Assembly (NCBI GenBank): GCA_019054805.1
Contig: JAHQIY010000009.1
Span: 1,736,001 to 1,800,000, forward strand
Length of the DNA stretch: 64,000 nt
Source: Brachionus manjavacas
Taxonomy: Eukaryota > Rotifera > Eurotatoria > Ploima > Brachionidae
Direction: 5' to 3'
The notes below the pieces were generated by a model. It was given only the letters and a program-made list of their open reading frames with translations. It did not search any database and was not told where the DNA came from. Each line of letters opens with the position of its first letter. Position 1 is the first letter of the stretch. Both the position numbers and the translations under genes were made by a program. This document shows, piece after piece, positions 1 through 64,000 of the stretch.

Positions 1-3000
1 TGCCATTCACACACCGATAGAACACATTGCACCACTCGGACTCATAGTAGCCATTAGGTCGGTCCGAGCACGAAAAGTTCGACTCTGTCTTGAACGAATA
101 GTCGGCCAAGTACTTTACTTGATTGGTGAGGCCTTGGTCGAACTCTGGCGTGTACAGCCGATTGCTGGGACAATCAATTTGGTTGTATGGCTTGCATGCT
201 CGGAGTGAATGGTCAAAAATGCCGCTGAAAAGACCCGTGGTCGAGTCAATGCACGCAAATGTGGTTATCTTGCCATTAACACACTCAAAGAACACGTTGC
301 AGTATTTGGTACTTGGTATTAGGTATTTGTGAGTGTCCGCCGAGCAAATGGGGGTATAGGGCAGAGTGGCTTTTAGGCTGATGGAGCTGTAGCTCGACTG
401 GCCTTTGTAGTTGAGCGATGGTGAGATGACCGGCGCGTATTTAGAGTCTGGCCGGTTGTTGCTGAACAGCTTTTCGTATGGATAGATGGCTTTGTTGGCA
501 GCGCACTGTGCGGCGCTTGGTGCAGCACAGTCTCCATTTGTGTAGTAGAAATAGCTTGTTTGGTCAAAGGAGCCGAGTGTGACACAGGCGTACATTTGGT
601 ATTTGCCGAGGATGCACGAGTGATAGAGGTTGCAGTATTTGTCATGTTCGGCCAGGTATTGTTGATCGGTGCGGCAAGACAGTGGCTGTAAGTCGGCATA
701 TTTGCCGTGGTCTATGGGACTGCTTTGGTAGCGTACTTTCATGGGCAAAATTTCGCCTTCGCAAACCGCGCCACCTGTCTTTGACTCGCAGCGTCTCAGC
801 TGCCGATTGAACACGGCGTCGTGCATGGCCACTCGATCAAAGCATCTGTAAGTGAGCGGCTTGGTCGATCGACCGTCGCACACATAGTAAATGTTACAGA
901 AGCGGTTCGAGTGGATTATGTAGGAGCCGATTGAGTTGGAGCAGGCGATGTCCTCGGCCGGACTTTGTTCGCGTATGGCCACGAATGGATAGACCAATTG
1001 GGGATTGTGGGCACACTGGACATGGCCGCTGGACCGACACGACCTGCTCACCGAGTCAAAGAAGCCGTCTACACAATAGAACGAAGCTGAAGGCGCTTGG
1101 CCATATTCTGCACACTCGTAGAATACATTACAGTACTTGGGCGATGCCGCTTGGCCTTTGGTGTGGCAAATAAAGCTTTCGTCTGGCAAAGGACCGCTTA
1201 TTTGCTTGGACTCAATTCTACGCGTAGTCGTAGCCGTAGCGGTAGTGGTAGTGGTAGTTGTAGTGGTGGTGGTAGTGGTGTATGTAGTGGTAGGGTTTGT
1301 AGTGGTAGTGGTAGTGGGTCTATTGTAGGCAATGAAATGTCTGTTTTGGTGATTTTCGGCTCTGAAGCTCTTTGTGTCTGTGAATAGCTTGCTGGCACGG
1401 CACTCTTTTTCGTTCAGACTACGATCTTCGCTTTGAATTTGTAGCGCGTTCTTTGTCGACGCGTATATTTGTTTGTTGCACTTGACCTTGCACGGCCAGT
1501 CGCACTGAGCCTTGTCGTCGTTCCACCAAAGGTCATAGGGCGTATTGGTGGCCTTGGGACACTGAAAGTCCTTGCGCTTGCCATTGGTGCATCTGTGAAA
1601 CACATTGCAGTATTGACTGGCAAAAAAGGCGCCCTCGGGCTGTCCGTGACAATTGTTGTCCCCGTCGGACAATCTGAACACGTCGTCGAGGCCCGAGTTG
1701 CCGGCACAGTTCGAGTTTCGCCACACTCGCTCGGCCTCGTGCGCACTCTCCTCATACTTTCCTTGGCTCACTTCCACAATCGAGCCGCCCGGACTCGCAC
1801 ACTTCTTCTTGGTCTCGCACGGCCAAACACAGGCCGCGGACGTCTGTGGCGTTTCCTGCGAGCTGCCGTGCTGCACCCACCACAATCGGTCCGAATTCAA
1901 CATTTTCGGACACAAAAACTCGGTCTTGACACCCAAAAAACACCTGTAGAACACATTGCACCAGCGGCTCGCGTAAAAGCCGTCCAAGCGGTTGGCACAC
2001 GAGAACGGCTCTCGCGCGCGAATAAATTGCCGCCAGCCCTCGCCCGACTCTCTGGACACCACCGAGCTAGCAGCGCTCGATTTGCTCGCCACTGCCGACC
2101 CTGCCGGCCCTGCCACCGCCGCCGCCGCCGCCTTCAAATACCTGTTGGTGCGGCACGCCAATGGCCTGTGCTTGGCAAACTCGCATCTCTTTGTCTCCTC
2201 GTCAAAATAGGTCCTTTCGCCCAGTTGAGCACAGCTGTAGGTCTTTTTCTGCTCGTTGTTTATGCACGCATGGAACACGTCACAAAATTGTGTGTCCCTC
2301 CAGTGACCATTGGGCCGGCCCCTGCAATCAAAGCCAATTCCCATGACCAGCTCTTCGCGCCCGCCACCACCACCACCACCGCTACCACTCATCACTCCAC
2401 TCATGTAATTTTCCATTTTGTGCTCGTCGCGGTGGCTGACACGCGCTGCCCTCTGGCCACTCTCGGTCAGCACGAGCTTTCGCGAACAGTCCACCAGCTC
2501 CTCGGGCGCACAAGCACCCACCTTCGGCTCATAGGCCTGGTTCTTTGCGCACACAAACGCATTGCCCGTGTCCCCATAGCACTGATGATACACATTGCAA
2601 AATATTCCATCGGCTAGCACATAATTCCTGCGCTCACCATCGCCACAATTTAGTCTAAACTTGGCCTGGTATATTTGCACCAGCGAGCCGTTTTTTCTCA
2701 GCATACTGGTCGACCATGTGCGGTTGCGGTGCTGGCTCTTTGTCTTGGCAATCAGCGGCCACGAGTACTTTTCCTTGTCGGACTTGTTGAATATTTTCTT
2801 ATTGTAGCAGACTACATTGATGGGGTAGTCGCATATCTGCGACAATGGATTGAACAGAAGCTGGTTGTCGCACATGTACGTGAGGTCTTTGCCGTCGCGG
2901 CAAACGTGGAACAAATTGCAGAACAGATTGTCCTCGACTATTTCGTTGGTGTTGAGGCATTCGCTTGAGTTTGTGTTCGCCGAGATCAGCAGCGATTTGT

Positions 3001-3891
3001 CCAGGAGAGTGTCGTCGTTCAAACTTTGATAGAAGGCCTTTTGGGAGCAGTCGTTTTTGTTGCGTTTGTCGCAGTACATGGTGGTCGAGTCGATTACTCG
3101 GAATATGGTGGAAAAGGGACAGAGAAAGGGCTGGTCAAAGGTTTGCTCGCCTCGGCTCACGCACACATGGAAAAGGTTGCAGATGTGCGAGTCCGGGAAG
3201 CGGTCGTTGGCGCCCCTCGGGCACCTGAAGTCCGTGATGCCGGTCACATTTACCGGCTCGGCCTGGACAAAAATTCTACTCTGTTCGTCCCTTTCGAGGC
3301 TCGTGTTTTTGCCGCCACCTGTGTTCACTGACTGCAAGTAGGACGACTCGCATCCGTGCAGCTCGATGGGCTCGCATTTGTTCGTCGCATTCAAAAATAT
3401 GGTCCCGATTGGGCACACATTGGTGCGCACATGCGAGCACTGGCTCGAGTTGTCCGCCACACACTCGCACTCATGGTACACATTGCAGAGCTTGCTGTCG
3501 CCAAACAGGTAGATGCCGGGCTCCAAAACTGCGCTAGGACACCGAGAGGCCGCACTCGTGTTTTTAAGCTCGCTCTCGGTCACCTCGCCATTGATGGCCA
3601 GTATCAATAGCAAGAAGACTGCATTTTTAAATTAAATTAATTTTTTTTTAATTTGTCTACTACTCTGAGAAATAAACCAAACTTAAATTATTTTTTTTTG
3701 AGTTTTTACCATCCAAAGCATGCAGAACACTTTTTCCAATTTTTTTTAAGAATCTTAGATTAGAAAAATTTCTTATTAAAATTTTATTGAATTAATTTCT
3801 ATGATCGATGAGCTATTTTTAAGATTAAAATTAGAAAATAAAATTTCCTACGAAGGTGCTACAAATTAAGTGTAAGGTTACTACCATCCAT
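1..3891 (-). CDS. Multi-module chitin-binding (CBM14/peritrophin-A) secreted protein, 5' part
   Basis: One reading frame stays open on the minus strand from about 3618 to base 1, over 1,200 codons, and runs off the left edge. It holds 12 six-Cys peritrophin-A type modules, each marked by a core like YCNVFHRC or WCNVFYRC. The cores lie near 3480, 3173, 2911, 2590, 2275, 1950, 1600, 1124, 890, 627, 294 and 20. Such modules bind chitin in peritrophic matrix, cuticle or eggshell. Modules 7 and 8 are separated by a Thr-rich linker (about 1215-1330), and Gly and Ala runs lie near 2375 and 2115. No ATG precedes the hydrophobic start in the same exon; an in-frame stop lies just upstream. A phase-compatible model is a 7-nt first exon at 3885-3891 (ATGGATG, then GTAGT) joined across a 266-bp intron to an acceptor ending at 3619. 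This gives a signal peptide starting MDVFLLLILAING. The frame and modules are seen directly; the tiny first exon is inferred. The gene is clearly less AT-rich than its surroundings. Confidence 0.88.
3619..3884 (-). other. Putative intron 1 of the chitin-binding gene
   Basis: On the minus strand it begins GTAGTAACC after ATGGATG and ends AAAAATGCAG. It is the only nearby donor I found with an upstream ATG in the right phase. A second ATG plus donor at about 3703-3714 (ATGCTTTGGATG, then GTAAAA) has the wrong phase for this acceptor. Confidence 0.4.
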
Positions 3892-5451
3892 AATTTTTTA
3901 TATTTTTTTTCTAAACAATCTAAGTATAATTTCGACTTGGAAAAAATTTATAGCTTTTTTCCAAACTTTTGAATTAAATTATAAAAATTTAATTTTTTAA
4001 AATCAAGTTAAATAAAAGTTTAGACAATTTGTTTGATAAATCATTATAGATATTTCATAGCAGTGAAACAGGAGCAATTTTACAAGATGATTCAAAAATT
4101 TTCTATTAAGTTTCCAAATAGACTTATGCTGTTTAAGGTGAAAAAAATTGTTAAATCTAAATTCAGCTTTTGCAAAAACTCTGAAAATTAATTCCGTATT
4201 TTTATTCTATCCCTTGATCAAGTCGTGCATATTTTAGCTAAAATGCAGAGTTTTTGCACATACGGAATTTAGATTTAACAATTTTTTTTCACCTTAAAAG
4301 TGTTGCTGTTCCATTGCTCTTAATTCGCTCCCTTCATGGTTTGGGTAATAAAAACTCCGAAAAAAATCTCGAAGTTGGCCTTATTTTTGAGCGTAGTAGG
4401 CAAGAAAAAACATTAAATCATACCGAATATGTAATTTTGCTGTGACATTTTTTCCTATTGAAATAAGAAAACAAAAATAAGAGAACTGGTTGTGAATTTA
4501 GTTGAAATGTGTGTCGAATATATACCCGGGTTAAGTGAGAGAGGGTGTACGTGTACGGGTGGTGGACAGAGGTGAGATGAAAAAAAAGTAAATTAGAGAC
4601 ACTGATATTTGATTTAAAGTTTTATTTAAACAATTTGTAAAATATCATCCGCTATTTTAGTTTGGCAAACACGGCCCAATGTACTCGGGATTAGTTGTGA
4701 CCTTAATAATGAAATAGAAGAGCATGGGCAAACATGTCACTGGCCTTCCGATCTAAAGTCCAACTAGTTCATGTTCCTTCTGGATTAAGTTCTGTTTGAT
4801 CAGTTCTAAAAAACAATCATAAATCAATAAATAAATATTGAAAAAAAACATTTAAGATGGATGATCTATTAATCGTCGATACGGGCCATTTCAATGATGT
4901 TTTTTTGAGCAAATATTTGGTTTGCTTACTTGGTGCGGGCATTGAATAGGATCAAATTTTTTACAAGTAATTTGAGTAGTGTTTGCCCAAGTGAAATTGA
5001 GATTGAATGCGGACAATCAATTGGTGACTTAGTTCGTGACCTGGTAAATATTTATAAATCAAAGATTAAAATCCAAATCAAATATTTTTAATTTTTTTTT
5101 AGTAAAAATTGACAATTAATTTCGGTGTTCAAGGAAAACTTAAATTTAAAATTTATTAACTCAATTTGGAATTTGAATATTAAAATTTGAATCATGGAAA
5201 ATTTTGGCAACTTCAAATGTGAAAGATGGGAAAATAAGCTTTTTGTTTGAATAGAGCTTTCATTCCAATTAATTGACTTTAAGAAAAATTCCACTCTATA
5301 AACAATTAAAATTCTATTGATATTTTATTTACAAAACTAAAATTTGAATCAAGATCAATTATTTATCGAGTATTGAACAAAAGAATGAAAGATTCTAATT
5401 TTTAGGAATTTAAAAGCTAGTAAATATATTAAAGCATTGATAAAATTTGAC
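3892..5451. other. AT-rich intergenic region with a foldback element and weak exon-like pieces
   Basis: No convincing gene. A foldback lies at 4135-4295. On the minus strand about 4770-5043, a short open stretch follows an acceptor-like ACCAG and ends at a GTAAAA donor-like site. A second short open stretch follows TTTTTTAG near 4808. They could be the last exons of a minus-strand gene, but I recognise no domain and cannot find upstream exons. Confidence 0.3.
4135..4295. repeat. Foldback (MITE-like) inverted repeat
   Basis: The left arm (4135-4164, from AAGGTGAAAAAAATTG) is the near-exact reverse complement of the right arm (4265-4295, ending in CACCTT). A second matched pair lies inside the arms (TGCAAAAACTCTG against CAGAGTTTTTGCA). 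No coding capacity. No clear target-site duplication was seen. Confidence 0.75.
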
Positions 5452-5460
5452 TATAAAAGG
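5452..5460 (+). promoter_or_regulatory. TATA box of repeat-gene copy 1
   Basis: TATAAAAGG, 77 bp before the ATG at 5529. A TCACTTC motif about 30 bp downstream (5482) is well placed to be the initiator. The whole stretch from TATA to ATG recurs almost unchanged in the other copies. Confidence 0.75.
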
Positions 5461-5528
5461 TGATTTTTTGATATTGAAAAATCACTTCGAATAAATAAGT
5501 ATTCTATTAAATAATAAAATTTAGAAAA

Positions 5529-5858
5529 ATGTCTTGTGGATTAAACTTGTCAACCCCATTGGAATTCTCCGCTCCATTGGCTGCTCCATCATTGCCATTG
5601 ACTTCAGGTTGGGAATTCTCCGCTCCATTGTCATTGCCAGCACCACAATTGCAAGCACCTCAATTGCCAGCTGCTCCATTGACCACTGGATGGGAATTCT
5701 CCGCTCCATTGTCATTGCCAGCACCACAATTGCAAGCACCTCAATTGCCAGCTGCTCCATTGACCACTGGATGGGAATTTTCCGCTCCATTGTCATTGCC
5801 GACTCCTCAATTACAAGCTCCAAGCTGCGGATCATCATCATTCGCTGGATTCTTCTAA
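5529..5858 (+). CDS. 27-residue-repeat protein family, copy 1 (109 aa, 3 repeats)
   Basis: Unrecognised small protein. It starts MSCGLNLSTPLEFSAPL, carries three GWEFSAPLSLP... units of 27 residues (81 bp), and ends PSCGSSSFAGFF. The repeat is rich in Pro, Leu, Ala, Ser and Gln with one Trp, and the only Cys residues lie in the two end caps. There is no basic-hydrophobic signal peptide. All frames stay open because the unit is a multiple of three. I chose this frame because its ATG is the first after the promoter, and because differences between copies are silent in it (CAATTG against CAGCTG, both Gln-Leu; TCC against TCG; TTC against TTT). AATAAA-like signals follow within about 60 bp. A structural, self-associating protein is a guess from composition. 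Confidence 0.75.
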   Translation: MSCGLNLSTPLEFSAPLAAPSLPLTSGWEFSAPLSLPAPQLQAPQLPAAPLTTGWEFSAPLSLPAPQLQAPQLPAAPLTTGWEFSAPLSLPTPQLQAPSCGSSSFAGFF

Positions 5859-6740
5859 ATTTATTTATTTTAAAATTTTAAAATAGATCTGTTTCATTGA
5901 AATTAAATTTTATTCTTTATCCCTTCTACTGTTTCTAGTAAAGAAGCCTTAGCTCAATTATTAATAGAACCTGAATTATATTGATCTAAATGAATTAAAT
6001 TGATTCTGAACATTTCGAGTCAAAAGACTTCGACAAGAGATAATTTTAATAAATCAAAAGAACACATAGAAGAGACTGTTGAGAAAAATTAACTAAAAAA
6101 ATAAATCAGCTATTTCTTTTTAAAATTTAATAAATTTTAGTCTTTGTGTTTAATTTTTTTTTGTTGCTTTTTGTTGCTTCAGAGTTGCTTTTAAAACACA
6201 AGCCTTTAGTCAAAGAAGTTATGACTTTGACTTAAAAATTGTGACTTAAAAAAAGTCTGATTTCCGTCAAAAAACAAAGTTGTTTAAATATATCAATTTT
6301 TAAATTTTAGAATAGAGTTTTATAAATATGATTTTCTTTTATAAAATTGTTTAATGTTCGAGGGTTATTAAAGTTTTAAAAAAGCAATAATTTCATATAA
6401 TTACCCATGGGCTTTAAAGACATGTCCTGCTTAATATCCCAAGGATATTACGCGAGAAAATACAGTATAAAATTTAATATAGAGACCGCAACTTTATTTT
6501 ATAATATTTTGAATAAAATAAATCTAATTATCATTTGCCTAGATTTTATTTTTTTTTCATAGATCTTTAAAAAATTTGTATTGGGATATTTTTAGATGAT
6601 TATTTTTATCTAATAAAATTTTAAAAAATATTCTTTGAAATAAGTAAATCTGTTAAAGAGTTGATAAATTCAAATATAAAATGACACAATTTGTAAACAA
6701 CTGACTTTTTTATTTATCTTCTAAAAATATTCAAACTTTA
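5859..6740. other. AT-rich non-coding region after copy 1
   Basis: The first 120 bp are the 3' flank of copy 1, and a decayed copy of it occurs at about 9690-9805. I see no gene or structured element in the remainder. Confidence 0.5.
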
Positions 6741-7313
6741 AAATGGTTAAATTTTTTGAGTTTGAATTACGAAATGTATCCAATGTTGAAACAACAATGT
6801 AAAAGTGCGATATTTCAAAACTTTTTTCAGTTTCAAAAAAAAAAAAATATTTTAAGTTAATATTGCAAGCATGAAAAACTTGGTTTTTTTTAATAAATTT
6901 TGACTTTGGGTCTATGATATGATGATCCTTAAGATAATATTTATAATTTAAAAAACTATCTACTTTGTGTTTTCCATTTTTCATAAATTGAGTTTTTGTT
7001 AAAATGCATCAAACGAAAGTCAATTAATACAAAATTTTTTATTTTGAAGCAGCATTAGCTCGGTACAGATAAATAAAAAAATAAAATAAATTATTTAAAA
7101 TTTAAAAAAATAATTCTTCATTGTTTTATTCCAAATAAAACTTATTCTATTTCACTAAAGAGTTTAATTTCAAATATGTCAATTCTCGCAATTTTAACTT
7201 AAAATAATTTTTTTTTTTTTTTAAACTAAAAAAAGTTTTGAAATATCGCACTTTTTCAATGTTATTTCAACATTGGATACATTCCGTAATTCAAACACAA
7301 AAAATTAAACCAA
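6741..7313. mobile_element. Foldback/MITE with about 100-bp inverted arms
   Basis: The left arm (about 6741-6843) and right arm (about 7210-7313) are reverse complements over about 100 bp. Both contain AATGTATCCAATGTTGAAA and an AAAAGTGCGAT block. One arm alone recurs at about 45313-45400 and in unit 2 of the tandem array at about 53280-53360. The interior has no ORF of note but carries a LINE-A type tail at 7046-7071. Confidence 0.75.
7046..7071 (+). repeat. LINE-A 3' tail motif
   Basis: GAAGCAGCATTAGCTCGG followed by TACAGATA and an AAATAAA-rich tail. It matches the 3' end of the LINE-A element at 25321-25350 (reverse strand), so it is probably a very 5'-truncated insertion. Confidence 0.6.
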
Positions 7314-8223
7314 ATATTATTTAAGATTTTTTTCCCATAATAAAGTTACTAAGTAGAGATTAAAGGAATTGTTGTATGAAATTAAGCGATAATGGGGTCA
7401 TACGGATTAATTTTTAGGTTAGGGTTAGTTTTTGGCAAAAAACGGTAAAACTCCATATAAAATTCCTTTAGATTTCTAAACAAAAAAGCCATATTAACAT
7501 TATTTTTATGAAAAAATTTCTTTATTTAAAAGGAAACAAAGGTTAGTTAATAGTATAAAATTTGTAACATTTTTGATTTGAATTAAAAATTAATAATTTA
7601 ATCGAATTTAACAATAATTTCTGAAAAGTATTCTAGGACCCTAAACTATTAGAATACGTTCTGTTTTTTGGATGTTGATGATGAAAATCGGTAAAAAACA
7701 TAATCTTAAAAAGTTGTCATCCCTTTAACACATTTAAACATTACACATATCTTAGAATTATTTTACAGTAGTCAAATTTCTAAGTTTTCTAACTTTATTT
7801 TTGTAATTAATAAAGATTTATAGAAGATTAAGTTAATTAATTATTAATTTAAAGAAACCCTTTATTAATTTAAATTTTTTGCTTCTCAAAAAAATTTAAT
7901 AATAAAAAATTATCAAAATCTACAAAATCAACAACTTTTTAATTATTAATCAGAAGAAAATGTAATCGAATGATAAATTCTGAATCATAAAGTGATTATG
8001 ATTTTGAAGCCAAATAATAGTGTGTATGGTAAACTTGAATCCTTTTTGAAAAGTTTGTTAATGAAGTATTTGTGATTTTATTGCCAAACAAAAAATCACT
8101 AAAAGAATAGAGAGAAAAACTCGAAAATCAATATACAATCAATTGAATATATTGATAAGAAAATATTTAAAAAAAAACAAAAGAGCAAAAAAAATGAGAA
8201 ACAAAACAAGCATAAAATTTGAC
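7314..8223. other. AT-rich non-coding region, 5' flank of copy 2
   Basis: No gene found. From about 8020 the sequence resembles the 5' flanks of copies 3, 4 and 6 (a conserved AATCAATATACAATCAATTG stretch), so it belongs to the duplicated gene segment. Confidence 0.5.
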
Positions 8224-8232
8224 TATAAAAGG
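8224..8232 (+). promoter_or_regulatory. TATA box of repeat-gene copy 2
   Basis: TATAAAAGG, 75 bp before the ATG. Like copy 1 it is preceded by AAAATTTGAC rather than by the AAAGAATG(A/G)A of copies 3-7. Confidence 0.75.
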
Positions 8233-8298
8233 TGATTTTTTGATATTGAAAAATCACTTCGAATAAATAAGTATTATATTAAGTAATAAAATTTAAAA

Positions 8299-8709
8299 AT
8301 GTCTTGTGGATTAAACTTGTCAACCCCATTGGAATTCTCGGCTCCATTGGCTGCTCCATCATTGCCATTGACTTCTGGTTGGGAATTCTCCGCTCCATTG
8401 TCATTGCCAGCACCACAATTGCAAGCACCTCAATTGCCAGCTACTCCATTGACCACTGGATGGGAATTCTCCGCTCCATTGTCATTGCCAGCACCACAAT
8501 TGCAAGCACCTCAATTGCCAGCTGCTCCATTGACCACTGGATGGGAATTCTCCGCTCCATTGTCATTGCCAGCACCACAATTGCAAGCACCTCAATTGCC
8601 AGCTGCTCCATTGACCACTGGATGGGAATTCTCCGCTCCATTGTCATTGCCAACTCCTCAATTACAAGCTCCAAGCTGTGGATCATCATCATTCCCTGGA
8701 TTCTTCTAA
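8299..8709 (+). CDS. 27-residue-repeat protein family, copy 2 (136 aa, 4 repeats)
   Basis: Same architecture as copy 1 with one more repeat unit. N-cap MSCGLNLSTPLEFSAPL, four GWEFSAPLSLP units, C-cap PSCGSSSFPGFF. One Ala-to-Thr change lies at the end of the first repeat (GCTACTCCA), and several changes are silent in this frame. A 3' flank with AATAAA follows, then a tRNA-Asp gene on the other strand 630 bp downstream. That segment is duplicated around copy 3. Confidence 0.75.
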   Translation: MSCGLNLSTPLEFSAPLAAPSLPLTSGWEFSAPLSLPAPQLQAPQLPATPLTTGWEFSAPLSLPAPQLQAPQLPAAPLTTGWEFSAPLSLPAPQLQAPQLPAAPLTTGWEFSAPLSLPTPQLQAPSCGSSSFPGFF

Positions 8710-9339
8710 ATTTATAAAATAAATCTGTTTCATTGAAATTAATTTTTATTTTTATCTCTTTTAATTATTAAACTTAAGTTCTACTTAAATTAAGGTTAAA
8801 TTATTAATAAGCTTTACAATAAACAATGCTCTATTTTGTTAAGACTTAATGAATAAGACATAATACTATATTTATGAATGATAAAGGCTCAAAATCTAGT
8901 TAAGATTTAAATTATTAAATTAAATAAGTGATAAATTAGAAATTTTGTAATATAAATTTAAACTTTTAAAGGAAAGTGAGAAATATTCTGAGAATGATAT
9001 GGAGGTAGAAAAGTTGTTTTGTGGTAATGAGAGAGGTTAGGACAATCAGATAATTAAAAAGTAAAAAATTTGTACTTTATAGAAATTAAATTCAAAATTT
9101 TTGCTAATTAATATTTTAATTACTTATTTTGATTTAACTTGTAGTTTTCTGATCATATTGTAAAGTACAGAAAGTACAAAAAGGAAACTGATTTTTTAGT
9201 AGCTAAATATTATTGCTTATCCTTCTGTTGAGATTTTCCTTCTTTGCTCGTAGAAAAATACCAAGAACAATATACCAAAATGCTAGTTTAAAGTTATTTT
9301 TAAATATTGAGGGTTAAAATAATGCCAACAAAAAAATAA
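8710..9339. other. Duplicated 3' flank between copy 2 and tRNA-Asp
   Basis: Non-coding. It is collinear with 20234-20936 after copy 3 (shared GGAGGTAGAAAAGTTGTTTT and TGGTAATGAGAGAGGTTAGG). Its right part matches 36890-37124 after copy 5 (shared TTTCCTTCTTTGCTCGTAG). Confidence 0.75.
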
Positions 9340-9411
9340 CTCCGTGACGGGGAATTGAACCCCGGTCTCCCGCGTGACAGGCGGGGATACTCACCACTAT
9401 ACTATCACGGA
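9340..9411 (-). tRNA. tRNA-Asp (anticodon GTC)
   Basis: A 72-nt cloverleaf on the minus strand. Acceptor arms are TCCGTGA and TCACGGA with discriminator G. The anticodon loop CTGTCAC sits in a CCCGC/GCGGG stem. The A box TAGTATAGTGG and B box GGTTCAATTCC match the polymerase III consensus, and a T run follows. No intron. Sequence identical to three other copies in the window. Confidence 0.97.
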
Positions 9412-9809
9412 CTTAATAATTCCGAGTTCTTTATAATTTTTCTTATAAACTTGAAAAAATATCTAATTTAACTTTTTAGAATGATTTTTTTGATTTTTAT
9501 TAATCGATTTTTAAATGGATTCTAAAAAAAAATTTATTTATCTACATGCTTTTCCACAAAATGAATGCTTATTCAAAAGTTTGTTAATGATTTAATTTGT
9601 AGGTTTATTGACCAAGATAAGAGCAATTAATTACTATTAGAAAATAAAAGACTGAGACAGGTAAAACAAATCATATGAACAAATCGATTTAAAAAATTTT
9701 TAAAATTTTAAAATAAATCTGTTTCATTGAAACTAAATTTTATTATTTATCCCTGCTACTGTCCCTATTAGAGAAACTTTAGCTCAATTATAAATAGAAC
9801 CTGAACTGT
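9412..9809. other. tRNA flank and relic 3' flank of a lost repeat gene
   Basis: From about 9690 to 9805 the sequence matches the 3' flank of copy 1 (5862-5975: AAATAAATCTGTTTCATTGA, then TTTAGCTCAATTA) with no coding sequence before it. This suggests a deleted copy. It abuts the Ty3/gypsy remnant. Confidence 0.5.
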
Positions 9810-9811
9810 TC

Positions 9812-10300
9812 TGTTCGAAAACTCTACCACATCATCAATGTAAACCATACACTTCTCCCAAGTCAAACCCTTCAAAACTTTATTCATGAGCCTTTGAAAC
9901 ATTGCTGGACCGTTGCATAGTCTAAATGGCATAACAGTAAACTGAAATAAGCCTTTATCAGTAGCGAAAGCTGTCTTTGGTCTTACTTAGGTTAGTTTAC
10001 TTAGGTTGGCACCTAAGAAATCTCAATTGAGTTATATTGCCAATATCCCCGGTCTGCGTCCAACGAACTGAACCATTTTGAGCCAGCCAAAGCTTCAAGC
10101 GTTTCGTCTATCCGTGCAACGGATAAGAGTCTTTCACCGTAATTGCATAGATTTTTGTAAAATCAATGCAAAATCTATACTTTGGTTTACCATCTAGACT
10201 CATTTTTGTCACTAACAACACTGGTCCCGACCAAGGACTCTCACTTTCCTGCACCATTCCTTCCGCTCTCGTTCACTAGTTAACTTACCTCTGCATGATC
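9812..10300 (-). pseudogene. Ty3/gypsy reverse transcriptase fragment
   Basis: The minus-strand translation shows the blocks PWSGPVLLVTK, YRFCIDF, SLDADRGYWQ, KTAFATDKGLFQFTVMPF, LCNGPAMFQRLM and the catalytic VYIDDV (Asp-Asp at about 9831-9836). A short insertion near 9975-10020 separates the RGYWQ and KTAF blocks, and stops interrupt the frame. It would copy element RNA into DNA in an intact element but is not functional here. Confidence 0.8.
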
Positions 10301-10491
10301 TTCTGGAGACATTCGATACTGCCGCTGTCTGATTGGTATATCTTTGTTGTAACTATTTTGTGTTGAATCAGTTTTTTCAAACCATTAGAATCTTTGTCCC
10401 ATTTAAACACATCCTACTAGTTTTTAAGCATGCTTATAAGCTGATCTTGCTGTGTAGGATTAAGATCTTTGTTAATTTTTAGCAGAGCGTA

Positions 10492-10889
10492 TGACATAAT
10501 ATCGAAAATTAAAAAAATCAAAAGTTAAAAATATCGACACTAATTAATATCGAAAGGTCGAAAAAAAAATATATCGAATTAGACACTTTTGTGAAATATA
10601 GAAAGAAAAAATATAGAATTCGTTAAGATAGGCAAATAAATGTTGAAAAAACTTCTCCTCTGCTTTAGGCTCGTGCTAGATAAAACAGCTCCAGTTGATA
10701 ATTTAGCAAAGTCACTCTCCATGTTACTTTGCTCTAAACATAAAAATTCAATTACTTTTGCTAACGTTAAATTGCTTTAAAGATTAATTTTTTTAAAATT
10801 TCTCTATGCTGTTTTTCGACATTTCACCTTTCGATATTAATTAGTGTCGATATTTTTTCCTTTCGATATTTTTAATTTTCAATTTTATG
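10492..10889. mobile_element. Foldback element inserted in the gypsy remnant
   Basis: The left arm (10492-10560, ACATAATATCGAAAATT...) and right arm (about 10815-10889) are imperfect reverse complements of about 70 bp. Both contain AATATCGACACTAATTAATA or its complement. It lies between the protease-linker and RT parts of the gypsy element, so it inserted after that element. Confidence 0.65.
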
Positions 10890-11184
10890 TCCATTCCCAG
10901 TTTGGCAACATTGGATCAAACTTAAGTCTAGTATTTCTTGTTTCCAGCTCAGTACTGTTCAATGCTAAATTTCGTTTTTGAACCACAGTTTTAGCTTCTC
11001 GACACATTTGACCATTTCCTTCAAACGCTTCACCAGCTTCTTTCAAATATCCCACTATCTCCTTAGGTTCTAATTTTACAGTGCCTGTTGTTGCATTAAG
11101 CGCACTCACCACAATCTGGTCAGTTTCTTTCTCCACATTGTGTAAACTACAAGCAAATCGAACGCCTCTTACATCTATATTCAA
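10885..11184 (-). pseudogene. Gypsy pol linker between protease and RT (fragment)
   Basis: A 99-codon open stretch in the direction of the gypsy element, between its protease and its RT. No catalytic motif is visible. Its 3' end runs into the foldback arm. I treat it as element sequence by position, not by homology. Confidence 0.45.
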
Positions 11185-11559
11185 ATATCAAAGTTCTTTT
11201 TAACTCCATTATTCCAAATTTTGCGTAAATTAATTTTTCAGAAAATGACTCAATATTAGTTGCTTGCTTTACGAAACAATTGACCCTATTCACACAAGCT
11301 TACGGCACACATGACTTTGTTCTTATTAATATTTTGTCACTAAAATGATCCACTAATTCATGGTTCTTTTTCAAAAAATCTCGCCCTATGATACACTGCT
11401 CAGATCAAAAATCTTTTGACACAACAAACAGCTGTCCCTATCCAATCTTCAATCTTAATCAAAAAATGTCCAATGTTACATGAAATCGTTCTTGTCTCAG
11501 TCGCCATTTCCAACTACGTACAAACCACTAGAGCCATTTTCAACTTACTCAATTTTTTG

Positions 11560-11770
11560 CCGTGGCAACATGCTCATGTTGATAAATGAATCTGAAGCAC
11601 CTCCATCAACCATCATACTTAATGCACAACCATTATTTGATCCACTTGGCTCAACTGATCCATTCACCTTGGTCAAATTGACTCTTTGTTCCAATACTGA
11701 CGTCTTGAGTTCAATCATATAAAATTGTTCTAACTCATCAAGATCAATCTATGTCTTACAAAGTTAAACT
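11560..11770 (-). pseudogene. Gypsy retropepsin fragment
   Basis: The minus-strand translation contains MMVDGGASDSFIN, a degenerate form of the aspartic protease D-T/S-G active site (about 11593-11612), placed directly after gag. In an intact element it would cleave the Gag-Pol polyprotein. Confidence 0.6.
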
Positions 11771-11772
11771 GT

Positions 11773-12171
11773 TTAAGCTTTAGCATTAAAATTTTCAGTT
11801 TTTTCATCCTTTTTATGAAAGCTATTTCTTTTAAAATTTTTGCCACGCTCAATGCTGTACTTCTTATGGTTAAAGCTTTTATTCAAAGTGCTCATTTTTC
11901 GACACTCAAAATATTTATGTCCAAAAATTGCACAAAAATTACAGTAACCATTAAATCTCACATGTCTCCTTAAACCTGTCAATTTCATCCTGTTAAGTTT
12001 TCCATCGATCTCTAATTTTGTTTCAAGCTCAGCACTCTGACTATTCGTTATAGAGTCTTTGAAAACTTGATCCGCCAATGACACCACATCAGGCCAATCC
12101 AACCTGCCTATACCACCTCGCACAAACGACCTTATGTGAACTGGTAAGCACTTGAGAAAATGATGTTGCAT
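11773..12171 (-). pseudogene. Gypsy gag fragment with CCHC zinc knuckle
   Basis: A 132-codon frame whose C-terminal part holds CNFCAIFGHKYFEC, a C-X2-C-X4-H-X4-C nucleocapsid knuckle, followed by a Lys-rich tail. The N-terminal half (LPVHIRSFVRGG...) resembles gypsy capsid. The frame continues upstream toward 12340 with stops. Confidence 0.7.
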
Positions 12172-12371
12172 GGTAACTTTACCATTGAAGACCTGTTTCG
12201 ATATTCGTGTATCTTTTATTCCAAGTACAAGCCGGAGCTATCGCAGTCTTTTATTCTCAATGCATTGACATAATAGCTCTGAGTTTGTTCTTGTCATAAG
12301 GTCAGCATTTGACAATTTCTTATGCCAGTGTATCCTCCGCAAGCTGCGAAAAATATGAATACTTTTAAATT

Positions 12372-12450
12372 TAAAAGCGACCCAGACTTTAACCACTCAC
12401 TTACTTGATGGTCAGCTCGAGTTTAAGTCATAAATAAAATATACGTGACT
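12372..12450. repeat. Direct repeat, left copy (possible LTR remnant)
   Basis: About 80 bp, including CACTTTAA-type and CACTCACTTACTTGATG stretches and GTTTAAGTCATA, recurs imperfectly at 13222-13300. Gypsy-like coding fragments lie between and after the copies. It may be leftover LTR sequence. Confidence 0.4.
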
Positions 12451-12654
12451 CGAGTATACGTATCGAAATGGACCGGCGAAAGTTGTTTTAGTAGTCACGT
12501 ATCAAATTGTCTTAGAATGTTTAATGAGTATAAAAATCCTCCGGCTTGGCTAGCAAGATGGAGCGACATGTTACGAAATTTCGACATAAAAATTACACAT
12601 CTCAAAGGAACAGCGCACGGTAACGCCGATGCGGTAAGTAAAATAACCATCTAG
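12445..12654 (+). pseudogene. Ty3/gypsy RNase H C-terminal fragment
   Basis: The plus-strand translation has NPPAWLARWSDMLRNFDIKI followed by a THLKG...NADAVSK stretch. This is the C-terminal signature of gypsy RNase H (PPARLARW..., KG..N.VADALSR). The strand is opposite to the remnant at 9.8-12.3 kb, so it is a different insertion. No ATG starts the frame. Confidence 0.7.
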
Positions 12655-13221
12655 CTATTCCAAAGGAACATTGTGCTAGGCTAACAGCGATCAAGTCAGT
12701 TTTTGATAGAATTGGCATAGACTTTGATCGAGATATTTTAAAATTATGTTATAAATCGCAGATAATTTTGACATTAAAAAAAACACAGAACAAAATATAA
12801 TATCCAACTTGAGTTATGGTATGGCCAATGTAGTAGTATGAATTGTAAAACAATATAAATCAAATGCTGATTGTATTAATTCTAGATTAGATTCTACAGT
12901 AAAATTTCAAATTAACGGCATTGAGGCGGAACGGACATTTGACGCAATCTGGTATTATCCGGAAAGAAACATAGTAAATCAGTTGTAATGGGCGAACCTT
13001 TTGGATAAGTAATCAAATAGATAAAACATTAGTATATTAGTATTAGAAAATAGATAGTTTAGAATTAAGTCATATAAATTATCCATGATATTTTTCTTTT
13101 ATCATCTTTATTATTTGTAAGTTAACTTTGATTATTTTGATCTAAAAAGTAAAGTTTTCTTTTTATTTTATTATTCATATATTTGTATTTTCTGATCATT
13201 ATGGACGATGATGGCTAAGTC

Positions 13222-13300
13222 CGCACTTTAATCACTCACTTTTTTGATGATAAACCCGTGTTTAAATCATATGCATAAAAAACGTGACTGGTGTTTTTAA
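13222..13300. repeat. Direct repeat, right copy (possible LTR remnant)
   Basis: Imperfect copy of 12372-12450, about 850 bp further on, just before a gag-like region. Confidence 0.4.
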
Positions 13301-14130
13301 TTAACGGGCCTCGTAATACTTCGAGAACCACGATGGAATTCGATACCAGAAGATTCATCATCTCTAACAAGATGGTAATACATTAGTAAAATGTCTAATG
13401 GTAGAACAAGCCGATTAGTTGGAGTAAACAGCGACGAAAAAGTAAAGGAACCTTGTAAAAAGTTTGATACAAAGAGGGTAGCACTTAAAAGGAACCATCC
13501 TAATAATTTCAGTACTTTGATTCAAAATCCAAATCAAGCTTATGGATAACGACGGAAGGAACTCAATAACAGCAAATAATTGAGCCAGTTAAAGGGTTTT
13601 AATTTGACTTGAACAGTTCTAAAAAGATGTTCACATAAAATATCCCAATATCGACAAGGATAAAATTGAAGAATGTTCATTCCTTATCGAAACAAGGACG
13701 GAAGAATTTGATAAAAATTGATTAGAATTCTCAAAAAGAAAGGAAAACTCTTTGAAATTTGACACTAATCTCAAGAAAAAGAAAGAAAAACAGACCTGGA
13801 ATGAGTTGAAATCTCAACTGCTGACAACTTATAAGCCTGTAGACGTTCCAAGAAATTAATGATCCAAATTAAAGTCAATCAAATTGATTTAAGAAATCGA
13901 TGCTTTAAACCAAATATAAGAGGATTCAAGCTAACGGTGAGCAGCGGTTGTATTGTTGCCCGAAAAAGAGGGCTCGTAAAGATTCTGCTTTGATTACAGT
14001 AAATTTGCAATTTCTATTATTTTGATATTAAATTTTAGAGTGGTTCTGTTGGCTTTTCTACACTGGAGCTGACGTCCGTTTGCTGGTGACAACAAAATTC
14101 TCACCATACAAATAGCCACTTTATAACTTA
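13301..14130 (+). other. Degenerate gag/LTR-like region
   Basis: The plus strand has short open pieces starting MSNGRTSRLVGVNSDEKVK (13391) and a later TWNELKSQLLTTYKP stretch (about 13797). These read like a broken retroelement gag, with many stops between. From about 13960 to 14100 a less AT-rich block could be LTR or untranslated sequence. Assignment is weak. Confidence 0.3.
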
Positions 14131-14745
14131 AAACAATATTAATGCCTTCGAAATATGTTTATTTATTTAGGAATTTTCTTAAAAGATTTGGATGATTAAG
14201 GTTCCAATAACATAAACCCTAGTATGTCAAAATTATGATATTATTGTTTAAAATTGTACTAGGTTATTTTTTATGAAAAATTAAATAATTTAAAAAAAAA
14301 TTTCATTTGTGAAACATTTTTTAACGCCTGAACCGATGGCTCGTATTTGAGACGATTTTCTCAAATAGCACAGAAACAGATATCATAAAGAAATTTTTTT
14401 TTTCAAAATTTAAAATTTATACTTACTCTAATCATATTTTAAATTATAGAATCGAACTTTTTTGTTTATTTGAAAAAAATAATTAACAAAAACAAACTAA
14501 TTGTGTTAGAAATAATGCAAGTTCATTCAAAAAGTTTCAGAGTTCAAATTTTTTACTTAACCCTAATTTTTTTTCGATTAAATAATTCCTCGATATCAGA
14601 TTTACAAAAGATACTATTGAATTTTAAAAGAAAAAAAGATTAAACACAAAAAAAATTGGCCAAATATGTTGATTCAAATAAAAAATTAAAAAAAATTAGC
14701 TTTTTAAGATCGAAATCAGTTATTATTTAGATTAGTGTTAAAATT
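14131..14745. other. AT-rich non-coding region
   Basis: I see no coding or structured feature here. Confidence 0.5.
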
Positions 14746-15430
14746 TTATTTGATTAAATTAAATTTTTTTTTTAAATGCTGAGACGCTTCACCAGATAAT
14801 TTAACACCGAATATAATGGAATTTCGGAACAAAAATAATTTATATTTTGTACTTTTGGGCAAGTTTTTCAAGCTTTGTTTATTTTCAAATGCAGGGTGCT
14901 TAGCCATTATTTGTCTCAATTGTTCGATTTTTATCAACTTCGAAAAGGCTGAAAATGGAATAATTCCCATCTCTTTAGCTAAAAAAAACAAGTCCTTTGC
15001 TCCTCCTATTTTCAAAAAAACAATCAACTGAAACTTTGTTTCCATTTTCAATTCATTCAATTTTTTCATATGGACAATTTGTACCTATTCTCTTACCAAT
15101 CACAGACAAATCATAAACTTGGTTTGTATGAGAAGTTGCATTGTCAACCATAATTTCGAATTCATGATCTTTGAATTCAGTTTTAAACTCTAGAATTTTA
15201 AAAAGCCGTTCAATTTGTTTTAAAATGATCTTAATATCAAAAAAGCGATCTTTTCCTGCACAAATCCATGCATCTGCAGAATTTTTGTATTATTTTTAAA
15301 AATCCATCTGATTGATACTTAATAGTTGCTTTCCTCCACTCTTCTTTGCTTAATTCAATTACTCAGAGGAAAAGGGAAAATTTGCTCTACCATTTTGCTC
15401 ATTTATCACGCTTGAAATAGCCCGACAGCA
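14746..15430 (-). pseudogene. Degenerate DDE transposase
   Basis: On the minus strand, fragments in shifted frames read in order RFFDIKIILKQIERLFKILE, FEIMVDNATSHTN, SVIGKRIGTNCPYEK, then the 107-codon stretch at 15069-14746 with GAKDLFFLAKEMGI and KLIKIEQLRQIM. The VDNA(T/R)(S)HT block is the second catalytic Asp region of a DDE transposase found in many invertebrate genomes. The gene is broken by frameshifts and its C-terminal end is missing. Confidence 0.5.
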
Positions 15431-15441
15431 TCTATCTCAAA

Positions 15442-16310
15442 ATGTTAGAATCCAAACATCGCACAATCATAGATTCTTCGAATTGGAGATTGCGAAAACG
15501 GTTACCTCTAAAACAACGCCTTCAGGAAATGTTTTTACTCGTCGAAAAATGGTCAAAAAAACACAATCCACTGACACGTGTCGCTGGTTTTGATAACGCG
15601 AAAACTTTTTATTATCGCCACTAAGCCAGCAATTACAACTAAAGACTGGACTGATGCTTGGCAAAGACGTGACAATCGTTTTTTATTATAATTTTATTTT
15701 TAATTTATTTTAATTTTTCTTAAATTTTTTTTTACATTTTTTTTTATTTTTTTTTTTTTAATCTGAAGGAGCTTTAGCTCGGCACAGATAAAACAAATAA
15801 ATAAAAAGCGTGTAATTAAGATTGAATCAAGTTACTACATACCTTCAAAAGAACGAACTCAAATGGAGGATACCGAAGCCAAAGTTCAGATTTTGAAGAT
15901 TTTATCGAATACATTCAATCAATACATGTTGTTAAAATAAACAGAGATCAATGAGAATTAAGTACATGCAATTGTAGTAACTGGTTCAAACACTACAAAT
16001 GCGATCATACAATAGCTGTTCACGTTTAAGTAAGTACTAATCAATTTAACATTTTTTTTTTAATTTAAATAAATGTTTTTCTTATTTAGAATTATGTAAC
16101 TTCAAGGAAGTCGCTTTCAATTTACCGATTGAACGAAAACGCAGTCCAGGTCGTTGCTTTGTCGAGGCAACCTAACGAAACTCAAAAAATACCTGACTTG
16201 GCATTAGTAGTTGCGAGGGGTCCGACTCAGATTCAAGTATTAATGACGAAGCTCCACCACATAATTTACACAGACATGAAACAAACAAGCGTGGCCGACT
16301 AGTGGGTTCC
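15442..16310 (+). pseudogene. MULE-type transposase relic with SWIM zinc finger
   Basis: The plus strand first reads ESKHRTIIDSSNWRLRKRLP and later TKDWTDAWQRRDNRF. After a LINE-tail insertion it reads STCNCSNWFKHYKCDHTIAV (about 15962-16021), a SWIM finger (CxC...CxH). A GTAAGT...TTTAG intron of 60 bp (16030-16089) is followed by a GRL-type basic tail. The order matches Mutator-like transposase C-terminal halves. The catalytic N-terminal part is absent, and stops and frame changes are present. Confidence 0.6.
15680..15810 (+). mobile_element. LINE-A 3' end insertion in the MULE relic
   Basis: A T-rich stretch is followed by ATCTGAAGGAGCTTTAGCTC and GGCACAGATA (15761-15790), then an AAATAAA-rich tail. 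The motif folds as ATCTG/CAGAT plus GAGCT/AGCTC stems. It separates two parts of the MULE reading frame. Confidence 0.6.
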
Positions 16311-16459
16311 AAAAAAAAACTCAATAAAATATTTTTGTAATTAAATAATTTTTTTTGTACCTAAAAAAATAAAAACATTCTAATTTTATTTTATTTATTA
16401 TATTGTTCCTAAGTTCAGTATTTTTGTTTTTTTAAAAAATATATTTGACTCGTTATATA

Positions 16460-16640
16460 TGTAAAAGTAAATTTGTAAAATTCCGTAAATTTGTCAATTT
16501 ACTAATGTTTTAGGAAAATTGTAAAATTTTAGAAAAAATAATTATGTTTTGTTTTTTTACTAGTAAATTTACATAGTTCCTAAAGTACTAGCAATTTTTC
16601 TAAAAAATGGTTTTAGTATATTACTAAAAAATTTTCAGTA
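16460..16640 (+). repeat. Left TIR of the GINGER-like element
   Basis: Contains repeated short TAAATTTGTAAA and TTTACTA motifs that are mirrored at 19110-19289. Confidence 0.75.
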
Positions 16641-16678
16641 AATAAACAAATTAAAAATAATTTTATTTTAAATTAAAA

Positions 16679-17145
16679 ATGAATTTTTTCTCTCTTGTTT
16701 TTCTTTATACAATTGTCAAAACGGTGAGCGATACCGCTCCACTACTGGACGTTGATCAAGAGAGGATACAACGGGAAAAATTTTATTCTTTATTCGAGGC
16801 TAAAATACTTGAAGATGAACTCAAAAACCCCGAAAAAAAGAGGAAGAAAACCAGAACAATTACTTCGCTCGACGATTATAATACAATGATCGTATCAATC
16901 GAAGAAGCGTATCAAAAAACTAGAGGAAGAACCCAAAAAAAATACTATCTTGTAAACAAATATGAAGTTTATACTGTTGGCGATACGGAAAAAATAATTT
17001 TATAACGTAAATCTCCTGATGATCCAGTTCGTTTTCTCGTTCCATATGAACAGTTATTTGAGACAATATTTAGAATTCACAATCAAGTTGGACACAAATG
17101 TCGCGATATCATGCTTCAAGCCTGTAATAAAAATCATTTAAATAT
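16679..17145 (+). pseudogene. KRBA2-like transposase, N-terminal part
   Basis: From an ATG at 16679 the frame reads REKFYSLFEAKILEDEL, KKYYLVNKYEVYTVGD and, past a stop at 17003, DPVRFLVPYEQLFETI and HNQVGHKCRDIML. This order (KYEV, DDP...VP.E..F..I, H..VGH..RD) is that of KRAB-A domain-containing protein 2-like transposases, whose HHCC zinc finger precedes an integrase core. The frame is cut at the LINE target site 17137-17145 and resumes at 18449. Confidence 0.75.
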
Positions 17146-18448
17146 TATTATTATTATTATTATTATTTCAAAAAAATAAACGCCAATATTGGCGATGAAA
17201 TTAAATTTAGAAAAATATAAAATAAAGTAAAAAAAATAAGAAAAAAATTGAATAAAATTGGAATATTAATTCCTTTAATTTAGTCCCATGTACAAAGTAG
17301 AAAAAGATACAAAAGATTATGTAAATTGAATAAAAAGAAGAAAATTCTAATAATAATATTAATTCATCATTTTCAATTCATTCTAAATTTAAACAAATTT
17401 AAATAGAATGTATTTTTAAATCTAGTACTTTATTTGGTCGATATATAAGAATGAGAAAAACAGAGTTAGAAAGAAGGGGAGACATACAGAATGTAAGTTT
17501 TCTAAAATGCTTTAATTATATTTCTTAAAATGTCCTTCCAGTTCGCACTCAGTGTGCTAATGCATGTCTGAACGGCTTGGCATGTTGTGCTGGTCTTGGC
17601 TATCTTCTTTATATCATCAATATCTTTGAGCTTGCTTTTAATGCATCCATATGTGATATTTTCGCTCTCGATCGACAGTTTCTCGCAAAGCAGTTTGACG
17701 AACTTGTTCTTCGCTTTTTGTGTGATTCTTATTGCCGTAAACAATGCGCTCGTGAATTGATTCTCGAGAAGGCGTTTGGCAAAGTTGATGCGGATATGAT
17801 CGATCTTGAGACTGACTGGCTCGATTCCGAATGCATAAAGTAGGTCTGTCGTATGATATCTGGGGCTCAAACCTAACATTTTCTTGATCATGTTGCCCTC
17901 CAGCGTCTGGATCTTCTTTATCTCGGTTTTCGACGGATATATATTTTCTAGTCCATAATATGTAGTTGGCCGTACATACGTTTTGATGAGAAATGCGCGC
18001 AATTCAGGAGTGAGGTCGTCGCTGTTAATGCCAATCGATTTGAGTGGAAAGTATGAGCGCCACGTTTTCAAGTGCCTCTCTTCGAGATGGTCCTTACAGT
18101 TGTTTTTGTCATTGATCCAGACCCCCAAGTACTTCATCTTCTTGACCCACTCTATTTGCTCGCCACACAATGCAATTGATTGTTCGCAAATATGATTCCG
18201 TTTTGTGTTGTTGACGCTCATGACTTGCGTTTTTGTGGGATTAAATTTAATTTCCAATTTGACACCATAAATTTCACATATTTGCAAAATTTTTTTTAGA
18301 TTTTCAATACTGTCGCAAATCAGCATCAAATCGTCGGCGTACATAATGACACCTGTTTGTATTCCATGCACGGATGCAACGAGGCCGCTGTCAAGAATCG
18401 CATTCAACATTTCCTCGACGTAAATCGAGAATAGCTTTGGCGAGATAT
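17146..18448 (-). mobile_element. LINE-D insertion, 5'-truncated, with target-site duplication
   Basis: On the minus strand it starts inside an RT at ISPKLFSIYVEEML. It ends in an (AAT)n tail, seen as (ATT)n on the plus strand at 17146-17167. The 9-bp TTTAAATAT occurs on both sides (17137-17145 and 18449-18457). Removing the insert restores the transposase reading across the site. Confidence 0.85.
17502..18447 (-). pseudogene. LINE-D reverse transcriptase C-terminal half
   Basis: Open on the minus strand from the 5' truncation at 18447 to a stop at 17502. It begins at RT block 4 (ISPKLFSIYVEEM), has the catalytic GVIMYADDLMLICDS (block 5, YADD), then a thumb with KTQVMSVNN and MKYLGVWI, and a C-terminal extension. 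The upstream fingers and endonuclease are missing, so it cannot act alone. The frame is intact, so the insertion is fairly recent. A related decayed piece is at 50165-50760. Confidence 0.85.
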
Positions 18449-19113
18449 TTTAAATATAACAGTAGAAATGATTACAGGTAATTTTTTTTCATTTTTTTTT
18501 AATTACTAATTAATCAATTAACCGATTATGTTTTGAAAATATTAAGCTTTTTTAAACACTTGCAATCATTGTATTATGAATAAGAAGAGAAACAAAACAA
18601 CAGGTATTGTTGTTACACCTATTCTGAGCGAAAATTTCAACCGAAGAGCGCAAATGGATCTGATTGATTTTCAAAGTCTTCCTGATGGCGAGTTCAAGTG
18701 GGTCATGGTGTAACAAGACCATTTTACGAAATTTGTTGTTCTTCGTCCTTTAAAACACAAATCCGCATTTGATGTGGCAGCAAGCTTAATCGATATTTTT
18801 TATCAGAATTGTTGACATTGAATATGATAAATCGCTTTATGAATTAGTCTGCGATGCAGCTGTTTTAGATACTATGTTTGCAAGGAATAGTTTTGATTTA
18901 GTCAAAGATTGTAGTGTTGAAGTTGAAGTAAGACTCGATAAAAAATTGAGCGTTAGGCAGGCAGTTAAAGAACTATCAATTGGTGGTGGTCAAGGTATAC
19001 TTAAGTGTAATTGTACTGGGGGATGTTTAACAAATCGTTGTTCATGTAAGAAGGCAGGGCTTTTATGCAACTCGAGATGTCACGGGGCTAATGGCAGTTG
19101 TAAAAATAAATAA
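18449..19113 (+). pseudogene. KRBA2-like transposase, integrase core and CXC-like tail
   Basis: Continues the frame of 16679-17145. It reads ITVEMIT, then a 69-bp intron (18478-18546, GTAATT...TTAAG), then FLNTCNHC (the CC of the HHCC finger) and NKTTGIVVTPILS. The integrase-like RRAQMDLIDFQSLPDGEFKW and QDHFTKFVVLRPL follow. A nonsense codon replaces the usual Tyr before QDHF (about 18711). The middle of the catalytic core is deleted near 18815. The C-terminus is intact: KCNCTGGCLTNRCSCKKAGL and CNSRCHGANG, the Cys-rich tail typical of this family. Confidence 0.75.
18478..18546 (+). other. 69-bp intron in the transposase
   Basis: GTAATT donor and ATTAAG acceptor. Splicing joins ACA-G to CT and keeps the HHCC finger in frame. 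Confidence 0.65.
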
Positions 19114-19289
19114 ATAATTTCAAATTTACTGATTAATTCAGTAATATACTAAATATTATTCAGTAATTTACTCAATTTTTTATTTTTTCAGGAAATTAAT
19201 AAAACAAATTTTTTTACTAGTTATTTTATTGATTTACTAAAGTACCAGTAAATTTACAAATTTACTGATTTTACAAATTTACGTTAACA
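19110..19289 (-). repeat. Right TIR of the GINGER-like element
   Basis: Reverse complement of the left TIR with scattered differences. It begins immediately after the transposase stop. Confidence 0.7.
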
Positions 19290-19745
19290 TATATAATTAT
19301 ATGCCTTTATTTAACCTTAATTCAGAACTAAACAATATGGATTGATTTTGAATACAAAGGCGAAAATGATTTTAGTTGTAATAAATTCAAATTGTTATAC
19401 TAAACTTATAAATAAATATTAATAATTTTAATTATTTAAATAATTCTTTAATTACTAAGGAAAATATTAAAAATTAAAAATAGTAAACTGGCTTGGGATT
19501 GATGCATGAGAAACAAAGTCCAAAAAATGAATGCTTTTTCCAAAATTTGTTAATGAAATATTTCTAAGTTTATTGCCAAACAAATATCACTAAAAGAATA
19601 GAAAGAAAAAATCTAAATCAATATACAATCAATTGAATGTATTGATAAGAAAAAATATAAAAAAAAAACAAAAGAACAAATTAAATGAGAAACAAAACAA
19701 GCATGAAGTTTACAATTTATCAAACCATGAATAGCAAAGAATGAA

Positions 19746-19754
19746 TATAAAAGG
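19746..19754 (+). promoter_or_regulatory. TATA box of repeat-gene copy 3
   Basis: TATAAAAGG, 77 bp before the ATG. The upstream CATGAATAGCAAAGAATG is shared with copies 4-7, so it is a candidate proximal element. Confidence 0.75.
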
Positions 19755-19822
19755 CGATTATTTGATATTGAAAAATCACTTCGAATAAATAAGTATTCTA
19801 TTAAATAATAAAATTTAGAAAA

Positions 19823-20233
19823 ATGTCTTGTGGATTAAACTTGTCAACCCCATTGGAATTCTCGGCTCCATTGGCTGCTCCATCATTGCCATTGACTTCT
19901 GGTTGGGAATTCTCCGCTCCATTGTCATTGCCAGCACCACAATTGCAAGCACCTCAATTGCCAGCTGCTCCATTGACCTCCGGATGGGAATTCTCCGCTC
20001 CATTGTCATTGCCAGCACCACAATTGCAAGCACCTCAATTGCCAGCTGCTCCATTGACCACTGGATGGGAATTCTCCGCTCCATTGTCATTGCAAACACC
20101 TCAATTGCAAGCACCTCAATTGCCAGCTGCTCCATTGACCACTGGATGGGAATTTTCCGCTCCATTGTCATTGCCGACTCCTCAATTACAAACTCCAAGC
20201 TGCGGATCATCATCATTCCCTGGATTCTTCTAA
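19823..20233 (+). CDS. 27-residue-repeat protein family, copy 3 (136 aa, 4 repeats)
   Basis: N-cap as in copy 1, four GWEF units, C-cap PSCGSSSFPGFF. The third unit differs (LSLQTPQLQAPQ) and the last has LQTPSCGS. The ends of the first two units alternate Thr-Ser (TCC) and Thr-Thr (ACT). The 5' flank (about 19390-19822) is duplicated at 22620-23087 before copy 4. The 3' flank with tRNA-Asp is duplicated from the copy 2 locus, so this gene links two duplication events. Confidence 0.75.
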   Translation: MSCGLNLSTPLEFSAPLAAPSLPLTSGWEFSAPLSLPAPQLQAPQLPAAPLTSGWEFSAPLSLPAPQLQAPQLPAAPLTTGWEFSAPLSLQTPQLQAPQLPAAPLTTGWEFSAPLSLPTPQLQTPSCGSSSFPGFF

Positions 20234-20936
20234 ATTTATTTATTTTAAAATTTTTGAAATAAATCTGTTTCATTGAAATTAATTTTTATTTTTATATCTT
20301 TTAATTTTTAAACTTAAGTTCTACTTAAATTAAGGTTAAATTATTAATAAGCTTTACAATACACAATGCTTTATTTTGTTAAGACTAAATGAATAAGACA
20401 TAAATTTAAAATTACCACTTAATAAATAATATCAAATATTTTAGATTTTCAAAGGTGAGAGAAATTATGTATCAATTTAGACTTGTTTTTAAATTTTTTA
20501 AAAATATATTGGAAATTCAAACGCGATATCCATTAAATACAAAGATTTGTTAATTAATGACTACCTGAATAGGAAGCTCTATTAGTTTACATTAATGAAT
20601 GATAAAGGCTCAAAATCCAGTTAAGATTTAAATTATTAAATTAAATAAGTGATAAATTAGAAATTTTGAATATTAAATATAAATTTAAACTTTTAAAGGA
20701 AAGTGAGAAAAATTCTGAGAATGATATGGAGGTAGAAAAGTTGTTTTGTGGTAATGAGAGAGGTTAGGACAATCAGATAATTAAAAAGTAAAAAATTTGT
20801 ACTTTATAGAAATTAAATTCAAAATTTTTGCTAATTAACATTTTAATATAAAATATAAAATACAAAAAACAATATTTTTAAAATGCTCGTTTAAACTTAT
20901 TTTCAAATATTGATGGTTAAGATAATGAAAAAAAAA
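20234..20936. other. Duplicated 3' flank of copy 3
   Basis: Non-coding. Collinear with 8710-9339, with a local insertion around 20400-20590. Confidence 0.7.
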
Positions 20937-21008
20937 CTCCGTGACGGGGAATTGAACCCCGGTCTCCCGCGTGACAGGCGGGGATACTCACCACTATACT
21001 ATCACGGA
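20937..21008 (-). tRNA. tRNA-Asp (anticodon GTC)
   Basis: Identical 72-nt sequence and cloverleaf to the gene at 9340-9411. It lies 703 bp after copy 3 on the opposite strand. Confidence 0.97.
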
Positions 21009-21362
21009 CTTAGTAATTCTGAGTTCTTAATAATTTTTTTTAATAAACTTGAAGAAATATAAAAAATTGTTTAGAATGATTTATTTTGGTTGAAAATTTA
21101 AAAATTTGAAGTAATCTTAATTAAAAAATTTAAATTTATTGCCCTTTTTTTCCACTTGATATTATTTTTTATTTTTTTGTAAAATTTCCCGTCTCAATTT
21201 TAATTTAATTATCGATTTTCAAATAGCTTTTAAAAAATAATTTGTCTTTCTACACATTTATCGAATAAATGACATAAACTCAAGTCTTATCTCTTATCTC
21301 TATTTAAATTTATTTAAATATTCATCATACGATGTTATTTTTTCATTTTTTTGAAAGTTAAA

Positions 21363-22085
21363 ATGGCTAAACCGATGTTGTTAATAATTTTAGTGGTGCT
21401 TCAGAGTCACTATTTGACTGCATGGAATTGTTCAATTGAGAAAAACGAAGCGGTTCAATTATTCAAGTCCAAAACTCTTACCAACCAATATCCAAATTTT
21501 CCAAATGACCCTTATTTGAACCAAACAGAACATTCTAATCAGCAAATAAACCAAACACTTTCCAACAAAGAAATTGTATGTGCCATCAAGTACCAAGACA
21601 ATGACCGAATCAAATACGATATCAAAAATTTTCAATCAGCTTCTTCAGCAATCAACAATGGATACATAGTGACCCATCAAGGCCGCTGTGGAGCTTGCTC
21701 AAGTTTAAATGATTTGGCCATTTATTTATCAGTAAACTTAACTGCACCAGCCAGGAAATGTGGAATGGTTGCCACTCTTTCTGAATCAAATGGACTAAAT
21801 TGCTTAAAAGAAATCGGATTTTCGGATCAATGTGCCCAAATTTGGCTATTCAATACTAAAAATACAAGAAGAGAATGCTTTGGTGTATGCATTATGGCAT
21901 GGATTTTGAATGAACCGTATACAAAGCCTGATGGAACTTTGAATAATTGTCTTCAATGTGATGAAGATAAATCGGGTCCAATATTTAAATACTATTCGGG
22001 AAGAACTAGAAGAAATTCTGGTATTAGAAAGGAAATCGACAGACCGACAGATGAAGTCTATAGTATAACCCATTGTTATTACTAG
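21363..22085 (+). CDS. Secreted Cys-rich protein of unknown function (240 aa)
   Basis: ATG in an AAAATGG context starts a clear signal peptide (MAKPMLLIILVVLQSHYLTA, then WNCS). The mature part has about 12 Cys, including the pairs CGAC in HQGRCGACSSLNDLA and CLQC in NNCLQCDEDKSGP. The blocks DQCAQIWLFNTKNTRRECFG and KYYSGRTRRNSGI follow. Several N-X-S/T sites suggest glycosylation. I have an impression of similar unnamed proteins in other eukaryotes that share the CGAC, CDEDKSGP and GRTRRNSG blocks, but cannot check this. CGAC recalls thiol-disulfide enzymes, yet no thioredoxin fold is evident. Uninterrupted single exon; AATAAA signals at about 22169 and 22183. Confidence 0.88.
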   Translation: MAKPMLLIILVVLQSHYLTAWNCSIEKNEAVQLFKSKTLTNQYPNFPNDPYLNQTEHSNQQINQTLSNKEIVCAIKYQDNDRIKYDIKNFQSASSAINNGYIVTHQGRCGACSSLNDLAIYLSVNLTAPARKCGMVATLSESNGLNCLKEIGFSDQCAQIWLFNTKNTRRECFGVCIMAWILNEPYTKPDGTLNNCLQCDEDKSGPIFKYYSGRTRRNSGIRKEIDRPTDEVYSITHCYY

Positions 22086-23010
22086 ACAAAAAACAAAAAA
22101 ATGGAAGAAGCAAAAATTTTATTATAAACTTTTATTTTAGGCTACTTAAATTTTTATTTAATTAAAAAAATAAAAGAATTTTTAATAAATTTTTTTTGAG
22201 CAAAATAAGATTTGATTTATTTTAAAAAACCATAAATCAGGTTTTGTTTAATTAAGGTTAATAGCATTTAACATTTTTGAAAATAAATTTAAGTAAATAA
22301 AGTAAATTTCTATTATATTATTTTATTATACGAATTTTTTGTATTAAATAATTTATAATTGTCTTGATAATTTCCTTTTTTATATTTCTGAAAAAAAAAC
22401 GGAACAAAATATTTTAGAAAAGACAACACTATCGTTTGGAAATCATCATCCAGGTATAAGATTAAATAAAGATCGATTTTGTGTGCAAATTTGATAAAAC
22501 ATTGCCAAAAAAATCGAATGACTATTTAAAAAAAAAGGGTAAAAAATATCGAATGAATGTAGCATCAATTGAAATTGTTATGCTAAACTTATAAATAAAT
22601 ATTAATAATTTTAATTATTTAAATAAATGATTTTAGTTGTAATAAATTCAAATTGTTATTCTAAACTTATAAATAAATATTAATAATTTTAATTAAGTTA
22701 AAAATTCTTTAATTACTAAGCCAAATATTAAAAATTAAAAATAGTAAACTGGCTTGGGATTGATGCATGAGAAACAAAGTCCAAAAAATGAATGCTTTTT
22801 CCAAAATTTGTTAATGAAATATTTGTAAGTTTATTGCCAAACAAATATCACTAAAAGAATAGAAAGAAAAAATCTAAATCAATATACAATCAATTGAATG
22901 TATTGATAAGAAAAAATATAAAAAAAAAAAAACAAAAGAACAAAATAAATGAGAAACAAAACAAGCATGAAGTTTACAATTTTATCAAACCATGAATAGC
23001 AAAGAATGAA
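22086..23010. other. AT-rich spacer and duplicated 5' flank of copy 4
   Basis: No gene seen up to about 22560. A 75-bp tandem duplication lies at 22573-22697 (AACTTATAAATAAATATTAA repeated). From about 22620 the sequence matches the 5' flank of copy 3. Confidence 0.6.
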
Positions 23011-23019
23011 TATAAAAGG
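23011..23019 (+). promoter_or_regulatory. TATA box of repeat-gene copy 4
   Basis: TATAAAAGG, 77 bp before the ATG, in the same context as copy 3. Confidence 0.75.
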
Positions 23020-23087
23020 CGATTATTTGATATTGAAAAATCACTTCGAATAAATAAGTATTCTATTAAATAATAAAATTTAGAAAA

Positions 23088-23579
23088 ATGTCTTGTGGAT
23101 TAAACTTGTCAACCCCATTGGAATTCTCCGCTCCATTGACTGCTCCATCATTGCCATTGACTTCTGGTTGGGAATTCTCCGCTCCATTGTCATTGCCAGC
23201 ACCACAATTGCAAGCACCTCAATTGCCAGCTGCTCCATTGACCACTGGATGGGAATTCTCCGCTCCATTGTCATTGCCAGCACCACAATTGCAAGCACCT
23301 CAGCTGCCAGCTGCTCCATTGACCACTGGATGGGAATTCTCCGCTCCATTGTCATTGCCAGCACCACAATTGCAAGCACCTCAATTGCCAGCTGCTCCAT
23401 TGACCTCCGGATGGGAATTCTCCGCTCCATTGTCATTGCCAGCACCACAATTGCAAGCACCTCAGCTGCCAGCTGCTCCATTGACCACTGGATGGGAATT
23501 CTCCGCTCCATTGTCATTGCCAACTCCTCAATTACAAGCTCCAAGCTGCGGATCATCATCATTCCCTGGATTCTTCTAA
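23088..23579 (+). CDS. 27-residue-repeat protein family, copy 4 (163 aa, 5 repeats)
   Basis: Longest member, with five GWEF units. Units 2 and 4 both carry CAGCTG for Gln-Leu where the others have CAATTG. This suggests that a two-unit block (162 bp) was duplicated inside the gene. One N-cap change (SAPLTAPS). No tRNA gene follows within the next 3 kb, unlike copies 2, 3 and 5. AATAAATCTG lies just after the stop. Confidence 0.75.
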   Translation: MSCGLNLSTPLEFSAPLTAPSLPLTSGWEFSAPLSLPAPQLQAPQLPAAPLTTGWEFSAPLSLPAPQLQAPQLPAAPLTTGWEFSAPLSLPAPQLQAPQLPAAPLTSGWEFSAPLSLPAPQLQAPQLPAAPLTTGWEFSAPLSLPTPQLQAPSCGSSSFPGFF

Positions 23580-24993
23580 ATTTATTTATTTTAAAATTTT
23601 AAAATAAATCTGTTTCTTTGAAATTTCTTTTTGATTTATTTTACAGATATTATTTTAAAAAATTTATAAATCCTCTTTCAAAGTATTTTTTGTGGATTTT
23701 TAGGTTCTTTAAACAAACCTTTTTGCATGAGTTTTTATCTAATTTGGGCACTTTTTTATTATTAAAAAGACTTATTTTAAAGAAGTTTCAATTATAATCA
23801 TGATATAATCCGAATAATATTTATACTTTTTTCCTTTCAATTTTTTTTTAGAAGATATTCTTTATTAGCATCTCAGATTATTGCTTATTTTTTCGAAAGA
23901 AATGGAATTGAAATTTCTTGATTTCAAGATTCATCAAGTTTTAGATTTTCATTTTTTTTTAATTTAAAATATAGGACGGTAAGGTTTTGGAATTCTCTTT
24001 TAGAAAAAAATAATTAATCCTAAAAATCACCAAATATTAGATCAAATTTTTATTTAATTAGAATGAATTTTTAAGAAGTAAAAATTTTTACATTGGCTCT
24101 TTTCTGCCACAGAATTAAAATTCCAAGATGATTAGAATGGCTTTCTGAATTACTTAAAAAGGATTTAAAATTATTTTCATGTTAATTATTCAAGCCTTAG
24201 AATACTAACTATAATACTGAATTTAAATAAAAGACTTCAAAATTTTAACATTAATTTAATTTAAAAAAACAGCTTAAAATAATAACCATTTTTTTTTCAT
24301 CACAAAAAGGTTTCGAATAAAATTTTTAAGATTCTTATTTAATTCCTGAACTAATAATACTGTTATTAATGGCATCTTGAAGTTTAGGATCAAAAAAATC
24401 ACATCTTAAAGTATTTTTTTTTTACAACTTTTGAATGGTATTTGACTAAATCTCTCTTCAAAATGCTTACTAATGCAAAAAACACAAAATAATAATAGAG
24501 ATTTGACATTGAGAGATTGACAGGCGTTATTAAATTTTTCTCCAAGATTCACATACATTGTGTTCACACTAAATAATCAGCTCTAAGAAAGTTAAAAACC
24601 AATAACAAAATTTTTTTTTCTATACTAGCATTCCATAAGAATATGACCTTGATTGTAATTAAAACTAGGAATTCAAACAACTTGTCATAGGATAACTTTG
24701 ATTACTATTACTAAGAATATTAAGAATTTACATTATCTTTACTTGAATAATTTTCAAAAAACAAAAATTTTAAATTGTAGATATTATTATTATTATTTTA
24801 TCTAAAATGAAGCTCTAAAACATTCAATTTATTTAAATAGAAATCTTGATGGTGTTGCTTCTTTAAAACGTTTGAATTGTACTTGAAATGAAAAATTTAA
24901 TCTTAAAAATTTTAATGTGGGCTTGATCCTAGTTTAAGTTAAAAACCAACTGTATAGTTTTTTTTAAAAAATTAAAAAAAATTAGAACAAATC
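23580..24993. other. AT-rich non-coding region
   Basis: About 1.4 kb after copy 4. A short (ATT)n run lies at about 24780. No coding or structured element recognised. Confidence 0.5.
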
Positions 24994-25320
24994 GGGTCTT
25001 TTTATTTATGTGCGCACTAGTTCACATAATTACGTGAGAAACATAATTTTGAAAATAGGTGAACAAAGGTTAAATAAGTGGTCACATAAAGATGAACAAA
25101 AAAAAATAATTAATTATGTGAACACATAAAAAAAATTTATTTACGACGAATCATTAACTTAAAAGTATTATTAAACTTATTAAAATATTTAATATTTAAT
25201 TAATTATTTTTTTTAATTTATTTATTCTTATTTTCTTTTGTAAATATTTTAAATCTTAATTTTTTTTTACATTTAATGCCTATGAGTCGCTCTTTTATTA
25301 TTTTATTTTATTTATTTGTA

Positions 25321-26699
25321 TATCTGTACCGAGCTAGAGCTCCTTCAGATTAAAAAAAATAAATAAAAAATTAAAATAAAGTTAAATAAAATAAAATAAA
25401 AATAAAAAGTAAGAAAAAAATAAAGTTAAAATAATATAACTTAAAAAGTAGATAAATATTAAAATTAAAATTAGATAAATTTTGATAGAGAGTAACAGAA
25501 TACATATTTTAATTATTTGATGATTTAGGAAAAAAGGAAGAAATAGTAAGGTAGCAATTACACAATGGAGTTGGGTACTCGATGTATCTTGATTCGAAAC
25601 CTCTGTTATATTCTTCCACCAGTCTAACAGTTAATGGAACAGAATGGCTCAGTCCTGCCCTAACATATCTCTCACTCAACTCAAAAAGTCGATTTGAGAC
25701 TGTTAGTAGTTTAAGTTTATTATATGCCTCATTATGTAATATGTTGGAGGGAGTATCATATCTTAGTTTTAGTATAGAACGAACTGCTGAATTTTGGATT
25801 ACTTCTAACCTTTTGATATTAGTTTCTGAAAGAGAGTTAAGACAAGGAAAAGAATAATCTAGAATAGATCCAATCAAAGACTTATAAAGGTTTCCTAAAG
25901 TGTTTAAGTCAAGGCCCCATTTTTATTCGACAAGATTTTTATTAAATTTAGCCTTGAATTGCAACGTTCTTTAATTTCTTCTATCATTGAAGAAAAGGTT
26001 AATTTAGAATCAAATCTAATACCTAGGAACTTTATTTCTTTTAAGTTTTCGATCCTATTCCCATAAATCCTTAAATTAAACACAGAACTTTCTTTATTAT
26101 TTTTAGTAAAAATCATTGAGCAAGACTTTTCAACCGAAATCTTCATTTTCCACTTGAAAAGCCACTTTTCTAATTCAACTAAGTACTTATTCATCTTACT
26201 TTCTATATTTCCATTTTTTTATAAATGAAAAAAGTGACAAGATCGTCTGCAAAGAGAAGTGAATATTCTTTATTAGATTTATTTCTTTTAGGAATATCAT
26301 TAATAAATATACTAAATAATAAAGGACTAATAACTGATCCTTGAGGAACGCCAGCAGATATTTTGAATTCATCACTAATGTGATCATTTATATTTACTTT
26401 AAATGTTCTACAGTTAAGAAATGATTTAATCCAATAAATTAAGTAGGCAGGTATATTTATCTTTATCAGCTTGTAAATTATACCTTCATGCCAGACTTTG
26501 TCGAAAGCTTTAGAAATGTCAAAAAATAAGCAACATACTTTTTCTTTCTATTAAAAGATTCGACAACTTTTTGGATAAGGAAAACTAAATTATCTGCGGT
26601 TCTTCGATGTTTCCTAAAACCAGATTGTTCCTGAATTAGCAAAGAATTTTTTTCCAAGAAATCATATAACCTTGAAAATATAATACGTTGCTCTTTTGA
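25321..26699 (-). mobile_element. LINE-A, 5'-truncated copy with complete 3' end
   Basis: The minus-strand RT begins at about 26697 and ends at 25509. The 3' untranslated region closes with ATCTGAAGGAGCTCTAGCTC and GGTACAGATA (25350-25321), then an A-rich AAATAAAATAAA tail. This copy defines the 3' tail found elsewhere in the window. Confidence 0.8.
25509..26697 (-). pseudogene. LINE-A reverse transcriptase
   Basis: In order on the minus strand: QEQSGFRKHRRTADN, AYFFDISKAFDKVWHEG, GVPQGSVISPLLFSIFINDI and YSLLFADDLVTFF (catalytic FADD). Then come KWLFKWKMKISVEKSC, KFLGIRFDSKLTFSSM and the C-terminal IQNSAVRSILKLRYDTPSNI. The pieces lie in shifted frames (about 26697-26200, 26194-25904, 25877-25509). 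This is the palm-to-thumb part of a CR1/Jockey-type LINE; endonuclease and 5' parts are missing. Confidence 0.85.
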
Positions 26700-27248
26700 T
26701 TAAATTAATTATATCAACTAAAAGAAAATAGTATTAGTAATTAAGTTTTAGAACGCAATCTGTTCACGCAAAACGTAAACCTAAATGAGACGAGCGGTTG
26801 ATTGCTTAATTCATTTTTTTACGGATATACAGTTTTTTGTAAAAATTAAGTGCAAAAATTATGTTCTCTAAGCCAAAAATCTTTTGATTTTTGATAACTA
26901 ATTTAAAGATTAACAGATTTGTTCACCTAATTATTTTGAAATTATATGCACACTCTTTTTATTTTTATTTTCATTTGTTCACGTAATCTAATGTTCACTT
27001 AATTTGCAAAATTATGTGATCATTTGTTCACTTAATTAACAAGGCCCAATAAATCTTGCATGGAATATTAAGAATATTAGTTAGACTATTCAGACTATTT
27101 TAATAAGCAGCTTTTGAACAATAAATTTATTTTTCATGAATTTTTTTAAATATTAGTGAAAATGAAAATTCGAGAAAAAATCTTAGCAAATAAGTCTTCA
27201 AAAAATTAATCGTAATTAGAAAAATATTTAGAATTAGGAATCATAGAA

Positions 27249-27320
27249 TCCGTGATAGTATAGTGGTGAGTATCCCCGCCTGTCACGCGGGAGACCGGGG
27301 TTCAATTCCCCGTCACGGAG
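27249..27320 (+). tRNA. tRNA-Asp (anticodon GTC)
   Basis: Same 72-nt sequence as the other three copies but on the plus strand, followed by a run of T. It is not next to a repeat gene. Confidence 0.97.
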
Positions 27321-27589
27321 TTTTTTTTTCATTTTTTTAAACATCAATATTTAAAATTAATCTTAATTTTAATTATTTTCACACGTGGAAATTACTTCTA
27401 ACATTTACAGTAGGTATTTTAAAGACGACACGGCACTAATGGTCACGACCGAAAACCTTATCTTCAGCGACGCAGTATTGTACCGGCTGTACCAAGCGTG
27501 CACAACGATTTTAATAAAATCATGGAATTTATAAAAAAATAAAAGCAAAATTATATTTTAGAAAAATAATATAAAAAAATAACACTTAA
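27321..27589 (+). other. Possible short exon, otherwise non-coding
   Basis: After an acceptor-like TTTACAG (about 27410) a less AT-rich frame of about 40 codons reads YFKDDTALMVTTENLIFSDA and on to a stop near 27531, with AATAAAA nearby. No domain recognised. It could be a terminal exon or a transposon scrap. Confidence 0.2.
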
Positions 27590-27760
27590 TCTTCCGCAAA
27601 GTCCAAGTCTTCAAGTTTTGCTGTTAGTTGCCACTGTATGCTCTTCGGGCTTAAGTTTTTTTCCTAATGACACAGTCAATCAGAATGTGAATAGTCGGTG
27701 AGTGAACGCATGCCTGACTTTTTGCTGTTTTGCTTGTCGAGCTTCCCTTTTAATCATTAT
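27590..27760 (-). pseudogene. LINE-F reverse transcriptase scrap
   Basis: The minus strand reads HILIDCVIRKKT and, after a frameshift, SIQWQLTAKLEDLDFAED. This matches the V-I-D-W-V-M...I-Q-W...LEDLDFADD region around RT block 5 of a LINE lineage different from A to D. Confidence 0.6.
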
Positions 27761-27992
27761 TTTGATTTATCTATCGTGTTAATTTATTAACGACATATTT
27801 TTCTTTTTTTAATTGTATTTCACACACTTAAAAATTATCAAAATTAATTTATTTTCAAATTTTTTACTTTTTAGAATTTATTAATGGAGTCAATAATTTC
27901 AATTTTTATTTTCTTTATTCAAGTTTAAAAGTAATTTGAATAATCAAATTTATCTAATTGTCTCTTTCTGCTTTTATATTTGGTAATATAGA

Positions 27993-28291
27993 GTTCTATA
28001 AAAAAATAGAATTGGTAAAATTACGCTATTTTACGTAATCTTACGTAAATATTAGTCGGTAATATTATTTTACGTAAAATTACGTAAACTTACATTAAAA
28101 ACGTAAATATTGGTAATATCGTTCCTAAATTCTTACGGTAAAAAAAAAGAGGATTTTGGGAAGAAAAATTTAAAATTGGCTTTTTTTCCAAAGTATTTAA
28201 TAAATTTTATTATGAAAAATTTCAAAAATATATTTTTTTAAAAATTACGTAAAATAGCGTAATTTTACCAATTCTGGTTTTTTTGTAGAAC
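27993..28291. mobile_element. Foldback element with 45-bp arms
   Basis: The left arm (from GTTCTATAAAAAAATAGAAT) and right arm (ending TTTTTTTGTAGAAC) are reverse complements, and both contain TTGGTAAAATTACGC. The interior repeats TTACGTAA palindromes. No coding capacity. Confidence 0.7.
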
Positions 28292-28644
28292 CAGTGTTTT
28301 TATAGCCAAAAGTTCATTTATTGATTTCTTCCATGCAGTATTTGTCTGATTTAAAATGTTGTTTCAAAATAAAAACTTTCATTTACTAAATCATACTATT
28401 TCTTTAGAGAATATAAAATAAAATCAAAATTTGTATAAAGTATCAAAAATTTGAAAGAATTTAAGTCCTTGAGTCCTTCGCATTTTGGAATTTTTCTTAA
28501 ATTTGATTACAAAGGACTATAAAAGTACTATTAAAGTCTATTTAAATATCTTAATAAACTTTAATAATTAAGATAGCAATTGTTCTCTTTTTTTTTAGAA
28601 AATTTAAAAAAAAAAAATCACGAAATTTTTCTTAATTTTACGGA
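28292..28644. other. AT-rich spacer between foldbacks
   Basis: Nothing recognised. Confidence 0.5.
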
Positions 28645-29280
28645 AATTTTTATTTTTAAAAAACGGGAAAAATGGTAAATTTTAGTGAATTTTAGTAAAA
28701 TTCACTAAAATTAAAACGAGAAAAAAATCGTTAAAAAAACACAACAATGCAATTATTAATAATCCTACCAGTCTCTAAAAGCTGTAATGGGAACAAAATC
28801 AGATAAGACCATTTTTTTTCTAACAAAAACTTTTAGCTAATTCCATATCAAAATCTGGTGATTTCGGAGGTGATTTTATCTTTTTAATACTAGATTATTT
28901 ATCTATATGATGAATTTTAGTAAATAAAGAACCCAATATGTGTTATTTATTTTTAAAAAGAGTTAAAAGTTTTTGTAAGAAAAAAAATGGTCTTATCCGA
29001 TTGTGATCCCATTACAGCTATTAGAGTTTTTGAAAAAACAATTACGCCATTTAAATGTAAAAGATATATCGATCACTTATAAAAGGTATTGTTTAATAAA
29101 AATATTGTTTTATATTCCTTTATAAGTTTTTAATTCTTAGGTAATTAAAATAGTTATTGAGAAAAACGGTGGCTGGTCGGATCATTAATAATTGCATTGA
29201 AGTTGTGTTTTTTTAACGATTTTTTTTCTCATTTTTTTACTAAAATTTACCATTTTTCCCGTTTTTTATAATAAAAATTT
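28645..29280. mobile_element. Large foldback element
   Basis: Long inverted arms (about 28645-28860 and 28935-29280). Shared blocks are AAACGGGAAAAATGGTAAAT, TCGTTAAAAAAACACAAC, GCAATTATTAAT and ATAAGACCATTTTTTTT, each followed on the other side by its reverse complement. About 100 bp of extra sequence in the right arm (29040-29150) is unmatched. Transcripts through it would form a long hairpin. Confidence 0.7.
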
Positions 29281-29609
29281 ACTTATAATTTAATTAAGTA
29301 AACTAATAAAAAACGAAAAATTACATTTGGTAAGATTTAGTAGTTGTTCTTGTTGTCTTCGAGTCTTTGATTTTTCTTTTTTAAGCTTGAAAAAACTCAT
29401 TATTTTTTTTTCAATTTTCTTCTTAATTTTCTAAAAAAAAGAGAAAAATTCCTAAAAATTGCAATTTTTTCAGTTTTTTTTGGCCCTTTCTAAAATTTCG
29501 TAATTTCTCGTAAATTTACGTAAAATTACGTAAAATTTCGTAAAAAAGTTTTTCATAGCAGTACTGTATGTTTTTTATTCATTCTTAATAAGTCTTGCAT
29601 TTAGATTTA

Positions 29610-29938
29610 AGGGGTTGTGAAGTTCATTTCAATTCAGAAAAACTTGAATAACTTTTTTACTAAAAGAGATAATTTGGTTCTGTAAAATGCTTTATGGTTA
29701 AGCAACTTTGCTTAATCCAAAAATATATGTCTGCAAAAACTCTGCAATGTAATTGCACACTTGATTGGAATACTTTTTAATGGGGTGCAAAATGGAGAAA
29801 ATTGAAAAGTATTTTGCAGACTTATTTTACTGCATTAAGGAAATTTGCTTATAATAAAGCATTTTACAGAACCAAATTATCTCTTTTAGTAAAAAAGTTA
29901 TTCAAGTTTTTCTGAATTGAAATGAACTTCACAACCCC
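29610..29938. mobile_element. 329-bp MITE with 8-bp target-site duplication (hAT-like)
   Basis: The terminal inverted repeats run about 85 bp, almost perfect, beginning AGGGGTTGTGAAGTTCATTT. TAGATTTA occurs directly on both sides (29602-29609 and 29939-29946). The 8-bp duplication fits hAT-family insertion. No coding capacity. Confidence 0.8.
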
Positions 29939-30427
29939 TAGATTTAGAAAAAATTTAAAAATTGTATGAACTAAAATTGTACAAATTCAATGACAAGTGA
30001 ATCATCTGGGTCTTCATCTTCATCTGCAAAAGGCCGTTGTAGAGTTTTTGTTTCCTTAATTTATTCTAATCTAGAATTGATGTAACAAATAAGTTAATTT
30101 AAAAAAAAATCCTAAAATTTATGATATCAATTTTAATGGGCCCAAAAAAAAAACTAAAAAAAAATTTTTTAATGATAATTTTTGATCATTAAATGCTTTA
30201 CATGAAATTGAATGTTTTTTAAAAAATTTTATTGAAAAATATTTCAGAAAATAAATAATTAAATAAGACATTATTGTTTTAGTTTATTAGCACTAATCGT
30301 TACTATTTAACAAAAAATTATTTCAAAACTCGATAAAACAGAAAAGAATAAAGGCCATAATTTTGAATATCACCGACGAGACTTGTTAAAAAATATCTGA
30401 TGCACAACGGAATTTCAATTCAATATC
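29939..30427. other. Non-coding 3' region of the homeobox gene
   Basis: A minus-strand AATAAA at 30288-30283 lies about 140 bp after the homeobox stop. Nothing else recognised. Confidence 0.5.
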
Positions 30428-31270
30428 CTACAAGCTGAAAAATATTTTTCCATTCTCATCACTACTGCTCAAATCATGGCTGAAAGAATATCTTTCCTCA
30501 TTGCAACAAATAAAATCGTATGTGTTAAAGCCACCGCAATATTTGTACAATCTTTTTAGGGCTTGACTACTGATGCTACAATTGCAGAGCTCTTGACTCG
30601 ACCTGCAACATCGAAGGCTATTAAGATCCAGTTTGGCCTTGGGCTTGTCGTCAGCCGGCTTAGTTCTCCTTTCGTCTGAGTTTATTGAATGCACCACATG
30701 GAACAAACCGTTTAGATTTTTGTTGCTTGAACTTTCCGGATTGGGAGCGCAAAACGGCGATTTCTGAGCTTTGACTTCGTCGTTGAGAGGCTCCGCTTTG
30801 ACTTGTTGTTTAGAAAGTGTATTTTGTTTGTGTGGTGTCGTTGAATTTGTCTTGGAGTCTGCCAAGACCCGCGACCGCTTGTTCTTGAACCAATTTTTGA
30901 TTATTCTCGAGTCGAGTCCAGTACTCTGAACTAGATAATCAATTTTTTCGTTCGACACAAAATTCGACTGAATGAACTCGTTTTCCAAAATGCTCAGCTG
31001 AAATTTATTGAAGGTGGTGCGGCATTTGCGTTTTTTCAAATAGTCTGTTTTCTTGCTAGCTCTCCTCTTTCTGGCGGATCTGGTTGCATTTGCTTTTTCG
31101 GGCTTAAAAGCTGTTTGTTCATCTAGACTATTCTCATTATTTAGATAATCATGTTCGTCCAGATCCTCCTCGTCGGTGTCGAGGCTCGATGAGGCCTCGT
31201 TGTTGCTGCATTCCTCGTCCAGATAGAACGCATCGGCCGACCTATTTGCCAAACTTGGTTTCATCATCAA
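30428..31270 (-). CDS. Divergent homeobox transcription factor (280 aa)
   Basis: Single-exon frame from an ATGATGATG start. The homeodomain spans about residues 80-139. It has the canonical R5, F8, Q12, L16, F20, L40, W48, F49, N51 and R53 (CRTTFNKFQLSILENEF... and RIIKNWFKNKRSR). Position 50 is Lys and position 47 is Asn. K50 is the specificity residue of bicoid/Otx/Six-type proteins (TAATCC-like sites), and NWFKN also resembles the SIX recognition helix, but the rest does not place it in a class. An acidic Ser/Asp/Glu-rich region (17-51) and a basic patch (67-82, likely nuclear signal) precede it. The C-terminal third has clustered Cys (LRCCRSSQELCNCS). It would bind DNA in the nucleus. Another start exon upstream cannot be excluded. 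Confidence 0.9.
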   Translation of the reverse strand: MMMKPSLANRSADAFYLDEECSNNEASSSLDTDEEDLDEHDYLNNENSLDEQTAFKPEKANATRSARKRRASKKTDYLKKRKCRTTFNKFQLSILENEFIQSNFVSNEKIDYLVQSTGLDSRIIKNWFKNKRSRVLADSKTNSTTPHKQNTLSKQQVKAEPLNDEVKAQKSPFCAPNPESSSNKNLNGLFHVVHSINSDERRTKPADDKPKAKLDLNSLRCCRSSQELCNCSISSQALKRLYKYCGGFNTYDFICCNEERYSFSHDLSSSDENGKIFFSL

Positions 31271-31739
31271 TCAGACTCTATTTGATAAACTTGCCTGGCA
31301 TCTACAAAGTGAATTTTCTTTTCTTAATGCGCAGATAATTGGATTTTGCAACTAAGCCCTAAACTCCATATTTGTAATCATCTAGCTCACAAGATAGCTG
31401 AACTAAAATTGTAGCTCGAATTAATTCAATACAATATTGGATTCGATTCGTTCGAACTAGGCTACATTAACATTTGTAGCAATCGATTTATCTGTTTGAT
31501 AAATTTAGTGTGTGCTGGTTAAATAATAATTTATGAATAAGCAGATTATTGTTTTATTCGATTGGATCTTTGGTATTTTGTTTAAGTTAAACGTGTTTTT
31601 GAACTGCACATTGATCCTTTGGTAAACAAAGCATGACCTAACATACAAATGTCATTTTTGCCTTAATTAGAGAGCTCAGATGTGCGCTCTAAGCCGAAAA
31701 TACAATTAACAGTTGTCTTGGCTAAGACTAGAAGCACTA
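31271..31739. other. 5' flank of the homeobox gene
   Basis: Less AT-rich than most spacers, so it may hold control elements. I cannot name a specific motif. The LINE-A copy begins at its right end. Confidence 0.4.
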
Positions 31740-33599
31740 TGGCTAGATCAATGGGTTCGCAAGTGAAAAATGAAGATATCAATTGAAAAGGCTTGTTTTA
31801 TGGTCGATTTAAAATTTAATAAAGAAACCTTTGATCTTAACTTGAGAATCTTTGAAAATAAAATCACTAGGACAAAAGAAACCTTTTTTATTTTCAAAAA
31901 AATAGGAAATCTTGAAAACGTCATAAATAAGTAGCTAAAAGAAATCGAAATATGGCTATGCAAATGGAAAATGAGAATTTCTATTGATATCTATTGAAAA
32001 GTCATGTTACATGATCTTTGAGAAAAAAACTAAAATTACAATCAATCTTTACCTTAAAATTAATGGTAACAATTTAAAAAATAAGGAAATAGTTAAATTC
32101 TTAGGCATTACACTGGACTTAAAACTTACATTAAGTTCAATGGTAGATAAATTAAAAGAGCGCTGTAATTCAAGGCTTTATATAGTAATGGAATTCAGCT
32201 GATCCGGCCAGAATAAGTACTCGGACATAGACCTCTGCATGGGTGTGATAAGGTCAGTACTCAATCAAACTAGTATTGAAAAAGATCTGGGAGTCACCCT
32301 GCCTAATCTAATGAGGCCATCTCCATCCTTGGACAGCTAGGACGAACGTTTAAATTTTGGACCAACGCCACCTTCGAAACACTATACTGCGCATATGTCA
32401 GGCCCCATTTGGAGTATGCAGCAGTAGTTTGGTGCCCTACACTGCCAAGGACAGCAACATTCTTGAGAAAGTGCAAAGAAAAGCAACAAAACTTGTTCCG
32501 AGAATCCATAACTTCAGTCACAGCGATCGCCTTTCCAACTTGGGTTTGCCCACTCTGAACGAACGCAGGACCAGAGGAGACATGATCCAAATGTTTAAGT
32601 TTAGAAACGGCTTAAATAGCATAGATTGGGTCAGACCTCCCCCGCATTGCAGCTCGCTTTCCCAACCCGGACCAGCCCAGGGTAATAGAGGCCACAAGAG
32701 GCGTCTCTCCGTTCAAGCACTTACCAACTGCGCCCAACGTGAAAACTTTTTCACAAATCGTGTCATCAGAGATTCGAACAGCTTACCTGAAGCAGTAATC
32801 AGTGCCTCGACTGTAAACCAGTTCAAAAACAGTCTCGACGCTTGGAAGTATTCCAGCGGACATCGGGTCCAGCGCCCCGGTTTTACTAGGACTTGATTCC
32901 TTAATGACCGCTAAGACAGCAGCGCCGTCTCCACTCCAATTATTAGAGAGATCTAAACAGCAATTATTCTCTCAAGTCAATGTAAATAGGCTACCATAGA
33001 CGGCTTCCGCTGTAAGTCGTCTCCGCAAGCCTGCTTGCTGTTGCTTATTATAATTATATAATAAAATATCTCTCAAATAGGAAATGACCAAAAACCTTGG
33101 GCAATCTTTGATAGAATCAAAAACCTTGGGTAATCTTAGATAGGATCAATCTTGGATTATTCTTTTCCTTGTTTAAATTCATTCTCAGAAACTAACATCA
33201 AAAAAATACAAGTTTTTCAAATTCAGCAGTATTGTCTATTTTGAAGCTAAAATGATAACCCCTCCAATATTATGCACCAAGAGGCTTTCAATAAACTTAA
33301 ACTACTAACAGTCTCAATCGATTTTTTAAGTTGAGTGAGAGATGTGTCAGGAAAAGATTGAGATATTCTGCTCCATTGGTCATTAGACTGGTGGAAGCAT
33401 AAAGAGAAGGTTTTGAATCAACATATATCGAATTTCACTGTTCTATTGCTCACTTACCGTATCTTCTTTTTTTTCCAGAACTAAAAAATATTTAAACATG
33501 TGCAACCTAGCTATTTCAACTTAACATTTATAATTATTTTCTCATTTTTTAATTTTATTTTTATTTTTTTTATTCTGAAGGAGCATTAGCCCGGTACTG
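31740..33599 (+). mobile_element. LINE-A copy split by a LINE-B insertion
   Basis: 31740-32205 holds RT thumb pieces (KMKISIEK, KWKMRISI, IVKFLGITLDLKLTLSSMVD, KERCNSRLY), with a local duplication of the SIEK region. About 33165-33480 resumes with the decayed C-terminal part (ALEL/FSSV-type QNSAV... blocks), and 33574-33599 is the 3' tail TTCTGAAGGAGCATTAGCCC plus GGTACTGG. LINE-B sequence fills the middle. Confidence 0.75.
32206..33062 (+). mobile_element. LINE-B 3' end nested in LINE-A
   Basis: The frame at 32357-32896 reads EKVQRKATKLVPRIHNF, LPTLNERRTRGDMIQMFKFR and SLSQPGPAQGNRGHKRRLS, close to the LINE-B C-terminus at 40242-40832. An EKDLGVTL stretch lies just upstream. It ends with CCGCAAGCCTGCTTGCTGTT and an AT-rich tail, equivalent to the LINE-B end at 41250. 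Less AT-rich than its host element. Confidence 0.8.
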
Positions 33600-35230
33600 G
33601 CATTTTTTTTACTTTTTAGAAATGAAATGTATAAAAGGATCGATTTTTAATTTTTTTATTAAAAATGAAAAAAATTAAAATATAAATTTATAGTTAAAAA
33701 TAAATATAAAATCTCTATAATAATTCATATGACCATTATCCATTACAAATAACTTATGTCTTTGTGTTAATGTCTTTATGTTTTATTTATGTTTTAAAAT
33801 TTTTTATTAAATTAGCAAATGTTTAAATTTGCATAAAACATAATATGTTTTATATGTTTTATGAGTTTTAGTTTTAAAGTATTTCACTTAAGTTGAATTT
33901 TGTTTTTAAACTTAATTTGGAATGCTTGTTTCAATTACTTTTTGAAATGAAAAATTCGAACTTAACTGTAAAAGCATTTTACATACGAGTTAATTTTATT
34001 TATTCAAAGATTGATTTTAATTTTGATTCGAAATTCTTTTCTGAATTGATTATCAACTTCAACATGCCAATTTATCTTGGATTTTTTCAATTAAAAAAGG
34101 CTCAAGTAAAAATAAAAAATAACAAATTTGACACCTTATTATTTTATTTATTTAATTGTTTTCTGTACCGAGTTAAAGGGTAATTTCCAAAACATGTACC
34201 TATCAAGATTGCAAAAAAACGACACCGGGTGTAAATCGCCAAAATATTTATAAAAGTTCAATTTTTTTTTAGATACATTTATTCCTAATTATCTGAATTT
34301 TACCGTACACCCATTTTCTTCAAAAAAAAAATTTCATCACCCTTAAATTTCGAACTAAGAAAACATAAAACACCCAAAAACATATTTTTTAAAAATTTAA
34401 AATATGAAAAAAAATAGTCAATATTTGGAAACAAATTCAAAAATCATTATCGAGCAGATTTTTATGAAATTTTAAACATGAAAAATTCAACATAGCTTGA
34501 TCATCTTGAAAACTTTTTGGAAAAATATATGCTTTTTGGTATAAATCAAGTAAAAAAATCTTCCAAAACACGGTCCTTTTTTTTTGCTTTATTTGGACCA
34601 TGTCAGAATTTATGAATTAGATTCCCAAGCTTTTTTACTTTATTTGTCTTAATTGAATTCAAGGTTAAAACAGGGAATAATGGGATTCGTAGCCAAGTAC
34701 CTGCTTAAGGAATCGACATAGTTATTGCATGAGATATGTTTAAATAATATGAAGTACAGAGCGATTAAAAAGAAATGGAGAAAAGAAAAAGTGTTATAAA
34801 GTGTAGGGATCTAAACCATAAATTAAACTCTCATCTAAAAAAATAGATCATTTTTAATTTTCGAAAATTGTTAATTTTTTTTTTAATTTAATTTTTAGGT
34901 TCAATTTATTTATTTAAAATTTCCACAATTAAAAAAGGCATTTAATTTGTTGAACTTACTTGCTTAGATAGATATATAACATTAATTCACTGGGAAAAAA
35001 ATAAAGTTTTCTTAGAAATTAAGTAAAATTTTGGAAGTGTTTTATAATATTTATTAATTAATGATGTAATTTTTAAAAAATTAGAAGCAACTCAGTCGCA
35101 ATTTACTTAATTAAGAAAAAAAACAATTATTCAAACTCTAAGTGCCTCCAATATAATTCAATTGAATGCAAAAGAAATTGGTTAATCGAGTTAGAGAAAT
35201 GAGATCATTTTCAAAATATTCTTTTAATTT
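33600..35230. other. AT-rich region with repeat fragments
   Basis: No gene seen. 33890-34110 is a diverged copy of the sequence at about 47250-47530 (shared ATTGATTATCAACTTCAACA then TGCCAATT). 34161-34180 is a partial reverse-strand LINE-A tail (TTCTGTACCGAGTTAAAGG). The remainder is featureless. Confidence 0.5.
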
Positions 35231-35593
35231 CTAATCTTCTGCAGATTTTTCACCTTGTTTAAAAATTGACTTAATTGTCTCAAATGCTCCGAGAGCTTCG
35301 TTAAAATCAAGTTTTCCATTTCCATTAGTATCTATTTGTTCAAAAACTGACCTGACAATATTTTCACCAACTTCACCCATGCCAAGTTTTTCAATAGCCA
35401 AAATAAAATCTATTTAAAAAAAAATATTTTTAAACAAAAAATACTAATTGATTAAAATAAAACCTTCTTCGGTTATTTTTCCATCACCATTTTTGTCAAA
35501 TTGTTTGAAAAGAGGAAGCGGGTTAAAGAGTTCGTCAGAATCCTGACTGATTACGTTTCCTAGAAAACTTTTTCCAGCACTAAATAAATTCAT
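35231..35593 (-). CDS. Small two-EF-hand calcium-binding protein (102 aa, two exons)
   Basis: Exon 1 (35593-35464) starts MNLFSAGKSFLGNVISQ and holds EF-hand loop DKNGDGKITEED, completed across the splice. Intron 35463-35410 (54 bp) runs GTTTTA to AAATAG, phase 1. Exon 2 (35409-35231) reads FILAIEKLGMGEVG and holds the second loop DTNGNGKLDFNE, then ends KSAED. Both loops have Asp at 1, Asn at 3, Asp/Asn at 5, Gly at 6, an aliphatic residue at 8 and an acidic residue at 12 (Asp in the first, Glu in the second), so both should bind Ca2+. One EF-hand pair is the usual minimal sensor unit; target unknown. A TATA-like TATAAATATAAAG lies about 50 bp upstream. No signal peptide, so probably cytosolic. 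Confidence 0.88.
35410..35463 (-). other. 54-bp intron of the EF-hand gene
   Basis: GT...AG ends, very AT-rich. Splicing joins GAA-GAA-G to AT and completes the first EF-hand loop. Confidence 0.85.
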
Positions 35594-35642
35594 TTTTTGT
35601 AAAATAAGAAAATTCTTTACTATACAAAAAAAAGCGAGCTAT

Positions 35643-35655
35643 CTTTATATTTATA
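35643..35655 (-). promoter_or_regulatory. TATA-like element of the EF-hand gene
   Basis: TATAAATATAAAG on the minus strand, 50 bp before the ATG. Confidence 0.45.
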
Positions 35656-36380
35656 GTTAATATTGGAACAAATAAAATTAAGATAAGAAAATTATTTCAT
35701 AATACAAAAAATAAATAATAATAATTATTTTTGATAATAATGCATTACTTTCAACCAAGATGAGGAATAATTATAAAAACGCTCAAAAGCATAAAAAGAA
35801 GGAATATATTTAAGATAATTTGATGAAATATTTTTTTTCCTAATTAGACAAAAAATATCAACTAAAAAAAATAAATAAAAAAGATGATAATGTTTTTTGC
35901 TACGAAAACTTAAATTTTAATTATTGCTCTAAATTTTAAAATCTCTTTTTAAATCCGGTTCAAAAATGATTTATAAGCTTGTCTTTAAAAGAAAGCTGGA
36001 ATTTACGGAGTGAATGATTGAAAAATCCCAATACTGATTGAAAAAGCCAAAAGCTTTGTTAAAATTTTCTGGAACCATAGATGCGATGCATTCTTCAGAA
36101 CAATTATTTTTGGCTTAAAATTGTAACTAAAATAATCAAAGTCCGAAGCATGAATGCCTTGTGTTTGTTGATATGGTATATTTGAAAGCAAATTGCCAAA
36201 CAAAAAACAATTGAATGACTATTAGAAAATCAAATGCAAGAAAGGTAGAAAAATATCGAATGAATATATCATCAATTGAACATTTTGATAAGAAAAAAAA
36301 TTGAAAGAAAGAACAAAAAAGATAAAAAAAACAATCATGATGTTTACAATTTTATCAAACCATGAATAGCAAAGAATGGA
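35656..36380. other. AT-rich spacer and 5' flank of copy 5
   Basis: From about 36180 the sequence is shared with the flanks of copies 4, 6 and 7. Nothing recognised before that. Confidence 0.5.
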
Positions 36381-36389
36381 TATAAAAGG
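36381..36389 (+). promoter_or_regulatory. TATA box of repeat-gene copy 5
   Basis: TATAAAAGG, 79 bp before the ATG. Like copy 6 it has two extra bases (ATTTCGAAAAATC) between TATA and the start. Confidence 0.75.
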
Positions 36390-36459
36390 CGATTATTTGA
36401 TATTTCGAAAAATCACTTCGAATAAATAAGTATTCTATTAAATAATAAAATTTAGAAAA

Positions 36460-36789
36460 ATGTCTTGTGGATTAAACTTGTCAACCCCATTGGAATTCTC
36501 GGCTCCATTGGCTGCTCCATCATTGCCATTAACTTCTGGTTGGGAATTCTCCGCTCCATTGTCATTTCCAGCACCACAATTGCAAGTACCTCAATTGCCA
36601 GCTGCTCCATTGACCTCCGGATGGGAATTCTCCGCTCCATTGTCATTGCCAGCACCACAATTGCAAGCACCACAATTGCCAGCGGCTCCATTGACCACTG
36701 GATGGGAATTCTCCGCTCCATTGTCATTACCAACTCCTCAATTACAAGCTCCAAGCTGCGGATCATCATCATTCGCTGGATTCTTCTAA
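36460..36789 (+). CDS. 27-residue-repeat protein family, copy 5 (109 aa, 3 repeats)
   Basis: Three GWEF units. Distinct changes are LSFPAPQLQVPQ in the first unit and CCACAA in place of CCTCAA (silent, Pro-Gln) in the second. C-cap ends SSSFAGFF as in copies 1, 6 and 7. A tRNA-Asp gene follows 335 bp downstream on the other strand. Confidence 0.75.
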   Translation: MSCGLNLSTPLEFSAPLAAPSLPLTSGWEFSAPLSFPAPQLQVPQLPAAPLTSGWEFSAPLSLPAPQLQAPQLPAAPLTTGWEFSAPLSLPTPQLQAPSCGSSSFAGFF

Positions 36790-37124
36790 ATTTATTGATT
36801 TTAAAATTTTAAAATAAATCTGTTTCATTGAAATTAAATCATGTTTTTTATTATCGTACTTTATGTGAAATTAAATTAAAAATTTTTGTTAACTAATATT
36901 TTAATTGCTCATTTAAATATAACTTATAGTTCTCTTTTCATATTATAAAGGGCCGAAAGTACAAAAAGGAAAATAATTTTCTAATAGCCAAATGTCATTG
37001 TTTATCTTTTTAATGACATTTTCCTTCTTTGCTCGTAGTAAAATACAAAGAACTATATATCAAAATGCTTCTTTAAAGTTATTTTTAAATATTGAGGGTT
37101 AAAATAATGCCAAAAAAAAAACAA
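36790..37124. other. 3' flank of copy 5, duplicated at copies 2 and 7
   Basis: The right half matches 9120-9339. The left half (AATTAAATTAAAAATTTTTG) matches the sequence beyond copy 7 at about 49330-49400 in reverse. Confidence 0.6.
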
Positions 37125-37196
37125 CTCCGTGACGGGGAATTGAACCCCGGTCTCCCGCGTGACAGGCGGGGATACTCACCACTATACTATCACGGA
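37125..37196 (-). tRNA. tRNA-Asp (anticodon GTC)
   Basis: Identical to the gene at 9340-9411, and the preceding AATATTGAGGGTTAAAATAA is shared with that locus. Confidence 0.97.
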
Positions 37197-37877
37197 CTTA
37201 ATAATTCCGAGTTCTTTATAATTTTTCTAATAAACTTGAAAAAATATCTAATAAAATTATTCAGAGTGATTTATTTCATTATTGAAAATTTTAAAATTTG
37301 AAGAACTCTAAATTAAAAATTGAAATTTTTTGCCCTATTTTCCTTATTATTTATTTTTATGCGATGATTTCCATTTCAATTTTGATTTAAGAATCGATTT
37401 TTAAATTGATTGTAAAAAATAATTTTGATTTTATACACATTTATCGAATAAATGACAAAGACTCAAGTTTTATTTCATAACTCTAGTTAAAATTTAATAA
37501 GTTTTCATCATGCTCATATTGACAGTTCATACAGATAGCCTTTTTGTGTTAAATAAAATTTTCTCTGTTTTGACAAAATAAATTGATAATCTAAACTAAT
37601 AAATTAATATTAATAATTTTAATCAAGTCATTTATTTTTTAATTACTTATCCAAAAAATGAATGCTTATTCAAAAATTTGTAAATGAATTATTTGAAAGT
37701 TTATTGCCAAACAAAAATCACTAAAGAATAGAAAGAAAAATTCTAATATCAATATTCAATCAGTTAAATCAATTGATAAGAAAAAATTAAATTAAAAAAC
37801 AAAAGAACAAAAAAAATGAGAAACAAAACAATCATGATGTTTACAATTTTATCAAACCATGAATAGCAAAGAATGGA
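37197..37877. other. Spacer and 5' flank of copy 6
   Basis: The first 100 bp still match the tRNA flank at 9412-9480. From about 37640 the sequence is the shared 5' flank (AAAAAATGAATGCTTATTC). No gene. Confidence 0.55.
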
Positions 37878-37886
37878 TATAAAAGG
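37878..37886 (+). promoter_or_regulatory. TATA box of repeat-gene copy 6
   Basis: TATAAAAGG, 79 bp before the ATG. The last 150 bp upstream are nearly identical to copy 5. Confidence 0.75.
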
Positions 37887-37956
37887 CGATTATTTGATAT
37901 TTCGAAAAATCACTTCGAATAAATAAGTATTCTATTAAATAATAAAATTTAGAAAA

Positions 37957-38367
37957 ATGTCTTGTGGATTAAACTTGTCAACCCCATTGGAATTCTCGGC
38001 TCCATTGGCTGCTCCATCATTGCCATTGACTTCTGGTTGGGAATTCTCCGCTCCATTGTCATTGCCAGCACCACAATTGCAAGCACCTCAGCTGCCAGCT
38101 GCTCCATTGACCACTGGATGGGAATTCTCCGCTCCATTGTCATTGCCAGCACCACAATTGCAAGCACCTCAATTGCCAGCGGCTCCATTGACCTCCGGAT
38201 GGGAATACTCCGCTCCATTGTCATTGCCAGCACCACAATTGCAAGCACCTCAATTGCCAGCTGTTCCATTGACCACTGGATGGGAATTCTCCGCTCCATT
38301 GTCATTACCAACTCCTCAATTACAAGCTCCAAGCTGCGGATCATCATCATTCGCTGGATTCTTCTAA
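37957..38367 (+). CDS. 27-residue-repeat protein family, copy 6 (136 aa, 4 repeats)
   Basis: Four units. The first carries the CAGCTG silent variant, the third starts GWEYSAPL (Phe to Tyr) and ends LPAVPLTT. It lies 1.2 kb after copy 5, the closest pair in the window, with a shared promoter and C-cap, so they are probably a recent tandem duplication. Confidence 0.75.
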   Translation: MSCGLNLSTPLEFSAPLAAPSLPLTSGWEFSAPLSLPAPQLQAPQLPAAPLTTGWEFSAPLSLPAPQLQAPQLPAAPLTSGWEYSAPLSLPAPQLQAPQLPAVPLTTGWEFSAPLSLPTPQLQAPSCGSSSFAGFF

Positions 38368-38639
38368 ATTTATTGATTTTAAAATTTTAAAATAAAAAAT
38401 TTTTCAGTGAATTTTTTTTTCATAAGAAACTCAATTTGAGTACATTTAATTTACTTCTTGTTTCTTATTCTATGAAAAAAAATTACGACTTATTTTTTTT
38501 ATATACCACAAATATTGAATAAAATACCCCAAAATTTTTTTTTTTTACACCAACTTTATTAGAATAACACAAATTATTTAGAAAAAAAAAGAAATAAATT
38601 GACACTTTTTTTTATATCTACCACAAAGTATTTTATTTT
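38368..38639. other. 3' flank of copy 6
   Basis: AT-rich, up to the sharp composition change where LINE-B begins. Confidence 0.5.
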
Positions 38640-41299
38640 TTACCACATTTATATGGACAAGCACCACTGGCGGTCATACTCCTTCTGTAGTATCCCCTCG
38701 CCCAGTCCTTCACCGTGGCAACTACGAGCTCTTCAGTACCCTCGTTTATGACAGCATCATCCCCATTGATAAGGACGTCAATATCGCATATGATTGGATA
38801 ATCAAGTCCTATGCCGCTGCCTCCTCCATGGCTATCCCCAACCAAGTGCCAAGAGCACGCAAGCGCCCCAATCCCAAGTGGTTCAACCCCAAAATCAAGT
38901 TGTTAACCAGGATGAAGTACAAAATCTACTGTCGGATTAGATCAGCCCCTTGTTGCCTTGAGTTGAGAACCGCTTACTCCTTGATCTGCAAGCAGGTAAA
39001 ACAAGCTGTAAGAAATGCCATCTGTAAGTTCGAAGCATCTATTGTCAGGGTCTGTAAGCTTCAACCAAAGCTTCTTTACAACTATATTAACAGCCAGAAG
39101 CAATGCAGAGACTCCATCAAAGGCCTGCTCGACTGTCATGGCGCCTTTCACACTGATGGTGACAAGATCGTGAACATTCTCAATGTCCAATTTGGAAGTG
39201 TCTTCATCCCTCGCCTACCATGCCAAGCTCCGCCTCTCCAGCTCATGGTAAGTCCCCAGCAAGACATAGATGTTGATTTCCTCTCGCCCGCCACCGTTCG
39301 CAAGTACATACTGCGCCTAAACCCTAGGAAATCGCCTGGCATGGATGGTATCCACCCATTCGTCATCAAAAGTTGCGCCAATGCCTTTTCGCAGGTCCTC
39401 AGCGCTATCTTCACCAGTTCGTACAACAGCGGCAGGATCCCAGACGCTTGGAGACTCGCTCAGATCAGCCCCATCTTCAATAAAGGTAGTAGGAGTTCCC
39501 CTGGTAATTACAGGCCTATTTCCTTGACGTCAATCCCCTGTAAGTTGATGGAACGTATGGTAAGAGACGTCATGATGGATCACCTCTACAGCAACAAAGC
39601 GATCGTTCCGAATCAACACGGTTTTGTCCTGAAGAAGTCAGTTGTCACTAATTTACTAGAGACGGTGGACCGCATAAGCGATGGCATCGATAGGGATTCC
39701 ACGTCCTAGTTGTCTTCCTCGATTTTGCAAAAGCTTTCGACAGAGTTTGTCACGCATCTCTAAGAGCCAAACTGGTTGCCTACGGGTTTTGTCCAGGCAT
39801 TGTCGATTGGGTCAGCGACTTCTTGTCAAGAAGGCAGCAGCGGGTAGTGATGGGTCAGCATACTGCTGACTGGATTGATGTGTCTAGTGGGGTCCCTCAA
39901 GGTAGCGTCCTTGGTCCACTTCTGTTCGTCATCTTCATCAACGACATGCCAGCGGCGGTCAGCCACCTTGTCAAACTATTTGCCGATGACAGTAAACTGA
40001 TTGCCACAATACGAAGCACCAGTGATCTATCAACACTGCAACATGACCTCGATGCACTCTCTGAGTGGTCAAACACGTGGCGTATGCTCTTCAACGTGAG
40101 CAAATGCAAGGCGATGGAATTTAGCAAGTCTGGAAAGAACAGCTACGCCCAATCCGAACTAATGATGGGGAAGACGAGTCCAGGAGTGCACTAGCTTACG
40201 TCGACACAGAAAAGGATCTGGGAGTTACATTATCACGTAATTTGAAATTTTCTATTCATATTAAAAATCAAGTGAACAGAGCTACCGGAATACTCGGCCA
40301 GTTGAAAAGATCATTTAGATATTGGACTTTAGATACCTGCAGGACCCTTTATTGTGCCTACGTTAGACCCCACCTGGAATATGCCACTGTTATCTGGTCC
40401 CCCCCTAGCAAGAAAGACGCAAAGATGCTCGAGCAGGTGCAGAGAAGGGCCACCAAACTGGTGCCCCGCATTAGAAACTGGCGCTACGAAGACCGTCTTG
40501 CCGTCCTTAGACTAACTCCCCTTCGTGAGCGCCGTGTACGTGGAGACCTGATCCAGATGTTCAAACTCACCAAAGGCATCAACGAAGTGAGCTGGGTGAA
40601 TCCCCCAGTTCCCGCAAGTTCACTATCCCAACCCGGACCCGCCGGAGGTATCAGAGGTCATGCAAGAAGATTGTCCGGCCAGGCCTCGACCAAATGTCTT
40701 CAAAGAGCAAACACATTCACCAACAGGATAGTCAACGAGTGGAATGCCCTACCAGCTACAGTCATAGACGCCGACTCGGTCAACAAGTTCAAGAATCGAT
40801 ACGATACCTTCATGTCCAGTCAACAATCATGAATAGGAGCATTTATTTATAAAAAATCGGATTTTGAGTTACCTTGATTGTGGTCTTTGTGGAGCTAGAT
40901 TGGTCTGGTTGATTTGCTTGATTGGATCGGTCTAAGTCTAGCATAGAAAAAAAAAGAAAAAAAAGGAAAAGAAAGAAAAGAAAAAGAAAGAAATAGAAAA
41001 AAAGAAAAAGATTAATTTAAAATTCAAATGCAATGGTGATGTAGTATATGTAGCATATGAAAGTGTGAAGTAGTATATGAATGTTTTTTTTTTTTTTTTT
41101 TTTTTTTAGCTTGTTGTAACTTATATTATTATTATTTATTATTTTTTTGACCTAAAATTTAAACAGTTTTTTCTTTTTGCAGTAAATTTTTATGTGTAAT
41201 GTGCAAAGAGCTACCATAGGTGACCTCCTAGTAGGCCACCTCCGCAAGCTAGTCTTGCTGTAGCTTATATATATTATTATTATTATTATTATTATTAGG
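38640..41299 (+). mobile_element. LINE-B, 5'-truncated, with (ATT)n tail
   Basis: A sharp rise in G+C begins at about 38640. Coding sequence runs to 40832. The 3' region ends with CCGCAAGCTAGTCTTGCTGT, which can pair GCAAG/CTTGC, followed by an (ATT)n microsatellite at about 41273-41299. A second tail-like AGCTTGTTGTAACTTATATT lies at 41109. The purine-rich run at 40950-41010 and poly-T at 41082-41107 are part of the 3' region. Confidence 0.85.
38690..40832 (+). pseudogene. LINE-B ORF2, reverse transcriptase and C-terminus
   Basis: Three consecutive frames. 38828-39709 has NPKWFNPKIKLL, NPRKSPGMDGIHPFVIKS and NYRPISLTSIPCKLMERMV. About 39710-40193 has VFLDFAKAFDRV, SSGVPQGSVLGPLLFVIFIN and the catalytic LFADDSKLI. 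About 40200-40832 has EKDLGVTLSRNLKF, VRPHLEYATVIWSP and RRATKLVPRIRN. RT blocks 1-7 are complete, so only two frameshifts (near 39705 and 40190) and the missing 5' endonuclease disable it. Codon use is much less AT-rich than in host genes. Confidence 0.88.
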
Positions 41300-41539
41300 C
41301 CTAGAATTTTCTCTAAGTCATCTTCGGAATTTTGATCGTTTGAATGATTTGAATGTTGATTGTCTAAAATATAAACTGAACCATTTGTTTCACCATTTTT
41401 AACTCTGAAATAAATTGATTTTTTGCAACCATTTTTGTAAAAAAATTAATATAAAGTAAGTAAGAACCAGGATTAAACATAATTGTTGATGAGCTAGAGA
41501 ATACGACAGGCTTGAACAAATTAAACTTTCAAAAATAGT

Positions 41540-42135
41540 CAATTAACTTTCAAGTCTGTTAATAAATGCAACTTTGTCGATAGAAAACAAAATAAATACC
41601 AAAAAAAGGAACAAGCGTAAAAAGATAAGAGCTTTCAAATTCAAACGCTGGTGGGACAACACGCTACAACAGATACACATCGAAGTGATAAATGCATACA
41701 TTGAATACAGAAACTCCGGTTTTGATATCCTTAAAAAGAAGGAATACTGTGAGAGAAAGAGACTTTTAAGGTTGCAAAAGAGATATAATATACAATTAAT
41801 TAAAAATAGAGAACTATGAAAGATCAACGACCTCTTTAAACTTGACAAAACAAAATTCTGGAAAAAAATTAGGAGTTTTGAGCATAAAAACACCAGGATT
41901 AATATCAATATTGAATATATTGAAAAACATTATCAAGAGCTTTTTAACAGATCAAACTTTGCCGATTATAACTCTGTGAATTTTGAATGCTCTCATGAAT
42001 TCGACAAGAAATTTGAAAAAACAAAATTTGACTACAAACTCGAGCCATCGGTAGTAAAAGAGTCAATAATTTCACTATCAAACGGAAAAAGTATTGGTTT
42101 TCATGGAGTTAGTAATGAAATGCTTAAGTAAGCTT
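41540..42135 (+). pseudogene. LINE-A ORF2 middle segment
   Basis: The plus frame reads FKFKRWWDNTLQQIHIEV and CERKRLLRLQKRYNIQ, then after a stop at 41817 FKLDKTKFWKKIRSFEH and SVVKESIISLSNGKSIGFHG. These are the linker between endonuclease and RT and the first RT block (GK..G.DG, here GFHG). It is cut off at about 42135. Confidence 0.65.
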
Positions 42136-42399
42136 TCTTAAGCTTTTTTTTTCTCTTTCTCCTTTTTTATATCTCAAAAACTTTTTTTATTTTTATTTTT
42201 TTTAAACAAATCAAAGCATTCATATTTTTTCACTGTAAAAACTAAGCTTTATTAAAAATTTGGTTTGCATTCAGTTACCTTTATTAACACGGATCACTGA
42301 GCACGTGGTCGGTAATCGGCCTCATCCAAGATAAAATAAATAATGTTAATAAGCTAAAAAATAAAAGTTTAGAAGTCATAGATTGTTACATGTGGCAAA

Positions 42400-44590
42400 T
42401 GTTTACATAGTTCAGGTTTCAGGAAAAAAGGAGGAAATGGTTAGGTAGAAATTACACAATGGAGTTGGGTATTCAATATATCTTACTTCGAAACCTTCTT
42501 TGTATTCCTCAACAAGTCTGACAACCAATGGAATAGAATGACTCAGTCCTGCCCTAACATATCTCTCACTCAACTCAAAAAATCGATTTGAGACTGTAAG
42601 AAGTTTAAGTTTATTAAAAGCTTCATGATGCACGATGTTGGAGGGAGTATCATATTTTAACTTAAGGATAGATCTTACTGCTGAATTCTGAATTGCTTGT
42701 AGTTTTTTTATATTATTTTCTGAAAATGAATTCAAGCAAGGAAAAGAATAGTCTAAAATTGATCCGACTAAAATAGTCTAAAATTGATAATCTAAATTTT
42801 GTAAGTTTAGATTATCACTCTCTTTTTTGTACCTAGAGAAGACTACTGAACACGATTTTTTAAATGATATCTTTATTTTCACTTAATAAGCCATTGTTCT
42901 AGTTTGTTGGTGTATTTATTTATCTTATTTTCTAGGTTCCCATTTTTGTTATAAATGAAGAATGTAACTAGATCATCTGCGAAAAGAAGAGATTATACGT
43001 TATTTCTAGTCATAATTTTTCATATTTAAATGTTTGTTTTTCACTTATTAGTTTGAGATTCACATTTAATTTCAAATAAGATTTATCCTTTAAAAGTTTC
43101 TTTTTTTATTGTTTGGTCTCTCAACAAAAGCATAGCGTGAGTTATTGAATTAATACTATCTTCCTGAGTGACTCAGGAAGATAATAAACAAAAACCACGT
43201 TTATTACAATATTACAATCTGATGTTCCCCGGTGTTTCCTAAATCCAGATTGCTCTTGGAAAAGGAGTTAATTTTGTTCCAAAAAATTGTATAATCTTGA
43301 ATAAGAATTAATGTTAAAAAACTCACCAAGAAATTTATTAATAGAAATCAGGTCCTGATGCCGCTTCTTTTTTAATTTTAAAGCGATAATTAATTCATTT
43401 AAGCAAATTTGAACATTAAAATTACGCTGATCATAATTTCTAAAGAATTCAAAGTTAAAATTAATATTTCGAAATCTTTCTTAGTATCAATTAAATCAGA
43501 ATTAGAACTAAATATTGAAGTTAAGAGTCCTTAGATGCATTTTCCCTTTTCATCATTAGTTTTGAATTCTTTGTCACATGAAATCAAATTTGGGATTAAA
43601 TTTTATCTAATTTTTGGTCTGAATTTATATGTTTTTTACAAAAAGGGTCTACTTGTAAATGGGTTTTTTCCTATCTTCTTGATAAAATCAAACAAATTTT
43701 GATTCCAGAATTTTTTTAAAGAGGCCTTTAACTCAAATGTTTTTGAGCTTTTGAAAGCGAGATTTGTGGAAGTTTTTTCTTACTATCCTACTTTCTTTTA
43801 TCAGAATAACAATGTTCGGGGAAAGACTGATTTTGTAGATTTTCTGAGAAAGATAAGGAATGCTTTTATGAGAAGCAGAAATGATTTTTTTTGTAATTTT
43901 ATTATTTATTTGATCTATAGTGATGGATTTTTTAGGAATAAAAACCATTTGAGAATTTAAAATCTCACTAAATAATTTCCAGATTGTTTTCTTTTAATTA
44001 AATTTTTTAGCTGTTGATTTTTTTTCTAATTGATAGCCAATCGAAATTAATGTTTCGATTGGGAAATGGTCACTAGTCATGTCTTGACTTTTTAAAACAT
44101 TGAAGTCTATTTTTGTCAATTAATGAAGATGAAACCTAAAAAAAGATCAAGAAATTCAAAGTAACTCTTGTAAAAAATATTGAAAGTAGGGCGCTTATCA
44201 TTGACCACTGAAATGTCTAACATTGATTATTCTTTCCAACATTTTACCGTTTTCATTTTACCCTATGCAGCCTATTTGCTTTGTTCTAGCGTTTAGATCA
44301 CCACTTGAAATAAAGTTTCTTCATATTTTAATAACTGTTGGGTGGACTATAAAGTCTAAATACAACTAATTCATTATTCTTCCTAAAATCAGTTTTATCC
44401 AAAGGAGTTCGGAATTGAATTCCTCATTAGAAAAATCTTGTATAAATTGAATTCCTTCTTTAATTAAAAAAGAAGTATTCTGAATTGCTCGTAGGACTAC
44501 TCCTCCTCCATCCTTTTTGCGTAGTTTTGTTATGTTCTGTTATTTAAGATTGCTAAGCCATAACTCGAATTTGCATAAAGAGCTGAAGAG
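42400..44590 (-). mobile_element. LINE-A, degenerate but nearly full coding span
   Basis: On the minus strand: endonuclease blocks at about 44530-44040 (RMEEE/GGGVVLRAIQNT, SGDLNART, SDHFPIETLI), then finger and palm pieces (EAASGPD, GFRKHRG near 43215, ADDLVTF near 42975). The C-terminal part at 42735-42412 (IQNSAVRSILKLKYDTPSNI) resembles the element at 25.5 kb. Many stops. Its right part (from 42899) is the left part of the tandem unit and recurs at 50831-52550 and 58608-59148. Confidence 0.7.
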
Positions 44591-44945
44591 CTTTTTTATT
44601 TTTTAATTTTTATTTTTTTTATCTATTTATTTAAATTTTTTAAATAGATTTTTTAGCGTCCAAAAAATTTTAATAAACTAGGGGGCCGTTTCATTTTAAT
44701 TTTATTTGGTGTCAATATTCAAAAAAAAGTTACATTTTATTTAATCAGGTTAATCTTAATTTATATTTTTAATTTAAATTAAAAGGAGTAATTAATAAAA
44801 ATTTGGGAGAAAAATCAATATTTTGGTGTTTTTTATTCAAAATTTAGGGTATCGATTTTATAGAGCCAAAAATTAGTTATTGCTGATTTTCATTTGAATT
44901 AGACATTTTTCATGCTTTCTCGATTTATTTTTTATTTAAAAATTA

Positions 44946-45111
44946 GGTTGATAGACATAACGTAATTGCTCGATTTTACCGACATGTCGTAATGTACCTA
45001 ACGACATTTCGTTAAATAATCTTTTTAATGTTATAAGACACTGTCGTTAATTCTGAATACCCAGGTATAATGACATATCGTTTAAATTGAGCAATTACGT
45101 TATATCGAACC
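44946..45111. mobile_element. 166-bp foldback element in unit 1
   Basis: Arms of about 45 bp sharing ATAACGTAATTGCTC, in inverted orientation (GGTTGATAGACATAACG... and ...CGTTATATCGAACC). The middle has GACATTTCGTTAA/TTAACGACAG-like pairs. Copied in unit 2, absent from unit 3. Confidence 0.65.
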
Positions 45112-45312
45112 AAGCCTCATGGTATAAAATTCGATTCTAAATTAAATTTTAAAGCAATGATAGATGTTAAAAAATAATGTTGTAATTCAATACCAAATTT
45201 ATTGGCATGTTTAAGTTGATAATTAATTCAAAAAATCATTTAAATACAAAGAGTTTATCTTTAGATTTCAAAATTAATCTATGAATTAATTTAAATACCG
45301 AATTGGTTTTTT

Positions 45313-45400
45313 TTTTGTTTGAATTACTAAATGTATCCAATGTTGAAATAACATTGAAAAAGTGCGATTTTTCAAATATTTTTTTAAGTTTCAAAATAAA
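45313..45400. repeat. Single arm of the 6.7-7.3 kb foldback
   Basis: Shares TTGAATTACTAAATGTATCC- and AAAAAGTGCGAT-type stretches with the arms at 6741-7313, in one orientation only. Confidence 0.6.
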
Positions 45401-45499
45401 TAATATTTGTTTTTCAGATTTGAAATTAATCTCTTTAATGAAATAGAATGAATTTAATTTTTGTTTCGAAATTTGGAAAAATATTAAAAATTCTGTTTT

Positions 45500-46343
45500 A
45501 ATTTAAAGGAATAGAGAATGTTGTCAAAATTTATGCAGAGATACTAAAATATTCTCGCAAACTGTACCAGAAATAAGCGCACTGAGACTACAATCAGATT
45601 TAGATTTAATTTTCAAGTGGACTCTAGATTGGCTTCTTCTCCTCAACACATCAAAACGTGTGGTTATGCATTACGTTTATAAAAACAATGAATTCACTTA
45701 TTTTATTAATGGTAAACAGTTATCAACGTCAGAAACCGAAAGAGATCTTGGAGTTATCTTCAATACAAATCTTAAATGGAAAAATCAAGTAAAAGAGGCT
45801 TCAAACAAAGCAAATCAAATGTTAGGTCGCATCAGGAAATCATTCGCTCGTTTTGAATGTAAGTTATTTAGACCATTGTACTTAACATTTGCTCGTCCTC
45901 TTTTGAAATATGCTGTGCCTGTATGGTCTCAATTAGAAACAAACCGTATGAAAGCAGATTTAAGGCTTTGAACATTCCAAATCTGGTGGAAAGAAGAAAA
46001 AGAGGTGATCTAATTCAATTATACAAGTTCATGCATGGAATAGAAATGGTTGAAACAACAACAATTTTAATGTCACCAAAATCCAAGGAAGAGGTCACAG
46101 CTTCAAATATCACAAAGAAATTTCGAGGCCTCAACAAAGAGATAACTTTTTTTTCAACAGAACCACTAACATATGGAACTCACTGCCAAATCAATTTGTT
46201 GAAGCCCCCAATGTTAACAGCTTTAAAGCAGGCATTGATTGCTGGAGGAGCAGCAATCAATCACATCAGCTGTCATAGTGTGCCTTATCAGCACACTCGC
46301 TGGCCAGGCAGCTACAGTCAAAACTCCTACTACTACTACTAAT
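45500..46343 (+). pseudogene. LINE-C RT thumb and 3' end (unit 1)
   Basis: The frame 45567-45971 reads KWTLDWLLLLNTSKR, SETERDLGVIFNTNLKW and RPLLKYAVPVWSQ. After a deletion-type frame change, 45966-46342 reads VERRKRGDLIQLYKFMHG. Two extra T in a T run (about 46150) shift the last part. The 3' end has TGTGCCTTATCAGCACA, a perfect GTGTGC/GCACAC-type hairpin, then a GCTGGCCAGGCAGC palindrome and a (CTA)n tail at 46326-46342. Confidence 0.8.
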
Positions 46344-47467
46344 TTTAAATAATTCATTTATTTATTATTTACCAAGCAAATGCCCATTTAGAATAAAAAC
46401 ATATGAAAAAACTAAAAATATAGTTAATAATATAAAATTAAATAAATAAAAAGAATAAAAATGAGCATTAAAAAGAAAAAAAAAAAGATAATTAATTCAT
46501 TTTGATTAAATTTTATATTCAATCATTAAAAAACTGGATCTAGTCGGTTAGGTGAACCATTGTTCACTTATTATCCGAAAAATTCTTGTTCTCAGGTTTT
46601 GTGAACTATTGGTTCAACCATTTTTTTTGTTGAAAATAGAATTAGACGAACAATTTTTAGATGGGAACAAATTGAATAAAGCTATTTAATAGAATGGCTA
46701 ATTCATCAAACTAACTGAAAAATTAGTTATTAATTTTTTGTTTTTTTTAATTTGAAGGAGCTTTGCTCTAATCTGTTTGACTTGGTATTACCCTTTCAAG
46801 AGTCCCAAATACCCAGATGCACTTTTCTCCTAAAATCTTTTCCTTTAAACATAAATAATAAAAATTAAAGAAAATTAAAATTAATTTTTCAAACTTTAAG
46901 TTTTTTACCTTGGGGAAAAAAGATTCGTCTATTTCGAAAAATTAATCTTGTCCGCTCAAATTTAAATTTTCTATGTAATCATTTTTCTCTCTTATTTTTT
47001 ATTATTAGCATTTTTAATTTTTTCATCTAAATTGATGAAAAAATATCAAAATAATTTAACAATCTTTAGATTAGGTGAAATTCATAAAACCTGAGAACAA
47101 TAATTGCTCCATTAACAGGTGAACTATAGTTAATCTAACTGACAAGACCCGAAAGACTTTGTTTTTATTAAATTTTTCCTTTAGTGATAATTCATTTTCG
47201 TTTGTTACATTCTAACAAATACTCAATTTATGAAAAATGGAAAACAGAGCGTAGACAGTTTTTGAAACTACATGATTCAACTACTTTTTGAAATATAAAA
47301 TTCGAACTAAACCTTTCAAAAATCAGTATATAAATATAAATTTAAAAATCGACTTCGAAAATTTGTTGAAAATAATTTTATTTTTTAAATCTTCATAACA
47401 AATAAAGCATTTTACTTAAGAATTATTTTTTTTTATTAAAAGATTGATTTTGATATCCAAAGTTAAA
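46344..47467. other. AT-rich part of the tandem unit with LINE-A-like tail
   Basis: 46753-46775 (GAAGGAGCTTTGCTCTAATC) resembles the LINE-A tail. 47250-47460 is the segment shared with 33890-34110. No gene recognised. Confidence 0.5.
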
Positions 47468-47737
47468 CTATCTGAATCGAAATGCTATTTGGAATTGATT
47501 ATCAACTTCAACATGCCAATTAATCATTTTCAAAAGAAGAGAAAAAATGGATAAATTTTCCATAATTTCTTTTATTTGAGTCACGCTCTCGGCTATTTTT
47601 TCCTGACCGGCCACGTACTCCGGTTTGTTAATTGATGGAGATTTTAACTTTCCGAAAATTAGTATGTCGAGGATCAAAGCTAGTGCTCTAAACAGATCGA
47701 TAGTTTGGAAGAACAATTTATGACTCTGCATGTACAA
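47468..47737 (-). CDS. Unrecognised 89-codon ORF in the tandem unit (unit 1)
   Basis: Minus-strand frame MYMQSHKLFFQTIDLFRALA, then ILIFGKLKSPS and EKIAESVTQIKEIMENLS. Its less AT-rich half (47570-47740) looks like real or recently real coding sequence, and acceptor-like TGCAG precedes SHKLFF, so it may be an exon remnant. Present in all three units; a single extra T breaks it in unit 2. I do not recognise the protein. Confidence 0.35.
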   Translation of the reverse strand: MYMQSHKLFFQTIDLFRALALILDILIFGKLKSPSINKPEYVAGQEKIAESVTQIKEIMENLSIFSLLLKMINWHVEVDNQFQIAFRFR

Positions 47738-47974
47738 GTGCCTACCTTTTGCGAAAAAGCATTTTACCTGGTCACAACCGAAAGGTTTTATTCTTTGAGT
47801 ACTGAAGTAATAAAAAGATTTTGAAAATAAATTTTTTGGTTTAAGATGAGATATTTTAACTCAAGTAAAAACTAAACTTTTACATTCAGTTGTTAAGGTT
47901 CACATATTTGAAATTAGTAAAACAATTGTTCATTTTAATTCAGATAAAATTCAAAGCAGCAATGATAAAAATAA

Positions 47975-48430
47975 TATTTAAATGCGCCATAACTCTGCCG
48001 TAAGCCGGTCCCAAGCCCAGGATGAGAAAAGAGGAGGGTGGTGGCAGCCACACAATGTGGTCTTCTACGAGTCCAAAGAAGAGCTGTATTACGGGTACAT
48101 AGATTTACGAGTCTTTGTCCTAGTCTTGTCGTATGAGGGTGCCGCTGGCTTCGACCATCACCCAGTATAGAATCTTAACAGAGCAAGAACCTGTTTTACA
48201 GCTGACCCTCTTTGGATAGCCGTAACTTTGGAAGCGTTAAAGTTAAGGCATTCTCTCTTAAAGAGATTGTCGCTTGGTTTGTGGTTCCAAGCTAGTCTAA
48301 ATAGTTGTCGAGTTCGCAGTCTTTAAGTGCTCGGATGAGTGACGCTGTTTATGATGAACGTCCCACGTGCTTCTTAGGGGAAGACGCCGTCATAACTATG
48401 CCTTATGCCGGTCCCAAGCCCGGATGAAAA
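47975..48430 (+). mobile_element. RTE/Rex-like 5' block, present twice
   Basis: The G+C-rich block starts CATAACTCTGCCGTAAGCCG then GTCCCAAGCCCAGGATGA (47988-48022) and has a second, similar copy at 48388-48424 (GCCGGTCCCAAGCCCGGATG). CCGG...CCGG can form a small stem. From memory, a GCCGGTCCCAAGCCCGG motif followed by GGAGGGT occurs near the 5' end of RTE/Rex-type LINEs in other animals; I cannot verify this here. No long frame. Confidence 0.45.
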
Positions 48431-48439
48431 AATACCCAC

Positions 48440-49100
48440 AAGGAAAAGTCTAATCAAAACTCGAAGTAAAATACTCTATAATAAAGGTAATTTTGTGGCT
48501 CTAAAAGAAAATCTTGCCTTGAAGTTAGGGAAATGATCGTCTTAGAAGCTAATTCTATTCTAAATACTTTGATCCCGGTATACCGTGAGGGTGTTTCGAA
48601 AGTTCATTCAGGACGTATAAAAACGTATGCATACTGGTAGTAAAGGGAGGTTAAGAAAACGAGGATGAATTATGAGTTGTGTATTATCAGAAATTGTAAA
48701 AATAGTACCGAGCGTATTTTTTCATGATCAGAGAATAAAAAATTATCGTGTTAGGTCTTTAAACGATGGCTCTGGAAATTTAGTCACAGATAAACAAATA
48801 CTTGCTTTATCTGGATAAACAGAAGACTTCCTTAGATGACGGCATACAACCAAGTGAACTTACGAACTTTTCTTTCTCTCTTGCAGTAAACTTCACGAGA
48901 CTTTTCATAGCTTCATACACCTGTGGAAGCTTTCCAAAGGCATTTCATCAATTTCAAAAATGGAACTCGTACAGAAGCTTTAAATTACAGATCGATATCG
49001 CTATCATCACTTGCTTGTAAAATAATAGAGAGAATTCTGCCACAATTTTATGAAGAGATAACTGCACTAAAACCTGTTTCAAACTAAGACGCCTCTAATA
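48440..49100 (+). pseudogene. LINE RT finger region scrap (unit 1)
   Basis: Pieces in shifted frames: KNYRVRSLNDGSGNLVTDKQ (about 48748) and TSLDDGIQPSELTNFSFSL then FIASYTCGSFPKAFHQF (48820-48960). This is the pre-RT and first RT block of a LINE (D-G-I...L...S...G..P..W). It may belong to LINE-C. Repeated at 56919-57137 and 62591-62809. Confidence 0.6.
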
Positions 49101-49445
49101 CTAAAAATATCTAGAGTGTAAGATTATTAAAAGCTATCTTTAAAGAAGGACACCGTTTTTTTCTTTAGAAAAGTCTTTAATTTAATAAAGGAATAATTTA
49201 ATATAGAAAATTAAATCCTATTCAAACAAAAATACATCTCTCTTCGAAAATTAAATTGTATTGTTTTCAACATGCACTATAACTAAAGGTTTACTTAAAA
49301 TAATAAAATCATAAGAGCAATTAAATGAGCAATTAAAATATTAGTTAACAAAAATTTTTAATTTAATTCACATAAAGTACGATAATAAAAAATAAGATTA
49401 TGTTTCAATGAAACAGATTTATTTTAAAATTTAAAAATAAATAAT

Positions 49446-49694
49446 TTAGAAGAATCCAGCGAATGATGATGATCCGCAGCTTGGAGCTTGTAATTGAGGA
49501 TTTGGTAATGACAATGGAGCGGAGAATTCCCATCCAGTGGTCAATGGAGCAGCTGGCAACTGAGGTGCTTGCAATTGTGGTGCTGGCAATGACAATGGAG
49601 CGGAGAATTCCCAACCAGAAGTTAATGGCAATGATGGAGAAACCAATGGAGAAGAGAATTCCAATGGGTTTGACAAGTTTAATCCACATGACAT
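49446..49694 (-). CDS. 27-residue-repeat protein family, copy 7 (82 aa, 2 repeats)
   Basis: Shortest member and the only intact one on the minus strand. Two GWEF units. The N-cap has diverged (LSNPLEFSSPLVSPS) and the last unit has LPNPQLQ. Promoter and flanks are conserved. It lies inside tandem unit 1; the equivalent genes in units 2 and 3 lost their 5' part and promoter in one shared deletion. Confidence 0.7.
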   Translation of the reverse strand: MSCGLNLSNPLEFSSPLVSPSLPLTSGWEFSAPLSLPAPQLQAPQLPAAPLTTGWEFSAPLSLPNPQLQAPSCGSSSFAGFF

Positions 49695-49762
49695 TTTTCT
49701 AATTTTTATTATTTAATAGAATACTTATTTATTCGAAGTGATTTTTCAATATCAAATAATCG

Positions 49763-49771
49763 CCTTTTATA
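49763..49771 (-). promoter_or_regulatory. TATA box of repeat-gene copy 7
   Basis: TATAAAAGG on the minus strand, 77 bp before the ATG, preceded by the same AATAGCAAAGAATGG as copies 5 and 6. Confidence 0.75.
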
Positions 49772-49949
49772 TCCATTCTTTGCTATTCATGGTTTGATAA
49801 AATTGTAAATATCATGATTGTTTTTTTTTATCTTTTTTGTTTTTTCTTTCAATTTTTTACTTATCAATATGTTCAATTGTTGATATATTCAGTCGATATT
49901 TTTTTACCTTTCTTGCATTTGATTTTCTAATAGTAATTCATTGATTTTC

Positions 49950-50160
49950 TAGATGCCGCTTCTTTTTTAATTTTTAAAGCGATAATTAATTCATTTAAGC
50001 AAATTTGAACATTAAAATCACGCTGATCATAATTTCTAAAAAATTCAAAGTTAAAATTAATATTTCGAAATCTTTCTTAGTATCAATTAAATCAGAATTA
50101 GGACTAAATATTGAAGTTAAGAGTCCTTAGAAGCATTTTCCTTTTTCTTCATTTTGTCTA
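49950..50160. repeat. Second copy of a LINE-A segment within unit 1
   Basis: Near-identical to 43350-43560 (GATGCCGCTTCTTTTTTAAT onward), so the unit contains the segment twice. Such internal repeats could have served as crossover sites. Confidence 0.75.
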
Positions 50161-50164
50161 AAAA

Positions 50165-50760
50165 CAGTCCTACCTCTTCACCTAAATTAAATTATTTATA
50201 TACAAAACATATTGCCTATCGAAATTTACATATGGTCTTGAGGCTCTCACTCTTAATTCGACCTCTTAGGATTCAATAAAAAAATTACAAAACAACTTAA
50301 TTAGACAAATGTTTGGTTTAAAAGCCTACTGTCACATGTCACGAGTCTTATAAGTACTGAAAGTATTCAACTTTGATGAACTTTACCTATTCTAAAAACT
50401 AACTTTTATTGATACAATTAAATTTAATTATCTATCATCGCAATTCTTAAAATCTATGCTTATTGACCCCCCCCTCTAATAAATCTTTTCCCTCTGATTT
50501 GGTACTTATTTCCAAGCACTTTAAAATTGAAACTTCAAAAATTACATTAAATATAAACCAACTTAAAGAAAATATTAAGATTAATCTGATTTGTAATGAT
50601 GGTATATCTGATTCAATATGGTTGTCTTTGCAACTTAAAATTAAAACATAACAGAACTCTTCTAAATGAGCTAATTCAAAATAAAAGAAATTCATGAATT
50701 TTGGTCCCAATTGCTTTCTAAATTTCATGCCTTTCTCTATTTTTTATTTTTATAATTTTA
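50165..50760 (+). pseudogene. LINE-D2 RT C-terminal scrap
   Basis: Plus-strand pieces read FTYGLEALTLNST-like, SIKKLQNNLIRQMFGLKAY and SFPSDLVLISKHFKIETSK, parallel to the C-terminal half of the LINE-D at 17.5 kb (GLENIYPSKTEIKKIQTLEG, NMIKKMLGLSPRY). Stops throughout. Repeated at 57945-58540 and from 63610 to the right edge. Confidence 0.6.
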
Positions 50761-52910
50761 TTTTTAGGTAAAAATTTTTAATTTTTTAAAAAAACACAAA
50801 AACACAAAAAAATTTTATTTTATTTTAATTCTAGTTTGTTGGTGTATTTATTTATCTTATTTTCTAGGTTCCCATTTTTGTTTTAAATGAAGAATGTAAC
50901 TAGATCATCTGCGAAAAGAAGAGATTATACGTTATTTCTAGTCATAATTTTTCATATTTAAATGTTTGTTTTTCACTTATTAGTTTGAGATTCCAATTTA
51001 TTTTAAATAAGATTTATCCTTTAAAAGTTTCTTCTTTTATTGTTTGGTCTCTCAACAAAAGCATAGCATGAGTTATTGAATTAATACTATCTTCCTGAGT
51101 GACTCAGTAAGATAATAAACAAAAACCACGTTTATTACAATATTACAATCTGATGTTCGCCGGTGTTTCCTAAATCCAGATTGCTCTTGGAAAAGGAGTG
51201 AATCTTGTTCCAAAAAATTGTATAATCTTGAATAAGAATTAATGTTAAAAAACTCACCAAGAAATTTATTAATAGAAATCAGGTCCTGATGCCGCTTCTT
51301 TTTAATTTTTAAAGCGATAATTAATTCATTTAAGCAAATTTGAACATTAAAATTACGCTGATCATAATTTCTAAAGAATTCAAAGTTAAAATTAATATTT
51401 CGAAATCTTTCTTAGTATCAATTAAATCAGAATTAGAACTAAATATTGAAGTTAAGAGTCCTTAGAAGCATTTTCCCTTTTCTTCATTAGTTTTGAATTC
51501 TTTGTCACATGAAATCAAATTTGGGATTAAATTTTATCTTATTTTTGGTCTGAATTTATATGTTTTTTACAAAAAGGGTCTACTTGTAAATGGGTTTTTT
51601 CCTATCTTCTTGATAAAATCAAACAAATTTTGATTCCAGAATTTTTTTAAAGAGGCCTTTAACTCAAATGTTTTTGAGCTTTTGAAAGCGAGATTTGTGG
51701 AAGTTTTTTCTTACTATCCTACTTTCTTTTATCAGAATAACAATGTTCGGGGAAAGACTGATTTTGTAGATTTTCTGAGAAAGATAAGGAATGCTTTTAT
51801 GAGAAGCAGAAATGATTTTTTTTGTAATTTTATTATTTATTTGATCTATAGTGATGGATTTTTCAGGAATAAAAACCATTTGAGAATTTAAAATCTCACT
51901 AAATAATTTCCAGATTGTTTTCTTTTAATTAAATTTTTTAGCTGTTGATCTTTCATTTAGATTGATTCATTTAGAATGATTGATTTGTTGATCAATCATT
52001 TCCCTGATCGAAATTAATGTTTCGATTGGGAAATGGTCACTAGTCATGTCTTGACTTTTTAAAACATTGAAGTCTATTCTTGTCAATTAATGAAAATGAA
52101 ACCTAAAAAAAGATCAAGAAATTCAAAGTAACTCTTGTAAAATATATTGAAAGTAGGGCGCTTATCATTGACCACTGAAATGTCTAACATTGATTATTCT
52201 TTCCAACATTTTACCGTTTTCATTTAACCCTATGCAGCCTATTTGCTTTGTTCTAGCGTTTAGATCACCACTTGAAATAAAGTTTCTTCATATTTTAATA
52301 ACTGTTGGGTGGACTATAAAGTCTAAATACAACTAATTCATTATTCTTCCTAAAATCAGTTTTATCCAAAGGAGTTCGGAATTGAATTCCTCATTAGAAA
52401 AATCTTGTATAAATTGAATTCCTTCTTTAATTAAAAAGAAGTATTCTGAATTGCTCGTAGGACTACTCCTCCTCCATCCTTTTTGCGTAGTTTTGTTATG
52501 TTCTGTTATTTAAGATTGCTAAGCCATAACTCGAATTTGCATAAAGAGCTGAAGAGCTTTTTTATTTTTTAATTTTTATTTTTTTTATCTATTTATTTAA
52601 ATTTTTTAAATAGATTTTTTAGCGTCCAAAAAATTTTAATAAACTAGGGGGCCGTTTCATTTTAATTTTATTTGGTGTCAATATTCAAAAAAAGTTACAT
52701 TTTATTTAATCAGGTTAATCTTAATTTATATTTTTAATTTAAATTAAAAGGAGTAATTAATAAAAATTTGGGAGAAAAATCAATATTTTGGTGTTTTTTA
52801 TTCAAAATTTAGGGTATCGATTTTATAGAGCCAAAAATTAGTTATTGCTGATTTTCATTTGAATTAGACATTTTTCATGCTTTCTCGATTTATTTTTTAT
52901 TTAAAAATTA

Positions 52911-53076
52911 GGTTGATAGATATAACGTAATTGCTCGATTTTACCGACATGTCGTAATGTACCTAACGACATTTCGTTAAATAATCTTTTTAATGTTATA
53001 AGACACTGTCGTTAATTCTGAATACCCAGGTATAATGACATATCGTTTAAATTGAGCAATTACGTTATATCGAACC
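52911..53076. mobile_element. 166-bp foldback element in unit 2
   Basis: Copy of 44946-45111 with one or two substitutions. Confidence 0.65.
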
Positions 53077-53463
53077 AAGCCTCATGGTATAAAATTCGAT
53101 TCTAAATTAAATTTTAAAGCAATGATAGATGTTAAAAAATAATGTTGTAATTCAATACCAAATTTATTGGCATGTTTAAGTTGATAATTAATTCAAAAAA
53201 TCATTTAAATAGAAAGAGTTTATCTTTAGATTTCAAAATTAATCTATGAATTAATTTAAATACCGAATTGGTTTTTTTTTGTTTGAATTACTAAATGTAT
53301 CCAATGCTGAAATAACATTGAAAAAGTGCGATTTTTCAAATATTTTTTTAAGTTTCAAAATAAATAATATTTGTTTTTCAGATTTGAAATTAATCTCTTT
53401 AATGAAATAGAATGAATTTAATTTTTGTTTCGAAATTTGGAAAAATATTAAAAATTCTGTTTT

Positions 53464-54305
53464 AATTTAAAGGAATAGAGAATGTTGTCAAAATTTATGC
53501 AGAGATACTAAAATATTCTCGCAAACTGTAGCAGAAATAAGCGCACTGAGACTACAATCAGATTTAAGTTTAATTTTCAAGTGGACTCTAGATTGGCTTC
53601 TTCTCCTCAACACATCAAAACGTGTGGTTATGCATTACGTTTATAAAAACAATGAATTCACTTATTTTATTAATGGTAAACAGTTATCAACGTCAGAAAC
53701 CGAAAGAGATCTTGGAGTTATCTTCAATACAAATCTTAAATGGAAAAATCAAGTAAAAGAGGCTTCAAACAAAGCAAATCAAATGTTAGGTCGCATCAGG
53801 AAATCATTCGCTCGTTTTGAATGTAAGTTATTTAGACCATTGTACTTAACATTTGCTCGTCCTCTTTTGAAATATGCTGTGCCTGTATGGTCTCAATTAG
53901 AAACAAACCGTATGAAAGCAGATTTAAGGCTTTGAACATTCCAAATCTGGTGGAAAGAAGAAAAAGAGGTGATCTAATTCAATTATACAAGTTCATGCAT
54001 GGAATAGAAATGGTTGAAACAACAACAATTTTAATGTCACCAAAATCCAAGGGAGAGGTCACAGCTTCAAATATCACAAAGAAATTTCGAGGCCTCAACA
54101 AAGAGATAACTTTTTTCAACAGAACCACTAACATATGGAACTCACTGCCAAATCAATTTGTTGAAGCCCCCAATGTTAACAGCTTTAAAGCAGGCATTGA
54201 TTGCTGGAGGAGCAGCAATCAATCACATCAGCTGTCATAGTGTGCCTTATCAGCACACTCGCTGGCCAGCCAGCTACAGTCAAAACTCCTACTACTACTA
54301 CTAAT
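53464..54305 (+). pseudogene. LINE-C RT thumb and 3' end (unit 2)
   Basis: As in unit 1, but the T run near 54110 has six T, so the last frame (53887-54240) runs correctly through NRTTNIWNSLPNQFVEAPNV to its own stop. This is the best preserved C-terminus of the three copies. Confidence 0.8.
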
Positions 54306-55483
54306 TTTAAATAATTCATTTATTTATTATTTACCAAGCAAATGCCCATTTAGAATAAAAACATATGAAAAAACTAAAAATATAGTTAATAATATAAAAT
54401 TAAATAAATAAAAAGAATAAAAATGAGCATTAAAAAGAAAAAAAAAATAGATAATTAATTCATTTTGATTAAATTTTATATTCAATCATTAAAAAACTGG
54501 ATCTAGTCGGTTAGGTGAAGCATTGTTCACTTATTATCCGAAAAATTCTTGTTCTCAGGTTTTGTGAACTATTGGTTCAACCATTTTTTTTGTTGAAAAT
54601 AGAATTAGACGAACAATTTTTAGATGGGAACAAATTGAATAAAGCTATTTAATAGAATGGCTAATTCATCAAACTAACTGAAAAATTAGTTATTAATTTT
54701 TTGTTTTTTTTTAATTTGAAGGAGCTTTGCTCTAATCTGTTTGACTTGGTATTACCCTTTCAAGAGTCCCAAATACCCAGATGCACTTTTCTCCTAAAAT
54801 CTTTTCCTTTAAACATAAATAATAAAAATTAAAGAAAATTAAAATTAATTTTTCAACCTTTAAGTTTTTTACCTTGGGGAAAAAAGATTCGTCTATTTCG
54901 AAAAATTAATCTTGTCGGCTCAAATTTAAATTTTCTATGTAATCATTTTTCTCTCTTATTTTTTATTATTAGCATTTTTAATTTTTTCATCTAAATTGAT
55001 GAAAAAATATCAAAATAATTTAACAATCTTTAGATTAGGTGAAATTCATAAAACCTGAGAACAATAATTGCTCCATTAACAGGTGAACTATAGTTAATCT
55101 AACTGACAAGACCCGAAAGACTTTGTTTTTTATTAAATTTTTCCTTTAGTGATAATTCATTTTCGTTTGTTACATTCTAACAAATACTCAATTTATGAAA
55201 AATGGAAAACAGAGCGTAGACAGTTTTTGAAACTACATGATTCAACTACTTTTGAAATATAAAATTCGAACTAAACCTTTCAAAAATCAGTATATAAATA
55301 TAAATTTAAAAATCGACTTCGAAAATTTGTTGAAAATAATTTTATTTTTTAAATCTTCATAACAAATAAAGCATTTTACTTAAGAATTATTTTTTTTTAT
55401 TAAAAGATTGATTTTGATATCCAAAGTTAAACTATCTGAATCGAAATGCTATTTGGAATTGATTATCAACTTCAACATGCCAA

Positions 55484-55702
55484 TTAATCATTTTCAAAAG
55501 AAGATAAAAAATGGATAAATTTTCCATAATTTCTTTTATTTGAGTCACGCTCTCGGCTATTTTTTTCCTGACCGGCCACGTACTCCGGTTTGTTAATTGA
55601 TGGAGATTTTAACTTTCCGAAAATTAGTATGTCGAGGATCAAAGCTAGTGCTCTAAACAGATCGATAGTTTGGAAGAACAATTTATGACTCTGCATGTAC
55701 AA
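55484..55702 (-). pseudogene. Unit 2 copy of the unrecognised tandem-unit ORF, frameshifted
   Basis: Same start as 47737 (MYMQSHKLFFQTIDLF) but one extra T in the T run at about 55561-55567 shifts the frame after AGQEK. Confidence 0.5.
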
Positions 55703-55939
55703 GTGCCTACCTTTTGCGAAAAAGCATTTTACCTGGTCACAACCGAAAGGTTTTATTCTTTGAGTACTGAAGTAATAAAAAGATTTTGAAAATAAATTTT
55801 TTGGTTTAAGATGAGATATTTTAACTCAAGTAAAAACTAAACTTTTACATTCAGTTGTTAAGGTTCACATATTTGAAATTAGTAAAACAATTGTTCATTT
55901 TAATTCAGATAAAATTCAAAGCAGCAATGATAAAAATAA

Positions 55940-56400
55940 TATTTAAATGCGCCATAACTCTGCCGTAAGCCGGTCCCAAGCCCAGGATGAGAAAAGAGGA
56001 GGGTGGTGGCAGCCACACAATGTGGTCTTCTACGAGTCCAAAGAAGAGCTGTATTACGGGTACATAGATTTACGAGTCTTTGTCCTAGTCTTGTCGTATG
56101 AGGTGCCGCTGGCTTCGACCATCACCCAGTATAGAATCTTAACAGAGCAAGAACCTGTTTTACAGCTGACCCTCTTTGGATAGCCGTAACTTTGGAAGCG
56201 TTAAAGTTAAGGCATTCTCTCTTAAAGAGATTGTCGCTTGGTTTGTGGTTCCAAGCTAGTCTAAATAGTTGTCGAGTTCGCAGTCTTTAAGTGCTCGGAT
56301 GAGTGACGCTGTTTATGATGAACGTCCCACGTGCTTCTTAGGGGAAGACGCCGTCATAACTATGCCTTATGCCGGTCCCAAGCCCGGATGAAAAAATAGG
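55940..56400 (+). mobile_element. RTE/Rex-like block, unit 2
   Basis: Copy of 47975-48430. The second GTCCCAAGCCCGGATGA is here followed by AATAGGAGGGTGACTTATC, the continuation that unit 1 has lost. Confidence 0.45.
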
Positions 56401-56569
56401 AGGGTGACTTATCTTTTTGAAAAATACCATTTGATCTTACTTTTTTCTAAAATCACATGAAACACTTACTCCAAACATTTTCCATTTATGTACATGGATA
56501 TGGTTCACGATTCCCTAAAAATCGTCTTCACTCAGTCCTCTCCTGTAAATACCCACAAGGAAAAGTCTA

Positions 56570-57220
56570 ATCAAAACTCGAAGTAAAATACTCTATAATA
56601 AAGGTAATTTTGTGGCTCTAAAAGAAAATCTTGCCTTGAAGTTAGGGAAATGATCGTCTTAGAAGCTAATTGTATTCTAAATACTTTGATCCCGGTATAC
56701 CGTGAGGGTGTTTCGAAAGTTCATTCAGGACGTATAAAAACGTATGCATACTGGTAGTAAAGGGAGGTTAAGAAAACGAGGATGAATTATGAGTTGTGTA
56801 TTATCAGAAATTGTAAAAATAGTACCGAGCGTATTTTTTCATGATCAGAGAATAAAAAATTATCGTGTTAGGTCTTTAAACGATGGCTCTGGAAATTTAG
56901 TCACAGATAAACAAATACTTGCTTTATCTGGATAAACAGAAGACTTCCTTAGATGACGGCATACAACCAAGTGAACTTACGAACTTTTCTTTCTCTCTTG
57001 CAGTAAACTTCACGAGACTTTTCATAGCTTCATACACCTGTGGAAGCTTTCCAAAGGCATTTCATCAATTTCAAAAATGGAACTCGTACAGAAGCTTTAA
57101 ATTACAGATCGATATCGCTATCATCACTTGCTTGTAAAATAATAGAGAGAATTCTGCCACAATTTTATGAAGAGATAACTGCACTAAAACCTGTTTCAAA
57201 CTAAGACGCCTCTAATACTA
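56570..57220 (+). pseudogene. LINE RT finger region scrap (unit 2)
   Basis: Copy of 48440-49100 with few changes. Confidence 0.6.
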
Positions 57221-57563
57221 AAAATATCTAGAGTGTAAGATTATTAAAAGCTATCTTTAAAGAAGGACACCGTTTTTTTCTTTAGAAAAGTCTTTGATTT
57301 AATAAAGGAATAATTTAATATAGAAAATTAAATCCTATTCAAACAAAAATACATCTCTCTTCGAAAATTAAATTGTATTGTTTTCAACATGCACTATAAC
57401 TAAAGGTTTACTTAAAATAATAAAATCATAAGAGCAATTAAATGAGCAATTAAAATATTAGTTAACAAAAATTTTTAATTTAATTCACATAAAGTACGAT
57501 AATAAAAAATAAGATTATGTTTCAATGAAACAGATTTATTTTAAAATTTAAAAATAAATAAAT

Positions 57564-57647
57564 TTAGAAGAATCCAGCGAATGATGATGATCCGCAGCTT
57601 GGAGCTTGTAATTGAGGATTTGGTAATGACAATGGAGCGGAGAATTC
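57564..57647 (-). pseudogene. Repeat-gene relic in unit 2 (C-terminal end only)
   Basis: Keeps the C-cap (stop at 57564-57566, PSCGSSSFAGFF) and the start of the last GWEF unit. It then joins directly to what was upstream flank (TCAATTGTTGATATATTC). Promoter, ATG and N-cap are deleted. Confidence 0.85.
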
Positions 57648-57944
57648 TCAATTGTTGATATATTCAGTCGATATTTTTTTACCTTTCTTGCATTTGATTT
57701 TCCAATAGTCATTCATTGATTTTCTAGATGCCGCTTCTTTTTTAATTTTTAAAGCGATAATTAATTCATTTAAGTAAATTTGAACATTCAAATTACGCTG
57801 ATCATAATTTCTAAAGAATTCAAAGTTAAAATTAATATTTTGAAATCTTTCTTAGTATCAATTAAATCAGAATTAGGACTAAATATTGAAGTTAAGAGTC
57901 CTTAGAAGCATTTTCCTTTTTCTTCATTTTGTCTAAAAACAGTC

Positions 57945-58540
57945 CTACTACTTCACCTAAATTAAATTATTTATATACAAAACATATTGCCTATCGAAAT
58001 TTACATATGGTCTTGAGGCTCTCACTCTTAATTCGACCTCTTAGGATTCAATAAAAAAATTACAAAACAACTTAATTAGACAAATGTTTGGTTTAAAAGC
58101 CTACTGTCACATGTCACGAGTCTTATAAGTATGAAAGTATTCAACTTTGATGAACTTTACCTATTCTAAAAACTAACTTTTATTGATACAATTAAATTTA
58201 ATTATCTATCATCGCAATTCTTAAAATCTATGCTTATTGACCCCCCCCTCTAATAAATCTTTTCCCTCTGATTTGGTACTTATTTCCAAGCACTTTAAAA
58301 TTGAAACTTCAAAAATTACATTAAATATAAACCAACTTAAAGAAAATATTAAGATTAATCTGATTTGTAATGATGGTATATCTGATTCAATATGGTTGTC
58401 TTTGCAACTTAAAATTAAAACATAACAGAACTCTTCTAAATGAGCTAATTCAAAATAAAAGAAATTCATGAATTTCGGTCCCAATTATCTTGCTTTCTAA
58501 ATTTCATGCCTTTCTCTATTTTTTATTTTTATAATTTTAT
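57945..58540 (+). pseudogene. LINE-D2 scrap, unit 2
   Basis: Copy of 50165-50760. Confidence 0.55.
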
Positions 58541-59148
58541 TTTTAGGTAAAATTTTTAATTTTTTAAAAAAACACAAAAACACAAAAAATTTTATTTTAT
58601 TTTAATTCTAGTTTGTTGGTGTATTTATTTATCTTATTTTCTAGGTTCCCATTTTTGTTTTAAATGAAGAATGTAACTAGATCATCTGCGAAAAGCAGAG
58701 ATTATACGTTATTTCTAGTCATAATTTTTCATATTTAAATGTTTGTTTTTCACTTATTAGTTTGAGATTCCAATTTATTTAAAATAAGATTTATCCTTTA
58801 AAAGTTTCTTCTTTTATTGTTTGGTCTCTCAACAAAAGCATAGCATGAGTTATTGAATTAATACTATCTTCCTGAGTGACTCAGTAAGATAATAAACAAA
58901 AACCACGTTTATTACAATATTACAATCTGATGTTCGCCGGTGTTTCCTAAATCCAGATTGCTCTTGGAAAAGGAGTGAATTTTGTTCCAAAAAATTGTAT
59001 AATCTTGAATAAGAATTAATGTTAAAAAACTCACCAAGAAATTTATTAATAGAAATCAGGTCCTGATGCCGCTTCTTTTTTAATTTTTAAAGCGATAATT
59101 AATTCATTTAAGCAAATTTGAACATTAAAATTACGCTGATCATAATTT

Positions 59149-59980
59149 CAAAATGTTGTCAAAATTTATGCAGAGATACTAAAATATTCTCGCAAACTGT
59201 AGCAGAAATAAGCGCACTGAGACTACAATCAGATTTAAGTTTAATTTTCAAGTGGACTCTAGATTGGCTTCTTCTCCTCAACACATCAAAACGTGTGGTT
59301 ATGCATTATGTTTATAAAAACAATGAATTCACTTATTTTATTAATGGTAAACAGTTATCAACGTCAGAAACCGAAAGAGATCTTGGAGTTATCTTCAATA
59401 CAAATCTTAAATGGAAAAATCAAGTAAAAGAGGCTTCAAACAAAGCAAATCAAATGTTAGGTCGCATCAGGAAATCATTCGCTCGTTTTGAATGTAAGTT
59501 ATTTAGACCATTGTACTTAACATTTGCTCGTCCTCTTTTGAAATATGCTGTGCCTGTATGGTCTCAATTAGAAACAAACCGTATGAAAGCAGATTTAAGG
59601 CTTTGAACATTCCAAATCTGGTGGAAAGAAGAAAAAGAGGTGATCTAATTCAATTATACAAGTTCATGCATGGAATAGAAATGGTTGAAACAACAACAAT
59701 TTTAATGTCACCAAAATCCAAGGGAGAGGTCACAGCTTCAAATATCACAAAGAAATTTCGAGGCCTCAACAAAGAGATAACTTTTTTTTCAACAGAACCA
59801 CTAACATATGGAACTCACTGCCAAATCAATTTGTTGAAGCCCCCAATGTTAACAGCTTTAAAGCAGGCATTGATTGCTGGAGGAGCAGCAATCAATCACA
59901 TCAGCTGTCATAGTGTGCCTTATCAGCACACTCGCTGGCCAGCCAGCTACAGTCAAAACTCCTACTACTACTACTAATTT
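59149..59980 (+). pseudogene. LINE-C RT thumb and 3' end (unit 3)
   Basis: Copy of 45500-46343 with the eight-T run and so the shifted C-terminus. The deletion joins it directly to LINE-A sequence, which creates a longer chimeric frame (59118-59606) that should not be taken as a gene. Confidence 0.8.
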
Positions 59981-61103
59981 TAAATAATTCATTTATTTAT
60001 TATTTACCAAGCAAATGCCCATTTAGAATAAAAACATATGAAAAAACTAAAAATATAGTTAATAATATAAAATTAAATAAATAAAAAGAATAAAAATGAG
60101 CATTAAAAAGAAAAAAAAATAGATAATTAATTCATTTTGATTAAATTTTATATTCAATCATTAAAAAACTGGATCTAGTCGGTTAGGTGAAGCATTGTTC
60201 ACTTATTATCCGAAAAATTCTTGTTCTCAGGTTTTGTGAACTATTGGTTCAACCATTTTTTTTGTTGAAAATAGAATTAGACGAACAATTTTTAGATGGG
60301 AACAAATTGAATAAAGCTATTTAATAGAATGGCTAATTCATCAAACTAACTGAAAAATTAGTTATTAATTTTTTGTTTTTTTTAATTTGAAGGAGCTTTG
60401 CTCTAATCTGTTTGACTTGGTATTACCCTTTCAAGAGTCCCAAATACCCAGATGCACTTTTCTCCTAAAATCTTTTCCTTTAAACATAAATAATAAAAAT
60501 TAAAGAAAATTAAAATTAATTTTTCAACCTTTAAGTTTTTTACCTTGGGGAAAAAAGATTCGTCTATTTCGAAAAATTAATCTTGTCGGCTCAAATTTAA
60601 ATTTTCTATGTAATCATTTTTCTCTCTTATTTTTTATTATTAGCATTTTTAATTTTTTCATCTAAATTGATGAAAAAATATCAAAATAATTTAACAATCT
60701 TTAGATTAGGTGAAATTCATAAAACCTGAGAACAATAATTGCTCCATTAACAGGTGAACTATAGTTAATCTAACTGACAAGACCCGAAAGACTTTGTTTT
60801 TTATTAAATTTTTCCTTTAGTGATAATTCATTTTCGTTTGTTACATTCTAACAAATACTCAATTTATGAAAAATGGAAAACAGAGCGTAGACAGTTTTTG
60901 AAACTACATGATTCAACTACTTTTTGAAATATAAAATTCGAACTAAACCTTTCAAAAATCAGTATATAAATATAAATTTAAAAATCGACTTCGAAAATTT
61001 GTTGAAAATAATTTTATTTTTTAAATCTTCATAACAAATAAAGCATTTTACTTAAGAATTATTTTTTTTTATTAAAAGATTGATTTTGATATCCAAAGTT
61101 AAA

Positions 61104-61373
61104 CTATCTGAATCGAAATGCTATTTGGAATTGATTATCAACTTCAACATGCCAATTAATCATTTTCAAAAGAAGATAAAAAATGGATAAATTTTCCATA
61201 ATTTCTTTTATTTGAGTCACGCTCTCGGCTATTTTTTCCTGACCGGCCACGTACTCCGGTTTGTTAATTGATGGAGATTTTAACTTTCCGAAAATTAGTA
61301 TGTCGAGGATCAAAGCTAGTGCTCTAAACAGATCGATAGTTTGGAAGAACAATTTATGACTCTGCATGTACAA
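61104..61373 (-). CDS. Unit 3 copy of the unrecognised tandem-unit ORF
   Basis: Full-length counterpart of 47468-47737 with one Ser-to-Tyr change (LSIFYLLLK). No known domain. Confidence 0.3.
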   Translation of the reverse strand: MYMQSHKLFFQTIDLFRALALILDILIFGKLKSPSINKPEYVAGQEKIAESVTQIKEIMENLSIFYLLLKMINWHVEVDNQFQIAFRFR

Positions 61374-61610
61374 GTGCCTACCTTTTGCGAAAAAGCATTT
61401 TACCTGGTCACAACCGAAAGGTTTTATTCTTTGAGTACTGAAGTAATAAAAAGATTTTGAAAATAAATTTTTTGGTTTAAGATGAGATATTTTAACTCAA
61501 GTAAAAACTAAACTTTTACATTCAGTTGTTAAGGTTCACATATTTGAAATTAGTAAAACAATTGTTCATTTTAATTCAGATAAAATTCAAAGCAGCAATG
61601 ATAAAAATAA

Positions 61611-62070
61611 TATTTAAATGCGCCATAACTCTGCCGTAAGCCGGTCCCAAGCCCAGGATGAGAAAAGAGGAGGGTGGTGGCAGCCACACAATGTGGTCTT
61701 CTACGAGTCCAAAGAAGAGCTGTATTACGGGTACATAGATTTACGAGTCTTTGTCCTAGTCTTGTCGTATGAGGGTGCCGCTGGCTTCGACCATCACCCA
61801 GTATAGAATCTTAACAGAGCAAGAACCTGTTTTACAGCTGACCCTCTTTGGATAGCCGTAACTTTGGAAGCGTTAAAGTTAAGGCATTCTCTCTTAAAGA
61901 GATTGTCGCTTGGTTTGTGGTTCCAAGCTAGTCTAAATAGTTGTCGAGTTCGCAGTCTTTAAGTGCTCGGATGAGTGACGCTGTTTATGATGAACGTCCC
62001 ACGTGCTTCTTAGGGGAAGACGCCGTCATAACTATGCCTTATGCCGGTCCCAAGCCCGGATGAAAAAATA
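61611..62070 (+). mobile_element. RTE/Rex-like block, unit 3
   Basis: Copy of the unit 2 block, with the AGGAGGGTGACTT continuation. Confidence 0.45.
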
Positions 62071-62241
62071 GGAGGGTGACTTATCTTTTTGAAAAATACC
62101 ATTTGATCTTACTTTTTTCTAAAATCACATGAAACACTTACTCCAAACATTTTCCATTTATGTACATGGATATGGTTCACGATTCCCTAAAAATCGTCTT
62201 CACTCAGTCCTCTCCTGTAAATACCCACAAGGAAAAGTCTA

Positions 62242-62892
62242 ATCAAAACTCGAAGTAAAATACTCTATAATAAAGGTAATTTTGTGGCTCTAAAAGAAAA
62301 TCTTGCCTTGAAGTTAGGGAAATGATCGTCTTAGAAGCTAATTGTATTCTAAATACTTTGATCCCGGTATACCGTGAGGGTGTTTCGAAAGTTCATTCAG
62401 GACGTATAAAAACGTATGCATACTGGTAGTAAAGGGAGGTTAAGAAAACGAGGATGAATTATGAGTTGTGTATTATCAGAAATTGTAAAAATAGTACCGA
62501 GCGTATTTTTTCATGATCAGAGAATAAAAAAGCATCGTGTTAGGTCTTTAAACGATGGCTCTGGAAATTTAGTCACAGATAAACAAATACTTGCTTTATC
62601 TGGATATACAGAAGACTTCCTTAGATGACGGCATACAACCAAGTGAACTTACGAACTTTTCTTTCTCTCTTGCAGTAAACTTCACGAGACTTTTCATAGC
62701 TTCATACACCTGTGGAAGCTTTCCAAAGGCATTTCATCAATTTCAAAAATGGAACTCGTACAGAAGCTTTAAATTACAGATCGATATCGCTATCATCACT
62801 TGCTTGTAAAATAATAGAGAGAATTCTGCCACAATTTTATGAAGAGATAACTGCACTAAAACCTGTTTCAAACTAAGACGCCTCTAATACTA
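62242..62892 (+). pseudogene. LINE RT finger region scrap (unit 3)
   Basis: Copy of 48440-49100; one change (GGATATACAG) alters the Lys codon near the start. Confidence 0.6.
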
Positions 62893-63235
62893 AAAATATC
62901 TAGAGTGTAAGATTATTAAAAGCTATCTTTAAAGAAGGACACCGTTTTTTTCTTTAGAAAAGTCTTTGATTTAATAAAGGAATAATTTAATATAGAAAAT
63001 TAAATCCTATTCAAACAAAAATACATCTCTCTTCGAAAATTAAATTGTATTGTTTTCAACATGCACTATAACTAAAGGTTTACTTAAAATAATAAAATCA
63101 TAAGAGCAATTAAATGAGCAATTAAAATATTAGTTAACAAAAATTTTTAATTTAATTCACATAAAGTACGATAATAAAAAATAAGATTATGTTTCAATGA
63201 AACAGATTTATTTTAAAATTTAAAAATAAATAAAT

Positions 63236-63319
63236 TTAGAAGAATCCAGCGAATGATGATGATCCGCAGCTTGGAGCTTGTAATTGAGGATTTGGTAATG
63301 ACAATGGAGCGGAGAATTC
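63236..63319 (-). pseudogene. Repeat-gene relic in unit 3 (C-terminal end only)
   Basis: Same truncated remnant and same deletion junction as at 57564-57647. Confidence 0.85.
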
Positions 63320-63609
63320 TCAATTGTTGATATATTCAGTCGATATTTTTTTACCTTTCTTGCATTTGATTTTCCAATAGTCATTCATTGATTTTCTAGA
63401 TGCCGCTTCTTTTTTAATTTTTAAAGCGATAATTAATTCATTTAAGTAAATTTGAACATTCAAATTACGCTGATCATAATTTCTAAAGAATTCAAAGTTA
63501 AAATTAATATTTTGAAATCTTTCTTAGTATCAATTAAATCAGAATTAGAACTAAATATTGAAGTTAAGAGTCCTTAGAAGCATTTTCCTTTTTCTTCATT
63601 TTGTCTAAA

Positions 63610-64000
63610 AACAGTCCTACTACTTCACCTAAATTAAATTATTTATATACAAAACATATTGCCTATCGAAATTTACATATGGTCTTGAGGCTCTCACTCT
63701 TAATTCGACCTCTTAGGATTCAATAAAAAAATTACAAAACAACTTAATTAGACAAATGTTTGGTTTAAAAGCCTACTGTCACATGTCACGAGTCTTATAA
63801 GTATGAAAGTATTCAACTTTGATGAACTTTACCTATTCTAAAAACTAACTTTTATTGATACAATTAAATTTAATTATCTATCATCGCAATTCTTAAAATC
63901 TATGCTTATTGACCCCCCCCTCTAATAAATCTTTTCCCTCTGATTTGGTACTTATTTCCAAGCACTTTAAAATTGAAACTTCAAAAATTACATTAAATAT
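63610..64000 (+). pseudogene. LINE-D2 scrap, unit 3 (cut by window edge)
   Basis: Copy of 50165-50555. Confidence 0.55.

Follow-up and report, generated by a model that had tools for sequence, protein, structure and literature searches.

The analysed stretch of 64,000 nucleotides (hereafter the window) carries a cluster of seven ATG-to-stop open reading frames, all intronless, and two truncated relics on contig C9 of Brachionus manjavacas. An earlier sequence-only reading had proposed seven intact genes and two relics, and both were found where it had placed them (Table 1); its outer coordinates, 5452 and 49771, fall in the TATAAA boxes that precede genes 1 and 7. The GWE[FY]S patch occurs 3, 4, 4, 5, 3, 4 and 2 times in genes 1 to 7, the order of repeat units that had been proposed, with a spacing of 27 residues throughout the window. 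The statement that the proteins differ only by whole units holds for this spacing, but the paralogues also differ by substitutions, and gene 6 has GWEYS in one of its units. Exactly two cysteines occur in each of the seven proteins, the first at residue 3 and the second nine positions ahead of the final residue, which agrees with the single Cys predicted near each end.

Table 1. Genes, TATAAA boxes and relics in the window.
Feature	Positions	Strand	Remark
TATAAA box of gene 1	5452..5457	+	-77 from ATG
Gene 1	5529..5858	+	109 aa, 3 units
TATAAA box of gene 2	8224..8229	+	-75 from ATG
Gene 2	8299..8709	+	136 aa, 4 units
TATAAA box of gene 3	19746..19751	+	-77 from ATG
Gene 3	19823..20233	+	136 aa, 4 units
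TATAAA box of gene 4	23011..23016	+	-77 from ATG
Gene 4	23088..23579	+	163 aa, 5 units
TATAAA box of gene 5	36381..36386	+	-79 from ATG
Gene 5	36460..36789	+	109 aa, 3 units
TATAAA box of gene 6	37878..37883	+	-79 from ATG
Gene 6	37957..38367	+	136 aa, 4 units (one GWEYS)
TATAAA box of gene 7	49766..49771	-	-77 from ATG
Gene 7	49446..49694	-	82 aa, 2 units
Relic	57564..57647	-	last 27 codons + stop only
Relic	63236..63319	-	in next tandem duplicate, truncated alike

Both relics retain just the 3' end of the segment that carries gene 7, a deletion of ∼ 340 bases having removed the promoter, the ATG and the 5' part; the counterpart of window positions 49533-49872 is missing from both copies. A large chitin-binding (CBM_14) protein is encoded 1.9 kb upstream of gene 1. 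CBM_14 domains are common in this genome (at least 140 matches, with 150 of 187 candidates scored).

The GWEFS genes across the genome

The family extends past the window. Two genome searches, which listed 19 and 24 matches with gene fragments included, resolve to 14 intact genes encoding proteins of 55-163 aa (predicted masses 5.7-16.8 kDa) and the two relics; we refer to these as the GWEFS branch. A TATAAA box lies 71-79 bases before the ATG in 14/14 genes, and the two cap cysteines, at residue 3 and length minus 9, are equally universal (two Cys per chain in 13 genes, three in one). AATAAA follows the stop within at most 120 bases in 13 of the 14. Outside the window the spacing of the GWE[FY]S patches is also 17, 21, 25 or 26 residues: genes on contigs C4 and C6 keep the patch and vary the spacer length, whereas patch and spacer are both near-invariant in the C9 cluster. 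A MULE transposase sits between the two C6 copies; casual inspection noticed none next to the remaining copies. The proteins are rich in Pro (17.8%), Leu (17.3%), Ser (14.9%) and Ala (13.9%). Lys is absent from all 14, neither Lys nor Arg occurs in 12, and the 13 proteins analysed for composition contain no His and a single Tyr. The copies carry their promoter and 3' flank and look like segmental duplications; a transposon gene was rejected on the same grounds.

In all five pairs compared between C9 and C4/C6 paralogues, the sense frame gives a dN/dS of 0.16-0.24 (dS 0.45-0.55), far from the value near 1 that the sequence-only reading had linked to a non-coding minisatellite. These are therefore almost certainly real genes under purifying selection, and the multicopy coding family that had been proposed is borne out by these ratios together with the caps and TATA boxes kept in every intact copy. 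Long antisense ORFs (e.g. 8441-8692, minus strand) were rejected, since in their frame dN exceeds dS in 5/5 pairs and stops interrupt the C6/C4 copy in 4/5. Antisense frame 1 gives a ratio of 0.20-0.31, probably because it shares third positions with the sense frame, but a stop interrupts it in one or both sequences of all five pairs. A minisatellite or pseudogene array with fortuitous ORFs would account for the 81-base tandem repeats and the two truncated relics. However, the dN/dS values, the conserved caps and promoters and the actin-like codon usage (below) contradict it, and we regard it as virtually dismissed.

Codon adaptation indices (CAI), computed against a reference set of five actins and RPL15, are 0.66-0.78 for 14/14 GWEFS-branch genes; five control ORFs score 0.455-0.576 and two of the actins 0.68 and 0.71, although the repeats inflate z in this comparison. 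RPL15 itself, though in the reference set and surely highly expressed, scores no higher than 0.554, and codon bias therefore tracks expression imperfectly. With this reservation, the codon usage suggests that the GWEFS-branch genes are probably strongly expressed. Within the first 35 residues the hydropathy of an 11-residue stretch peaks at 0.73-1.13, versus 2.7 and 2.8 in two secreted controls; by this check no signal peptide was seen in the GWEFS branch, as the sequence-only reading had maintained, and the proteins are probably unsecreted and cytosolic. A hidden signal exon is unlikely, as one would scarcely fit between the TATA box at about -77 and the ATG; CAG or TAG stands 7-8 bases before the ATG in 10/14 genes (absent in 4), so cis- or trans-splicing could still occur there. 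AlphaFold2 returned a mean pLDDT of 50.6 and no secondary structure, and the chains are predicted to be intrinsically disordered.

Cap-sharing genes and distant relatives

A genome pattern search combining promoter and start (TATA...ATG M[ST]CG) found two more kinds of gene with the same caps and different repeats. The Trp-repeat branch has 24 open loci, of which three were read (L090, L092 and L093); these keep the caps and repeat WNTLPL, not GW. L088 is single-copy, has 14 Cys in 105 residues (13% Cys) and shows weak codon bias (CAI 0.50). Among five extra pattern matches three were dropped (C1:5962194, C3:2893426 and C4:1989115), which are one sequence type without a usable ORF (two were read). 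An M[ST]C start with a Cys 7-10 residues before the last is present in 18/18 genes read (the 14 GWEFS-branch genes, L088, L090, L092 and L093), and TATAAA lies 71-88 bases before the ATG in 17/18, L093 having TTTAAAT in its place; the M[ST]CG start and TATAAA were both built into the pattern that found L088 and L090, and the 18 genes, with three of the 24 Trp-repeat loci among them, come from ∼ 39 loci.

The GWEFS family appears to form one branch of a larger superfamily with ∼ 39 loci. Cross-branch similarity is limited to an hhalign match over only 12 cap columns (E 3.7e-4, probability 37%) and one low-complexity BLASTP pair (E 3e-5). Searching the genome with GWEFS-branch proteins retrieved neither the Trp branch nor L088, and the reverse searches were equally negative, so shared ancestry of the branches is only a possibility. 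Since spacings vary and genes with MSCG/MTCG caps carry other repeats, the family is not defined by its 27-residue unit; the description as a 27-residue-repeat family is right within the window and does not extend beyond it.

The claim that no known family is involved is upheld by protein and HMM searches, which gave no Pfam, NCBIfam or PDB relative. Gene 4 matched no Pfam or NCBIfam family; L088, L090 and L093 had no Pfam match and L092 weak sub-threshold ones only; the sole PDB match was to gene 2 (E 0.24), with none for L092 or L088. A search of 5.8 billion proteins yielded one tentative relative, P0121, an ENA environmental protein of 92 aa whose 21 matches in the rotifer genome are without exception to GWEFS-branch genes (best E 6.5e-6). 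P0121 resembles the branch in its three PLTTGWE[FL]S patches (15-residue spacing) and EFS-like start but has another C-terminus and no Cys, so disulfide ends are perhaps not universal; the similarity may be a low-complexity, chance or convergent match. Viral and prokaryote genome collections held no relatives of the GWEFS profile or of P0121, and phages gave a single match to P0121 at E 0.09. No paper holding the family's motif strings was found in the literature, nor did the accessible portions of work on rotifer lorica, lamina, keratin-like and repeat proteins contain such sequences. The Cys-capped repeat family is apparently undescribed.

A candidate disulfide-chained scleroprotein

The rotifer lorica is described as an acid-resistant scleroprotein (PMC10246822), and an account of Asplanchnopus places an intracytoplasmic lamina in the rotifer epidermis (PMC13403294). 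We propose, at slightly less than even confidence, that the capped proteins are small, unsecreted, disordered, disulfide-chained scleroproteins, most plausibly of this lamina (lorica). Each chain would be a spacer-and-sticker polymer, with Pro/Leu/Ala/Ser/Gln spacers, variable in length among paralogues, between PLT[TS]GWEFS patches and one Cys fixed near each end. The aromatic patches would condense the chains in the cytoplasm, after which the end cysteines would join them head to tail through disulfides; L088, with its 14 Cys, could act as a branching cross-linker. Under this mechanism unit number would vary because mainly caps and patch matter. For disulfide chaining as such we consider the case evenly balanced, and the lorica as the site is a tentative assignment. 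Two larger lorica proteins were reportedly described in Brachionus plicatilis by Bender and Kleinow in 1988, which the masses of the GWEFS branch do not fit.

The same composition and Cys caps would suit any tough material, and the proteins might instead be disulfide-capped components, lacking a classical signal peptide, of pedal-gland cement, of the resting-egg or amictic eggshell or of male or sperm structures. The CBM_14 neighbour of gene 1 points the same way, though that domain is common in the genome. Glue and eggshell are extracellular, however, and the hydropathy check saw no signal peptide; we hold this reading to be unlikely, if the nearest competitor. Lineage-specific amplification of small proteins serving stress, resting-egg desiccation or anti-parasite functions, with Cys ends for redox sensing or palmitoylation, is less likely again: copy number has grown by duplication and the Cys at residue 3 could be acylated, but unit number differs between copies and the hydrophobic, Lys/Asp-poor composition is unlike that of desiccation proteins, which are hydrophilic. 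Cytosolic regulators whose disordered GW repeats serve as short linear docking motifs, e.g. of the Argonaute-hook type, would explain the one Gly-Trp per unit in a chain predicted to be disordered and a patch that persists as spacer length changes in the C4/C6 genes, less so the C9 cluster where both are near-invariant. A regulator would not be expected to have invariant terminal Cys, actin-like codons and so many copies, and the Trp-repeat genes share the caps yet use WNTLPL; we judge this very improbable.

To return to the scleroprotein proposal, its broadest form, held slightly more tentatively than the lorica assignment, is a rotifer corneous-protein system evolved independently of vertebrates, in which ∼ 39 intronless, mostly TATA-driven loci with Cys caps and interchangeable modules (GWEFS, WNTLPL, a Cys-rich linker) would form the lamina or lorica as their chains condense in the cytosol and join end to end through disulfides. 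To our knowledge, hardly anything has been reported on the genes behind rotifer armour, and these loci offer candidates with a common layout. If true, the system would be a striking convergence with the corneous proteins of hair and feather and a new minimal, length-variable design of disulfide-chained biomaterial. Having almost no trypsin sites, the chains would escape ordinary proteomics. CRISPR editing is reported to work in B. manjavacas (PMC10395877).

Among known systems, secreted cuticle, peritrophin and eggshell proteins have an N-terminal signal peptide, which hydropathy did not reveal in the GWEFS branch. GW/Argonaute-hook proteins share GW motifs in a disordered chain (by prediction here). 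Elastin-, abductin- and resilin-like elastomers are likewise built of Pro-rich disordered repeats in which aromatic or hydrophobic patches recur, but they are secreted, and their cross-links run through Lys or Tyr, residues all but missing from the GWEFS branch. Amniote corneous proteins (keratin-associated proteins, corneous beta-proteins, loricrin; for loricrin see PMC9138667) resemble the rotifer genes in their short, intronless, clustered coding sequences and the rotifer proteins in an MSC-type start, Cys near the ends and low-complexity repeats of variable number. They also lack a signal peptide, as the rotifer proteins seem to. The likeness extends to the cap-sharing, Cys-rich L088; no sequence relationship was detected in Pfam or NCBIfam. 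The GWEFS branch differs in its rotifer host, its Trp-Glu-Phe patch and its two Cys per chain. True keratin-associated proteins lie far above that number, and among the rotifer genes read only L088 is rich in cysteine. To the rotifer lorica scleroproteins the likeness is by description, and the capped proteins may be among them; lorica and lamina belong to the same animal group, and an intracellular tough layer would suit unsecreted, cross-linkable chains.

Genes and coding status of the GWEFS branch

The GWEFS branch, whose proteins carry GWE[FY]S units and a Cys near each end, is a real and apparently undescribed protein family, and is probably one part of a wider Cys-capped superfamily. The window spans C9:1736001–1800000. 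Seven intact genes and two relics lie in the window, as the sequence-only reading had stated, and a scan of the whole genome (114 Mb, 61 contigs) for further copies brings the total to 14 intact genes; protein searches gave 19 matches with gene 4 and 24 with a C6 copy. The 27-residue unit holds throughout the window, where GWE[FY]S spacing is 27 without exception. Outside it, spacings of 17, 21, 25 and 26 occur (13 genes compared), so the unit length of the branch is not fixed. All 14 proteins have their first Cys at residue 3 and another nine residues ahead of the last residue; none contains Lys and 12 lack Arg. TATAAA lies 71–79 bases 5′ of the ATG in all 14 genes, and AATAAA within 120 bases downstream in 13.

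Locations of the family genes, related loci and neighbouring features (C, contig)
Feature	Location	Orientation	Remarks
Genes 1–6	window	forward	
Gene 7	window	reverse	
Three further C9 genes	up to 22 kb past window end	reverse	55, 92 and 99 aa
C4 gene	C4		75 aa; single copy there
Two C6 genes	C6, ∼ 7.5 kb apart	opposite	102 aa each; near-identical
Distant gene	C9:1934524		57 aa
L088, 14-Cys protein	L088 91–405 = C9:1643230–1643544		105 aa; ∼ 98 kb before gene 1
L090, Trp-repeat protein	C6:2123045–2123233		63 aa
Trp-repeat loci (12)	C6:2054164–2123741 (2.05–2.12 Mb)		
Trp-repeat loci (10)	C5:4065967–4088747 (4.066–4.089 Mb)		
Trp-repeat loci (2)	C7:3271831–3272644		
Segment with gene 7 (∼ 8 kb)	window 42.9–51.4 kb		
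Two copies of this segment	window 50.8–59.2 kb; 59.2 kb to window end		97.6–99.8% identity
RAGATH-11 RNA (three copies)	window 48252–48371, 56216–56335, 61888–62007		106 bits (gathering 79.4)
tRNA-Asp (GTC) (four copies)	window 9340–9411, 20937–21008, 27249–27320, 37125–37196		among family genes
Another tRNA	L078 3185–3256		between genes
MULE transposase	L076 2438–3199		between two inverted near-identical C6 family copies
Open frame with CBM_14 stretches	window 2–3631	minus	at least 1210 aa (1644 in genome)
240-aa protein	window 21363–22085		

The alternative of a non-coding minisatellite, with dN/dS near 1 across copies, does not hold: five pairs of C9 genes with C4/C6 paralogues give 0.17, 0.16, 0.23, 0.21 and 0.24 (Nei-Gojobori, protein-guided alignments). 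The C4 gene against a C6 gene gives 0.13, and nine other pairs (eight among C9 copies, one of the C6 twins) give 0.11–0.45 on few changes; in all, 15 of the 78 possible pairs among 13 genes were compared. Between gene 1 and the C6 copy, 14, 5 and 26 changes fall at codon positions 1, 2 and 3. One antisense frame, among five readings outside the sense frame, mirrors the sense dN/dS (0.20–0.31) but is interrupted by a stop in all five pairs. The long antisense ORF was rejected as coding, dN exceeding dS in its frame in five of five pairs.

Codon usage was scored against five actin genes and RPL15 (a sixth actin locus, whose longest ORF began upstream, was omitted). CAI is 0.657–0.777 for 13 GWEFS-branch genes and 0.678 for the distant gene. 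The controls scored 0.494 (homeobox), 0.576 (240-aa protein), 0.507 (an ORF that we take to be phosphatase-like) and 0.455 (each of two reverse transcriptases), RPL15 0.554 and two actins 0.679 and 0.710. The z values of 5.7–12.1 are inflated by the repeats; the distant, C4 and C6 genes have the same bias. We take this bias as indirect evidence of high expression.

Duplication and gene neighbourhood

Both copies of the gene 7 segment lack window positions 49533–49872, which suggests that a single ∼ 340-base deletion, preceding the second duplication, made both relics. The RAGATH-11 copies sit in these tandem segments, as do repeated ORFs without a Pfam match. Matches in flanking DNA suggest that some gene and tRNA copies were duplicated together. 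The open frame at the start of the window contains four chitin-binding peritrophin-A (CBM_14) stretches, and the GC content of positions 1–4000 is 50% compared with 25–36% in the other 4-kb blocks. The 240-aa protein, probably secreted, shares 93% identity with a protein from Brachionus plicatilis HYR1, and 75% (over 67%) with a B. calyciflorus protein, which identifies the source as a Brachionus, probably a member of the B. plicatilis complex. Its distribution is patchy: the best 120 of 416 matches include rotifers, ciliates, one jellyfish, one copepod and a Spirochaetota MAG, besides numerous environmental contigs.

Relatives and the wider Cys-capped set

Protein and profile searches agree with the sequence-only reading, which recognised no known family: Pfam contains no relative of gene 4 or the distant gene, NCBIfam none of gene 4 and PDB none of gene 2. 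With gene 2 as a single query, 5.8 billion proteins were searched and no relative emerged among the candidates scored, which were the 7985 of suitable length with the most words in common. This database does contain B. plicatilis HYR1 proteins, and the absence of relatives among those predictions may be an annotation gap. Under the same candidate limit, a profile search gave one match (E 8.8e-5), a 92-aa environmental protein (P0121) in which three PLTTGWE[FL]S patches stand 15 residues apart and Cys is absent. Searched against the genome it matches GWEFS-branch genes alone (best E 6.5e-6), and we tentatively regard it as a relative. The viral and prokaryote genome collections yielded no relatives of either the branch profile or P0121.

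The pattern TATAAA, 56–74 bases, ATGWCNTGYGG occurs at 17 places in the genome and its reversed control at 10, so the pattern alone proves little. Twelve places belong to the GWEFS branch; of the five others, four were read. Two of these share a non-coding sequence and were rejected; the fifth place, on C3, is of this type too, judging from the letters at the site. The other two are clear ORFs, L088 and L090. L088 starts MSCGFSPLTTSW (the MSCG cap), has CSPCARPAIQT-type repeats and 14 Cys, and ends NPYAGFF; it matches only itself in the genome, and its sole match to the distant gene is at PLTT.W. L090 has an MTCGLSLTAPL start, WNTLPLT repeats and a GCGSTATFW end. Its 48 genome matches resolve into 24 open, stop-free loci, the Trp-repeat branch, and one weak C10 match with a stop; 22 of the 24 loci form 11 head-to-head pairs. 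The branch has the layout MTCGLSLTAPL...WNTLPL...GCGS...W; the three of its 24 loci that were read (L090, L092 and L093) all have an M[ST]CG start, a Cys 7–10 residues before the last residue and a Trp end. L092 has TATAAA at −88; L093 has TTTAAAT instead.

The start and TATA of L088 and L090 were search criteria and hence are not independent evidence; short open frames, repeats, PL...W motifs, CG/GFF C-termini and the L092/L093 caps are independent evidence for the putative superfamily. Between branches, hhalign aligns only the 12-residue N-terminal cap (E 3.7e-4, probability 37%) and BLASTP one low-complexity pair (E 3e-5); genome searches with GWEFS-branch, L088 and L090 proteins never crossed into another branch. 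Common descent is likely but unproven. Codon bias in L088, L090, L092 and L093 (CAI 0.50–0.62, z 2.8–5.0) is weaker than in the window branch.

Protein properties and proposed role

Pro, Leu, Ser and Ala, then Phe, Gln, Thr and Gly, dominate the 13 GWEFS-branch proteins analysed (pI 4.05–4.09, 5.7–16.8 kDa). AlphaFold2 with 13 aligned sequences gave a mean pLDDT of 50.6, a pTM of 0.11 and no secondary structure, and disorder is therefore predicted. Hydropathy agrees with the earlier reading in showing no classical signal peptide. A CAG/TAG lies 7 bases 5′ of the ATG in nine C9 genes and 8 bases 5′ in the distant gene; among the 14 genes, only gene 2 and those on C4 and C6 lack such a site. Splicing at this site is possible, but an upstream signal exon is unlikely because the TATA lies at about −77.

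The conserved aromatic patch, spacers that differ in length, a unit number that varies between copies, a Cys fixed close to each end and the lack of a secretion signal suggest a linear, disordered, length-tolerant chain that could be linked end to end. We infer a corneous-like scleroprotein. An intracytoplasmic lamina has been described in the rotifer epidermis (PMC13403294), and the lorica has been characterised as an acid-resistant scleroprotein (PMC10246822, citing Bender and Kleinow 1988). A set of unsecreted proteins that is highly expressed and can be cross-linked would fit the rotifer lamina or lorica, and we suggest a role there for the GWEFS branch.
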